This document shows, piece after piece, positions 1 to 52,126 of a DNA stretch of 52,126 nt. The DNA lies in the NCBI GenBank assembly GCA_031296075.1, contig JARLGK010000049.1, positions 1 through 52,126 on the forward strand, in the 5' to 3' direction. The notes under the pieces are model-generated. The model was not told where the DNA came from, did not search any database, and saw nothing but the letters and a program-made list of their open reading frames with translations. Every line of letters begins with the position of its first letter. Positions within the stretch are counted from its first letter, which is position 1. The stretch is from Candidatus Acidiferrales bacterium (GTDB taxonomy: Bacteria; Acidobacteriota; Terriglobia; Acidiferrales; UBA7541). Both the position numbers and the translations under genes were made by a program.

Positions 1-3000
1 CAGCTTGATGACGCCGGGAGGAAGTTCGTCGCCCTTGCGCAGCTTTTCCTTGCGCTCCTCGGTAATCTTGCGCAGCACGTCGATCTGCCGCGAGGTCATC
101 TCCTCGATCTCGTCAATTTTCTCGATGAGGAGAGGATCCTTGTCCGCCAGGCGCAGCCGCTTGAGATTGCGCGTGGCGATCTTCTCGATGATGTCGCGCG
201 TCAGCTCGGTGCCCTTGTTGATCAGGCGCTTGTTGGTCTTTTCGTCGTGCAAGTCGGCGGTCAGTTCCTTGCCTTCCAGCAGCGCGGAAAGGCGCTTCAA
301 TCGCTCGTCGGTGAGGATGCGGATTTCGTCCGACAAGTTCTTTTCGAGCTTGAACACCTGCGCGGCCTCGATGGCCTTGTGGCGTTCGTCTTTTTCGGCG
401 CCCTTGCGGCAGAAGATTTTCACGTCGACGACGGTGCCCTCGATGCCCGGCGGGCAGTAGAGCGAAGCGTCGCGTACGTCACCGGCCTTCTCGCCGAAAA
501 TCGCACGGAGAAGTTTTTCTTCCGGCGTCAGCGTGGTTTCGCCCTTCGGCGTCACTTTGCCGACTAGAATGTCGCCCGGCTTGACGGTCGCGCCGATGCG
601 AATCACGCCGCTTTCGTCCAGGTTGCGGAGAAAACTTTCGTTGATGTTGGGGATGTCACGCGTGATTTCCTCGGGACCGAGTTTCGTATCGCGCGCCTCG
701 ATTTCGTACTCTTCGATGTGAATCGAGGTGTAGTAGTCGTCTTTGACCAGCTTTTCGCTGACCAGAATCGCGTCCTCAAAGTTATACCCGCGCCATGGCA
801 CGAAGGCGACCAGGACGTTGCGTCCCAGCGCCAGCTCGCCGCGGTCGGTGCAAGGACCATCCGCCAGTACCTGGCCCTGCTTCACGCGGTCTCCCGCGCG
901 AACCAGCGGCTTCTGGCTGATGCAGGTGTTCTGGTTCGACCGCTTAAACTTCGTAAGCAGATAAATGTCCGACCCGACTTCACGGCTCAACACTCCGGAC
1001 TGGTCCGATTCCACGCGCACGATCACGCGCTCGGAATCCACCTGGTCCACGATGCCGTCGCGTCGGCAGACGATCACGGCGCCGGAATCGCGCGCAGTGA
1101 CTCGCTCCATCCCGGTGCCGACCAGCGGAGCCTCTCCCTTGATGAGCGGCACGGCCTGGCGCTGCATGTTCGAGCCCATCAACGCGCGGTTGGCGTCGTC
1201 GTTCTCAAGAAACGGAATCAAGCTCGCGGCCACCGACACCAGCTGCTTCGGCGACACGTCGATGTAGTCCACCTCTTCGCGGCTCTTCAATACGAAGTTA
1301 CCGGCTTGGCGGCAGTTGACGAGGTCCGTCGTGATTCGCAGTTTCTCGTCGAGCGAGGCGTTGGCCTGCGCGACGACGTAGCGATCCTCTTCCCACGCCG
1401 ATAGGTAGAAGCAGTGCGGTTGCACCACAATCCGCTTTCGCTTCAGCTCCTCGTTCGTCTCTTCGACTTTGTCCTTCTCGACGATCTCGCCGGCCTTGAA
1501 TTCGCTGTCTCCCGAATTGACCACCTGCACGAAGTCGATCACGCGCCCACCCTTGACCTTGCGGTAGGGCGACTCGATGAAGCCGAATTCGTTGATCCGC
1601 GCATAGCAGGAAAGCGAGCTGATCAATCCGATGTTCGGCCCTTCCGGCGTCTCAATCGGGCAAATGCGTCCGTAGTGCGTGGGGTGAACGTCGCGAACTT
1701 CGAATCCCGCGCGCTCACGGGAAAGACCGCCGGGACCCAGAGCCGAAAGCCGGCGCTTGTGGGTGATTTCGCTGAGCGGGTTCGTCTGGTCCATGAACTG
1801 CGAAAGCTGCGAACTCCCGAAAAACTCGCGGATCGCGGCCATCACGGGCTTTGCGTTCACCAGGTCGTGCGGCATGGCCGTGGACATTTCCTGGTACACG
1901 GACATCTTTTCCTTGATCGCGCGTTCCATGCGGACCAGGCCGATGCGGAACTGGTTTTCGAGCAGCTCGCCTACGGCGCGGACGCGGCGGTTGCCGAGAT
2001 GGTCGATGTCGTCGACCGACCCGACGTTCTTGCGCAGCTTCAGCAAATACTTTATTGCAGCGACGAAATCGGAGGGATCGAGCGTCCGCTTTTCGAGCGG
2101 CGTCTCCAGGCCCAGTTTGATGTTGAATTTCAGCCGGCCCACTTTGCTGAAATCGTACTTGCGGGCGTCGAAGAACATGCCATTGAATAGCGCCGTCGCG
2201 GTTTCGAGCGTCGGCGGATCGCCGGGACGCAGCTTGCGGTAGATTTCGATCAGCGCTTCCTTCGGCGTGTGGACGGTGTCCTTTTCCAGCGTGCGCGAAA
2301 CGATGATGCCGACGTCGTCGCGGTCCGGGAAACAGACATCCACTTCCGTGATTCCAGCCTCGCCGATGGCGGTCCACATTTCGGGCGTGAGCGGCTTGTT
2401 CGCTTCGAGCAGCACTTCGCCGGTCTGCCGGTTCACCAGCTCGCCGACCGTGACTGCGCCCTCGAGATCGGCGACGCCGACTTCGACCTGCGTCACGCGC
2501 GCCTTCACCAGTTCCTTATAGAGCGCCTCGCTGACGCGCTTGTGCGCGCCCACCAGCGCCTCGCCCGACTTCGGATGCTTGATCTCCTTCGTGAGCTTGC
2601 GGTCAATCAATCCTTCCGACGCGTTCCAGAAGAGATCGCCGCCCTTCAGCGAGATACGCTCGACCTGGAAGAACGTGCGCAGGACATCCTCATTCGACTT
2701 GATTCCCAGCGCGCGCAGAAAAATCGACCCGAGAAATTTGCGTTTGCGGTCAATGCGCACGTACAAAATGTTCTTTGTGTCGTACTCGAATTCGACCCAC
2801 GAGCCGCGATACGGAATGATCTTGCCCAGGAAGTAGCTGCGGTTGTTCGCCGTCTCGAAGAAAACGCCGGGCGAGCGGTGCAGCTGGCTGACGATCACGC
2901 GTTCCGTGCCGTTGATGATGAACGTGCCGTTCTCCGTCATCAGCGGGATGTCGCCGAAGAAAACTTCTTGTTCCTTGATGTCGCGGATGGATTTCGCGCC

Positions 3001-3537
3001 GGTGTCGGGGTCCTTGTCGTAAATCGTCAGGCGGATGGTGACCTTGAGCGGCGCGGAATAGGTCATGCCGCGCTCCTGGCACTCGTTCATGTCGTACTTC
3101 AGCTGCAACGTGACCGGATCGCCGCACTTGTTGCAGAATGTCGGCGTGTTCTTGTTGAACGTGCCGCACTTCGAGCACAGCACGTCACCCGTCTTGTACG
3201 GGTTCGTGACCACCGACGCGCCGCAACTCCGGCAGGTGGCGCGCAGATGGTGCAGCCCGCGCAGGTGCCCGCACTTGCACTCCCAGTTGCCAATCGCATA
3301 GTCCACGAAATCCAGCTGCGACAGCCCGCGGAAATCCTGGATCGGGAAAACGGAAGAGAATACTGACTGCAAGCCCGTGTCTTCCCGCTCGCTCGGCAAC
3401 AGATCCATCTGCAGGAAGCGCTGATACGACTTCTTCTGGACGTCAATCAGGTTCGGAATCTGGACCGTCGTTTGAATCTTGGCGAAGTCCAGGCGTTCCC
3501 GTTCCCGCATGACGCGATTACCGTTACGATGACTCAT
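1..3537 (-). CDS. rpoB: RNA polymerase beta subunit, partial (C-terminus beyond the left edge)
   Basis: Catalytic beta subunit of RNA polymerase. The ATG at 3537 has an AAGGGGA ribosome site about 6 nt upstream, and the frame stays open for 1179 codons to the window edge. It breaks off at GVIKL, just before the conserved block that leads to GDKMAGRHGNKG, so roughly 300 C-terminal residues are missing. Landmarks include [20 protein letters not shown], the rifampicin region with [20 protein letters not shown] followed by [12 protein letters not shown] (a wild-type-like, sensitive pattern), and a [12 protein letters not shown] segment before a long helical insertion. Between [11 protein letters not shown] (ending near residue 85) and [11 protein letters not shown] (from 146) lies an extra segment with one CxC and three CxxC pairs (C87/89, C102/105, C121/124, C135/138), which looks like a double zinc ribbon. 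It follows rplL after 165 nt. Identity is certain; the role of the insertion is unknown. Confidence 0.97.
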
Positions 3538-3644
3538 GGACCATCCCCTTCAGGGCTACGCCGAAGTCGGCAGTGCGGATAGACACCCGCCCCGCCGGTC
3601 CGGGAAGGACAACTTTTGAGGTTCTATAATCCAAAATAGCGCGT

Positions 3645-3660
3645 GCCCGCTGTGGCGGGC
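3645..3660 (-). terminator. Hairpin between rplL and rpoB, possible attenuator
   Basis: GCCCGC-CACA-GCGGGC is a perfect 6-bp GC stem with a 4-nt loop. It lies 42 nt after the rplL stop, and ACGCGCTATTTT follows it on the transcript. In many bacteria the rplL-rpoB gap holds a partial terminator or processing hairpin that lowers rpoBC expression relative to L7/L12. That role is inferred from position and structure only; the T-run is short. Confidence 0.45.
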
Positions 3661-3702
3661 GAATTCCTTTGCAGCCGGCACGTGACCGTTTGCAAGCTGC
3701 CG

Positions 3703-4092
3703 CTACTTGATATCGACCTTGGCCCCGGCGTCTTCGAACTTCTTCTTGATCGTGGCCGCCTCGTCCTGGTTGATGCCCTCTTTCACCGTCTTCGGCGCAC
3801 CGTCCACCAGGTCCTTGGCTTCCTTCAAGCCCAGGCTGGTGACTTCGCGGACAGCCTTGATCACGTTGATTTTGTTCGCGCCGACTTCGGTGAGGACGAC
3901 GGTGAACTCCGTCTTTTCCTCCGCCGCGCCGCCTGCCGCGCCCGCGCCTGCTGCACCGCCCGCCATCATCACTGGCGCCGCAGCAGCCGCCGAGACTCCG
4001 AAGGCCTCTTCCATCTTCTTGACCAGATCGGAAGCCTCGAGCAGCGTCAGACCCTTGATTTCTTCCAGTATCGTTTCCACTTTGCTAGCCAT
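3703..4092 (-). CDS. rplL: 50S ribosomal protein L7/L12
   Basis: Stalk protein of the large subunit, which recruits the translational GTPases. It is 129 residues, the usual length. An N-terminal dimerisation helix ([20 protein letters not shown]) is followed by an Ala/Gly-rich hinge (about residues 33-60) and a C-terminal domain with the factor-binding signature [20 protein letters not shown]. The ATG at 4092 is chosen because AGGAGG lies upstream; the longer TTG start at 4113 would overlap that site. The gene follows rplJ after 53 nt, the standard L10-L7/L12 pair, and precedes rpoB. Confidence 0.97.
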
Positions 4093-4145
4093 TGCCGTGT
4101 CTATCCTCCTCAAGATGAAGAACCAAAAAAGACGAAATAACTTCT

Positions 4146-4718
4146 TTACTGAGCCGCTTCAGGCGCCGGCGCGTTTTCCGGTGCTGCGCCGCCCCCTCCA
4201 AATTTGTTGGCCTTCACCGCTTCGCTCGTGACCACCGCGAGATTTCGCGGCACCGCCGCCAGCACCGTCGCCACGCGTTGCGCCGGAGCGTTTAGCATGA
4301 ACATGATCTTGCTGATCAGCTCTTCCTTGCTCGGCAGCAGCGCGAGCTGATTGATCTCCTGAATCGAAACTACGCGCCCTTCAACCCACCCGGCGCGGAA
4401 CTGAAACGCCGGAACGTCCTTGGCGACCTTGGTCAGGATCTTCGCAAGCGCCACCGGGTCGGTCTTCGTGTACGCGATCGAATTCGTGCCCTTCAGGCCC
4501 TTGAGCAGCCCTTCGGCTGGCGTGCCTTCACCGGCGCGTTGCGCCACCGTGTTCTTCACCACCTGATAGTGGCCGCCCACGGCTTCCACCGACCGCCGCA
4601 GCTTGGTGTCCTGCTCGACTGTGATTCCCTGAAACGTCGAAAGAATTACCGTCGAAACCGTCGCGAGCTGCGCGCGAAGCTCATCGGCCTGCGTTTTCTT
4701 TTCGGCCTTCTTCTTCAT
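4146..4718 (-). CDS. rplJ: 50S ribosomal protein L10
   Basis: L10 anchors the L7/L12 dimers to the ribosome at the base of the stalk. The protein has 190 residues. The N-terminal RNA-binding domain carries the typical [12 protein letters not shown] and [20 protein letters not shown] segments. A long C-terminal helix follows ([20 protein letters not shown] and the [15 protein letters not shown] stretch), where L7/L12 dimers dock. The tail is Gly/Ala/Pro-rich and slightly longer than usual (about residues 172-190). It lies 39 nt downstream of rplA and upstream of rplL. In other bacteria the L10-L7/L12 complex represses its own mRNA leader; the short gap here leaves little room for a separate leader. 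Confidence 0.96.
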
Positions 4719-4757
4719 AATGCCGAGCTCCCCTTGTCCACTTGTTACCCTAACTTG

Positions 4758-5480
4758 TTACGCCGCGACCGGCGTGGCCGATTCCGCCTCGGTGTGGTCG
4801 ATCAGGATCCCCGGACCCATTGTCGAGGTGAGCGTGATCTTCTTGATGTACTTCCCCTTCGCCGCGGATGGCCTCGCCTTCACCACCGCTTCCAGCAGAG
4901 CATGGGCGTTATCCGCCAGGCTTTTCGCCGGAAAACTGATTTTCCCGATGGGCGAATGGATCAGCCCGGTCTTGTCCAGACGAAATTCCACTTTGCCGGC
5001 CTTGATTTCTTTCACGGCCTTGGCAACATCGAACGTTACCGTGCCGGTTTTCGGATTCGGCATCAGGCCGCGCGGGCCTAGCACTTTTCCGAGGCGCCCG
5101 GCGGACTTCATCATGTCCGGCGTGGCGATCACGGCTTCGTAATCCGTCCAGCCTTCCGTGATCTTCTGGACCATATCGTCGCCGCCCACGAAATCCGCGC
5201 CGGCGTCCTGCGCCTCTTTCACTTTTTCGCCGCTTGCGATCACCAGCACGCGCTTCGATTTTCCGAGGCCGTGCGGCAGCACCACCGTGCCGCGCACCAT
5301 TTGGTCCGATTGCTTGGAATCCACGCCCAGGTTCAGCACGAGCTCGACCGTCTCGTCGAACTTCACGAAGTGCGCCTTGCGAAGCAGTTCCGCGGCTTCT
5401 TCCAGCTTGTATGGGCGCGCTTCGACCAGCTTCCGTGCGCGATCAATATTCTTTCCACCGACTCTTGCGCTGCGGCCCAT
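4758..5480 (-). CDS. rplA: 50S ribosomal protein L1
   Basis: L1 forms the mobile stalk at the E site and in many bacteria also represses the L11-L1 mRNA. It has 240 residues; the usual length is about 230. Domain I carries [20 protein letters not shown] and [20 protein letters not shown]. The central domain has [20 protein letters not shown]. The C-terminal part holds the RNA-binding [16 protein letters not shown] signature. The start lies 11 nt after the rplK stop, so the two are co-transcribed. No unusual residues were noticed. Confidence 0.97.
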
Positions 5481-5491
5481 CGGTTCTCCTC

Positions 5492-5920
5492 TTACTCCGT
5501 CACTTCGATGCCCATGTTGCGGGCCGTGCCCATGATTGAACGTACGGCGGCATCGAGATTCGTCGTATTCAGGTCGGGCAATTTCTGCTTGGCGATCTCC
5601 ACAACCTGCTTGTGCGAAAGCTTCGCCACCTTGTTTCGGTTCGGCTCCGGCGATCCCTTCACGATTCCCGCGGCGCGCTTCAGGAGCTCGGAAGCCGGAG
5701 GTGTCTTCAGGATGAACGTGAACGTCCGGTCGCTGTAGATCGTCACCAGCACGGGAATGATCATCCCGTCCGGCTCTTTCGACGTCTTGGCGTTGAACTG
5801 CTTGCAGAAATCCATGATGTTGACGCCGTGCGGCCCCAAAGCCGTACCCACGGGCGGTGCTGGCGTCGCCTTTGTCGCCGGCAATTGCAGCTTCACCATC
5901 GCTTGAACTTTTTTCGCCAT
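5492..5920 (-). CDS. rplK: 50S ribosomal protein L11
   Basis: L11 binds the GTPase-associated centre of 23S rRNA and is needed for stringent-response sensing. It has 142 residues, the canonical length. The N-terminal domain shows [20 protein letters not shown] and [15 protein letters not shown]; the C-terminal rRNA-binding domain shows [19 protein letters not shown] and [16 protein letters not shown]. Family members usually read '[12 protein letters not shown]' here, so [12 protein letters not shown] is a mild variant. It follows nusG by 9 nt and precedes rplA by 11 nt. Confidence 0.97.
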
Positions 5921-5929
5921 CTAGGTTCC

Positions 5930-6484
5930 TTAAGCTACCTTTTCTACCTGCGCGAAATCCAATTCCACGGGTGTCGCCCGGCCAAAAATCGTCACCGAAA
6001 CCTTCAGCGTGCTGCGGTCCGCGTTCACTTCCTCGACCTCGCCCGTGAAATTCGCAAACGGGCCTTCGCCGATGCGGACTTTCTCGCCGCGCTCAAACGA
6101 AAGTTTCGGCTTGGGCTTTTCCGCGGTGGTCGTCGCCCGGTTCAAAATGTTCTGCACCTCTTCTTCGGTCAGCGGCGAAGGCATCTGCCCAGAGCCTACG
6201 AATCCGGTCACCTTCGGCGTGGACCGCACGACGTGCCATGTATAGTCGTCCATGTCCATCTCGACCAGCACGTACCCCGGATAACACATCCGCGGGGAAA
6301 CCACTTTCTTGCCGCCGCGCACCTCAACCACCGATTCGGTCGGAATTACGACTTGGCCGATCTTGTCCGACAGGCCAAACGCCTGCACGCGGCCTTCGAG
6401 GCTCTCCTTCACCTTCTTCTCGAACCCCGAGTAGGTGTGGACGATGTACCACTGCTTTGCCGTAACGTCGTTCATCTCAGTCAT
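5930..6484 (-). CDS. nusG: Transcription termination/antitermination factor NusG
   Basis: NusG binds the polymerase clamp helices and links elongation to Rho, S10 and the ribosome. It has 184 residues. The N-terminal NGN domain begins [20 protein letters not shown], contains the PTE...RGGKK signature and ends near [14 protein letters not shown]. The C-terminal KOW domain carries [20 protein letters not shown] and ATPVELDF. Two ATGs are possible (6484 and 6475), and a 13-nt tandem duplication, ACTGAGATGAA(T/C)G, spans both. It lies directly downstream of secE, the usual pairing. Confidence 0.96.
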
Positions 6485-6502
6485 TCATCTCAGTCGTGCG
6501 TC

Positions 6503-6799
6503 TCAATTGTGCCGAAAATATCCGTTCACGATCACGTACAAACGGCTGAAAACCAGGTCCGTAATCCAGAAATACACGCCAAAGAAAGCCACAGTCACGG
6601 TAACAACAATCGTTGTGGACCATACATCCAGGCGCGACGGCCAATTGACCTGCCGCATTTCCACGCGCACGTCGTGGAGATAGCTCCGAAAGTTCTTCCA
6701 CGTCGCGCCGAGCTTCCCTACCGGCTCCATCAGCGAAAACCCGCTTACGTTGCGGTCGTTTTCGCGCTCTTCCCGGTTTGTCTTTATCGCGTCTGCCAT
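6503..6799 (-). CDS. secE: Preprotein translocase subunit SecE
   Basis: SecE clamps the SecY channel in the inner membrane. With the ATG at 6799 the protein has 98 residues; a GTG at 6811 would add four. A hydrophilic amphipathic segment, LMEPVGKLGATWKNFRSYLH, leads into the signature RVEMRQVNWPSRLDVWSTT. One transmembrane helix follows (TIVVTVTVAFFGVYFWITDL), ending with a short tail. This single-span form is typical outside enterobacteria. It sits between tRNA-Trp and nusG, a widely conserved arrangement. Confidence 0.95.
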   Translation of the reverse strand: MADAIKTNREERENDRNVSGFSLMEPVGKLGATWKNFRSYLHDVRVEMRQVNWPSRLDVWSTTIVVTVTVAFFGVYFWITDLVFSRLYVIVNGYFRHN

Positions 6800-6841
6800 T
6801 TTGCTGCCCACTCGCTCTTGCTATCCCCGCCGCCAAAAAAC

Positions 6842-6916
6842 TGGCAGGGGAGGAGGGATTCGAACCCCCACTCTCGGTTTTGGAGACCGATGGTCTACCG
6901 TTGAACCTACTCCCCT
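6842..6916 (-). tRNA. trnW: tRNA-Trp (CCA anticodon)
   Basis: It folds as a full cloverleaf. The acceptor arms are AGGGGAG and CTCCCCT, with discriminator G and an encoded CCA end. The D arm is GGTT/GACC. The anticodon stem TCGGT/ACCGA encloses CTCCAAA (anticodon CCA). The T arm GGGGG/CCCTC encloses TTCGAAT. The gene lies just upstream of secE within the str-to-rpo block, where many bacteria carry tRNA-Trp. Confidence 0.96.
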
Positions 6917-6975
6917 GAAATTTCGGGCTGAAGCCCGAAATTTCACCCTGAGCCCGCTTTTCAGGGCGAAGGGTG
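6917..6975. repeat. Two adjacent palindromes upstream of tRNA-Trp
   Basis: 6917-6944 is GAAATTTCGGGCT-GA-AGCCCGAAATTTC, a perfect 13-bp inverted repeat abutting the tRNA 5' end. 6944-6975 is a second nested inverted repeat, with CACCCT/AGGGTG outside and GCCC/GGGC inside. They could be a terminator for the upstream genes, tRNA processing signals or REP-like intergenic elements; the sequence does not decide. Confidence 0.7.
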
Positions 6976-7245
6976 AATTTCGCGTTGAAACTTGGCGATT
7001 AGCTCCAATTTCTTCTCTCGCCGCCAACCCTTGATCTCCGCTTCGCGACCACGGGCCAAACCCTCACTCGCGTGCTCTTCTTGCCAAACCAATTTCACCG
7101 GGCGCCGCAATGCCGTGTGTCTCGATCCAACTCCCCAGTTGTGCTTCTTGGCTCGCTCATTCGGATCCTTCGCCGCACCGACGTACAACGAGTCGTCGCT
7201 ACACTAAAGCATGTAGCAAAACCAAATCTGGGTGCCGCTTTCCAT
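6961..7245 (-). pseudogene. GIY-YIG endonuclease-like gene with an in-frame amber stop
   Basis: Reading from an ATG at 7245 gives MESGTQIWFCYML, a TAG at 7204-7206, then CSDDSLYVGAAKDP and NERAKKHNWGVGSRH, continuing to 6961. The pattern WFCYML-x-CSDxSLYVG-(x)n-R-(x)n-HN matches the small standalone GIY-YIG family (UPF0213/YhbQ type, usually 80-100 residues). The stop replaces the residue between YML and CSD, so the first GIY-YIG strand is cut off. The remaining 75-codon frame can start only at an internal TTG (7188), which would lack half of the catalytic core. Downstream family residues (RRPVKLVWQEE, GREAEIKGW) are intact, so the lesion looks recent, or it could be a base-call error. It lies between rpmG and tRNA-Trp inside an otherwise essential operon. 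Confidence 0.75.
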
Positions 7246-7289
7246 CTCAATTGCGCCAACCCTTCGAGCCGACACCGTCGGCTCTCAGG

Positions 7290-7314
7290 GTGAATCCGGC
7301 TACGCCGGATTCAC
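7290..7314 (-). terminator. Palindrome overlapping the rpmG stop codon
   Basis: GTGAATCCGGC-TAC-GCCGGATTCAC is an 11-bp perfect stem with a 3-nt loop, and its arm includes the rpmG stop codon (7311-7313). No clear T-run follows, so this is either a weak or Rho-type terminator, an mRNA-stabilising hairpin or a mobile palindromic repeat. The core GGCTACGCC recurs in the palindrome at 40683-40705. Confidence 0.5.
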
Positions 7315-7460
7315 TTCACCTCTTTGTGCGCGGTATGCTTCCGGCACGTATTGCAAAATTTCTGTGTTTCCAACCGGTCCGTATGCTTCTTCCGGTTCTT
7401 GGTGGTCGTGTAGTTTCGGTTTTTGCAATCGTTGCACTGCAATGTGATTATTTCTCGCAT
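7311..7460 (-). CDS. rpmG: 50S ribosomal protein L33
   Basis: Small large-subunit protein of 49 codons. It begins [20 protein letters not shown], continues [20 protein letters not shown] and ends KHTAHKEVK. Two CxxC pairs (C9/C12 and C36/C39) make it the zinc-binding form of L33. The ATG at 7460 lies only 6 nt after the tuf stop, so it is co-transcribed with tuf. The tuf/rpmG/trnW/secE/nusG order is common. Confidence 0.94.
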
Positions 7461-7466
7461 GGTCGT

Positions 7467-8654
<1,188 letters not shown>

Positions 8655-8705
8655 GTCTCTCTCCGCTCTAGTAGCGTTCGATGATGAACTTGAATTTCAA
8701 GCCGT

Positions 8706-10970
8706 TCACTTCTTAGCCTTAACGCCATTCACGTTGCCGATGATCTCTTCCGAAATATTCGGAGGCGCCTGCTGGTAGTGCGAAAAATGCATCGTAAAAC
8801 TGCCGCGGCCCTGCGTTCGGCTGCGAATATCGGTCGCATAGCCGAACATCTCGGCCAGCGGAACCTGTACGTTGATAATCTCGCTTCCGGAACGCGATTC
8901 CCGGCCCTGCAATTGCCCGCGCCGCGAGTTCAAATCGGAAATCACCGGCCCCATGTAATCTTCCGGAACCACCACTTCCACGCGCATGATCGGCTCAAGC
9001 AGCCTCGGGCTCGCTTTGCGGCATGCTTCCTTGAACGCCATCGAGCCTGCAATCTTGAACGCCATTTCCGAGCTGTCCACGTCGTGATAGCTGCCGTCAA
9101 TCACCATGACGGCAACGTCCACCATTTCGTATCCGGCGAGAACGCCGCTATCCATCGCCTCTTTAATTCCGTTTTCAATCGGAGGCACAAATTCCCTTGG
9201 GATCGAACCACCCACTAGCTTGTCGATGAACAGTAGGCGATGTTCCTTGTCGAAGCGCCACTTGCCGCCCTTCCCCGCAACCTGCTTGGCAAGCTCGTCG
9301 AGCTCGTCGGTGGACATGTCGTGCATGTCCTCGTGTCCCGAGCCCGGCAGTGGCTGCACGATCAGTTTCACGTGGCCGTACTGCCCGCGCCCACCCGACT
9401 GCTTGATGTGCTTGTGCTCCCCTTCCGCGGCCTTGATGATCGTCTCGCGATACGCTACCTGCGGCCGGCCCACATTTGCCTGCACGCCGAACTCGCGCAT
9501 CATGCGATCCACGATGATTTCAAGGTGCAGCTCGCCCATTCCTTCAATCAGCACCTGACCCGTGTCGTGGTCGGTGTGGACGCGGAACGTCGGATCTTCC
9601 TGCGCCAGTTTTCCAAGCGCGGTGCCCATTTTTTCCTGGTCGACTTTGGTCTTGGGTTCGATCGCTACGGAAATGACGGGGGCGGGGAAATCGATGTTTT
9701 CAAGGACGATGGGCTTTTCTTCATCACACAACGTATCGCCGGTCGTTACGTTCTTCAGGCCGACGCACGCAGCGATGTCGCCCGCTTCAACCGATTCGAT
9801 TTCCTCGCGCTTGTTTGCGTGCATGCGCAGCAGGCGGCCCATGCGCTCGCGCACTTTTCTCGTCGAATTGAAAACCGACTGCCCGGTCTTCAGCACCCCT
9901 GAATAGACTCGGATGTAGGTCACATGGCCGACAAACGGATCGGTCATGATCTTGAAAGCCAGCGCCGCAAAAGGTTGCTCGTCCGCTGCGCGGCGTAGTT
10001 CCGCGTCGTTTCCGTCAAGCGTCGTGCCCTCGATCGGCGGGACGTCCATCGGCGACGGCAGATAATCAATTACCGCGTCGAGCAGCGACTGCACGCCCTT
10101 GTTCTTGAACGCCGAACCCGCAATCACCGGCACCAGCTTCAGCGCGATCGTCGAACGGCGCAGCGAAGCTCGCAGCTCGGCGGGCTCCAGCTTGTGCTGC
10201 TCGAGATATTTGGTGAGGATGGCGTCGTCATGCTCGGCGATGTACTCGACCACCTTTTCGCGATGTTCTTTGTAAAATTCCGGGCTGAGCGCCGCGGCTT
10301 TCACGGCCTTTTCCACTTCCGGTCGCGTCTTCAGAAACTCCGCGTCCCAGAGTTTTTCAAGCGGCAGGATTTCGTATTCCGCGCCCAGAGTCTCATCCTT
10401 CCAGATGATGGCGCGCTCCTCGATAAAATCGATAATTCCGATGAAATTGTCTTCGCGTCCGATGGGGTAAGTGATTGGCACGGGGTGGGCCGAGAGCCTC
10501 TGGCGCATCGAGCGAATCGAATGATCGAAGTCGGCGCCGATGCGGTCCATTTTGTTGATGAACGCGATGCGCGGCACGCGGTACTTATCCGCCTGTCGCC
10601 AGACCGTTTCAGACTGCGGCTGCACGCCCGCAACCGCGTCAAAGACCGCGACCGCGCCGTCGAGCACGCGAAGCGATCGCTCGACTTCCACCGTGAAGTC
10701 CACGTGTCCCGGCGTGTCGATGATGTTGATGCGATAGGTCTTGTCGAAGCGCTTCCAGGAAGTCGTGGTTGCCGCGGACGTGATCGTGATTCCGCGCTCC
10801 CGCTCCTGCTCCATCCAGTCCATGACCGTGGTGCCTTCGTGCACCTCGCCAATCTTGTAGGTCACACCCGTATAAAAAAGAATGCGCTCGGTGCAGGTGG
10901 TCTTCCCCGCATCGATGTGCGCCATGATCCCGATGTTGCGGATCTGATCGAGTTGTACTTGGCGTGCCAT
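8706..10970 (-). CDS. fusA: Translation elongation factor G with a domain IV insertion
   Basis: Ribosomal translocase GTPase. The ATG at 10970 gives [20 protein letters not shown], the classic EF-G start, 17 nt after rpsG; the open frame further upstream is not homologous. G motifs are HIDAGKTT (18-25), RGIT (59-62), DTPGH (85-89), NKMD (139-142) and GSAF (285-288). At 754 residues it is about 50 longer than common EF-G (about 700). Two regions account for this: a charged extension around 215-270 in the G' domain, and about 27 extra residues at roughly 541-580 in domain IV, between HVKLIVQP and [15 protein letters not shown]. All other signature blocks ([18 protein letters not shown]) are intact, so it should be functional. 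A specialised paralogue is possible, but its place in the str operon favours the housekeeping gene. Confidence 0.96.
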
Positions 10971-10987
10971 GTTCGAATCGATTGCCG

Positions 10988-11458
10988 CTACCAGCGATAG
11001 TGCGCGAAAGCCTTGTTGGCCTCCGCCATGCGGTGCACGTCTTCCTTCTTCTTCACTGCCCCGCCGCGTCCATTCGCGGCATCCACAATTTCCTCGGCCA
11101 GCTTCTCCGTCATCGTCTTTCCCGAGCGCGATCGCGAATGGAGCACCAGCCAGTGAATCGCGAGCGACTGCCGCCGGAACGGATTGACCTCCACCGGAAC
11201 CTGGTAGTTCGCGCCGCCCACGCGCCGCGATTTCACTTCCAGCGTCGGCTTGCAATTCTCGATGGCCTTTTTGAACAGCTTGAACGCATCGTCGTTCGTC
11301 TTCTTCGCGACCTGGTCCATCGCGTTATAAAAAATCGTCTGCGCGGTCGAGCGTTTGCCGTCGTACATCATGCTGGAAATAAACTTCTGCACCAGGTCGC
11401 TGTCAAAGACCGGATCGCCCGGAATCTTTCGGCGAACAACCCATCCTTTACGTGGCAT
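10988..11458 (-). CDS. rpsG: 30S ribosomal protein S7
   Basis: S7 nucleates the head of the small subunit and in many bacteria represses the str mRNA. It has 156 residues, the usual length. [20 protein letters not shown] starts the protein, and the signature [20 protein letters not shown] is present. [20 protein letters not shown] forms the beta hairpin, and [12 protein letters not shown] is the conserved C-terminus. It lies 16 nt downstream of rpsL and 17 nt upstream of fusA. Confidence 0.97.
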
Positions 11459-11474
11459 CTATGCTTTCTCCCGC

Positions 11475-11858
11475 TTACTTCTGTGCGGCTTTGGGCCGCT
11501 TCGCGCCGTATTTCGAGCGCGCCTGCTTGCGATTTTCGACCCCAGCGGCGTCGAGCGTGCCGCGAATCACGTGGTAGCGAACGCCGGGCAGATCCTTCAC
11601 GCGGCCGCCGCGCACGAGCACGATCGAGTGCTCTTGCAAATTGTGTCCGATGCCGGGAATATACGTCGTCACTTCCGCGCTGTTCGTCAGCCGCGCACGC
11701 GCCACTTTTCTCAGCGCGGAATTTGGTTTCTTCGGCGTTTGGGTATACACGCGAACGCACACCCCACGCTTCTCCGGACATCCTTCCAGAGCCGGCGATT
11801 TCGTCTTCGCCCGAATCTGTTCACGTCCGTGGCGCACCAATTGTGAAAACGTTGGCAC
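11475..11858 (-). CDS. rpsL: 30S ribosomal protein S12
   Basis: S12 shapes the decoding centre. The GTG at 11858 ([14 protein letters not shown] follows) is chosen because AGGGGG lies a few nucleotides upstream and S12 always begins this way; an upstream frame extends further but is not homologous. It has 127 residues. The motifs [11 protein letters not shown] and [15 protein letters not shown] are intact, and the lysines linked to streptomycin response (in PKKPNS and in the later [13 protein letters not shown] loop) are wild-type. It is the first gene of the str operon. Confidence 0.97.
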
Positions 11859-12196
11859 TCGTCCCCCTTGACTTACCAAACATCGCGCGACACACTTCTT
11901 CACACGTCGCAAGCCATCGAATTTCCGCGCAGCCCAAGCCTACCCGCGCGAAATTCTGCGGGTGAATGAACAGAAAAGGTCGCCAAACCTGAAGGAGCTA
12001 CCAGGTACTCCGCGTTGACGCTTCACCCCAAGGAGTGAACTGCATCTTCACTTACTGCGGAGAGGCTCGCACGGCTTTGCGGGGCTGGCGCCCCATTTCG
12101 GCCGCTCTTCACTTGCCCCGTTCCTTGCATCTTTGTTCCGGGGCCGGAAGACTTCCCTTTCACCACCAGGCCCGAAGGCCTCAAGACAACCGGGTG
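11859..12196 (-). promoter_or_regulatory. Long structured 5' leader of the str operon
   Basis: About 340 nt separate the -10 element at 12197-12202 from the rpsL GTG, with no convincing gene inside. Hairpins on the transcript include AGGCC-TTCG-GGCCT (a UUCG-type tetraloop) close to the transcription start, GGGGC-GCCA-GCCCC, a near-perfect TTCACTCC/GGGGTGAA stem and ACCCGC/GCGGGT near the gene. Ribosomal-protein operons often carry autoregulatory leaders. Which protein would bind here, and whether any does, is not visible. Confidence 0.5.
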
Positions 12197-12225
12197 AGTA
12201 TAGGCAAAACAACAAATCTTGTCAA
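12197..12225 (-). promoter_or_regulatory. Near-consensus sigma-70-type promoter of the str operon
   Basis: TTGACA (12220-12225), a 17-nt spacer and TATACT (12197-12202) on the minus strand match the housekeeping consensus at 11 of 12 positions with ideal spacing. It points at rpsL about 340 nt downstream, fitting a very strong promoter for the translation operon. Confidence 0.88.
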
Positions 12226-12640
12226 CACGATACCGCTGTGAAAATCGGCGTGCAAAGCCTTTCGCAACTTCGACATCCTAGGCACTTCTCCAAGTTTGCT
12301 AGGTCCCGCATGCGCCACTTCCGGGGTTAGCCGAATTCGATGCTCTGGGACGCCGTTTTGGTTCTCAACGCTGTATTGGTTCGATGCCATCCACGCTCTT
12401 ATGGTAGGGCGACCTTGGAGATATTCTCGATTAAGATGCACATAATAGGACGTTTAAAATATAATTACGCCAGGAAATATGGTACTAGAACCTCCTGGAA
12501 TTGAGCACCTTCAAACAGGAGCAGCCAGATCGAATTCCTCGCAGTGGTTGGAAACTCCTCAACCAGCTCGCCATCAGCGCTTTACGCCCAACGGCAACCA
12601 ACCTAAACTTCAGGGCGTCAGTTCGGGACTAGGAGCACAA
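12226..12640. other. Gene-free region upstream of the DUF3857/TPR gene
   Basis: About 400 nt between the divergent str promoter and the start at 12641. A TATAAT-like hexamer lies inside GTTTAAAATATAATTACG near 12455-12472, but no good -35 sits 16-18 nt before it. The plus-strand frame is open from 12479, but that stretch lacks family similarity and the well-placed AGGAG is at 12641. No RNA gene or repeat was recognised. Confidence 0.4.
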
Positions 12641-15600
12641 ATGACTCGATTCTGGGCGATCCTGCTTTGCCTGCTGAGCACAACTACAGCAACCTCAGCA
12701 CAGGACCGTCGCTCTCCGACCGTAGAAACGGCGCTCCGTGCACCACACGCGATCTCGTCCACACAGAAATCCCCCGCCGAGCATTCGAAAGAGCCGTTTG
12801 TCATCGAGCAGTACGCCACCACCGCGCGGTTCGAAAACGATGGCACGGGGGAAAAAATCCTCGCCGTGCGCGTCCGCGTGCAAAGCGAGGCCGGCGCGCA
12901 GCAGCTGCACCAGCTCGTCTTCAATTTCAATTCGGCGAATGAGCAGATCGACGTCGATTACGTGCGCGCGCGCAAACAGGACGGCACCATCGTCAACGCC
13001 GCCGCGGACCCAGTGAAGGAAGTGACCGCGCCGGTCGCACGCGATGCTGCTGCATATTCCAACTATAAAGAAAAACAGATCGCGGTTCCCGCACTCGCCG
13101 TGGGTGACACGCTCGAGTACGAGATCGCCACTCGCCTGGTCACGCCTTTCGCTCCCGGCGAATTCTGGTTCGCGCACAATTTTGTCGTGAGCGCCATCGT
13201 CCGTGACGAGCGGCTCGAAATCAGCGTTCCCGAAAATCGAAAAGTGATTCTCAAATCCGCCCCCGGCGCGCCCTACGAAACCCAGCACGCAGGTGGACGC
13301 ACGATTTATCTCTGGAAGCACGCCAATCTCTCGCTCGCCTCCGATGATTCCGTGAAAAACCAGCCGGAGATGGGGAAGACGAAACCTGCGGACGTCGAGC
13401 TCACCACCTTCACCGGTTGGGAAGCAGTCGCCCGCTGGTACGCAATGGCTGCACAAGGCCGCAGCGAGCCAACTCCGGAAATCCACGCGAAAACCAAGGA
13501 ACTGACTCAAGGTGCAACGGAATCTCTCGCCATAGTTCAAGCGCTCTATGACTACGTTTCAACAAACATTCGATACGTGGAACTGCCGCTCGGCCAAGGC
13601 AGTTGGCGACCGCACACCGCAGCGGAAGTCTTTTCGAACAAATACGGCGACTCGCAGGACAAGCACATTCTGCTGGCGGCGATGCTCAAAGCCGCGGGGA
13701 TTTCATCGGACGCGGTACTCATCCCGTACACGCGCAATCTCGACGCGTCCGTGCCATCGCCCGCGCAATTTGATCACGTGATCACCACAGTGGCGCTCGG
13801 AACCGTTCCGATGTGGATGGATACGACGACCGAAGTGGCGCCATTTCGGCTGCTTGCTTCTCCGTTGCGTGGCAAATCCGCGTTGTTAGTCCCGGCGGGC
13901 GGCACCGGAAGAATCGTGGAAACGCCCGCCGATCCGCCATTCGTTTCCACGCAAAACGTCGACATCGACGGACGCGTGAGCGACCTCGGCAAACTCACCG
14001 CGCGAGCGCATTACACGATGCGCGGCGACACCGAACTCGTCCTCCGCCTCGCATTTCACCGCACGCCCCAGGCACAGTGGAACGAGCTCGGCCAGACGAT
14101 TTTGTCGTTGGACGGCATTCGCGGCGAGGTGACTTCGGTCAAACCGGCTGATCCTATGGCCACGCATGATCCCTTCGAACTCGATATCGAATTCGCGCAA
14201 CCGAATTTCCTGAATTGGTCGGCCAGGCGCGAGACGACGCCCTTGCCTCTGCTGGCCATCGGCTTGCCCGATCCGCCCGCGGACGCCGCAAAACCGATCG
14301 AACTCGGCAGTCCGCTCAACGTAACCGTGAAACTGAAACTCGACTTGCCGCCGGTCTTTGCAGCGCAGCCGCCCGTCGCGTCTTCCGTCACGCGCGATTA
14401 CGCCGAATTCAAGTCCAGCTATCGTTTCGAAGATCATTCGGTGACTGCCGAGCGTTCGCTCGATTTCAAGATGCGCAAGCTCCCTGCCTCGCGCACGGAA
14501 GACTACCGCGACTTTTCTCGCGCCGTCGCCGCAGATCAAAATCGAGCGCTCGTCGTAACCACCACGTCTCCCGGCGAACCCGCCGTTCCCTCGTCCGCAC
14601 CCCCCGACGATCTGGTCGAAGCCGGCCTCGCGCTGCTGAATGCAGGTAATACCGGCGCGGCCATTCCGCTCTTCGATCGCGCCGTCGAGCTCGATCCGCA
14701 TCACAAGCAGGCCTGGAACGACCTCGGCCTCGCCAATCTGCGCGCCGGAAAGCTCGACGACGCGACCGCGGCGTTCCGTAAGCAGCTGGAAATCAACCCC
14801 GCGGACGAGCACGCCAACGACTATCTCGGCCTTGCTCTCGAGCGGCAGAACAAAGATGCCGAAGCCGCCACCGCCTTCCGCAAGCAGATTGAAATCAATC
14901 CGCTCGATGCCGCCGCGCACGCAGCGCTCGGCGAGATATTTCTCGCGCAGCACGAATATTCCCAGGCCGCGTCCGAACTCGACAAAGCCACGATTCTGGC
15001 GCCGGAGAATGCCGAGCTGCAGGTCAGCCTGGGACGTGCGTATCTGAATACGGGCGACGAGCCAAAGGCACTGGCCGCGTTTGAAAAAGCCGCCGCGTTG
15101 TCCCCTACGCCGCTCGTGTGGAACGACATCGCCTACAACCTCGCCGAAAGCAAACTCGATCTCGACAAAGCGCAGCAGTACGCCGAATCAGCCGTTCGCA
15201 CGACGGTTGCCGCTCTCGGCAGAATTGATTTGCAACACGTGACGCCCGGCCAGCTGCGCCAGGTCACAAGCATTGCCGCGAACTGGGACACGCTCGGCTG
15301 GGTCCATTTCCAGAAGGGCGATCTCGATGTCGCGGAGCGGTATATCCGCGCCGCATGGCTTCTCGATCAAAACGGAGAAATGGGCGACCATCTCGCGCAG
15401 ATTTACGAGAAGCGCGGCGAGAAGGGCCGAGCGATCGAAGCGTATGCGCTCGCCCTGTCCGCGCCGCACTCCATTCCCGAAACGCGCGCGCGCCTTATAC
15501 TCCTGCTCGGCGGCAATTCACAGATTGACGATCTCGTAAATAAGGCCTTGCCCAAACTTGTGGCGCTTCGCACGATTCCCGCCGGAAAGCTTCTCGACGA

Positions 15601-15856
15601 AAGTGCAAGCGCAGATTTTTTGATCGTGCTGTCGCCCGGCGAAAAGACGGCGCATGTCGATTCGTTGCGTTTCATTTCCGGCAGCGAAAAACTGCGCTCC
15701 CTGGTAGACCGCCTGCGATCGCTCGATTACGGCGAAATGTTTCCGGATGCTTCCGCTGTGAAACTGGTCCGGCGCGCCACGCTTTCCTGTCCCGCGAAAA
15801 ACGGCGATTGCGTGCTGATTCTGACTCGCGCTGAAGACGCGCGCGCGACCGATTGA
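12641..15856 (+). CDS. Secreted DUF3857/transglutaminase-like protein with C-terminal TPRs; catalytic Cys replaced by Ser
   Basis: 1071 residues from an ATG with AGGAG 6 nt upstream. A signal peptide (MTRFWAILLCLLSTTTATSA) predicts export. Residues of about 45-270 fit the DUF3857 beta-sandwich. A transglutaminase-like domain follows, with YDYVSTNIRYVELPLGQGSW, the core YGDSQDKHILLAAMLKAAGI, FDHVI and WMDTT. In active relatives the core reads GDCKDK with a nucleophilic Cys; here codon 338 (13652-13654) is TCG, Ser, while the His and Asp positions remain. Residues of about 655-900 hold at least four TPRs (for example AWNDLGLANLRAGKLDDATA), with further helical repeats to the end. The protein probably acts as a periplasmic scaffold or binding module rather than a peptidase. 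It stands alone, with a methyltransferase convergent 28 nt downstream. Function is unknown. Confidence 0.88.
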   Translation: MTRFWAILLCLLSTTTATSAQDRRSPTVETALRAPHAISSTQKSPAEHSKEPFVIEQYATTARFENDGTGEKILAVRVRVQSEAGAQQLHQLVFNFNSANEQIDVDYVRARKQDGTIVNAAADPVKEVTAPVARDAAAYSNYKEKQIAVPALAVGDTLEYEIATRLVTPFAPGEFWFAHNFVVSAIVRDERLEISVPENRKVILKSAPGAPYETQHAGGRTIYLWKHANLSLASDDSVKNQPEMGKTKPADVELTTFTGWEAVARWYAMAAQGRSEPTPEIHAKTKELTQGATESLAIVQALYDYVSTNIRYVELPLGQGSWRPHTAAEVFSNKYGDSQDKHILLAAMLKAAGISSDAVLIPYTRNLDASVPSPAQFDHVITTVALGTVPMWMDTTTEVAPFRLLASPLRGKSALLVPAGGTGRIVETPADPPFVSTQNVDIDGRVSDLGKLTARAHYTMRGDTELVLRLAFHRTPQAQWNELGQTILSLDGIRGEVTSVKPADPMATHDPFELDIEFAQPNFLNWSARRETTPLPLLAIGLPDPPADAAKPIELGSPLNVTVKLKLDLPPVFAAQPPVASSVTRDYAEFKSSYRFEDHSVTAERSLDFKMRKLPASRTEDYRDFSRAVAADQNRALVVTTTSPGEPAVPSSAPPDDLVEAGLALLNAGNTGAAIPLFDRAVELDPHHKQAWNDLGLANLRAGKLDDATAAFRKQLEINPADEHANDYLGLALERQNKDAEAATAFRKQIEINPLDAAAHAALGEIFLAQHEYSQAASELDKATILAPENAELQVSLGRAYLNTGDEPKALAAFEKAAALSPTPLVWNDIAYNLAESKLDLDKAQQYAESAVRTTVAALGRIDLQHVTPGQLRQVTSIAANWDTLGWVHFQKGDLDVAERYIRAAWLLDQNGEMGDHLAQIYEKRGEKGRAIEAYALALSAPHSIPETRARLILLLGGNSQIDDLVNKALPKLVALRTIPAGKLLDESASADFLIVLSPGEKTAHVDSLRFISGSEKLRSLVDRLRSLDYGEMFPDASAVKLVRRATLSCPAKNGDCVLILTRAEDARATD

Positions 15857-15884
15857 CGAGCCGATCCGCTCCGCGACTCCTTGC

Positions 15885-16739
15885 CTAGAGTTCCGCGCTC
15901 ATCAAACGGCCGAGCTGGCCCATGATCCGCAGCTTGTCGGCGCGATCTTTGAAGTAGCGCGAATTAATTTCATCGGCTCCCAAATCCTCAATCGATTTGA
16001 AACCCATTCCGCGAAGGCGTTCCGCGAGCGCCGCTGGCTCGAAAAACGTACGAAATGGCTCGCCAGTCGCTGCCACTCGCCACATCATCGCGTCGAGCGC
16101 CACTCGCCCCAGTAGGCCTAACGAAGATCGCGGAACGGCGTAATCGAACACTACTCCCCCGCCCGGCGGCGTGGAGGCGATGAAGGCGAACGTGGACGTA
16201 GCGGCTTCCTCGGTGAGATACATCGTGACGCCGAGCCACGAGAAAAACGTGGCCTTGGTCGGATCGAGCCCCGCCAGCCGCATCCCTTCCGCAAGCGTTT
16301 GATGCTCGAAATCCACGGGCGCGAAGTTCACCGACGGCGGTATCGCAATTCGTGCCGCTTCCAGCTGCTGGCGCTTCCATTCCTGCGTGGCGGGATAGTC
16401 CACTTCGAATACGCGGAGCGTCGATTCGCCATACGGGTTTCGATACGCAAAAGTGTCGAGGCCGGCGCCGAGCACAACATACTGCGTCGCGCCGCGCCCC
16501 AGCGAGCGCGCCAGCGCATCCTCCGCGTATCGGCTGCGGGCGGCCATGAACGCGCGGAGACCTTGCGCCAGCCGGTTTCCTTCGCCGAATCCACCCGTCT
16601 CGAGCTTCGCTGCCGCTTTCGGACCGATAATCCGCAATGCGATCGGATCGTCGAGGACCTTGGGTGTGTCGAAAAGCTGATGGGCCGCCCGCCGCATGGC
16701 TACGCGCAGGGCGGTCCTGCTGGGGCGTGCCTCGATCAT
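15885..16739 (-). CDS. Class I SAM-dependent methyltransferase, leucine-carboxyl-methyltransferase-like (TIGR00027 type)
   Basis: 284 residues. The N-terminal FDTPKVLDDPIALRIIGP is the typical family lead-in. Motif I is YVVLGAGLDTFAYR (87-100) and the acidic loop is RVFEVDYPATQEWKR (about 109-123), which together bind S-adenosylmethionine. FFSWLGVTMYLTEEA and the GGGVVFDYAVP strand are also characteristic. Members methylate small molecules or carboxyl groups; several lie in polyketide clusters, but most have no assigned substrate. It converges with the TPR gene, and frr lies upstream on the same strand with an intergenic repeat between, so it may be a separate transcript. The substrate cannot be predicted. 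Confidence 0.85.
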   Translation of the reverse strand: MIEARPSRTALRVAMRRAAHQLFDTPKVLDDPIALRIIGPKAAAKLETGGFGEGNRLAQGLRAFMAARSRYAEDALARSLGRGATQYVVLGAGLDTFAYRNPYGESTLRVFEVDYPATQEWKRQQLEAARIAIPPSVNFAPVDFEHQTLAEGMRLAGLDPTKATFFSWLGVTMYLTEEAATSTFAFIASTPPGGGVVFDYAVPRSSLGLLGRVALDAMMWRVAATGEPFRTFFEPAALAERLRGMGFKSIEDLGADEINSRYFKDRADKLRIMGQLGRLMSAEL

Positions 16740-16775
16740 GATTTACTCGTGCAGGGAAACTTGAAGACGAATCTA

Positions 16776-16836
16776 AAAGAGACCCCTCGCTCGTCCGCTG
16801 CGGCGGACTCACTTCGGGATGACGACCCTGGTCGGG
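16776..16836. repeat. GTCATCCCGA-type intergenic element, copy 1
   Basis: On the minus strand this reads GTCATCCCGAAG, a GTCCGCCGCAGCGGAC palindrome, then GAGCGAGGGGTCTC. The same layout (GTCATYCYGA, variable middle, GAGgGATCT-like end) recurs near 27195, 31331 and 38107. It lies between frr and the methyltransferase gene. Confidence 0.6.
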
Positions 16837-16839
16837 TCG

Positions 16840-17415
16840 TCACTTTAGTTCGAGAACTTCTTTTTCCTTCGCGGCCGACAAATCCTCGATCTTCTTCGTT
16901 TCGGAGTGAGTGATCTTTTCGAGTTCGTCGAGCGAGCGCTTCTTGTCGTCCTCGCTGATCTTCTTTTCCTTCTCGAGCTTCTCGACAGCCTCTTTGATGT
17001 CGCGCCGGACGCTGCGTATCGCCGTGCGATGGTTTTCGAGCACCTTGTGAATGTGCTTCGCGAGATCCTTGCGGCGGTCTTCGGTGAGTGGCGGAATCGG
17101 CACGCGCACCACCTTGCCGTCGTTCGTTGGATTCAATCCGAGATCGGCCATGCGAATCGCCTTGTCAATCAGAGGCACGGCGCCGGGATCCCATGGCGCG
17201 ATCACGATGGTCATTGGATCGGGAACATTCAGGGCGCCGAGCTGGTTGATCGGCATCGGCGTGCCGTGGTAATCCACGCGCACGTTGTCGAGAACCGACG
17301 CATTGGCGCGGCCGGTCCGCACTCCCGCGAGCTCCTTGCGAAAATCCTCGACCGCCTTCTCCATCCGGATTTTCGCCTGGGCGAGAGCGTCTTTGCTTGA
17401 GCCAATCGTGCTCAT
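16840..17415 (-). CDS. frr: Ribosome recycling factor
   Basis: RRF splits post-termination ribosomes with EF-G. With the ATG at 17415 (MSTIGSSKDALAQAKIRMEK) it has 191 residues, close to the usual 185. The three-helix domain I carries FRKELAGVRTGRANASVLDN at the tip-proximal end and KKISEDDKKRSLDELEKITH in the C-terminal helix. Domain II (VDYHGTPMPINQLG to VVRVPIPPLTEDRRKDL) is complete. It follows pyrH by 30 nt, the classic rpsB-tsf-pyrH-frr order. Confidence 0.96.
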   Translation of the reverse strand: MSTIGSSKDALAQAKIRMEKAVEDFRKELAGVRTGRANASVLDNVRVDYHGTPMPINQLGALNVPDPMTIVIAPWDPGAVPLIDKAIRMADLGLNPTNDGKVVRVPIPPLTEDRRKDLAKHIHKVLENHRTAIRSVRRDIKEAVEKLEKEKKISEDDKKRSLDELEKITHSETKKIEDLSAAKEKEVLELK

Positions 17416-17445
17416 CGTGAAGCTGGCCTCCATTCTCCAAAAGAC

Positions 17446-18204
17446 TTACGCAGCTGTGACGGTCGAGCCGACCCGTTCGCCCACCACCACGCGTTTCAGG
17501 TTTCCCGGCACGTTCATATTGAACACCACGATCGGCATCTTGTTGTCCATGCACAGCGAAATCGCCGTCGAGTCCATCACCGAAAGGCCCTTTTGCAGGA
17601 CGTCTAGATACGTGATTCGTTCAATCTTCTTCGCCGTCTTCACCTTCTCGGGATCGGCGTCGTAGATGCCATCGACGCGCGTGGCCTTCAAAATCACCTG
17701 CGCCTTGACTTCCATCGCGCGCAGCGCCGCCGCCGTGTCCGTTGAAAAATAGGGATTGCCGGTGCCGCCGGCGAAGATTACCACGCGCTTTTTCTCCAGG
17801 TGCCGCGCCGCGCGACGCCGGATGAAAGGCTCCGCCACCTGGTGCATTTCGATCGCGCTCATCAACCGTGTTTGGCAGCCGACCTTTTCGAGCGCGTCCT
17901 GCATCGCCAAGCCGTTGAGAACTGTCGCGAGCATGCCCATGTAATCGCCGGTAGCGCGATCGATTGTGAGCCCGTGCTGGCGCGCGCCACGGAAAATGTT
18001 GCCGCCGCCGACAATCAGCGCGACTTCTACGCCGAGGTCGTGAACGGACTTTACTTCGCGCGCGATGCCCTGAATCGTCTCGGCGTGAATGCCGAACTCG
18101 TCCGGCCCCGAAAGCGATTCGCCAGAAAGCTTCACCACGATGCGGCTGTAAACAGGCGCCTTTGGGGCCGCTCCCGCGCCGCGTTCCTTCTGGGGGTTTT
18201 TCAT
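17446..18204 (-). CDS. pyrH: Uridylate kinase
   Basis: UMP kinase makes UDP from UMP and ATP in pyrimidine synthesis and belongs to the amino-acid-kinase fold. With the ATG at 18204 it has 252 residues; other in-frame starts at 18237 and 18273 would give longer, non-homologous leaders. Signatures are [20 protein letters not shown] at the nucleotide site, [16 protein letters not shown] for [23 protein letters not shown], and [20 protein letters not shown] near the C-terminal half. The N-terminal 15-18 residues are longer than in E. coli. It lies between tsf and frr. Confidence 0.95.
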
Positions 18205-18333
18205 CGCGTCCGAATTCGTTCCCTCTCTCGCGGGCATTCTAGCAGAGAATCGGCGGCCGATGATGGCTGTCATCGCTCGCGGATTCAGCTTGCGAACAAA
18301 TCCAGCGGTCTGGCTATCGGCGGGGTAGGAGAC

Positions 18334-19023
18334 TCACGGCTTCGCTGCAGGCGCCGGCGCATCCGGCTCTTCGGACGCCAAGGACGCCGGCGCAGCGCCA
18401 TCCATCTCGCCCACCTTGAATCGGGAGAAGCGCCGGATGGTAATATTCTCGCCGACCTTGGCGATGGCCTGGTCCACGAGCTCTTTCACCGTGGTCCCCT
18501 CGTCCTTGATGAAATGCTGCTCGTAGAGGCAGTTCTCTTCGTAGAATTTTTCCATCTTGCCGCTAACGATCTTATCGATCACGTTCTCGGGCTTCCCGGT
18601 GGCCTTCGCCTCTTCGCGATACGTCGCCCGCTTGTTATCGAGCGTCTCCTGCGTTACGTCCTCCCGGCGCAGGAAGAGCGGATTCAGCGCGGCAATGTGC
18701 ATCGCCACGTCGTGGCAGAGTCCTTGAAAAGCTTCCGTGCGCGCCACAAAATCGCTTTCGCAATTGATCTCGATGAGCACGCCGATCTTCCCGCCCGCGT
18801 GAATGTAGCAGGAAACGAGCCCCTCCGACGTCGCGCGCTGCGCCTTCTTCGCGGCCGCAACCTGGCCCTTCTTTCGCAGGACGGCAATCGCCTGCTCGAT
18901 ATCGCCGCCGGCCTCGATCAGCGCCGCGCGGCAATCCGAAAAGCCTGCGCTGGTCTTGTCACGCAGCTCCTTTACGAGCTGTGCGGACGGGCCGCTCTTT
19001 CCTGGTTCGGGTGCTGTCGCCAT
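18334..19023 (-). CDS. tsf: Translation elongation factor Ts
   Basis: EF-Ts is the nucleotide exchange factor of EF-Tu. The ATG at 19023 gives 229 residues, the short form with one coiled-coil-less core. The N-terminal UBA-like domain carries LVKELRDKTSAGFSDCRAAL, where most proteins read REKTGAGMMDCKKAL, so SAGFSDCR is a mild variant. KIGVLIEINCESDFVARTE is the second signature, and LYEQHFIKDEGTTVKELVDQ lies in the C-terminal domain. The tail is Ala/Pro-rich. It follows rpsB by 79 nt. Confidence 0.95.
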   Translation of the reverse strand: MATAPEPGKSGPSAQLVKELRDKTSAGFSDCRAALIEAGGDIEQAIAVLRKKGQVAAAKKAQRATSEGLVSCYIHAGGKIGVLIEINCESDFVARTEAFQGLCHDVAMHIAALNPLFLRREDVTQETLDNKRATYREEAKATGKPENVIDKIVSGKMEKFYEENCLYEQHFIKDEGTTVKELVDQAIAKVGENITIRRFSRFKVGEMDGAAPASLASEEPDAPAPAAKP

Positions 19024-19102
19024 AGGTGCTCTCAATTCCTTTTCGTTTGATTTCGATCGGTCCGGCTCGGCCGAACCCGGGGTGTGTGGGAACGCTCGCG
19101 AG

Positions 19103-19978
19103 CTATTTCGCAGGGGCTTCTTCGTCGCTCGTTACAGGGGCCGCGACTTCTTCCGCGGCAGCGGGCTCGCCTTCGACAAAGTCGCCTTCCTGCTTTTCGT
19201 ATTTTTCGTACGCGCTCGTGTCCACGTATTCCGGCCCTTCTTCGCCGCCCGCGCCTTCGGCTGCCTTTTGATCGGCGATCTGGGATTGCTCGAAGGATTG
19301 GCGGCCAGAGAGAACCGCATCGGAAATCTTCGAGGTGAACAATCGGATGGCACGCAAGGCGTCGTCGTTGCCCGGGATGACCCAGTCAACCAGGTTCGGA
19401 TCGCAATTCGTGTCCACGATCGCCACCACGGGAATGCCCATCCGGCGCGCCTCGCGCACCGCGATCACTTCCGCGTTCGGGTCGATCACGAACATTGTAT
19501 CCGGAGGCGTCGTCATGTTCTCGACGCCGCAAAAATTCTGCTGCAGATGTTTCAGCTCGCGATCCAGGCGCGCGCCTTCCTTCTTCGAAAACTGCGCCAT
19601 GCGTCCGTCTTCGGACATCGCTTTCAGCAGCTTGAATCGCTTGATGGACTTTTGAAGTGTGGCCCAGTTGGTGAGCGTGCCGCCGAGCCAGCGGTGGTTC
19701 ACGTAGAACATTCCGCAGCGCTGCGCCTCTTCCGCGATCGCTTCTTGCGCCTGGCGCTTCGTTCCCAGAAACAGAACGCTCTTGCCCTGTCCCGCCTGCT
19801 CGGCTACGTATCGTGCGGCCTCGCGGAACAGCTTGAGGGTTTTTTGCAGGTCAATAATGTGGATTCCATTGCGCTCGCCGAAAATGTATTCCTTCATCTT
19901 CGGATTCCAGCGCCGCGTCTGGTGGCCAAAATGAACGCCAGCCTCCAGAAGCTCCTTCATCGTAATCTCGACTCCCAA
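19103..19978 (-). CDS. rpsB: 30S ribosomal protein S2
   Basis: S2 joins late at the head-body junction of the small subunit. A TTG at 19978, 4 nt after AGGAGG, is chosen; the next ATG ([10 protein letters not shown]) would sit 22 nt from that site. It has 291 residues. Signatures are [57 protein letters not shown] and [20 protein letters not shown]. The C-terminus (from about 235) is an acidic Glu/Ala-rich extension that many phyla lack. It heads the rpsB-tsf-pyrH-frr set and lies 119 nt downstream of rpsI. Confidence 0.95.
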
Positions 19979-20097
19979 AATACCTCCTAGTTGAAGGGAT
20001 GCTTTGGATCCCGGCAAGCCGGGACAGCATCCTTTTCTGCCGGTTCCTTACCGGCCGTGAATTCAGCCCAGCCTTTGGGGCTGGACCGATCGTGCTC
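19979..20097 (-). promoter_or_regulatory. Structured leader between rpsI and rpsB
   Basis: 119 nt with three consecutive hairpins: CAGCCC/GGGCTG (about 20068-20088), GCCGGT/ACCGGC (about 20038-20054) and TCCCGGCAAGCCGGGA (about 20010-20026). AGGAGG then lies just before the rpsB TTG. S2 represses its own mRNA in other bacteria through leader structure; a similar role here is inferred from position only. Confidence 0.4.
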
Positions 20098-20520
20098 CTA
20101 CCTCTTGCTGAACTGGAAGCGGCGACGCGCGCCCTTCTGTCCATACTTCTTGCGTTCCTTCATGCGCGGATCGCGGGTCAGAAAACCATTCTTGCGCAGC
20201 GCCGGACGCAGCTCCGGATTCAACTTCGCAAGCGCACGGGAAAGTCCCATGCGCACCGCTCCGGCCTGACCGCCCACGCCGCCGCCCTTGACCTGCGCCT
20301 TCACCTCGAGCTGGTCGAGCATCTGCGTGAACTTCAGCGGCTCGACGGCAGCCTTGTTCCACGCGACGTTGCGAAAATATTCGTCCACCGGCCTCTTGTT
20401 CACCGTGAACACCGCCACGCCCGGTTTGATGTACACGCGCGCAACAGATTCCCGGCGTCGTCCCGTGCCGTAGAAGTGCTTCTTTGTCGCTTCCGCCAGC
20501 GAATTCGTTCCTGAACTCAA
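20098..20520 (-). CDS. rpsI: 30S ribosomal protein S9
   Basis: S9 reaches the P site with its C-terminal tail. Signatures are FYGTGRRRESVARVYIKPG, GGGVGGQAGAVRMGLSRAL and the basic tail KYGQKGARRRFQFSKR, whose final residues contact P-site tRNA. The start is a choice: the TTG at 20520 has GGAGG 4 nt upstream, as in rpsB, while an in-frame ATG at 20532 has no visible ribosome site and would itself contain that GGAGG. It follows rplM as in most bacteria. Confidence 0.94.
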   Translation of the reverse strand: MSSGTNSLAEATKKHFYGTGRRRESVARVYIKPGVAVFTVNKRPVDEYFRNVAWNKAAVEPLKFTQMLDQLEVKAQVKGGGVGGQAGAVRMGLSRALAKLNPELRPALRKNGFLTRDPRMKERKKYGQKGARRRFQFSKR

Positions 20521-20641
20521 ATTTCCTCCCATTTACGCCGAGCGTAGCGAAGGGCCGAGGTACATTTCTCGCGCCTTCCGATACGTAAGCTCGCGGATTT
20601 CTCCACGAGGCGCAAAAACTTGCGAATCCCTGTTCGCGAGG

Positions 20642-21091
20642 TTACAGCGCGAGCGGCTGAGGCTTTTGTCCGGCGTGGCGGGCGAGCGCTTCACTTCCGG
20701 CATAGACACGCAGCTTCTTGGCGCGACGCGCGCGCAGCTTGTTCTTCGGCAGCATTCCAAGCACCGCTTCGCGGATTACCTCTTCTGGACGGCGTTGCAT
20801 CAACGCCCGGATCGAAACTTCCTTCAGCCCCCCGGGCCAGCCGCTGTGGTGCCGGTACATTTTCTGATCCATCTTGTTTCCGGTCAGCTTCACTCGCTCG
20901 GCGTTGATCACCACAATGTGATCGCCGCAATCAAGAAATGGCGTATAGGTCGGCTTATCTTTGCCGATCAACATCCGCGCGATGCGCGTCGCCAGGCGCC
21001 CCAGCACCTGCCCGTTCGCGTCAATCACGAACCAATCCTTCCCAACCGTCAGCGCTTCGGCCTCTCGGCCCTTTGGAACGTACGTACCCAT
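20642..21091 (-). CDS. rplM: 50S ribosomal protein L13
   Basis: L13 is an early-assembling large-subunit protein. The ATG at 21091 (MGTYVPKGREAEA) gives 149 residues; a GTG four codons upstream is possible. Signatures are WFVIDANGQVLGRLATRIAR, LDCGDHIVVINAERVKLTGN, KMYRHHSGWPGGLKEVSI and VLGMLPKNKLRARRAKKLRV. It is first in the rplM-rpsI-rpsB-tsf-pyrH-frr cluster, behind a near-consensus promoter. Confidence 0.95.
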   Translation of the reverse strand: MGTYVPKGREAEALTVGKDWFVIDANGQVLGRLATRIARMLIGKDKPTYTPFLDCGDHIVVINAERVKLTGNKMDQKMYRHHSGWPGGLKEVSIRALMQRRPEEVIREAVLGMLPKNKLRARRAKKLRVYAGSEALARHAGQKPQPLAL

Positions 21092-21129
21092 GCCGTCAGT
21101 CACACCTTTCCGTCAAAAGACAAACGCTA

Positions 21130-21158
21130 AGTGTAGGCTACGCCGCAATTCCTGTCAA
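21130..21158 (-). promoter_or_regulatory. Near-consensus sigma-70-type promoter of rplM
   Basis: TTGACA (21153-21158), a 17-nt spacer and TACACT (21130-21135) on the minus strand, 39 nt before the L13 ATG. This fits a strong housekeeping promoter for the ribosomal-protein cluster. Confidence 0.85.
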
Positions 21159-21245
21159 CGATGAGTCGTGGATGGGAGAGCCTACTCACATCGTATCCCC
21201 CTGGCGAAGTTGAAATGCTTGAGTGAGAAGAGGCGGTCCGAATTG

Positions 21246-21275
21246 GCCGCCCGGCTGGGGGGAGAACCGGGCGGC
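21246..21275. repeat. GC-rich inverted repeat between rplM and the epoxide hydrolase
   Basis: GCCGCCCGG and CCGGGCGGC form a perfect 9-bp stem around a 12-nt loop. It lies between divergent genes, so it is not an obvious terminator; it may be a regulatory structure or a mobile palindrome. Confidence 0.5.
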
Positions 21276-21357
21276 GGGCGGAGGGTAAGGGATACATTGC
21301 GTGATAAGGTCAAGGGTAAAATCGGACCGCGCCCAACTCCTGCATGAGGAGAATCTA

Positions 21358-22508
21358 GTGGCAATCCAGCCTTTCCAACTGCCCTATTCCGCCAATGCCG
21401 TTCGGGATCTTCGTGATCGCCTCGCGCGCACGCGTTGGCCGGATACGATTCCCGGGTCGGGCTGGGAGTACGGTTTCGAACTCGAGTACCTGCAACGCGT
21501 GTGCCGCCACTGGCAAGAGCAGTACGACTGGAAGGCGGAGATCGAGTGGCTGTCGCGCCTGCATCACTTGCAATACATCACGGGCGACCAGTCCATCCAT
21601 TTTGTTCACGAGCGCGGGCGGGGGCCAGCGCCGATACCGATAGTTCTGTTCCACGGTTGGCCGGGATCGTTTCTCGAGATGCTGAATTTGGTGCCACGGC
21701 TGACCGATCCGGCGTCGCACGGAGGAGATTCCGCCGATTCGTTCGATGTAATCGTGCCGTCGCTTCCGGGGTTCGGATTCTCCAGCCGACCGACCGAGCG
21801 TGGGATGAACACTGCCCGGATGGCCAGCCTATTTGCCGAATTGATGAGCGAACTCGGCTACGAGCGCTTCGCGTCCCACGGCGGTGACTTTGGAGCTGGA
21901 GTGAGCAGCTGGCTCGGGCATCGTCACGCTGCGCGCATCATCGGGCTTCACCTAAATTACATTCCGGGGGTCCTACAGGCCCGGCCTCCAACCCGGCGCG
22001 GTCTTAAGTCCGGAAGAACAACAGTTTCTCGCGGACGCGGACACGTGGGAAGAAGAGTGTGGGGCCTTACAACCATATTCAGTTTCGCACGCCGCAAACC
22101 GTCGCCTACGGATTGAACGACTCTCCCACTGCGCTAGCCGCCTGGATCCTTGAAAAATTCAGAGGCTGGGCCGACTGCGGCGGCAATCTTGAAAAACGGT
22201 TCACGTGGGACGAACTGCTGGCGAATATCACGCTTTACTGGATGACTGAGACAATTCACTCGTCATGCCGCTTGTACTTCGAAATGAAGACGGCCCCGCT
22301 TCATCTCGCTCTCGGTGAGCGTATCGAAGTGCCGTGCGGCATCGCGCATCTGCCGAAAGAAGCGCCGTTTCCGCCTCGCACGTGGATCGAGCGTGGCTAC
22401 AATGTGCAGCACTGGACTGAAATCGCCAGTGGAGGCCACTTCGCAGCGATGGAAGAACCGGAGGCATTGGCAGCTGACATCCGTGCGTTTTTTCGGCGGT
22501 TTCGGTAG
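21358..22508 (+). pseudogene. Epoxide hydrolase (alpha/beta-hydrolase with EHN domain), broken by two +1 frameshifts
   Basis: A GTG at 21358 with GAGGAG upstream starts VAIQPFQLPYSANAVRDLRD, the N-terminal epoxide-hydrolase domain (EHN). LFHGWPGSFLEML is the oxyanion-hole motif, and ASHGGDFGAGVSSWLG holds the nucleophilic Asp. The frame is lost at the GGGGG near 21966-21970. Removing one G gives SYRPGLQPGAVLSPEEQQFL. It is lost again at CCTTAC near 22055-22060; removing one T gives AYNHIQFRTPQTVAYGLNDS, and the frame then runs to 22508 with the catalytic His in ASGGHFAAMEEPEALAADI. With both corrections the product is about 383 residues, the family norm. All catalytic landmarks survive, so the lesions are recent or are sequencing errors (one is in a homopolymer). 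Confidence 0.85.
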
Positions 22509-22533
22509 GAGGCTCGCGGAGTTTCGACGCGTT

Positions 22534-22580
22534 CTCTGCACTCTCTGCCTTCTCGGTGATCTCTGTGGTAAGTCTTGAGC
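22534..22580. repeat. CTCTGYG-type low-complexity intergenic repeat, copy 1
   Basis: A run of short degenerate units (TTCTCTGCA, CTCTCTGCC, TTCTCGGTG, ATCTCTGTGG) directly after the epoxide hydrolase stop. A longer stretch of the same type lies at 29262-29352. Neither has coding character. Confidence 0.55.
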
Positions 22581-22837
22581 TTCTCTTTTTGGATTTCTCG
22601 CTCTCCACGTCCGGGACCGACTGCCAAAATTTGACAATCATTTACCGCTCTATAACCCCGATGTAACAGCGCGTAACTATTCTCGCATTGGGAGCATTCG
22701 GCGTGACCTCGATCATGATTTCCTTGGCCACCGCGAGCCTGTCGCAACCCGAGATCTTCGACCGTTTACTTCGCAGGGCGGCGGCGCACTGCTGGCTCGA
22801 ACGTTTCAAGAGCCAGACCTCGAAGGGAGCTTTCACC

Positions 22838-23038
22838 GTGAGCTACGACCAGATTGGGGAAACTGCAGGTGCCGTATGGGAAGCTCTTTCGAAAGATGGG
22901 CCTCTTACGTTTGCCGCTCTGATGGAAGAGGTTAACGCGCCGCAAAGCCTTTTCTTCATGGCGATTGGGTGGCTTTCGCGCGAGGAGAAACTGCAGTTTG
23001 AGCCCGCCGGCGGCGACTACGTCGTCCGCCTGGCGTAA
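22838..23038 (+). CDS. Small winged-helix domain protein (DUF2582-like)
   Basis: 66 residues from a GTG with AAGGGAG upstream; the frame is open further upstream, but that part looks non-homologous. The sequence SYDQIGETAGAVWEALSKDG, then PLTFAALMEEVNAPQSLFFM and AIGWLSREEKLQFEP, fits the small winged helix-turn-helix family in which GWL.RE..L precedes the wing. Relatives are about 70 residues and have no assigned partner. It is convergent with the bactofilin gene. Whether it binds DNA is not known. Confidence 0.7.
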   Translation: MSYDQIGETAGAVWEALSKDGPLTFAALMEEVNAPQSLFFMAIGWLSREEKLQFEPAGGDYVVRLA

Positions 23039-23117
23039 TTCGGCCGGGCGCTCGCCAAGGCAACCGAGCAGCGAGCCGCATCAATGCGGCCCGCCCGCTG
23101 GTTTGAGCGCGTGTGAA

Positions 23118-23669
23118 TTAGTCCGAGGAGCTGGCTGTCGTTGCCGCGGCACGAGGCGTGCGCGTAAACGCGGGCTTCTCGAGATCGTGGCTATCGCTGC
23201 TGGCTTCGCCGGCCTTGTCAATCTCGATCGAGCCCTTGAAGTAAGCGCCGTCCTCGATCATGATCCGAGCCGTCGTCAGATCGCCGACCACCGAGCCGTC
23301 CTTCTTGATCTCGATGCGGTCGCGCGCCCGAAGATTTCCCTTCACATTCCCGTACACCACGACTTCGCGGGCAATCACGTCGGCCGTGACCTTGGCGCTT
23401 GCGCCGATCGTCAGCTTGCGGTCTTCCAGCTGAACCAGCCCTTCGACGCTGCCGTCAATGGCCAGGTCTTCGTTGCCGGTGATCTCGCCCTTCACGTGCA
23501 GGCTGGCGCCGAGACGTGCTGTGCCGCTCGACGATGCCGGGTACGACGAATCCATAGGTGCCATTGTCTTTGCCTCCCCAGAAGATGTACCACCAGACGT
23601 TGCATTCGTTCTAGGCTGCTGCGGGAGCGGCATCCTAGCGGGAGCTTCGGGTTTCTTGTCTCCCCACAT
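23118..23669 (-). CDS. Bactofilin family cytoskeletal protein
   Basis: 183 residues. A proline/serine-rich N-terminus (about 1-50) precedes a right-handed beta-helix of repeated short strands (about 51-155: GASLHVKGEITGNEDLAIDG, KLTIGASAKVTADVIAREVV, VYGNVKGNLRARDRIEIKKD, and so on). A disordered tail follows. Bactofilins self-assemble without nucleotides into filaments that organise envelope growth, cell shape or polar complexes. The nearest neighbours (a winged-helix gene facing it, lexA upstream on the same strand after a repeat) do not reveal a partner. Confidence 0.9.
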   Translation of the reverse strand: MWGDKKPEAPARMPLPQQPRTNATSGGTSSGEAKTMAPMDSSYPASSSGTARLGASLHVKGEITGNEDLAIDGSVEGLVQLEDRKLTIGASAKVTADVIAREVVVYGNVKGNLRARDRIEIKKDGSVVGDLTTARIMIEDGAYFKGSIEIDKAGEASSDSHDLEKPAFTRTPRAAATTASSSD

Positions 23670-23877
23670 TTACCCTCCTTGGGCCTACTTGCGCCGGAAC
23701 CAGCTTATGGGTTGCGGACCGGGGCTATCAATCTATTCCCGCGGGCGGACGACGCCAATCCCAAATTGGGACGGCTGTGTCGCTAGAGGTAATGGCCGAA
23801 GGTTCAGTTCGAGGGATCGGCGGAATTGAAGCCGCAAAGAGTAAACAAGACCGCTTAAGCAAATGAAAATGAAATTC

Positions 23878-23950
23878 AGGATTCACAAGTTACGAATCAC
23901 GAGGTCACGGTGATAAGTCACTAGCCACCAAGCACTACTCACTAATCACT
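23878..23950. repeat. GTGATTnGTGACT-type degenerate repeat, copy 1
   Basis: On the minus strand the stretch is a chain of near-8-nt units such as AGTGATT, AGTGAGT, GGTGGCT, AGTGACTT, CGTGATTC. It lies directly after the lexA stop. The same units recur at 33960-34030 and 49149-49215, always outside genes. Confidence 0.65.
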
Positions 23951-23954
23951 GCTT

Positions 23955-24578
23955 TCAGTACTTGCGCAAAACTCCCACCACGCGGCCCTGTATTTTCACA
24001 TCCGCGGCCGCCACCATAATCGGCGCCATGGACGAATTCGCGGGCTGCAGTCGAATCTTCCCGCCCGGCTCTCGATAGAACCGCTTTACCGTCGCCTCAT
24101 CCTCGCCGACCAGCGCCACCACGATTTCTCCTGGATTCGCCACCTGCGTCTGCTCCACCACGATGTAATCCCCATCGAGGATGTGGTCCTCGCGCATGGA
24201 CTCGCCCTTCACCTGCAGGACAAACGTATTCTGCCCGCGCGCAAAATCCGCCAGCGAAATTGTTTCGTGCTCTTCGACTGCTTCCAGCGGACGCCCCGCT
24301 GCAATCCGCCCGTGCAGCGGCAACTCGATCACGTGCCGGTCGAGAATTTCTTCGCGCACCTGCTTGGGCAGCTGCGTCACCTCGATCGAACGGCTCTGAT
24401 TGTAGCCCCGGCGGATGAATCCCTTCTTTTCCAGCGTCGAGAGATGCTTGTGTACCGTCGCGAGCGACGTCAGCTTCAGCGCGTGCGCGATCTCCTCGAA
24501 GCTCGGCGAGTAACCGTTCTTGTTGATGAACCCGACGAGGTAATTCAATACTTCCTTCTGGCGTTTTGTAAGTGCCAT
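23955..24578 (-). CDS. lexA: LexA repressor
   Basis: SOS master repressor, inactivated by RecA-stimulated self-cleavage. It has 207 residues. The N-terminal winged helix carries TKRQKEVLNYLVGFINKNGY and EEIAHALKLTSLATVHKHLS as the recognition region. The cleavage site is A94-G95 in RIAAGRPLEA. The catalytic dyad is S127 (VKGESMREDHI) and K165 (ATVKRFY), all intact. The promoter upstream carries the direct repeat TTCGC-N6-TTCGCC exactly between -35 and -10, and a near-identical element precedes recA, consistent with autoregulation. Confidence 0.96.
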   Translation of the reverse strand: MALTKRQKEVLNYLVGFINKNGYSPSFEEIAHALKLTSLATVHKHLSTLEKKGFIRRGYNQSRSIEVTQLPKQVREEILDRHVIELPLHGRIAAGRPLEAVEEHETISLADFARGQNTFVLQVKGESMREDHILDGDYIVVEQTQVANPGEIVVALVGEDEATVKRFYREPGGKIRLQPANSSMAPIMVAAADVKIQGRVVGVLRKY

Positions 24579-24614
24579 CGCAAGTCCCCCAACAGGCTCT
24601 GTCTTAGCGTTCCC

Positions 24615-24643
24615 ACTGTAGGCGAACTAAAAGCGAAAGTCAA
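24615..24643 (-). promoter_or_regulatory. lexA promoter with candidate LexA operator in the spacer
   Basis: TTGACT (24638-24643), a 17-nt spacer and TACAGT (24615-24620) on the minus strand, about 37 nt before the lexA ATG. The spacer is exactly TTCGCTTTTAGTTCGCC: two TTCGC half-sites with an 11-nt period. The recA upstream region contains TTCGCCTTTTATTCGCC (14 of 17 positions identical). Period and half-site resemble the direct-repeat GTTC-N7-GTTC boxes of alphaproteobacteria. The operator role is inferred. Confidence 0.72.
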
Positions 24644-24755
24644 TGGTACCTTGGGACAGCTGGCCGAATTGGTTTTGTCTGGGCGCCCCGATGGCGAGAA
24701 CGGTTGGATGGATATTGCTTCGTTCGATCTGCTCGCGATTTCGAAACGGCTGGCC

Positions 24756-25253
24756 TCAACGCCTGGCGGCGTCTATCTGCTGCTGCACCGCCATTCTGAA
24801 TTCAGAGGGATGAGCGATCTTTGTGAACGGTTCGGGGGTCCCGCCGGTGCCATGAATCACAACCGTGCCGTATCCGAGCATTCTTCCCATCAAGGTCTCG
24901 TCGATTCCTATGCTCTCCACTTTTGCGAGCATGATTTCGAGCGAGCGGCGACTCGTCATACCCGTCTTGATAATCACGCGCCTGTCGGTGACGGCAATTT
25001 CCGTAGCGTTCTTCTTGACGACTCTATAGCCGAAGAAAATGGCGGCCACGGCGACCAGGGCCATTCCCGCGATTTCGGTGCCATTGACGGGAATTCCATG
25101 ACCAGCGATATCGTTGCGATAGGCCAAAATCGCAATCCCCGCCCCGGCGACGATCGCCGCGACGATCGCGGACCCAAATAGAACGCTCCAATGAACGCCT
25201 GTCCGGTACATGAGTTTCTCGCCGGGTATCAGATTTTTCTCAACGTAGCTCAT
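24756..25253 (-). CDS. Membrane protein with bacterial PH domain (bPH2, YdbT-like)
   Basis: 165 residues. Two transmembrane helices lie near 24-46 (WSVLFGSAIVAAIVAGAGIA) and 62-80 (AGMALVAVAAIFFGYRVV). After them comes the bPH2 core: NATEIAVTDRRVIIKTGMTS, then SLEIMLAKVESIGIDETLMG and RMLGYGTVVIHGTGG. This TDRR...K.G...E..L.KVESI pattern is the family hallmark. Such proteins are membrane-anchored and of unknown function, sometimes tied to stress. The gene ends within a few nt of nothing on its own strand; the PQQ gene stops 12 nt downstream of its start region, so co-transcription order is PH gene then PQQ gene only if read-through occurs from 25253. Confidence 0.82.
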   Translation of the reverse strand: MSYVEKNLIPGEKLMYRTGVHWSVLFGSAIVAAIVAGAGIAILAYRNDIAGHGIPVNGTEIAGMALVAVAAIFFGYRVVKKNATEIAVTDRRVIIKTGMTSRRSLEIMLAKVESIGIDETLMGRMLGYGTVVIHGTGGTPEPFTKIAHPSEFRMAVQQQIDAARR

Positions 25254-25265
25254 CTGTGTGGCACC

Positions 25266-27155
25266 TTACTGAACCGAAAACGCCAGCAGCACGTTGCCTG
25301 AATTGGTTCCAGTCACGGCGTAGCCCGAGCCGATGAACAGCATCCCGTTCGCGATCGAAGGCCCAATGGACGCAATCGCGCCGCCCCTCGCCACGACCTT
25401 ATTCACAGTCTCGAATGGCCGCGCCGTGTCGTATTCCCAGAGACTCTTGCCATCGGCCGTCGAAACCGCATGCAGCTTCCCGTCCGATCCCGCCAAGAAC
25501 ACGACGCCCGGCATCGCCGTTGCCGCGGCCGAATTTATGACGCGAGCGCCTGCTGGTTTCGGAAATGTCGCGCGCCAAACCACATCACCGGTCGCGAGCT
25601 TCAGCGCCACCATCCCGCCCGATTGCAACCCATAGTAAACATTCTGATCGTCCGCCGCCCCGCCCCACACAATTCCGTTTAAGCGCGCGAAGAAGCTGTT
25701 TTCTTCGCCCTTCGAAATTTCGACCACATGCACCTTCCACACCACGGAGCCCTTGCGGTCCGGATCGAGAGCGGTCACGGTCCCGTCCTTCATTCCAAAA
25801 ACGACCACGCTCTTGCCGTCAGCCAGCTTTCGCAGGATGGGAGAATTGCCGATATCCTGGTCCGGCCCATTCACTTTCGGGCAATTGTCGGTCCTGTCCG
25901 GCCCGCTGCATCCGCCCATGAACGCGTCACCCGCCTGCGCCTGATAAAACCACAAAGTTGTCCCGGTCTTCAGATCGAGCGCCATAATCGCGTCGGTCGT
26001 ATCGGGAACCGGCTCGGTCTGCCCGTCTCCGGTTCCAAAATAAATCGCGTTGCGCTTCGCATCAATCGTGGGCGAATTCCAGATCGAGCCGCCGGACGGC
26101 GCGTATTGCTGCACTCCCTTCGAATTCTTTCGCACGGGCACAGGCGTCGGCACCACGTACGTTTTCCAGCCTTGCTTTCCCGTATTCGCGTCGAGCGCGA
26201 CCATGCTTCCGCGGCCCGTGCAGCACGAGTAGTCGAGGTTGGAGGACGAAAACTCCTCGGACGACGACACCGGAACATATACGATGCCTTTGAAGACCTT
26301 GGGAGCAGCCGTAATTCGCGCGACGAAGTGATCGTCCACGCGCGTCGTCCAAAGTTCCTGTCCGGTCTGAGCGTCCACCGCGTACACATTCGCGTGCGCA
26401 TCTCCGAAATACGCGGCGTACTTCGTCGCGCCGTGTCCTTTCACTCGCGTGACCGTAACCGCGCTGCGTACCGAGCCTTTCGCCTGATACGACCAGTAAA
26501 CGCACCCGGTCTGCGCGTCGAGTGAATACACGTAGCCGATATCGCTGCCAACAAAAATTCGCCCGGAAACAACCGTTGGCTGGCCGAACGCGGAAAGTCC
26601 GGTCGGGTAGCCAAACGCCCATTTCAATTTCAGTTGCGGCACCTGATCGGCCGTGAGGCCCGCGCCCTTGGCACTCTGAAAGCGCGTGTTGGTCAAATCC
26701 GCGCTCCAGCCATTCCACGACGGCCCAGAAGATGGATCCGCCAGCGGAGAGTTCGACGCGCAATGGTTCGGCATGTCCTTCGCGTCGCCTTCCTTTAAGC
26801 TGCCGAGCGGGCGCCCGCTCAGGAAAGTCGCCAGCATTTTCCGCTGATCTTCCGTCAGGCTCTCCCCTTGCGCTTTCATCGCTCCTATGGTCAGCGCGTC
26901 GTAAATCCTCTCGGGAGACATCTGTCGAATCATGTCGGGCGACGGTACGCGCTCCAAGTTCGGATTTCCGTGGCATCCCATGCAATGCGTTTGGAATGTC
27001 CCGATGCCGGTTTCGGTACCCGCGCCGAGATTCGCGCCGGCCGCAGGCGGAGCCTGTTGCGTTTGCGCGGGAGCCTGCGCCTGCGCCGCACCGGCACATG
27101 CCAGCCAGGCGCAAAATACAATGATCGCGAGCTCAACATACCGCGATCTTTTCAT
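25266..27155 (-). CDS. Secreted cytochrome c/PQQ-dependent dehydrogenase, polyvinyl-alcohol-dehydrogenase-like
   Basis: 629 residues. A signal peptide (MKRSRYVELAIIVFCAWLAC...) is followed by a c-type cytochrome domain with CMGCH (58-62) and candidate Met ligands in IRQMSPERI or GAMKAQG. An eight-bladed PQQ propeller runs from about 150 to the end, with repeated blade motifs such as VYSLDAQTGCVYWSY, VYAVDAQTGQELWTT and MVALDANTGKQGWKT. A vicinal Cys pair in YSCCTGRGS (311-312) matches the disulfide ring near PQQ in quinoprotein dehydrogenases. An N-terminal heme plus PQQ propeller is the layout of polyvinyl alcohol dehydrogenase. The true substrate is probably another secondary alcohol or polyol. 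It lies just upstream (in transcription) of nothing obvious, with a DUF8021-like gene further upstream on the same strand. Confidence 0.87.
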   Translation of the reverse strand: MKRSRYVELAIIVFCAWLACAGAAQAQAPAQTQQAPPAAGANLGAGTETGIGTFQTHCMGCHGNPNLERVPSPDMIRQMSPERIYDALTIGAMKAQGESLTEDQRKMLATFLSGRPLGSLKEGDAKDMPNHCASNSPLADPSSGPSWNGWSADLTNTRFQSAKGAGLTADQVPQLKLKWAFGYPTGLSAFGQPTVVSGRIFVGSDIGYVYSLDAQTGCVYWSYQAKGSVRSAVTVTRVKGHGATKYAAYFGDAHANVYAVDAQTGQELWTTRVDDHFVARITAAPKVFKGIVYVPVSSSEEFSSSNLDYSCCTGRGSMVALDANTGKQGWKTYVVPTPVPVRKNSKGVQQYAPSGGSIWNSPTIDAKRNAIYFGTGDGQTEPVPDTTDAIMALDLKTGTTLWFYQAQAGDAFMGGCSGPDRTDNCPKVNGPDQDIGNSPILRKLADGKSVVVFGMKDGTVTALDPDRKGSVVWKVHVVEISKGEENSFFARLNGIVWGGAADDQNVYYGLQSGGMVALKLATGDVVWRATFPKPAGARVINSAAATAMPGVVFLAGSDGKLHAVSTADGKSLWEYDTARPFETVNKVVARGGAIASIGPSIANGMLFIGSGYAVTGTNSGNVLLAFSVQ

Positions 27156-27192
27156 GAGAGCCGATTCCCTTTCACACCGCCCACCCGTACCG

Positions 27193-27245
27193 CGTTGTCA
27201 TCCCGAACCCGGTCGCATTTTGACCGGTGCGAGGGATCTGTAGTT
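27193..27245. repeat. GTCATCCCGA-type intergenic element, copy 2
   Basis: GTCATCCCGAACC, a CCGGTC...GACCGG inverted repeat, then GCGAGGGATCTGTAG on the plus strand. It shares its ends and layout with the copies near 16776, 31331 and 38107. It lies between the DUF8021-like gene and the PQQ dehydrogenase gene. Confidence 0.65.
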
Positions 27246-27256
27246 TCTTTTTTGTC

Positions 27257-28249
27257 TTACTTATCGCTAATCCCACCCCACGCCGAATTCAAATGGTACT
27301 GCAATCCAGATCCAACCATCTCGATCCGCCGGATCTTCCCGTCCTGGATCTTGAAAGCCTCGGTCACCTCAAGACTCGACGGCCGGTTGAAGTTCTTCAT
27401 CGACACGTCCTGCCCATTTGTGAGGTGAATCGTCTGCACCGTGCCGTTTTGATCGAAGATCACGTACGCCCACACGATGCCGCGCTCCTCGTCCACGATC
27501 GGAAACCGCCGGTGATGAATCCGCGTGACCACCGCGTAGTAGCCGCTCTTGAACTGCGCCGTGCAGCTCATGGCAAAAGCATTGAACGGCGCGTTGGGCG
27601 ACAGCGTCGGATTGTTCGTCGTATGGATTCCGTTTTCCATCCGGTCGCAATCGTCCGCGAACGGATACACGCCCTTCCCGTCATTATTCTCAAGCCCCGC
27701 GAAATACATATTCGCGGTGGTAATCAACTGCTGGCGCGACACGCGCTTCGCCGCTGGTACCACATCAAACCACAGCGGCTCCGCCTGGCTGGTATCCAAT
27801 CCCACCGCATTCGAGGGGCCTCCGCCGCCCTGCCGGTAGTAGGTCGTCTCGATTTCCGTGATCCTGCCAAGCTCGACCCGCAACCGCATACCCATGATCA
27901 CGACGTGATCGCCTTCGTGCATCGTCACCATACACCCGATCTGCTCGACCACCGGATCGGCGAAGCAGTGCTTGTAGCCGCCGACGGCCGTGGCCGTACC
28001 CCAGAATCCGTCGCCGACATCCATAACCTGATCGTTCTCGGTGTATTTCACACCCTTCGCGAGCGGCAGTGTCTTGGGGTCGTGCGCCACCAGCGCGCTC
28101 AGATACTGCGTGGCCAGCCCATCCAGGCACGCGCGATCACAGTCCACAGCAATGGGTCCCGTCGCCGACGCTTTCGGCGTGAATGCTCCACCCAGGACGA
28201 CAATGGCCAGGCCACACATCGCGCACATCGCCATCAGATTCCTTTTCAT
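27257..28249 (-). CDS. Secreted DUF8021-like protein, copy A
   Basis: 330 residues with a signal peptide (MKRNLMAMCAMCGLAIVVLG...). The mature start VDCDRACLDGLATQYLSALV, then KYTENDQVMDVGDGFW and LRVELGRITEIETTYYR resemble a family I know as DUF8021, found in fungi and some bacteria; the label is from memory. A second half shows RVSRQQLITTANMYFAGLEN, YPFADDCDRMENGIHTTNN and RRFPIVDEERGIVWAYVIF. The copy at 39633 matches it block for block. The repeated N- and C-terminal halves, each with a Y.....D...Y.EN/ENG block, suggest two NTF2-like units. Neighbour: a secreted PQQ dehydrogenase on the same strand. Function is unknown. Confidence 0.75.
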   Translation of the reverse strand: MKRNLMAMCAMCGLAIVVLGGAFTPKASATGPIAVDCDRACLDGLATQYLSALVAHDPKTLPLAKGVKYTENDQVMDVGDGFWGTATAVGGYKHCFADPVVEQIGCMVTMHEGDHVVIMGMRLRVELGRITEIETTYYRQGGGGPSNAVGLDTSQAEPLWFDVVPAAKRVSRQQLITTANMYFAGLENNDGKGVYPFADDCDRMENGIHTTNNPTLSPNAPFNAFAMSCTAQFKSGYYAVVTRIHHRRFPIVDEERGIVWAYVIFDQNGTVQTIHLTNGQDVSMKNFNRPSSLEVTEAFKIQDGKIRRIEMVGSGLQYHLNSAWGGISDK

Positions 28250-28368
28250 CGGCGCATTCCCCCTTCGATTCTCGTGCGGTTACTCCCAACGGTGGCTGAA
28301 CATAGCGCGCCCGCAGCCATGCGTCAACTTATGCCACGCCAACCTTCGCCCGCCAGCGGCCTTCGTAG

Positions 28369-28388
28369 GGGCACGATATATCGTGCCC
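28369..28388. repeat. Perfect 20-nt palindrome
   Basis: GGGCACGATATATCGTGCCC is fully self-complementary, within the 274-nt gap between the divergent DUF8021-like and isoprenylcysteine-methyltransferase-like genes. It could be a dimeric-regulator operator or a dispersed palindromic element. Nothing else was recognised in this gap. Confidence 0.7.
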
Positions 28389-28523
28389 GACACAGTTCCT
28401 TGGCGCGACGCCGTCCATTCACCGAAAATTCCTGAAAGTCTTTTGCGGCGAAATGCGTATCATCTACGGACTCGGCACAGCTACTCGTGTTCGGCGCGTT
28501 TCTGGCCCGCACGGAGATCGCCA

Positions 28524-29255
28524 ATGAACTTTCAATCCTCCGAATTCGAGTTTCGCGCTCGCTTCTGGTTCATCGCCGGCATCTTCTTTCTCGGCTTCTT
28601 CCTCTATAACACCGACCACGTCAACGTTTCCGTCGCGCTCAGCCGGTTCGTTCTTGGCGGCCATCCGGACGAGAACTCCGCAGCCTTCGGCCACACCATC
28701 ACCGGATTCTTCGCGCTGGGAACGCTGATGGTCACCATTGGAGCCGCGATCCGCACGTGGGCGGAATCCTACCTGCACAGCTCCATCGTTCATGACGCGG
28801 CGCTTCACGGAGAGCAGCTCGTCGCCGATGGTCCGTACCGTCGCGTCCGCAATCCTCTTTATCTCGGAAATCTTTTTCTGGCGGTCGGCATCGGAGCGCT
28901 CGCCAGCCGCCTCGGTTTCTTGTTCATGTCCATCGCCATGTTCATCTTCGTCTATCGCCTGATCCTGCGCGAAGAATCCACGTTGCTTCAGTCGCAAGGC
29001 GAAAGCTACCGGCGCTACTACGCCGCCGTCCCGCGACTACTGCCCTCTCTCACGCCAAGCGTTCCCGCCGGCGGCGCCAAGCCAGACTTGCTCGATGGTT
29101 TCACCGGCGAGCTTTTCATGTGGGCCGGCGCTGCCGCAATGCTGGTCTTCACGCTGACGCGAAGCCTCCCATATTTCTGGCTCACCTTCGGCTCCGGCAT
29201 GGCCATCTACTTCTTGCAAGCCTTTCTCCGACGCCGCGCGAAACCTGCCGTCTGA
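28524..29255 (+). CDS. Isoprenylcysteine carboxyl methyltransferase-like membrane protein
   Basis: 243 residues from the ATG at 28524. About five transmembrane helices are visible (for example FWFIAGIFFLGFFLY, ITGFFALGTLMVTIGAAI, YLGNLFLAVGIGALAS, MSIAMFIFVYRLILREE). The SAM-binding signature of the ICMT/PEMT family is present: LVADGPYRRVRNPLYLGNLF followed by REESTLLQSQGESYRRYYAA. Bacterial members methylate lipids or small molecules, and most have no known substrate. korA follows on the same strand after 212 nt that hold a low-complexity repeat, so an operon is uncertain. Confidence 0.85.
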   Translation: MNFQSSEFEFRARFWFIAGIFFLGFFLYNTDHVNVSVALSRFVLGGHPDENSAAFGHTITGFFALGTLMVTIGAAIRTWAESYLHSSIVHDAALHGEQLVADGPYRRVRNPLYLGNLFLAVGIGALASRLGFLFMSIAMFIFVYRLILREESTLLQSQGESYRRYYAAVPRLLPSLTPSVPAGGAKPDLLDGFTGELFMWAGAAAMLVFTLTRSLPYFWLTFGSGMAIYFLQAFLRRRAKPAV

Positions 29256-29261
29256 CGCGTC

Positions 29262-29352
29262 GGCCCTTTCCTCTGCGTCCTTTGCTTTCTCTGCCTCCTT
29301 GCCTCTTTGCTTCCGTACCTCTGAGCCTCTGTGGCTCTGTGGCTTGCGTTTG
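29262..29352. repeat. CTCTGYG-type low-complexity intergenic repeat, copy 2
   Basis: Chain of short units (CCTCTGCGTC, CTTTCTCTGCC, ACCTCTGAGC, CTCTGTGGCTCTGTGGCT), with strong C/T bias, between the methyltransferase stop and korA. It matches 22534-22580 in character. It has no coding sense. Confidence 0.6.
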
Positions 29353-29467
29353 TGTTACGCTTTCAACGGACGAGAGCCTTTTTCTTTCGCCTGCGCTCGG
29401 GGGAATGTGGGCACGGCATCTCGCGCGTCTCTGCAATCATCTAAGAAGGGTGGGGATTTCATATAAC

Positions 29468-31321
29468 ATGTCTACTACCTCGGTTCCTCCTAGGGAGCGT
29501 AAGCGCGAAATCAGGGAACAAGCCGTCATCCGGTTCTGCGGCGACTCCGGCGACGGAATGCAGATCACCGGCAGCCAATTCACCAATACCGTCGCTTTAT
29601 ACGGCAACGATCTCGCCACTCTTCCCGATTATCCTGCTGAAATTCGCGCCCCCGCCGGAACTCTTCCCGGCGTCAGCGGTTTCCAGGTGCATTTCTCGTC
29701 GAGCGACGTTTACACGCCCGGCGACAGCGTCGACGCGCTCATCGCAATGAATCCCGCCGCGCTGAAGATGAACCTCGCCGACCTCAAGCCCAATGGAATC
29801 CTCATCGTCAACCTCAACGACTTCGGCGAAACGGATTTGCGCAAGGCGCAGATGACGGCGAACCCGCTGGAGGATCATTCACTCGACGCCTTTCGCCTGT
29901 TCACGGTCGAGCTGACCAAACTGACTCGCGCGGCGCTGAAGGAATTGGGCCTCGACAACAAGACCGTCGACCGCTGCAAGAATTTCTTCGCGCTCGGCAT
30001 GTGCTATTGGCTCTACAACCGCTCGATGGACGGCACCATCCGGTGGATTGAGGACAAGTTCAAAAGCAAGCCAGTGCTGGTCGAAGCGAATCGTCTGGCT
30101 ATGCAGGCTGGCTACAGCTATTGCGAGGCCACTGAGGCGTTTCAGATCAGCTACGAAATTCCGCCCGCCAAGCTGAAGCCCGGCGTCTATCGAAATATCA
30201 GCGGAAACACCGCGCTGGCTATGGGTTTCGTCGCCGCTTCGCAGAAGGCCGGCATTACCCTTTTTCTCGGCTCGTATCCGATCACTCCGGCGTCGGATAT
30301 CCTGCACGAGCTTTCCACCTATAAGAATTTCGGCGTGATCACGTTTCAGGCCGAGGACGAAATCGCTGCCATCACTTCCGCCATCGGCGCGGCCTATGCC
30401 GGCGCTCTCGGCATCACGTCCACATCCGGACCCGGTATGGCCCTGAAAACCGAAGCCCTCGGACTGGCCGTTGCGGTCGAACTGCCGCTGGTCGTCTGCG
30501 ATGTCCAACGCGGCGGACCTTCCACCGGCCTTCCAACGAAAACCGAGCAGGCGGATCTTTTGCAGGCGCTCTACGGCAGAAACTCCGAAGCGCCGATTCC
30601 GGTTCTCGCGCCGTCGTCCCCGGGCGATTGCTTCTGGATTGCGCTCGAAGCCAGCCGAATCGCCATCAAATACATGGTGCCCGTCATTATTCTATCCGAC
30701 GGCTATCTCGCCAACGGCGCAGAGCCCTGGCCCATTCCTTCGCTCGCGGACCTGCCCGATATTCCCGTGCACTTCGAAAAGAATCCCGAAGGATTTCAGC
30801 CCTACAGCCGCAATCCGGACACGCTCGCGCGCCCATGGGCGATTCCCGGCACGCCGGGACTCGAGCACCGCATCGGCGGCATCGAGAAACAGGACATCAC
30901 CGGCAACGTCAACTACGAGCCGCTCAACCACGAACGCATGGTTCGCCTTCGCGCCGCAAAAGTAGCCGCGATTGTTCAGGAGGTTCCGGATGTTGTTCCC
31001 GCCGGCGATCCTTCGGGCGATTTGCTGATCGTGGCCTGGGGCTCGACCCTCGGCCCCATCACTGCTGCGCTGAAATCCGAGCGAGCCAAGGGCCACCGGA
31101 TCGGGCATATCCACCTGCGCCATCTGAACCCGCTGCCGAAAAATCTCGGCGAAGTTCTCGGACGCTATGATCGGATTCTCGTCCCGGAAATGAACATGGG
31201 CCAGCTCGTGATGGTCCTGCGCGCGAAGTATCTGGTGGACGCGCAAGGCTATAACAAAATTCAGGGCAAGCCATTCAAGCAATCGGAAATCGAGCAGAAG
31301 ATTGAAGAGATGTTGGATTAG
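29468..31321 (+). CDS. korA: 2-oxoacid:ferredoxin oxidoreductase, fused gamma-alpha subunit
   Basis: 617 residues from the ATG at 29468. With KorB it converts a 2-oxoacid (probably 2-oxoglutarate) and CoA to the acyl-CoA plus CO2 and reduced ferredoxin, or the reverse. The N-terminal gamma domain (about 15-205) has VIRFCGDSGDGMQITGSQFT and PDYPAEIRAPAGTLPGVSGF. The alpha (pyrimidine-binding) domain has GNTALAMGFVAASQKAGITL, GSYPITPASDILHEL, TSTSGPGMALKTEALGLAVA and CDVQRGGPSTGLPTKTEQ. The C-terminal domain shows LLIVAWGSTLGPITAAL and HIHLRHLNPLPKNLGEVL. This gamma-alpha fusion is typical of KorA in Bacteroidetes, Acidobacteria and Actinobacteria. korB follows 65 nt later. Confidence 0.93.
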   Translation: MSTTSVPPRERKREIREQAVIRFCGDSGDGMQITGSQFTNTVALYGNDLATLPDYPAEIRAPAGTLPGVSGFQVHFSSSDVYTPGDSVDALIAMNPAALKMNLADLKPNGILIVNLNDFGETDLRKAQMTANPLEDHSLDAFRLFTVELTKLTRAALKELGLDNKTVDRCKNFFALGMCYWLYNRSMDGTIRWIEDKFKSKPVLVEANRLAMQAGYSYCEATEAFQISYEIPPAKLKPGVYRNISGNTALAMGFVAASQKAGITLFLGSYPITPASDILHELSTYKNFGVITFQAEDEIAAITSAIGAAYAGALGITSTSGPGMALKTEALGLAVAVELPLVVCDVQRGGPSTGLPTKTEQADLLQALYGRNSEAPIPVLAPSSPGDCFWIALEASRIAIKYMVPVIILSDGYLANGAEPWPIPSLADLPDIPVHFEKNPEGFQPYSRNPDTLARPWAIPGTPGLEHRIGGIEKQDITGNVNYEPLNHERMVRLRAAKVAAIVQEVPDVVPAGDPSGDLLIVAWGSTLGPITAALKSERAKGHRIGHIHLRHLNPLPKNLGEVLGRYDRILVPEMNMGQLVMVLRAKYLVDAQGYNKIQGKPFKQSEIEQKIEEMLD

Positions 31322-31330
31322 TTTTGGCTA

Positions 31331-31378
31331 TCATTCCGAGTCCGCCGCGGCGGACGAGAAATTTCTCTCGGTTTAGGA
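31331..31378. repeat. GTCATYCYGA-type intergenic element, copy 3, between korA and korB
   Basis: ATCATTCCGA, then GTCCGCCGCGGCGGAC (a perfect palindrome), then GAGAAATTTCTCTC (another perfect palindrome) and GGTTTAGGAG. It fills the korA-korB gap, so it is transcribed with the operon and could form hairpins between the two coding regions. AGGAG at its end serves korB as ribosome site. Confidence 0.6.
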
Positions 31379-31386
31379 GTATTTAA

Positions 31387-32415
31387 ATGACCACGGCCAC
31401 ATTGCCGGTTTACACCAAAAAAGATTTTCAGACCGACCAGGAAATCCGCTGGTGCCCGGGCTGCGGCGACTACGCGATTCTTTCGGCGGTTCAGTCTGTT
31501 TTCCCCGAGCTTGGCATTCCCCGCGAAAATTTCGTGGTCATCTCCGGCATCGGTTGTTCGAGCCGCTTCCCGTATTACATGAATACGTTCGGCTTCCACA
31601 CCATTCATGGCCGCGCGCCTGCCGTTGCGACGGGGCTCAAAGTCGCGCGTCCCGATCTGGAAGTGTGGGTCGTCACCGGCGACGGCGATTCGCTTTCCAT
31701 CGGCGGCAATCACACCATTCACATGCTGCGCCGCAACGTCGGCCTGAAAGTGCTGATGTTCAACAATCGGATTTATGGCCTGACGAAGGGCCAGTTTTCT
31801 CCGACGTCTGAAATCGGCAAGAAGACGAAATCAACTCCCTACGGCACCACCGACCGTCCGTTCCATCCGCTGTCGCTGGCGATCGGAGCCGAAGCGACTT
31901 TTGTCGCTCGCTCCGTCGACGTCTTTCAACAGCATCTGAAAGAGACGCTGAAAAAAGCTGCAGCGCACAAAGGCTCGGCCTACATCGAGATCTTGCAGAA
32001 CTGCAACATCTTCAACGATCACGCCTGGGAGACGCTCACCGAAAGGGACGCGCGCAGCGAGCACGTCGTCCAGCTCGAACACGGCAAGCCGCTCATCTTC
32101 GGCAAGAACCGCGACAAGGGCATTCGGCTGAACGGCCTTGAGCTTGAGGTCGTCGCGCTCGGCAATGGAGTCACGGAAAATGATCTGCTAGTGCACGACG
32201 AGCACGATCCGCGGCCGTCCTATGCGTTTTTGCTCTCGCAGATGGAGCTCCGGCCCGGATTCCCCACGCCCATCGGCGTCCTTCGCGCGTGGGGCGATGT
32301 CCCGCGCTACGAAGACGTGATCGCCGACCAGATCCGCGACGTGCAAGCCAAGCGCGGCATAGGCGACCTCGCGAAGCTCCTTCACGCGGGCGATACGTGG
32401 GAAGTTCGGCCGTAA
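31387..32415 (+). CDS. korB: 2-oxoacid:ferredoxin oxidoreductase, beta subunit
   Basis: 342 residues. It binds thiamine diphosphate and the 4Fe-4S cluster. Signatures are RWCPGCGDYAILSAVQ (C23 and C26 are cluster ligands), SGIGCSSRFPYYMNTFG (a further Cys), HTIHGRAPAVATGLKVARP, TGDGDSLSIGGNHTIHMLRR (98-116; Mg/ThDP motif) and FNNRIYGLTKGQFSPTSEIG. The C-terminal domain (about 240-342) is standard. It has no dicluster ferredoxin domain, as expected for Kor rather than Por delta. AGGAG lies just before the ATG. It is co-transcribed with korA; the 2-oxoglutarate specificity is inferred from family resemblance. Confidence 0.93.
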   Translation: MTTATLPVYTKKDFQTDQEIRWCPGCGDYAILSAVQSVFPELGIPRENFVVISGIGCSSRFPYYMNTFGFHTIHGRAPAVATGLKVARPDLEVWVVTGDGDSLSIGGNHTIHMLRRNVGLKVLMFNNRIYGLTKGQFSPTSEIGKKTKSTPYGTTDRPFHPLSLAIGAEATFVARSVDVFQQHLKETLKKAAAHKGSAYIEILQNCNIFNDHAWETLTERDARSEHVVQLEHGKPLIFGKNRDKGIRLNGLELEVVALGNGVTENDLLVHDEHDPRPSYAFLLSQMELRPGFPTPIGVLRAWGDVPRYEDVIADQIRDVQAKRGIGDLAKLLHAGDTWEVRP

Positions 32416-32557
32416 ATTAGTTCCTGAAAATAGCTCCACTCTGGAGCCATAAATTCCTTCGATGATGCAGTAATTCGGGCGGAGAAGTTCGCTCGGAATC
32501 CCTTCAGTTTGTGCGGCCAAATCCTTCGATGTGGTGGCAATTTTGGCCTGTTTTGGG

Positions 32558-32572
32558 GCGCCTTAAAGGCGC
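32558..32572. terminator. Hairpin between convergent korB and the M23 peptidase
   Basis: GCGCC-TTAAA-GGCGC forms a 5-bp stem. It is flanked by GGCCTGTTTTGGG upstream, and on the minus strand CCCAAAACAGG follows. In the 174-nt convergent gap it may act as a two-way terminator, but the T-runs are weak. Confidence 0.4.
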
Positions 32573-32589
32573 TTACGGGACAAAATCCG

Positions 32590-33882
32590 TCAGCGTGCGC
32601 GTGTGGCCGAAGGACCGGGCGAATTCGAGGCCAGGGTCGTGTGTTCTCCCGGCGGCGGAGGCATTTCGGCGAGCGCATGGTCGCGGGCGGCGGCAAATTG
32701 GTTCCAGTCGCGCCGTGCAACCGGGTCGGAGGCCGGCAGAGGCAGCCGCTCGAAATTCAAAAATTGCCCGCGGAGCTGAATTCGGAAATCGAGATGCGGT
32801 CCGGTGGCGAGGCCGGTCATGCCGACGAGTCCGATGCGCTGGCCCTGCTCGACGCGCTGGCCAGCGCGCACCACAATTCTCGAGAGGTGCATGTAGTAGG
32901 TCGTGTAGCCGTTGGTGTGCTCGACCTTGACGAGATTTCCGTCGCCGCCCTTGCGCCCCGCGAAAATCACCCTGCCGTCGCCGATCGTCTGCACCGGAGT
33001 TCCGGTGGGCGCGCCGTAGTCAATTCCGAGGTGCGCGCGATATTCCTTCAGGATCGGGTGAAAGCGGTGCAGGCTGAAATGCGAAGTAATCGGCGCGGCG
33101 AATTTCAGCGGCGAATGCAGAAACGCCTTCTTCATCGATTTGCCGTCGGGCGTGTAGTACGCGGGAGCGCCCGAAGCTCCGCGGAAAAGAATGGCGCGGT
33201 AGGCGTGGCCGGCGTTGTCATATTCGGCGGCGAGAATGCGGCCATACGCGGCGGTCTCTCCGTTTGCGAAAGTTTTCTTCTCAACGACCACGCGGAACGT
33301 GTCGCCTGGGCGCGGGTCGGTATAGAAGTCCAGGTCCCAGCCGAAGATTTCGGCCAGCCGCATGGCAAGCTCCGGCCTTTCGCCAGCATCCGTGACGGCT
33401 TGAAAAAGCGAGCCCTCGACCTGGCCGCTCACGCCGGCTTCGTCGGTGTGCGAAGGGATGGTTTCAATCGTGGAGTGGAAGGCGTCGCCGGCCGGCGCGA
33501 TCGAGAGGACGCGGTCCGTATCGATGTTGTACCGGACTTCGCGCAGTTCACCGAGCACGGAACGCCCGATGTCCAATTCGTTTCCGGCGCGCAGACGGCG
33601 CAAGTCGAAAACCGGCTGCGCGGAAGCGACCAGGCGGGCAGTGGTGGGCGAATCGATGCCGATTCCATTCAGGAAAAGCGCGAAAGGCCGTCCGGAGGGA
33701 ATGATGCGCTTGGTGAAGAGCACAACCTCGCGCTGGATGCGCAGCGCTTCGTCTCGCGCGGAAGAGACCTCGGCGGCGAACTGCTGGTCCGCTATGTATC
33801 GTTGATAATAGGACGCGCCGAGGCACCCCGCTGCGATCACCGCAAAAATCGGCCAGAAGATCAGTTTTCTAATATTCGTCAT
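32590..33882 (-). CDS. M23 family metallopeptidase (LytM/MepM-like)
   Basis: 430 residues from the ATG at 33882. A signal anchor (FWPIFAVIAAGCLGASYYQ) directs it to the periplasm. Residues of about 65-300 hold two LasA/Csd3-type accessory segments (FALFLNGIGIDSPTTARLVA, and RPELAMRLAEIFGWDLDFYT with PGDTFRVVVEKKTFANGE, resembling the opacity-associated/LysM-like domain). The zinc peptidase domain near 305-400 has HLGIDYGAPTGTPVQTIGDG, YYMHLSRIVVRAGQRVEQG and GLATGPHLDFRI, giving H..D, H and HLD metal and base residues, all intact. Such enzymes cut peptidoglycan cross-links or activate amidases. The tail is Pro-rich. Confidence 0.92.
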   Translation of the reverse strand: MTNIRKLIFWPIFAVIAAGCLGASYYQRYIADQQFAAEVSSARDEALRIQREVVLFTKRIIPSGRPFALFLNGIGIDSPTTARLVASAQPVFDLRRLRAGNELDIGRSVLGELREVRYNIDTDRVLSIAPAGDAFHSTIETIPSHTDEAGVSGQVEGSLFQAVTDAGERPELAMRLAEIFGWDLDFYTDPRPGDTFRVVVEKKTFANGETAAYGRILAAEYDNAGHAYRAILFRGASGAPAYYTPDGKSMKKAFLHSPLKFAAPITSHFSLHRFHPILKEYRAHLGIDYGAPTGTPVQTIGDGRVIFAGRKGGDGNLVKVEHTNGYTTYYMHLSRIVVRAGQRVEQGQRIGLVGMTGLATGPHLDFRIQLRGQFLNFERLPLPASDPVARRDWNQFAAARDHALAEMPPPPGEHTTLASNSPGPSATRAR

Positions 33883-33959
33883 ATCGTCGCAACGACCTCG
33901 CCTTGTCTCCGCCGGAGAGTTTGCAGAGTATCGCATCGGCGACGCGAGAGAAAAGCGAA

Positions 33960-34030
33960 AATGTGATTGGTGATTCGTGATTAGTGACTGGGGGCCAGTG
34001 ACTCGTGATTGGTGATTCGTGATCCGTGGG
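33960..34030. repeat. GTGATTnGTGACT-type degenerate repeat, copy 2
   Basis: Units TGTGATTG, GTGATTCG, TGATTAG, TGACTGG, GTGACTCG, TGATTGG, TGATTCG, TGATCCG follow one another. It lies upstream of the M23 gene. Compare 23878-23950 and 49149-49215. Confidence 0.7.
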
Positions 34031-34239
34031 CGCTGTCGGCAAATGGGCGGCGCGGTGCCAAGCATGTTCGCAAGAACCCCACCCTTCCACGTGCCGCGAA
34101 AGGATGGGCACCGGCCCCATGTTGTTCAGTAACCTCAGTCGGCAACTAATGTTGCTGAATGTGCCGCCCTTGCCCCAAAGGTCAATGCGCAAAATCCTTC
34201 GAGCCAAGGATGCGCGACTCGGCTGACCTCGGCGGCAGA

Positions 34240-37200
34240 TCAGAGATATCGCTTGATGGCTTCGCTGTAGCGCGTGTAAAGGAAGGAAACCAGGAGCAAC
34301 GAGATTCCGAGGATGATAAACGTCACGAAGCGGTCCGATTTGTTTTGGCGCCACACGTCGAGCACGAGAATTTTCCCAACGCAGAGCAGCAGCAACCCCA
34401 GTCCCGTCAGGCGGAAACTCCGCTCGCGCACCACGAGCGCAAACAAGAACACCGCCACGGCTTCGATCCCCCAGGCCATCGTCACGCGGCCCTGCGATAC
34501 ATCTCTAGCGATGAGTAGCGTGATCAGCGCCAGCGGAATGAAAAAGAAGAACTGCTCGGGCCGCCGAAAAATGAGCGTCCACGGTGCGGCCGTTCGAGGG
34601 CCGGCATTCGCCGCGGCGTATCTGCTCCGCAGCGGAAATGCGAAGGCCAGCGCCGCAAACAGCAGCGCCGCCGCCGCGATCACGTGTTGGGAGCGGCTCG
34701 AGAACCATGCGCCCGCGATGACGCCGGGTTCGGCGAGATCAATGAGCACGCCGCGGAACGATACCGCTACCGCGAGCAACAGGCTGTGATGCAGAAACAC
34801 TTCCTGTTTCGCGCTCCACGCGACGTCGATTAACAGCAGCGCCAGGCCCGCCCATCCCGCAGCGATCCAGCCCGCGTCGAGGCAACAATAGAGGACCGTC
34901 GCGCACGTTGCCGTGCCCAGATAGCCGAGAACCGGGCCAGCCAGAAATTGCCGGTCCTGCGCGAGAAGATCGCGCTCACCGCCCTCCAGCCGCCAATAGA
35001 CGTAATAGAAAATGACCGCCAGCGGCAGCGTGGTCATCAACAAATCATGGCGCGACGCGCCGACGTTCACCAGGAATATCCGCGCGAATGCCGACGCAAA
35101 CGCGGCGTAGCCCTGCAATCTCCAATTGCCCGACCTCCGTAGATAGCCGATCTCGAAAAGCACCAGCCCGAAGATCGCCCAGCCTGGCGCCACATGCAGC
35201 GAATGCAGCTCGTACAACAGCAGCAGCCAAACCAGCGCCGATCCGGCCCACTCGTATGTGGCTCCCACGATCGGCGCGGCAGCGATCTCCGCCCGGGCCG
35301 CCCAGCGCGCCGAAAGATAGAGGAGCGCCGCCGTCAGGGCGATGGTCACCAGACGCAACGTGAGGCGCGGAACCATCGGGAACGGCTCGGTGGCGTGCAG
35401 GTTCACCAAACCTACCTGAAACATCGCGCCAAGCGACAAAAGGTAGGCCTGGAAGTGGAGCTCCATTCGCTTCAGGCGATTGCCGGCGATGAGCAGAAGC
35501 AGCGCAAAGAGCGCCCAGCTGACGGCGATCCACGAAGACGAAAGCTCCTCGTATGCCAGGACGGCCACGAGCGCAGTGCCTGCCCAAGAATGGATCGCGG
35601 AAAAGACGCGCGCCGCCCGCGTGTCGCGTGGCCCGCTGAAGTACGCGCAGAGATACAGGAGCGCTGCCGCCAGCGTGAAGGTGATGAACCGCAGCGTGAA
35701 ATGGTGATACTCCTTCGTGGCGTCTATGTTCACCACCAACGTGCGCGCGAAAGCCATCAGAGCCAGCGCGTGCGCCTGATAACTCAGATCCCGCCGCTTC
35801 AGGTAAATTCCCAGCACCGCCAGCACGAGGGACGCCGCGCCCCACGTCACGCCCATCCACGCCCAGTTGCATTCGCAGTAAGTCAGGACCAGGCCCAAAA
35901 TGGCGGCCGCCGTGGTGTACATCTCCGAGATTTCCAGCTTGTAGATCGCTGATTTTGTTCCCGCCCATCGCGCGCAGAGATAGAAGATGGCGATCACGAA
36001 CGAAAGCGTCACGAGACGCAGCGTCATTCCCGTGTCCAGCCAGTGGGCCACCGCGAATCGGTTCACGCCAAGCGCGTAGAAGAACGCCGCGAGCGCGAAG
36101 GCGTGCGCCTGATGCGACAAATCCTCCATGTCCAGTTGGCGGCCCAGCAAGGTGACCACCAGCGCCGCCGCCGACCAGGCGACCGCGGACCAGGCGTTCG
36201 GGAACGCTAGCCAGAGACTCACGAACATCATCAGCCCCGCGAGATAGGAGAGAGCGCGGAAGCAAGTCTCTTCGAATCCCTGTTCGATCAGGCCCTTCCA
36301 CCGCCGCGGAATCCAGTGCGCGTTCACGTAGAAAAGCAGCGCCGCGAACCCGAACGTCATGGCCAGGCGGTACTCCGGAGCCTGGAGCAAGTTGCCGATG
36401 TCCAACCGGGATTCCAGGATCGGCTTCGCGTTCTTGACGATCATGTCGCCGGCGGTCAGCAGCGCGGCGAGCATGCCGAAGCGGCGGAACAGCACTTCCC
36501 GCGTGAACACTCCGGCCAGAAACAGAGCCTGCGCCTGAGCGAGCCAGATGATGGCCATGTCCATACCGGAATATTTGAAAGGAATCGCGGCGACCAGAAG
36601 GATCGTGCCGATGGTCGAGAGGATCACCACCGCGGTGCGCCGGCGGCGCGCAACCGGCAGTTGGCTGAGCGTCAGCTCGACCGCACCGAGCGCCAGCAGC
36701 GTGTAGAAGGCCAGCTCCGGCTTCACCGATTGATATTTGAGAAGCACGAGCAGCGAGCACGTATTCAGCAGGGCCGCGAGCGTCGAGACGTGCTCTTGCG
36801 CGTCCCGCTGGATGCGTCGCGCGAGATACGACCACCGATAAATCGCCCAGTAGAGGCACAACAGCAGTGCGCTCGGCACGAATTCCGGGAACATGTGCCT
36901 GTGGCCGCCCATCGGCTCGATCACCGTGCGCAGCCAGATGTAGTGATTCAAATACGACGCGATCAGTCCGAAAACTTCCAGCTCGAACCAGCTTCGCTTG
37001 TGCACGATGGCGACGAACCCAATCGCCAGAATCGCGCCCGCCGCCAGGCAATACACCGTGTTCTGGCTGATCGCCACGGTCGTAAATCCGAGCAGAAACG
37101 CAAGACCGGTAACGACCTGCGAGTTGTAGCGCAGCGTGTGCGCCACCATCAGCCACGCCACCGCGAACAACAGCACCAAATCCACCCACTCCGTGTTGAT

Positions 37201-38025
37201 CACCTGCGTGTACTTCACGAAGTGCATGGCGTACGTCGTGAAAAAGACGAGCGCCCATCCTCCCCCGATCAGCGCGCGCGCAAAGATCCGGTAGAGATCC
37301 TTGCGCTCCAGATACACGCCGAGGCCGAGAATCGCGAAGCTGACGAAATAACCGAGTCCCACTTTTTCGAGATTGCCGAGCGTCGGAAACTTGTACGCGA
37401 GAAAGAGCGCAATTCCGATCACCAGGACCACGATGCCGATCTTGTTCAGCCAGTTCGTGCCGAGCTTCTCTTCGAGTTCGGAACTCTTCCGCAGCACGTG
37501 CACGGGGGCGTGCTCCGCGGAAACGGACGCAGGCGGCGACCCAGGCGCCACGGGACGACTTGGTGCTGGGGGGCGCCGAATCGCCGGTTCGACGTGCGGT
37601 GGCGTGGCAGTGGGCGGCTTCGGCGCAATGTGCTGTGCAGGCTGCGCCGGTGCCGGCAGAGGCACGGAAGGCGGCGCAGGTTCAACTGGGCTGGGAGGTG
37701 AAATCGGCGGCGGCGGCGTCACTCGCGGTAGTTGAGCGGCAACTGTCGGCGCGGGGCCATGAAGCATTGCCGAGACTCTGGGCTCTTGCGCGGGAAGAGC
37801 GGCGACGGTCGTTACGGATTGCGCGCCGGCCTCCGGAGCCGCGGGACGCTTCTCCAATTCCGTCACCCGCGCCGCCAGCTTCTTCAGCTCGTTGAATTCT
37901 CTTTCAACACTGTTCAGGGAGCCAACAATGTTGGCAAAGCGCTCGTCGTTTTTGCGCTGATAGTGGCGTCGCCTCAGCCATTCAACCCCAAGCCACACGG
38001 CCAGCACAAAGATCCAAAATTCCAT
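34240..38025 (-). CDS. Giant DUF2339 polytopic membrane protein with internal repeats
   Basis: 1261 residues. An N-terminal helix (MEFWIFVLAVWLGVEWLRR) and a short coiled coil (ERFANIVGSLNSVEREFNEL) precede a Pro-rich linker (about 68-180). The entry motif EEKLGTNWLNKIGIVVLVIG (about 185-204), typical of DUF2339, opens more than 25 transmembrane helices. From about residue 608 a unit of roughly 110 residues repeats five times (near 608, 722, 828, 942 and 1052). Its core is W..V.W....L.L...G..L.R..L..QA...AL.AF...L.VN. Known relatives are long membrane proteins of unknown function. There are no catalytic motifs. Its own transcript is likely, since the flanking genes are far apart. Confidence 0.85.
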   Translation of the reverse strand: MEFWIFVLAVWLGVEWLRRRHYQRKNDERFANIVGSLNSVEREFNELKKLAARVTELEKRPAAPEAGAQSVTTVAALPAQEPRVSAMLHGPAPTVAAQLPRVTPPPPISPPSPVEPAPPSVPLPAPAQPAQHIAPKPPTATPPHVEPAIRRPPAPSRPVAPGSPPASVSAEHAPVHVLRKSSELEEKLGTNWLNKIGIVVLVIGIALFLAYKFPTLGNLEKVGLGYFVSFAILGLGVYLERKDLYRIFARALIGGGWALVFFTTYAMHFVKYTQVINTEWVDLVLLFAVAWLMVAHTLRYNSQVVTGLAFLLGFTTVAISQNTVYCLAAGAILAIGFVAIVHKRSWFELEVFGLIASYLNHYIWLRTVIEPMGGHRHMFPEFVPSALLLCLYWAIYRWSYLARRIQRDAQEHVSTLAALLNTCSLLVLLKYQSVKPELAFYTLLALGAVELTLSQLPVARRRRTAVVILSTIGTILLVAAIPFKYSGMDMAIIWLAQAQALFLAGVFTREVLFRRFGMLAALLTAGDMIVKNAKPILESRLDIGNLLQAPEYRLAMTFGFAALLFYVNAHWIPRRWKGLIEQGFEETCFRALSYLAGLMMFVSLWLAFPNAWSAVAWSAAALVVTLLGRQLDMEDLSHQAHAFALAAFFYALGVNRFAVAHWLDTGMTLRLVTLSFVIAIFYLCARWAGTKSAIYKLEISEMYTTAAAILGLVLTYCECNWAWMGVTWGAASLVLAVLGIYLKRRDLSYQAHALALMAFARTLVVNIDATKEYHHFTLRFITFTLAAALLYLCAYFSGPRDTRAARVFSAIHSWAGTALVAVLAYEELSSSWIAVSWALFALLLLIAGNRLKRMELHFQAYLLSLGAMFQVGLVNLHATEPFPMVPRLTLRLVTIALTAALLYLSARWAARAEIAAAPIVGATYEWAGSALVWLLLLYELHSLHVAPGWAIFGLVLFEIGYLRRSGNWRLQGYAAFASAFARIFLVNVGASRHDLLMTTLPLAVIFYYVYWRLEGGERDLLAQDRQFLAGPVLGYLGTATCATVLYCCLDAGWIAAGWAGLALLLIDVAWSAKQEVFLHHSLLLAVAVSFRGVLIDLAEPGVIAGAWFSSRSQHVIAAAALLFAALAFAFPLRSRYAAANAGPRTAAPWTLIFRRPEQFFFFIPLALITLLIARDVSQGRVTMAWGIEAVAVFLFALVVRERSFRLTGLGLLLLCVGKILVLDVWRQNKSDRFVTFIILGISLLLVSFLYTRYSEAIKRYL

Positions 38026-38106
38026 AGCGCCTCAAGGGATGGAAACTTCGGGGGCCGACGAACCGATTGGGAGATAGTACCACTTGGTTGTGCGCATGCA
38101 CTTCTT

Positions 38107-38157
38107 TCTGAAGATTCACCGCGCTTCGATAGACTGCAGCCTCTGTCAGGATGACAA
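38107..38157. repeat. GTCATCCTGA-type intergenic element, copy 4
   Basis: On the minus strand: TTGTCATCCTGACAGAGG, a CTGCAG core, then GAAGCGCGGTGAATCTTCAG. Ends match the pattern GTCATYCYGA...GAATCT of the other copies. It sits between the DUF2339 gene and a truncated oxidoreductase gene. Confidence 0.5.
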
Positions 38158-38361
38158 CTAGTAGGAGTGTTTCACGACGGTGATGGAGCGGAGCATGCGG
38201 ACCCAGCGGGCGGGGCGATTGTCGTGCGGGGCAATCAGGCGGAGCGGTCCCAATTTGTCGGGGATCTGCTCGCCGTTGAGCGTATCGGCGACAAGGACGC
38301 CCGAGTCCTGGATGCCGCTATCGAGTTCAGCCAGCGAAGAAACCACGCTATACATGGAAAA
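38158..38361 (-). pseudogene. C-terminal remnant of a molybdopterin-dependent oxidoreductase
   Basis: The frame reads FSMYSVVSSLAELDSGIQDS, then GVLVADTLNGEQIPDKLGPL and RLIAPHDNRPARWVRMLRSI up to a stop at 38158. The pattern VFSLAELD...VLVAD..NG..LP...GPLRLI.P.D.RPARWVR is the end of small sulfite-oxidase-like Mo-pterin proteins. An in-frame TGA at 38362-38364 precedes it, and no N-terminal part with the cofactor Cys is found upstream. It is therefore a decayed gene end. The family name is from motif memory. Confidence 0.7.
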
Positions 38362-38640
38362 TCAAAGGCACAACCTCTTGCCACCCGCTTGCGAATGCCT
38401 GGCGGTCAATTAGCAAGGTAGCTAAATCAGGCACAGGGGATTGCGAATCAACTCCCCGTCCGAATGCGTGGTGTTATGCTTTTTAATCGGTATTCGGCCT
38501 GCGCGAAAGGTGCCTGGGAAGCGCGGTGGCAAGGGACAGCTCGTTGGGATGCATGGGCCCCCACCTCCTCGTGGAATTCCCGTGGACCGAATTCACCGGA
38601 GCAGCAGCACGCGTCTCGGATTTGTCCGTCGGAGGACGGA

Positions 38641-39462
38641 GTGACGAAGCCCTCGGCAGCGGCTGATCCCGGCCTGGACAAGCGCCGTAGCACGCGCGTG
38701 GTCCAAGCCATGCCCATCAAGGTGCACGGCGTGGACGCGCTGAGCGAGGCGTTCACGGAACGCACCAGCACGGTGATGGTGAGCTGCCACGGGTGCAAGT
38801 ATCAGTCCAGACATTACGTGACGAAAGGCTCGATCGTCACCGTAGAAATCCCGCGCCGAAATCCCAACGCTCCCGAACGGATCATCACCGGAAACGTCAT
38901 ATGGGTGCAGCGCCCGAGCCACGCGCGCGAACTCCTGCACATCGGATTGGAATTCGAAGTGCCTGGGAACGTCTGGGATATTCCCGAGGCTCCGGAAGAT
39001 TGGTTCCCGCTGCCCGGCGAGCAAGCTTTCACGATCGAGGAGCCCGTCGAACCGCAGGCGACTCCGGTCGCTGCACCGGCCGCGCCCGTGACGCTGACGG
39101 CGTCGTGGGACGCGAGCGAGATCCTGGTGATGGCCGGCCGCGCCGAAGGGCACGAGGAAGAACTCGCTACGGCGATGCAACAGGCGAAGTCAGCCGCGCA
39201 GCAGTCCAGAGCCGCAGCAGCAGAGGCCGCCGCTGAAACGCTGAGCATGATTCGCCCGAGGACCGATGCGAGCATTCATGAAATTATCGAGCAAACAATC
39301 AAATCCTCGATTGAACGGCTGACCGCTTCCGTCGTCGAAGAAGCGCGCAAGGCCTACGAGACGACCGCCGAACAACTGGACGCCAAGATCATGAAAGCGG
39401 TGGCGGAGGCGGTCAAGACCGTGCCCGTCAAGCGTCCCAATCGCGGCAAGAACAAAGGTTGA
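38641..39462 (+). CDS. PilZ-like domain protein with long C-terminal helical region
   Basis: 273 residues from a GTG with GGAGG 5 nt upstream; an earlier ATG at 38464 opens a frame without recognisable content. LDKRRSTRVVQAMPIKVHGV gives the RxxxR start of a PilZ fold. SCHGCKYQSRHYVTKGSIVT, then IITGNVIWVQRPSHARELLH and IGLEFEVPGNVWDIPEAPED follow; the last is the 'G.EF..PGN.WGI..PPEDW' form frequent in Acidobacteria. The second c-di-GMP motif (D/NxSxxG) is not clear, so ligand binding is uncertain. Residues of about 165-273 are Ala/Glu-rich and helical (EEELATAMQQAKSAAQQSRA..., SSIERLTASVVEEARKAYET). The flanking genes show no operon partner. Confidence 0.72.
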   Translation: MTKPSAAADPGLDKRRSTRVVQAMPIKVHGVDALSEAFTERTSTVMVSCHGCKYQSRHYVTKGSIVTVEIPRRNPNAPERIITGNVIWVQRPSHARELLHIGLEFEVPGNVWDIPEAPEDWFPLPGEQAFTIEEPVEPQATPVAAPAAPVTLTASWDASEILVMAGRAEGHEEELATAMQQAKSAAQQSRAAAAEAAAETLSMIRPRTDASIHEIIEQTIKSSIERLTASVVEEARKAYETTAEQLDAKIMKAVAEAVKTVPVKRPNRGKNKG

Positions 39463-39632
39463 GTTTGTTGCCCGCCGTTTGAATCCAGAAAATCTGCGCT
39501 GAATGGAGCGCTAGAATCCTCCGCGCATCCGTGCTACTTTTTGCGGCGCGAACTCAGCAGAGGTATGGCTAAAACGGCTTCGTGAACGCGCGGTCTCGAT
39601 TTTGGAGTCTTCACACCGGGGGGATTACAGAA

Positions 39633-40631
39633 ATGCATACAAAATTGTTTGAATTGGCTGTGGCCGGCGTCCTGCTGCTGGCCGGAGTTTCGGCTCGCAC
39701 CGCCGGCGCGCAGGCTGCCGGGTCGAGTGAATGTAATGCGACCTGTCTTACGAACATGGCCGATCAATATGTCGCCGCGATGGTGAAGCACGACTGGTCG
39801 GGGCTGCCGCTGGCGCCCGGGTACAAATACACGGAGAACACGGCCGCGATCCAGCTGGGCGACGGGCTGTGGGTGGGCGCATCGGAGGCTCCGACGACGT
39901 TCAAGATTTACGCCGCCGATCCTGTGTCCAAGCAGGTCGGGCTGTATTGCGTGATGAAGGAATTCAACAAGCCCATCATTCTCGCGCTGCGGCTGAAGGT
40001 GGAGGAAGGCAAGATCGCGGAAATCGAGCACATCGTCGTGCGCGACATACGGCCGGCAGGGGCGCCGAATCTCGTGACGCCGCGGTCAGGCCTGGTGCAG
40101 ACGATTCCGGTCTCGCAGCGCGTGTCGCGCGATGAGATGTACCGCATCGCCGACTCGTATTTCGACTCGATCGAGCAGAGCAACGGCGATCTCGCGCCAT
40201 ATGCGGACGACTGCGTGCGGCACGAGAACGGAATGCAGACTACTACGAACAAAACGCCTAGCCCGACGCCTCTCGATGCGGCCACGGCTGGTCCGGCGGC
40301 AAACCCGAGCTTTGCGAAGCTCGGGGCTCTAAGTTGTCACGATTCGATGAATACGCACATCCTCAGTTACATCACGAAAATCCGCCCGCGGCGGCTGATC
40401 ATCATTGACGAGGAGCGCGGGCTGGTGTTCGGGTTCCCAATGTTCGTCCACCGCGGCAACGTGAGACAAATCAAAGTGGTCGGCGTGCCCGGCGTGGATA
40501 CGGTGCCGATGAATTTCGGCCCAATCGATTTGCAAGCGGCCGAAATTTTCGCGATTCGCAATGGAAAGATTCACGAGATCGAAGCGATGGGATATTTGCT
40601 GCCGTACAACGCGAAGACGGGCTGGGAATAG
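39633..40631 (+). CDS. Secreted DUF8021-like protein, copy B
   Basis: 332 residues from an ATG with a G-rich ribosome site. A signal peptide (MHTKLFELAVAGVLLLAGVS...) is followed by SSECNATCLTNMADQYVAAM, LPLAPGYKYTENTAAIQLGD and LALRLKVEEGKIAEIEHIVV. Then come RVSRDEMYRIADSYFDSIEQ, YADDCVRHENGMQTTTNKTP and RRLIIIDEERGLVFGFPMFV. Each block matches copy A (27257-28249), and the C-terminal half echoes the N-terminal half. A tannase-family esterase gene converges on it from 40753. Function is unknown; a role next to secreted degradative enzymes is only suggested by the two contexts. Confidence 0.75.
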   Translation: MHTKLFELAVAGVLLLAGVSARTAGAQAAGSSECNATCLTNMADQYVAAMVKHDWSGLPLAPGYKYTENTAAIQLGDGLWVGASEAPTTFKIYAADPVSKQVGLYCVMKEFNKPIILALRLKVEEGKIAEIEHIVVRDIRPAGAPNLVTPRSGLVQTIPVSQRVSRDEMYRIADSYFDSIEQSNGDLAPYADDCVRHENGMQTTTNKTPSPTPLDAATAGPAANPSFAKLGALSCHDSMNTHILSYITKIRPRRLIIIDEERGLVFGFPMFVHRGNVRQIKVVGVPGVDTVPMNFGPIDLQAAEIFAIRNGKIHEIEAMGYLLPYNAKTGWE

Positions 40632-40682
40632 AGTAGCGGCCGGAGTCAAATGCGAAGAGAGCTTCTTCGACTGCGTGACCGG

Positions 40683-40705
40683 CCGTCCCGGCTACGCCGG
40701 GACGG
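40683..40705. repeat. Perfect palindrome with GGCTACGCC core
   Basis: CCGTCCCGGC-TAC-GCCGGGACGG has a 10-bp stem and 3-nt loop, in the convergent gap between copy B and the tannase-family gene. It shares the GGCTACGCC centre with the palindrome at 7290-7314. It may serve as a two-way terminator or be a dispersed element. Confidence 0.6.
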
Positions 40706-40752
40706 AAGTGCAAGTCCGGTCATTTCGCTAGAATGACAGCGAAGACAGCGCA

Positions 40753-42300
40753 CTACCAGTTGGGGTTGCCGCAGGAGTAGTTGCCGGCGTCGGTGACGTT
40801 GCCGCTGCCCTTGTAGATTGCGGCTTGTGGATAGGGGCAGAGCGGGCGCGAATTGTCGATGACGTTGGCGGTGGAATGCGCGGCGATCAACCTTTCGGGC
40901 GGCGCGTTGTTCTCCCGCCAGCGCTCGAGAGCCGTCAGCGCGTCAAAGCTGTTCGGTCCGGCTCCCCCTTGGCAGTGCGCCATCCCTGGAACCATGAAGA
41001 GGCGCAGGAATTCCTGCGTCTTCTGCGGGCCTCCCATCGCCGAAACCACGCTCTCGTAGTAATTGATGCTGTTCTCAGGCTGGATGCCCTGGTCCGCCCA
41101 GCCGTGATACATGATGAGTTTTCCGCCGTGGTCCTGAAACGCCTTCAAGTTGGGATCGATGGCGTTCACGATCGAGCCAAGCTTTTGGTCGGCAGCGCGC
41201 GTATCGCGGTCCACGTCGAACGTGGTGAAATCCCAGTCGGGATTATCAAAGACCATGAATCTGAAAAATCCCACACCGATGGAGTTCGTCACCGGACCGG
41301 GCGCGGCCCACAACAGCTCGCTGCCCGGCTGATAGCCGGGAAATATCTGTTTGCCGTCGTTGTACTTCGCGCCGGCGTAGATCAGTTGCGCGGTGTGAAC
41401 CTGCGCGGCGGTGAGGCATGATGCCGCGTCCGGGCCCGGGCACTGAATTGTTTTCGGATCGAAATTGCAGCGGCGCGGATCGCCGATGACGCCGTCCGTC
41501 ACTCCGTCTTTTGCATCGCATGCGTCCAGCACGGCTTTGTGGAGATAAGGCAATTTTGCGGCCGGAATAAAATTGGCGGAGTTCTCGCCGTCCTTGAGCC
41601 TGACCCAGCTCGTGTACACGCCTCCGGCCTGAAGATGCGTGATGTAATTCGCGGGCGCACCGGCGACGATGCCGTCGAAGTCGTCGGGATAGCGCTGTGC
41701 TTCGGTGAGCCCCTGCTTGCCGCCGGTCGAGCAGCCGTTCCAGTAGGAGAGCTTCGCGGGCTTGCCGTAAAAGGCGGCGACGATCAGCTTCGAATCCGCG
41801 GTCATTTCGTGGACCGCGCGATACGACCAATCGACAAGCTTTTCCGGATGGCCCAGCGCCCAGCTTTCATCGTTGCCACTGGCGTGCCCCGTATCGGTGC
41901 TCGCGGTGGCGTAACCGCGATTGAGAGCCGCCGCAAGCGCGCTATATCCGATCTGACCGATGAAGCCGCCGTTACCGACGGCCTCGAATTTTCCGTTCCA
42001 TCGCGCGGTGACCGGAAGCCATACCTCGAAGCTGATGTGCGAGTCGCTGGTAGGCGCGGAGAACGCGACCACGCGGCAAAACGGGGTCGAGATGGTCAGA
42101 GTGCTCGCCGGACCGATGGGGCTGGGCGGAAGCGGTATCGAAAGGTCCGGCGGAGGATCGACGGTCGTGGCCGACGTGATCGTGGCGTTGGGAATCTCGA
42201 GGGACGTAAGGCTATCGCAGGATTGCTGCGCCGCGGCTCGCGCGGGAACGAATGCCGCCAGACAAACTGCGAACAAGAATGGAATAAGTCTCAGCCTCAT
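40753..42300 (-). CDS. Tannase/feruloyl esterase family protein, secreted
   Basis: 515 residues with a signal peptide (MRLRLIPFLFAVCLAAFVPA...). The serine motif is GCSTGG (189-194, in YWNGCSTGGKQGLTEAQRYP). The acid lies in MYHGWADQGIQPENSINYY and the His in FMVPGMAHCQGGAGPNSFDA, so the triad is complete. Many cysteines (for example CDAKDGVTDGVIGDPRRCNF) fit the family's disulfides and a calcium-binding DAKDGVTDG loop. Substrates of the family are gallate, ferulate or terephthalate-type esters; the one here is unknown. The protein would act outside the cytoplasm on plant-derived or aromatic esters. Confidence 0.92.
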   Translation of the reverse strand: MRLRLIPFLFAVCLAAFVPARAAAQQSCDSLTSLEIPNATITSATTVDPPPDLSIPLPPSPIGPASTLTISTPFCRVVAFSAPTSDSHISFEVWLPVTARWNGKFEAVGNGGFIGQIGYSALAAALNRGYATASTDTGHASGNDESWALGHPEKLVDWSYRAVHEMTADSKLIVAAFYGKPAKLSYWNGCSTGGKQGLTEAQRYPDDFDGIVAGAPANYITHLQAGGVYTSWVRLKDGENSANFIPAAKLPYLHKAVLDACDAKDGVTDGVIGDPRRCNFDPKTIQCPGPDAASCLTAAQVHTAQLIYAGAKYNDGKQIFPGYQPGSELLWAAPGPVTNSIGVGFFRFMVFDNPDWDFTTFDVDRDTRAADQKLGSIVNAIDPNLKAFQDHGGKLIMYHGWADQGIQPENSINYYESVVSAMGGPQKTQEFLRLFMVPGMAHCQGGAGPNSFDALTALERWRENNAPPERLIAAHSTANVIDNSRPLCPYPQAAIYKGSGNVTDAGNYSCGNPNW

Positions 42301-42395
42301 GCGAGTGCCCCCAGGAGTTCGGAATCAACTTTGGTGACACACGTATACACCGCGCTCGCCGTTGCACGCAAGAGCCTGATTTCGGGTGATGAAGT

Positions 42396-43499
42396 CTAGC
42401 GGGAGCCGGAGGAGCCAGCGGAACCCGAGGAAGACGCCGCGAACTCCGCGACGCGCGGCGACTCGGCGTCAGCGAAATAATTCCGCGCGTAGAGACCGCG
42501 GTAGATGCGGCCCGCGATTTGCGAGGCGTGCGGACCGCTGATGATGCGGCTGCCGCCGTGAAGCAGAACCACGATCACGATTTTCGGATGCGCCTGGTCG
42601 GCATAGGAAACGAACCACCCGAGGCGCCCGCCGACTCCTTCATCGTTGCAGGTGCCGGTCTTGCCGAGATCCTGTTCGCCGTCGGGATCGTAGCTGCGAC
42701 GGGCCGTGCCGTACATGACCGCAGCGAGCATTCCTTCGCGGAGATCGGGCAGCAGCGGCGCGATATCAAGCTGCTGGCGGACGCGCGGCTGAAAATTCTG
42801 GCGCTCTTCGTCGGTGCGCGGATATTGCAGGTAATATTGCTGGCCGCCATTGGCGAGAGTTCCCACCAGCGACGCGAGCTGGAACGGCGTGATGCGAATG
42901 CCCTCACCGAAGCTCGACATGCGCGCGACGCCCCCAAATACAGGCGGCCTGGCAGGCAGAAAGCCGGGCTGCTCTTCGGGAATGTTGTACCCGACGCGCT
43001 GGCCGAGCCCCATAAGCTGGTGATATTTGATCACGCGATCGAAGCCAAGTTGCGAGCCGACCGCTTCAAAGAATTTATTGTTCGAGTGCGCCATGGCCTC
43101 AGTGAGGTCCATGTAGCGGCGATTGCCGACGCGAAGCATCGTGTCGCGAGTGATGACGCCTTCCTGAAGTCCGGCGAGCGCGACGAAAGGCTTGATGGTC
43201 GAGCATGGCTCGAAGCCGGCGGAGAACGCCATCTTCTGGTTGATGATGGCGAGGATGCGGCCATTGGTGGGATCCACGGCGACGACGGAGCCCTTTTCGT
43301 GGCCCAGGGCCTCCACGGCAATTTCGCGGACGACAGGGTCGTCGTTTGCGGTTACGTCGTCCTTCGCCGGGTCCACGTATTCCACGACGCGGGCATGGCG
43401 GTGCCGCGCCGGAGGCGCCGCGAGTGCGGCGCTCCATCCGGCGATGCACACAAAGCACAAAATCGAAACTGCGTATTGGAGAGCTGGGGTCCGTCGCAT
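42396..43499 (-). CDS. Stand-alone penicillin-binding transpeptidase-domain protein
   Basis: 367 residues with a signal peptide (AVSILCFVCIAGWSAALA). The transpeptidase fold shows all three motifs: SxxK as STIK (100-103), SxN as SNN (139-141) and KTG (280-282). GSVVAVDPTNGRILAIINQK and ARMSSFGEGIRITPFQLASL are typical of class B PBPs. It lacks the N-terminal dimerisation/pedestal domain of PBP2 and PBP3 and the transmembrane anchor is a cleavable-looking signal. It could be a periplasmic D,D-transpeptidase, a carboxypeptidase or a beta-lactam-binding homologue. The C-terminus is Ser/Gly-rich. There are no cell-division genes nearby. Confidence 0.87.
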   Translation of the reverse strand: MRRTPALQYAVSILCFVCIAGWSAALAAPPARHRHARVVEYVDPAKDDVTANDDPVVREIAVEALGHEKGSVVAVDPTNGRILAIINQKMAFSAGFEPCSTIKPFVALAGLQEGVITRDTMLRVGNRRYMDLTEAMAHSNNKFFEAVGSQLGFDRVIKYHQLMGLGQRVGYNIPEEQPGFLPARPPVFGGVARMSSFGEGIRITPFQLASLVGTLANGGQQYYLQYPRTDEERQNFQPRVRQQLDIAPLLPDLREGMLAAVMYGTARRSYDPDGEQDLGKTGTCNDEGVGGRLGWFVSYADQAHPKIVIVVLLHGGSRIISGPHASQIAGRIYRGLYARNYFADAESPRVAEFAASSSGSAGSSGSR

Positions 43500-43701
43500 G
43501 TTTTTGCTTAGATGCTGATTCTTTCCGTTGCGTTAGCTACGCTCAGTGTAAGGAAGCACAGCGTAGAATCGCAACTAGAATGCTGAACCTATTTTCCACC
43601 TTGACATGGGCGCGGCGCAACTGGTCGCAAGGACAGGAATCGTTCATGTGCGCGCTGCGGACGCGCCGTCCCACAACGATAAGGAATCTCTAAGAAAGGT
43701 G

Positions 43702-44244
43702 CTAGTGCGCCGCGGAGGCGCGCGGGAAGCCCGCGTCGGCCATGACTTCTTCGGCCTGCGCCCGGTGGCGTTCGCCGTGCGCGCCAGCCAAGAGGAGCCA
43801 CTGGTAACAATCGAGCGGGCCGAACATCGGGTGTGGAAATGCGTATTCCCGCAGCTGGGCGTTTGTAGCGGCGACGAAATCGGCCGTGCGTTTGCGAGCC
43901 GCTTCGAATTCACTCAGCAATTGACCGTCCGGCCATCGGCCGGAAGGCATCAGGCGATCCGGACCCTTCACGCGAGTGCTGCGATCTACAACCATTTGCC
44001 GGAGACCATCGTCGCCGAAGGAGGACGCGGAAGAACCGGCCGCCTGTTGCAACGTGTTATTGATGTTGTCCAGAATCAAGGTTTCGACGACCACGATGTG
44101 CTCGAGACATTCGGCCACGGACCAGCGATCCGGGGCGGGCTTGTATTGCAACTGAGTGGGCGAGAGATTTCTGGCGGTGCGGAGCAAATTCTCACGAGTC
44201 TCCGTTAGATAAGCTGCAATTCGTTCTCGTTCGGATGGTGTCAT
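43702..44244 (-). CDS. DinB-superfamily protein
   Basis: 180 residues from the ATG at 44244 (MTPSERERIAAYLTETREN). It is a four-helix-bundle DinB/YfiT-like fold. LQYKPAPDRWSVAECLEHIV holds the first metal-ligand His, and LLAGAHGERHRAQAEEVMAD the C-terminal His pair. Relatives are metal-dependent thiol transferases or uncharacterised stress proteins. The B. subtilis name comes from DNA damage, but no SOS-like element was found near this start. It lies downstream of recA on the same strand, separated by 183 nt. The reaction is unknown. Confidence 0.82.
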   Translation of the reverse strand: MTPSERERIAAYLTETRENLLRTARNLSPTQLQYKPAPDRWSVAECLEHIVVVETLILDNINNTLQQAAGSSASSFGDDGLRQMVVDRSTRVKGPDRLMPSGRWPDGQLLSEFEAARKRTADFVAATNAQLREYAFPHPMFGPLDCYQWLLLAGAHGERHRAQAEEVMADAGFPRASAAH

Positions 44245-44427
44245 TGGAACCTCCTCATCGAACCACGCCCCAACGCCCCATGCCACGTGGGCGGCGCCGT
44301 GCCAAGCATTGGCGCCAAATCCCCACCCTTTGCACAAACCACAAAGGATGGGGCACTCGGAAAATCCAAGGCACTCGAAAAATCACGACCCGAAAGACCA
44401 CGGCGAATGCGCGAGCGGCGCCCGGGA

Positions 44428-45516
44428 TTAGCGAGCGGCGCGAGCTTGTCCGGCGGCGGCAGCCTTCGCGACCGGCTTCTCCGCTTCGGCGGCGGGTTTC
44501 TTGGCGTCGTCGGAAGAATGCGCTGTCGGCAGGCCGAGCGATTTGCGAAGCTCGTGTTCGATTTTGTCGCGGATGTCGGTATGCTCGCGCAGGAAAAGGC
44601 GCGCATTTTCGCGGCCCTGGCCAAGGCGTTCACTCTTGTATGAAATCCAGGTACCGGACTTTTCGAGCAGGCCCTTGGCCACGCCGAGGTCCAGCAGGTC
44701 GCCTTCGCGCGAAACGCCTTCGCCGTAGATGATGTCGAATTCGGCCTCGCGGAACGGCGCGGCGACTTTGTTCTTCACAATTTTCGCACGCGTGCGCGAG
44801 CCGACCACGCGGTCGCCATCCTTAATGGATTGGATGCGCCGGATATCCACGCGAATCGAAGCGTAGAACTTCAGCGCGCGTCCGCCGGTGGTTGTCTCCG
44901 GATTGCCGAACATCACGCCGATTTTTTCGCGGATCTGGTTGATAAAGATGAGGCAGGTGCGCGACTTCGAAACGATCCCGGTCAACTTACGCAGCGCCTG
45001 CGACATCAGGCGCGCCTGCAAACCCATCTGCGGGTCGCCCATATCGCCTTCGAGTTCAGCCTTGGGCACGAGCGCGGCGACCGAGTCCACGACGACGATG
45101 TCCACCGCATTGGAACGAATCAGCGCCTGCGCGATTTCAAGCGCCTGTTCGCCGTTGTCCGGCTGCGAGACGAGCAGGTTGTCGACGTCCACGCCCAGCT
45201 TTCGGGCGTAGACGGGATCGAGCGCGTGTTCGGCATCGATGAATGCGGCGATGCCGCCGGCCTTTTGCGCCTCGGCGATCACGTGCAACGTGAGCGTCGT
45301 CTTGCCGCCCGATTCCGGGCCGTACACTTCGATCACGCGTCCGCGCGGGAATCCCCCCACGCCAAGGGCCGCGTCAATCGAAATCGAACCGCTGGAGATG
45401 ACGCTTACCGGCACGAGCACGTCGCGATTGCCCAAGCGCATGATCGAGCCCTTGCCGTGATCCTTCTCAATTTGTGAGATTGCCAATTCCAGGTTTTTAG
45501 ACTTTTCGTCGTTCAT
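44428..45516 (-). CDS. recA: RecA recombinase
   Basis: RecA forms filaments on single-stranded DNA for strand exchange and triggers LexA cleavage. With the ATG at 45516 ([20 protein letters not shown]) it has 362 residues. Walker A is GPESGGKTT (66-74). Other signatures are [67 protein letters not shown] (loop L1 region) and [20 protein letters not shown] with [10 protein letters not shown] (L2). The C-terminus is a Lys/Ala-rich tail. The upstream open frame beyond 45516 is not homologous. It has the same direct-repeat element upstream as lexA. Confidence 0.97.
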
Positions 45517-45616
45517 TTTGCACCTCAAGAGGGCGTTCGTTTTAGGTCCCGCCGTGGCGGGCGGCCCGATTCTACCAGACTGCCCCTGACCCGGCTCCAT
45601 TGCTTTCTGGAAGGGG

Positions 45617-45645
45617 ATATTAGCACGAGGCGAATAAAAGGCGAA
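45617..45645 (-). promoter_or_regulatory. recA promoter region with candidate LexA operator
   Basis: TTCGCCTTTTATTCGCC at 45629-45645 (minus strand), 113-129 nt before the recA ATG. It matches the lexA spacer element at 14 of 17 positions with the same 11-nt period. TAATAT at 45617-45622 is a good -10; 17 nt upstream the hexamer is TTCGCC, a poor -35 that overlaps the first half-site. LexA bound here would cover the promoter. The operator role is inferred. Confidence 0.65.
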
Positions 45646-45683
45646 GATATATTTTCGGCGAGTGTAGCGCGGGAACGACCGGT

Positions 45684-46553
45684 TCAATACTTGTAAAAAC
45701 CCTGGCCGGATTTGCGGCCGAGCCGGCCGGCGGCGACATGCTGCTTCAGGAGCGGGCAGGCCGCGTACTTCGCGTCGCCGAAGCCGCGGTGCAGGACCTC
45801 CATGATGTCCACGCAGACGTCGAGACCGATCAGGTCCGCGAGCTCGAGTGGGCCCATGGGATGATTCATGCCGAGCTTCATCACGGCGTCCACGGCCTCG
45901 GGCGTCGCCACACCCTCCATCACCGCGAATGCTGCCTCGTTGATCATGGGCATCAGAACGCGATTGGAAACGAAGCCGGGCGCATCGTTGACGCCGACAG
46001 GTTTCTTGCCCAACTTTTCGCAGAGCGACATCGTGGTCTGAAACGTTTCGTCGCTCGTCGCGCGGCCGCGAATCACTTCCACGAGCGCCATTACCGGCAC
46101 GGGATTGAAAAAGTGCATGCCGATGAATTTTTCGGGGCGGCTGGTCTCGGCGGCGAGCTTCGAGATGGAGATCGAGGAGGTGTTGCTCGCCAGGATCACG
46201 CCGGGGCGCAGGATCGCGTCCGCGTCCTTCAGCACGCGGACTTTCAGCTCGAGTTGTTCCGGCACAGCTTCTACGGCGAAGTCGACGGCCGCGAGCGCGG
46301 TCATGTCGATCGTGGGCTTGAGACGCGCGAGGATGGCGGATTTGTCCGCGGCGGTGATTTTTTCCTTTTTCACTTCGCGGTCGAGATTCTTGCCGATGGT
46401 TTCGAGCCCGCGGTCGAGGAAGCGCTGTTCGACGTCGCGGAGGATCACGTTGTAGCCCGCGCGCGCAAACACGTGCGCGACGCCGTTGCCCATCGTGCCC
46501 GCGCCGAGCACGGCGACGGTCTTGATGATTTCGGAGGCCATGGTCGCGTTCAT
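45684..46553 (-). CDS. 3-hydroxybutyryl-CoA dehydrogenase
   Basis: 289 residues from the ATG at 46553. It reduces acetoacetyl-CoA or oxidises 3-hydroxyacyl-CoA with NAD(P). The Rossmann domain has [20 protein letters not shown] and a basic/acidic loop, [30 protein letters not shown] and [15 protein letters not shown] with [18 protein letters not shown] (catalytic His) are family hallmarks. The C-terminal domain shows [16 protein letters not shown] and [20 protein letters not shown]. It lies near a thiolase gene (47764); together they carry out two consecutive steps of acetoacetyl-CoA/3-hydroxybutyryl-CoA metabolism. The name hbd or fadB2 would fit, but I do not assign a symbol. Confidence 0.92.
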
Positions 46554-46627
46554 GATAGCAGGACGCTCCAAATGGAGGTCATTTTTCACGTATAATCGGC
46601 GCGCTTCGTCTAAACGGAGGAGCGCTT

Positions 46628-47107
46628 ATGACGAATTCAAATCTGGTTCTCGCACTGGCATTCGGGATTGGCGTGATCGCCGGGCTGCGGGCGCTGACCG
46701 CGCCGGCGGTGGTCGCGTGGGCCGCGCATCTGCACTGGATCAATTTACTGGGCACTCATCTCGCGTTCATGGGCACGATCGTGGCGGTTGCGATTTTCAC
46801 GCTGGCCGCGGTCGGCGAGATCGTCAACGACAAGCTGCCCAAGACACCCCCACGCACCGCGACGCCTTCCCTGATCATCCGGATCGTCATGGGCGCATTC
46901 GCGGCGGCCACGCTGAGCGCGGGAATTGGCGGCTCGCTCTGGATCGGCGCGCTGCTGGGAGCCGTCGGCGCCGTCGTCGGCACCTTCGGCGGGTATTATG
47001 TGCGCACGGGGCTCGTGAAGGCGCTGCACTCGCCGGATTTCGTGATCGCGCTCGTCGAGGATGCAGTGGCTGTTTGCGGCGGCCTGTTCCTCGCCTCGCG
47101 GCTGTAG
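46628..47107 (+). CDS. DUF4126 family membrane protein
   Basis: 159 residues with GGAGG 7 nt before the ATG. Four hydrophobic segments are visible: LVLALAFGIGVIAGLRALTA, FMGTIVAVAIFTLAAVGEIV, ATLSAGIGGSLWIGALLGAV and VIALVEDAVAVCGGLFLAS. The GLRALTAPAVVAW start and a DKLPKTPPRTATP loop are typical of DUF4126. No function is known. It diverges from the hydroxyacyl-CoA dehydrogenase gene; a TATAAT hexamer at 46591-46596 may belong to its promoter. Confidence 0.82.
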   Translation: MTNSNLVLALAFGIGVIAGLRALTAPAVVAWAAHLHWINLLGTHLAFMGTIVAVAIFTLAAVGEIVNDKLPKTPPRTATPSLIIRIVMGAFAAATLSAGIGGSLWIGALLGAVGAVVGTFGGYYVRTGLVKALHSPDFVIALVEDAVAVCGGLFLASRL

Positions 47108-47128
47108 AGAAAGACGCGAGCGCCGCGA

Positions 47129-47725
47129 CTATTTCGACTTGAGGGCGAGCCAGGCGACGAGGGCGGCGAGCTTTTCATCCTGTATCCACGGCGAACCAAG
47201 CGGGCGTCCGAGTTCGGCGATGCGGCGGGTGAGATCGGCGGGCTTGATGCGAATCGCGCGGGAAACGGTCTCGAGAATTTCGCGCTCCTTGATTGTTTGG
47301 GCTTTGAGGCCGCAGCGGGCGCTTGCGTCGAGTATGGCTTCGCGGAAAAGCTCGCCGTCGGCGGAGTGAATCAGCGAATGCGACGTGAGAATTTGCGGAA
47401 GCGCGGGAAGCGACCTGCCGGAAGCGAGGAGAAGTCCGGCGCGCGCGAGTGAATAGCCCTGCTCCTGCAGGTCAGCTTGCAGCTTGCGGATGGCATCGAG
47501 TGCAAGGCGTCGCGATTCTTTCTGCATGCGCGAGACGAATGCGCGGGCTTCGTCGAGCGGAAGCTTTTCGCCGGTGTGATAAGGCTGCCGGAATTCGTAG
47601 GTGAAGGTTTCGACGAGATGGACGCGCTGGCGCGAGACGATCGTCGGCGCGCCTTTGGTCAGCGTGAGCGCGACGAGGGCGGTCCAGCCGGAGTGAGCGC
47701 GAAACCCTACGGCAGCGACCTTCAC
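47129..47725 (-). CDS. Conserved protein of unknown function
   Basis: 198 residues. I do not recognise a named family. The start VAAVGFRAHSGWTALVALTL and the middle block GLLLASGRSLPALPQILTSH-SLIHSADGELFREAI recall an RNase H-like fold (a beta strand with a polar turn, then ASGR). The C-terminus has RRIAELGRPLGSPWIQDEKL and AALVAWLAL. No signal peptide or transmembrane helix is visible. It lies 38 nt downstream of the thiolase gene on the same strand, so co-transcription is plausible. My impression that similar proteins occur in other Acidobacteriota is from memory. Confidence 0.68.
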   Translation of the reverse strand: MKVAAVGFRAHSGWTALVALTLTKGAPTIVSRQRVHLVETFTYEFRQPYHTGEKLPLDEARAFVSRMQKESRRLALDAIRKLQADLQEQGYSLARAGLLLASGRSLPALPQILTSHSLIHSADGELFREAILDASARCGLKAQTIKEREILETVSRAIRIKPADLTRRIAELGRPLGSPWIQDEKLAALVAWLALKSK

Positions 47726-47763
47726 GAAATCCTCCGCGGCGCAGATTCAACAGGCCCGGAACT

Positions 47764-48951
47764 TCAGAATCGTTCCACTGCCAACGCCACCGCATTCCCA
47801 CCGCCGAGGCAGAGGGCCGCGATGCCGCGCTTCAGGTTGCGGCGCTGCAATTCGTAGAGCAGCGTGACGAGCACCCGCGCGCCCGACGCGCCGATGGGAT
47901 GACCGAGCGCGACGGCGCCTCCGTTCACATTTACCTTTTCGGGATTGAGCTTCAGTACGCGCGTCACGGCAATCGCGGCAACGGCGAACGCTTCGTTCAA
48001 CTCGTACAGGTCCACATCTTTATCGCGGTCCCAGCCGGTTTTCGCGAGCAGCTTTTCGACCGCGTCCACGGGCGCCATCATCACCCACTTCGGCTCGACT
48101 CCGCTGACCGCCTGTGCGACGATGCGCGCCATCGGCGCTTTTCCCATCCGCGCGGCATTCTTTTCGCTAGTGACGACGACAGCCGCGGCGCCGTCGTTGG
48201 TGCCCGGCGCGTTGCCGGCGGTTACCGTGCCGCCTTCCTTCTTGAACGCGGGCTTGAGTTTCGCGAGCGCTTCGAGCGAAGAGTCCTCGCGCGGCGATTC
48301 GTCCACCTTGATGACCACGGGCGGGCCCTTGCGCTGGGACAGCTCGATGGGAACGATCTGGTCGCTGACGAAGCACGACTTCGTGGCGCGCACGGTCTTC
48401 TGGTGGCTCTCGAGCGCGAACTGGTCCTGCTCCTGGCGCGAGATGCCGTATTTTTCGGCGACGAGTTCGGCGGTCTGGCCCATGTGAAAATTTTCGTACA
48501 CGTCCCACAGGCCGTCCGCGATCATCGAGTCGAGGAGTTCAGCATTGCCCAGGCGGAAGCCGGAGCGCGCGCCCTTCATGAGGTAGGGCGCGTTGGACAT
48601 GGACTCCATGCCGCCCGCGACCACGATTTCCGATTCGCCGAGCATCACGGCCTGCGCTGCCAGGCCGACGGCTTTCAGCCCCGAGCCGCAAACTTTGTTG
48701 ATCGTCATCGCGGCAACGCGAGAATCGAGGCCGCCCTTCAGCGCGGCCTGCCGCGCCGGATTCTGTCCGAGGCCCGCCTGAAGCACGTTGCCCATGATCG
48801 CTTCGTCAACCTGGCCGGGCTCGATGCCCGCGCGGCGGACGGCTTCGGCGACAACTTTCGCGCCAAGCTCGGGCGCGGTGAGCGGCGACAGCCCGCCCAT
48901 GAATTTACCGATCGGCGTGCGGACGGCGCTGAGTATGATGGGCTTTTCCAT
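47764..48951 (-). CDS. Acetyl-CoA C-acetyltransferase (thiolase)
   Basis: 395 residues. It condenses two acetyl-CoA to acetoacetyl-CoA or runs in reverse. The nucleophilic Cys is C88 in [37 protein letters not shown] is the CoA-loop region. [30 protein letters not shown] (catalytic His) and [10 protein letters not shown] (second Cys) complete the active site. The length fits the biosynthetic thiolase group (phaA/atoB type). It is probably co-transcribed with the unknown gene downstream, and functionally linked to the hydroxyacyl-CoA dehydrogenase at 45684. The direction of flux cannot be told. Confidence 0.94.
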
Positions 48952-49148
48952 GGCGATTGCTCCCCGGAATCTTCGATGGCTTGAAATTCAAGTATAGGCG
49001 CGGAGGTTGGTGGGGTCAATTTAACGGCTCTGTCGACCGCCGAAGCGTTCCGCGCCCCTCCGAAAAAGTGTCACACTTAGTTGGTACCCCGATGCTTTGT
49101 TTTCAATGAGATGCACCGCAAATTACTCGGCATGGTGTGTCACTTAAA

Positions 49149-49215
49149 TGCGGTGGTTAGTGAGTGGTGATTGGTGACTGGTGGCGGGCGCATCGTGACT
49201 CGGGAATCGTGACTT
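49149..49215. repeat. GTGATTnGTGACT-type degenerate repeat, copy 3
   Basis: Units AGTGAGTG, GTGATTGG, TGACTGG, CGTGACTCG, GAATCGTGACTTG follow one another. It lies upstream of the thiolase gene. Compare 23878-23950 and 33960-34030. Confidence 0.65.
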
Positions 49216-49268
49216 GTGTTTTGAAACTCTCTCTGCGGTTTCGCCTGAAGCGGAAATAGACTCCGTTC

Positions 49269-49290
49269 GCACAGACAGGATTGTCTGTGC
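49269..49290. repeat. Perfect inverted repeat GCACAGACA/TGTCTGTGC
   Basis: A 9-bp stem around GGAT. The position is intergenic. It may be a dispersed palindromic element; no T-run follows it. Confidence 0.6.
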
Positions 49291-49736
49291 CACAAAACCC
49301 CATTCAGTTGTCAAAGAACATTCGGCTCTCGTCGAGAGAGCGGATGGTATTCGTCGTCACTATTACGATGGCAAATTGCGGGAGGCGAGTCTACTGGCCG
49401 TTCGTTCAGCGGTCGTACAACCTGCACTTTTCTCGGAGTCGGGACATGAGAAAGGTCGCGAGAAGAAAATTCCGAGGCTTCTTCGATCGGCGTGCGGACG
49501 GCGCTTAGGATCGGGCTCGCGGATTGCGGGCAATAGATCGGTGTCCTTGCGAAGTTTCGCGACATTTAGTCCGACTTATCCGCAATAGTCGCTTAAAAGT
49601 GGCTGAGATCTGTCGTTGGAAGAGTACGCCGAGCCCGGGGAACCTTAGTACTAGGGCTGGCCTACGAAGAGGCTATTGGTAAGTCTACGGGCCGCCCCTA
49701 CTCTAGGGTGTACCCAGAAGAAGTGAAATTAACCCC

Positions 49737-51677
49737 ATGACCACTATTGATACCTCGGCGACGAAGTTGGCCGCCACCCGATGGCGCGATACAGCAGCCG
49801 CCGCCGACCGAACTAAACAAGAAGGTAACCTTGCGGTCGATGCTGGCCAGGGGTTCTTAAACGTCCCGGCGCGTTATGAGATTTTGTCCCATATTGGCAG
49901 CGGTGGTATGGGAATCGTCTACAAGGTTCGAGATCGCGAAACGGAGGAGATTGTCGCGCTGAAGCTACTGAAGCCGGAGATTGCGTCTGACCACGCAATG
50001 CGAGAGAATCTGCGAAAGGAAGTCTGCCTGGCAAGAAAAGTCACCCATAAGAACGTCTGCCGGATTCATGACTTCTATCGTACTGACGCCGCGGCCTGTA
50101 TCTCGATGGAATTCGTTGAGGGTGAGAGCCTACTGTCCAGGTTGCATCGTGTCGGGACTCTTTCCGTGGCTGAGTCGATCCTGATTGCGCGTCAGATATG
50201 CGCGGGTCTCCATGAGGCGCATATCCAGGGAATCGTGCATCGGGATCTGAAGCCCGCAAACATCATGTTAGATCGATCCGGCAATGTGAAAATTATGGAT
50301 TTCGGCATCGCCCGTCTGTCCCAGGAAAATGGCCAGATGACTAGAACTATTGTTGGAACGCCCGAGTACATGGCTCCTGAACAGATAGAACTTAGACCCA
50401 TGGGTCCGCGAACCGATATCTATTCGTTGGGTCTATTGCTGTATGAGATGGTGACGGGTTCGCAGGCGTTCACCGGCGAAACCACCATTGCCGTCGCTCT
50501 AAAGCAAATTCGGGATGCGCCAAAACGACCATCTGAAATTGTCCCATCGCTTCCGCTACAGCTCGAAGCGGTCGTCCTGAAATGTTTGCGTAAGAATTCT
50601 GAGAGCCGCTTTCGGTCTGTGAGTGAACTTGATGCCGCCTTAAAGAAGTGTGAAAGAAATAACGCTGATGATCTAAGGGGTGCCGCTTTCAGAACACATC
50701 CCCTGGTGCACTCGGGGATTCAGAAAGGCCATGCTGCTTTTTCCTACTTGATTTCCTTCGCCGGCGAAGTGCAGCGAGCAAGTCTTGATCTAAAAAGGAT
50801 CGTGTCTCCCAGATATCAGGAGCTAGCTCCGTTGCGGCGTGCCTGGGAATTGCGAACCCGAGAAAGAATTCGCTCGGCCCAGGCAGCAGCAATTCTGTGC
50901 GTGATATTCGTGAGCGCGACCGTTGTTTTTGGACTAGCAACGAGCCACAAGATCCATCACGAACAAACGGCGACCGAGGCGACAGATCGGCTGTCTCTTC
51001 CGAGCCCTGAGTCATCTACTTTGAAGGAGCCGTCATTGAACGGCGTGCCGTCGCCCGATCTTGTTCCCGCGGCGGATACAAGAGAAGTTACAAACAGGGG
51101 CGACGTTGACCTCAATCTAAATGCCGACCATGCACCCGATGATGCCTCGTTATCATCCGGTGTGACGCCTACGAACGACACTTTGGAGTCCAGGCCTACC
51201 CTCGTAGAGCCCTTGGAGAACCCGAAAGAACAGGCCCGGATCTTGCCGCCATTGCCAGCTAAGACAAGCCCAGCGATCCGGAAGATTCGAGTACCTCTAT
51301 TTGCCAGTACGTCTGCGCAATCGGCAACTCGTGAGACCGCCGATATAGCGAACGAGCAGACGGTCGCCGGATCAACGCCATCACTGACAACAGTATCGAT
51401 AGGAACAGCCGTATCCAATCAGCCAAAAACGGAAGAAAGCGAGCCAGCCTCGACTGGGATCTATCTTGAAGTAGGTTCTTTCAAAGACGCAAAATGGGCT
51501 GACGATGCAGCTGACCGCCTTACTCAGTTAGGCTTCCACGCTATTTGCATTCACAAGACTGTCCTCTGGATGCAATCTTACCATGTTGAAGTGGGTCCGT
51601 ACGGGAACGCCGACGAAATTGCAGAAAATCAAGAGCGGTTAGATCTGCAAGGATTCAAATCTCACGTTGCCAAGTAA
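49737..51677 (+). CDS. Ser/Thr protein kinase with transmembrane helix and extracytoplasmic SPOR domain
   Basis: 646 residues. The kinase domain (about 47-305) is complete: glycine loop IGSGGMGIVYK (53-63), ALK lysine K76, catalytic loop HRDLKPANIM (168-177), DFG (188-190), activation-loop end GTPEYMAPEQ and DIYSLGLLLYEMVTG. A transmembrane helix lies at about 383-402 (AAAILCVIFVSATVVFGLA), then a Ser/Thr/Pro-rich linker of about 165 residues. The last 75 residues are a SPOR-like fold: GIYLEVGSFKDAKWADDAAD, RLTQLGFHAICI and YHVEVGPYGNADEIAE. SPOR domains bind denuded peptidoglycan glycans, so the kinase may sense septal or damaged wall. It faces an FHA gene convergent 27 nt downstream. Codon use looks less GC-rich than in the other genes here. 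Confidence 0.9.
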   Translation: MTTIDTSATKLAATRWRDTAAAADRTKQEGNLAVDAGQGFLNVPARYEILSHIGSGGMGIVYKVRDRETEEIVALKLLKPEIASDHAMRENLRKEVCLARKVTHKNVCRIHDFYRTDAAACISMEFVEGESLLSRLHRVGTLSVAESILIARQICAGLHEAHIQGIVHRDLKPANIMLDRSGNVKIMDFGIARLSQENGQMTRTIVGTPEYMAPEQIELRPMGPRTDIYSLGLLLYEMVTGSQAFTGETTIAVALKQIRDAPKRPSEIVPSLPLQLEAVVLKCLRKNSESRFRSVSELDAALKKCERNNADDLRGAAFRTHPLVHSGIQKGHAAFSYLISFAGEVQRASLDLKRIVSPRYQELAPLRRAWELRTRERIRSAQAAAILCVIFVSATVVFGLATSHKIHHEQTATEATDRLSLPSPESSTLKEPSLNGVPSPDLVPAADTREVTNRGDVDLNLNADHAPDDASLSSGVTPTNDTLESRPTLVEPLENPKEQARILPPLPAKTSPAIRKIRVPLFASTSAQSATRETADIANEQTVAGSTPSLTTVSIGTAVSNQPKTEESEPASTGIYLEVGSFKDAKWADDAADRLTQLGFHAICIHKTVLWMQSYHVEVGPYGNADEIAENQERLDLQGFKSHVAK

Positions 51678-51704
51678 TCGCTCGGCCGCAGCGTCAATGG
51701 CAGC

Positions 51705-52126
51705 CTAACGGTTCAGCCGGTCACGGTTTCTTTCCCGGGCTTTTTCGTTCGGGATCATCTTGATCTGCAGAAACGTAGAACCGATTCGAAATTTCGACAT
51801 GGGCTCCAACCGGGCCACGAAAACGCGAGAATTGCGGAGATACGTCCCATTCTTAGAACGCAGATCGTGCAGCAGAATCGCGTCGGCCTCACTTCAATAG
51901 CGCAATGCGAACGCGACACTTCCGAATCGTCAATTTCAATATCGGCACCGCCTCCCAGTCGCCCTATCGTCACGAGAGGGGTCGAGAGTTCGAATTCCAT
52001 ACCTTGGGACAAACCACTCACGACGGAAATTGTGATGACTTCGTCCTGCGGAAGCGCCAGGCTTGCGGTTTGGGAATTCAGAGAACCCTCGAGCCCGGAA
52101 CCTCTGGATCTTTCATGCGACGCCGG
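51705..52126 (-). pseudogene. FHA-domain protein, 5' end beyond the right edge, with a -1 frameshift
   Basis: The frame is open from the window edge: LALPQDEVITISVVSGLSQG, then MEFELSTPLVTIGRLGGGAD and IEIDDSEVSRSHCAIEV, an FHA fold with GR, SRSH and phospho-Thr-binding residues. Near 51889-51893 the frame slips. Restoring one base (GTG-GAG instead of GTGAG) gives EADAILLHDLRSKNGTYLRN, with the FHA hallmark D..S.NGT, then SRVFVARLEPMSKFRIGSTF and a basic tail to the stop at 51705. Without correction the protein ends early at 51755 and loses half of the domain. It may be a real lesion or a sequencing error. The nearby kinase is a likely partner for a phospho-Thr reader. Confidence 0.75.

Follow-up and report, generated by a model that had tools for sequence, protein, structure and literature searches.

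A LexA box of Acidobacterium capsulatum was reportedly described by Mazon et al. in 2006 (Microbiology 152:1109), who are said to have inferred its lateral gain from Alphaproteobacteria; this box is reported to be GTTCN7GTTC, a direct repeat with an 11-nt period. For the Alphaproteobacteria themselves, three papers give GTTC-N7-GTTC as the LexA box (PMC8565304, PMC9578287, PMC3323433). In a study on Balneolaeota, the LexA box is TTACACATATTTTWTACATA, which is also a direct repeat, and its regulon includes lexA and recA, along with translesion polymerases, a helicase and a radical SAM gene (PMC7739468). The Gram-positive box is listed as CGAAC-N4-GTTCG (PMC9578287, Table 1).

We analysed a stretch of 52,126 nucleotides from a Candidatus Acidiferrales genome, hereafter called the window, in which a preliminary description had pointed out a near-identical 17-nt repeat before lexA and before recA. 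We regard this repeat as very probably the LexA operator (SOS box) of the lineage, a candidate assigned from sequence comparison, and explain below the evidence for and against this assignment.

The two window sites and the LexA encoded beside them

Both copies are present in the sequence at the positions claimed upstream of the two genes (Table 1), and they are identical at 14 of 17 positions, with shared TTCGC half-sites at an 11-nt period, as the preliminary description had said. Its further claim, that the lexA copy exactly occupies the 17-nt spacer between TTGACT and TACAGT, was upheld by the promoter scan, which gave one promoter-like match for this hexamer pair against a shuffle mean of 0.0. 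The statement that the recA copy overlaps its promoter held only in part: a TAATAT element is visible by eye, but the promoter scan of the recA upstream region gave no match around the box and this element. Between the end of the recA box and the start codon there are 112 nt.

Table 1. Positions in the window of the two candidate LexA boxes, their promoter elements and the downstream genes
Feature	Positions	Strand	Basis
LexA-box candidate of lexA, TTCGCTTTTAGTTCGCC	24621..24637	minus (coding)	sequence; exact pattern match
lexA-box half-sites	TTCGC 24633-24637; TTCGCC 24621-24626	minus	11-nt period
-35 hexamer TTGACT, lexA promoter	24638..24643	minus	promoter scan, 17-nt spacer
-10 hexamer TACAGT, lexA promoter	24615..24620	minus	promoter scan
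lexA, 207 aa, self-cleaving repressor	23955..24578	minus	PF01726 7.9e-21; PF00717 3.2e-30
LexA-box candidate of recA, TTCGCCTTTTATTCGCC	45629..45645	minus (coding)	sequence; exact pattern match
possible recA -10 element TAATAT	45617..45622	minus	by eye only
recA, 362 aa	44428..45516	minus	PF00154 6.4e-140

The LexA of the window scores 209.2 bits against TIGR00498, whose curated cut-off in NCBIfam is 110.95, and it has both the LexA DNA-binding domain and the S24 peptidase domain that belong to this family. Residues A94, G95, S127 and K165 are unchanged across 11 aligned LexAs; we take A94-G95 to be the Ala-Gly cleavage site and S127 and K165 to be the Ser/Lys dyad. This protein is the only LexA match in its own assembly, and its A40 is aligned with N41 of the Escherichia coli protein.

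Genome scans and the genes following the sites

We scanned the own assembly (3,190,110 bases in 241 contigs, 89% complete) with GGCGAANNAAANGCGAA, a pattern obtained by merging the lexA and recA sites of the window. Four exact matches were found, against none for the reversed control, and they precede lexA, recA, an Rv2578c/PA0069-like radical SAM gene and an imuA-like gene, after which an imuB-like ORF was seen by eye; the radical SAM and imuA-like genes are named by resemblance, their NCBIfam scores being below the curated cut-offs. Because the pattern was built from the two window sites, their exact match holds by construction, and the other two matches and the relatives are the real test. 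Six sites have one mismatch, and three of these are inside other ORFs; also among the six are one 33 nt from the radical SAM site, one before dnaB (TIGR00665, above cut-off) and one before a DEAH-box helicase gene (best match TIGR03817, below cut-off), which we presume to be MrfA/YprA-like.

Looser matching gave little contrast. With up to two mismatches, the assembly has 63 sites against 30 for the reversed control. In the window, no excess was seen for the GGCGAANNAAANGCGAA-type pattern with up to three mismatches (9 sites, 11.2 expected) or for bare GCGAA-N6-GCGAA with one mismatch (11 sites, 15.7 expected), and the five sites found for TTCGCYTTTWNTTCGCC with up to three mismatches (2.6 expected) were equalled or exceeded by 12 of 100 shuffles. 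The signal of the box resides in exact or near-exact sites, and loose matching says little.

Two arrangements in these scans can be mentioned separately. The one-mismatch site of the own genome is 9 nt before dnaB (L006:1501-1517), and an exact box is 21 nt before dnaB in G067 (L203:1501-1517); dnaB encodes the replicative helicase and is unexpected as an SOS target. In the own genome, two boxes, of which one carries a mismatch, are separated by 33 nt (L001/L005, G000:C10:40919-40968); the Rv2578c-like radical SAM gene is on one side of them, and on the other is a divergent ORF, cut by the contig end, that resembles a response regulator. Exact box pairs 31 and 32 nt apart occur also in G005 and G032.

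A conserved site before lexA and before other SOS genes, which characterizes an SOS box, was found within the family: at 50 of 50 lexA loci examined (the 30 best matches and 20 picked from other genera), and at 27 of the 30 best imuA-like loci and 23 of the 30 best recA loci. LexA was detected in 86 of the 89 family genomes. At lexA the conserved form is TTCGC-N6-TTCGC; only 29 of these 50 sites match the exact genome-scan pattern, which we count against the LexA-box reading. All 27 imuA-like boxes are oriented opposite to lexA, and the box was missed at L136 and at L149 and L150, where the match starts within the gene. For recA, a strict regular expression found sites in 3 of the 30 loci, one of which (L165) is likely a chance reverse match; a weight matrix made from 57 lexA and imuA sites then revealed a form with TTTGC as the first half-site. 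The box is exact at two recA loci (the own one and that of G066) and has this one-mismatch form at 21 more, all with scores of at least 24, and recA is a less conserved target than lexA and the imuA-like gene. In the remaining seven, which score 0 or less, no recA box was found within 260 nt. These seven (L172, L173, L175, L176, L178, L179 and L180) all belong to genus g2, where they are seven of eight loci, and recA may be out of the LexA regulon in this genus.

In all, the 89 family genomes have 251 exact matches, compared with 11 matches of the reversed pattern; an exact match occurs in 86 of them, and its lack in G045, G049 and G051 is counted against the box. In ten of the family genomes we looked at the gene following each site: the 24 exact sites (3 reversed) precede lexA (5), an imuA-like gene (3), a radical SAM gene (3), a DEAH helicase gene (2), a Y-family polymerase gene (2), dnaB (1) and a DinB family gene (1). 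The other seven have no assigned gene and are also counted against the box, family searches having covered some of the neighbours of unassigned sites. Beside one of these seven, an EmrB-type efflux gene is 153 nt away (L187). In G037, a gene of the uracil-DNA glycosylase superfamily (PF03167; L191:1585-2277) starts 67 nt from a box and is divergent from the imuA-like gene.

The preliminary description took a LexA site as the simplest reading, with enrichment before DNA-repair genes as the thing to look for in a genome scan. Exact sites do favour the upstream regions of repair-type genes, among them lexA, recA and imuA-like genes, and no uvrA was recognised among the genes annotated beside the sites; together with the repeat conserved before lexA in the family, this gene set supports that reading. 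It is improbable that the repeat is instead the site of another transcription factor regulating lexA, recA and imuA. Such a factor would suit the difference in box orientation between lexA or recA and imuA, and the sites preceding genes without a known repair role, but the repeat is upstream of every family lexA examined, as autoregulation predicts, the gene set is SOS-like, and the half-site varies with the recognition helix of LexA, as described below.

On the LexA-operator reading, the repressor would bind, probably as a dimer, to two TTCGC(C) half-sites spaced by 11 nt, or one helical turn; the direct repeat suggests that both winged-helix domains face the same way. LexA bound to the lexA box, between -35 and -10, would block RNA polymerase. 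After DNA damage, LexA would cleave itself in response to RecA filaments, and lexA, recA and the imuA-like gene would be derepressed together with a small number of further genes. We infer the polymerase block and the release by cleavage from LexA biology and the position of the site.

Spread of the direct repeat and variation of its half-site

In the class, TTCG-N7-TTCG was found upstream of lexA at 12 of 13 loci. Six f2 genomes have 15 exact AGCGAANNAAANGCGAA sites against one reversed; these precede lexA in all six genomes, one radical SAM gene like that of the own genome, two TIGR03916-type radical SAM genes (L211 according to NCBIfam, L216 because its start is near-identical) and one HamA gene, while five of the 15, counted against the box, have no assigned gene. 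The HamA-matching ORF (PF08878, 1.7e-34), a defence-type gene, starts four nt after its box in G215 (L209:1501-2499). In G239 and G173, the box precedes the same short ORF (MRLAGKICCFCGRYLD...; L218 and L219), for which a Pfam search with the L219 copy gave no match.

Of 578 named loci, whose records overlap with the genome set, the best 80 were kept, and 64 of these match the box pattern, the matches of L357 and L360 lying outside a promoter-like context (by eye). Nine of the 16 non-matching loci carry a Bryobacter- or Solibacter- title, and one half-site is intact in each of the 16 (by eye). The record titles of these 80 are acidobacterial in 79 cases and betaproteobacterial in one (L307), the nearest being Terriglobia, Candidatus Acidiferrales and gp2.

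Over 228 distinct lexA upstream sequences, which are kin and whose matches are mostly of Terriglobia, TTCG-N7-TTCG occurs in 139, while N2-N6 and N8-N19 occur in 0 to 12 each and inverted CGAA-N4..8-TTCG in seven. Self-similarity has its peak at a shift of 11, both in the family (14 sequences vs 1.8 shuffled), the class (5 vs 0) and the phylum (32 vs 4.0); a smaller excess at a shift of 21 in the phylum set (15 vs 5.6 shuffled) is counted against this. Five of the 228 have three half-sites in phase, for which a palindrome would not account. It is extremely improbable that chance or promoter composition merely makes a T-rich spacer between conserved hexamers seem repeated: the position of the lexA copy between the promoter hexamers and the lack of a clear excess with loose matching in the window would fit this, but so strong a preference for one spacing, the opposite orientation of the imuA-like sites and the ratio of exact to reversed matches in the family genomes would not.

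A palindromic or alphaproteobacterial-type box was considered as the main reading and was ruled out by the self-similarity at shift 11 and the spacing counts. The repeat does not conform to the Gram-positive inverted repeat GAAC-N4-GTTC: CGAA-N4..8-TTCG is limited to the seven of 228 upstream sequences given above, and no palindrome was seen by eye in the two window sites.

Beyond the class, fewer lexA upstream sequences have the strict form (16 of 87), and a looser filter for a repeat plus promoter was passed by 58 of the 87, a raw count from a filter without a null; we weigh both counts against the box. The repeat elsewhere in the phylum reads TTCACC, TTACACC, TTACGC or TGCGCC, and the direct-repeat layout appears to be kept across much of Acidobacteriota with a half-site varying by lineage.

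This variation was compared with LexA residue 40 in 58 filtered phylum rows, 40 of 150 rows having been dropped. All 19 scorable rows with N40 have CAC, all 35 with A or G at this position have CGC, and no scorable row has the opposite pairing; four rows have neither half-site (two with A, one with N and one with S). The 35 CGC rows have CGC in both half-sites (26), in one (4), or CG in the first with a second read as CA (TTTGCA type; 5). A pattern for the CAC lineage, GGTGAANNAANGGTG, has 12 matches in five genomes against three reversed, before lexA (3), imuA-like (3), radical SAM (2) and DUF5131 (1) genes and without an assigned gene (3); we count against it the lack of any match in G098 (two reversed) and of a lexA match in G208. 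In a 59-row LexA tree made without the helix columns, half-site and residue 40 each change three times; the comparable pairs of changes agree, and two independent pairs are on starred branches (sign test p 0.5). The claim that N40 sets CAC was rejected as a proven one, because the Fisher p of 5e-15 for the pairing ignores kinship, the tree has three switches and the sign test gives this p. The joint change of residue 40 and half-site fits a specificity switch, which these comparisons make suggestive, not proven. The phylum thus provides a natural series of variants, operator half-site and repressor helix seeming to change in step.

G205 has two lexA paralogues (L271/L440 and L281/L412), one with helix SVSTVHKH and no repeat detected, the other with helix SYNSVQKH and a CAC repeat.

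Origin of the box and comparison with known systems

We take G304 to be Acidobacterium capsulatum. It has one LexA_DNA_bind match, and the sequence upstream of its lexA, TTCGCTTCCTGTTCGGTTTTTGTTCGC, contains GTTCGGTTTTTGTTCGC and three half-sites in phase, including GTTC-N7-GTTC; a wrongly chosen stretch (L390) was excluded from this comparison. The sequence identity of the G304 LexA is 75-78% with four further LexAs of f2, 33-39% with four of Alphaproteobacteria and 39-42% with two of Bacillaceae.

It is unlikely that the present repeat is an alphaproteobacterial box brought in by lateral acquisition of an alphaproteobacterial lexA, the origin reportedly proposed for A. capsulatum. Such an origin would account for the same 11-nt direct-repeat layout and for GTTC-N7-GTTC in G304, and in a 29-row LexA tree the alphaproteobacterial LexAs adjoin the acidobacterial ones (87/88, not starred). 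In the same tree, however, G304 falls within Acidobacteriaceae (100/99), all 20 acidobacterial rows are on one branch (80/84), and a clade of G304 with the alphaproteobacterial LexAs is rejected (p-AU 0.0014). The recognition helices are also unlike, SLATVHKH against the alphaproteobacterial SKSGIHR or SKSGVHR, and the G before TTC is absent in three of the four window half-sites (TTTC and GTTC at lexA, CTTC and ATTC at recA). A deeper link of acidobacterial and alphaproteobacterial lexA, or transfer in the opposite direction, would be compatible with the tree.

A wider proposal is possible, though tentative: the 11-nt direct-repeat LexA operator may be an old vertical trait of Acidobacteriota, with the A. 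capsulatum box as one instance, so that the published lateral gain would be wrong or reversed, and within the phylum residue 40 (N41 in E. coli) may determine whether the half-site has G (CGC, when this residue is A or G) or A (CAC, when it is N). The results question one lateral transfer of lexA reported in print and provide an abundant soil phylum with a testable candidate SOS operator and a small regulon.

The preliminary description knew of no box of this form in Acidobacteriota. The literature searched, which did not cover the text of the 2006 A. capsulatum study, gave no description of a TTCGC box, and we do not claim its absence from print; a LexA box of A. capsulatum was, however, published in that year. 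The two boxes are of the same phylum and class and are reportedly both direct repeats with an 11-nt period, but the relatives examined here keep a TTCG(C) core without keeping the preceding G. The alphaproteobacterial box has in common the direct repeat, the 11-nt period and TTC, and differs in the register of the half-site: the resemblance in layout with another half-site, noted in the preliminary description, was confirmed, the window sites having the 11-nt repeat without GTTC at both half-sites. The Balneolaeota box is also a direct-repeat LexA operator, in another phylum and with another half-site. The Gram-positive box has the TTCG core in common but is a palindrome, in contrast to the direct repeat found here, and the helix of Bacillus velezensis LexA, SSSTVHGH, resembles SLATVHKH. 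Direct-repeat LexA operators are already known from Alphaproteobacteria, Balneolaeota and, reportedly, one acidobacterium, and the candidate operator described here is not new in kind.
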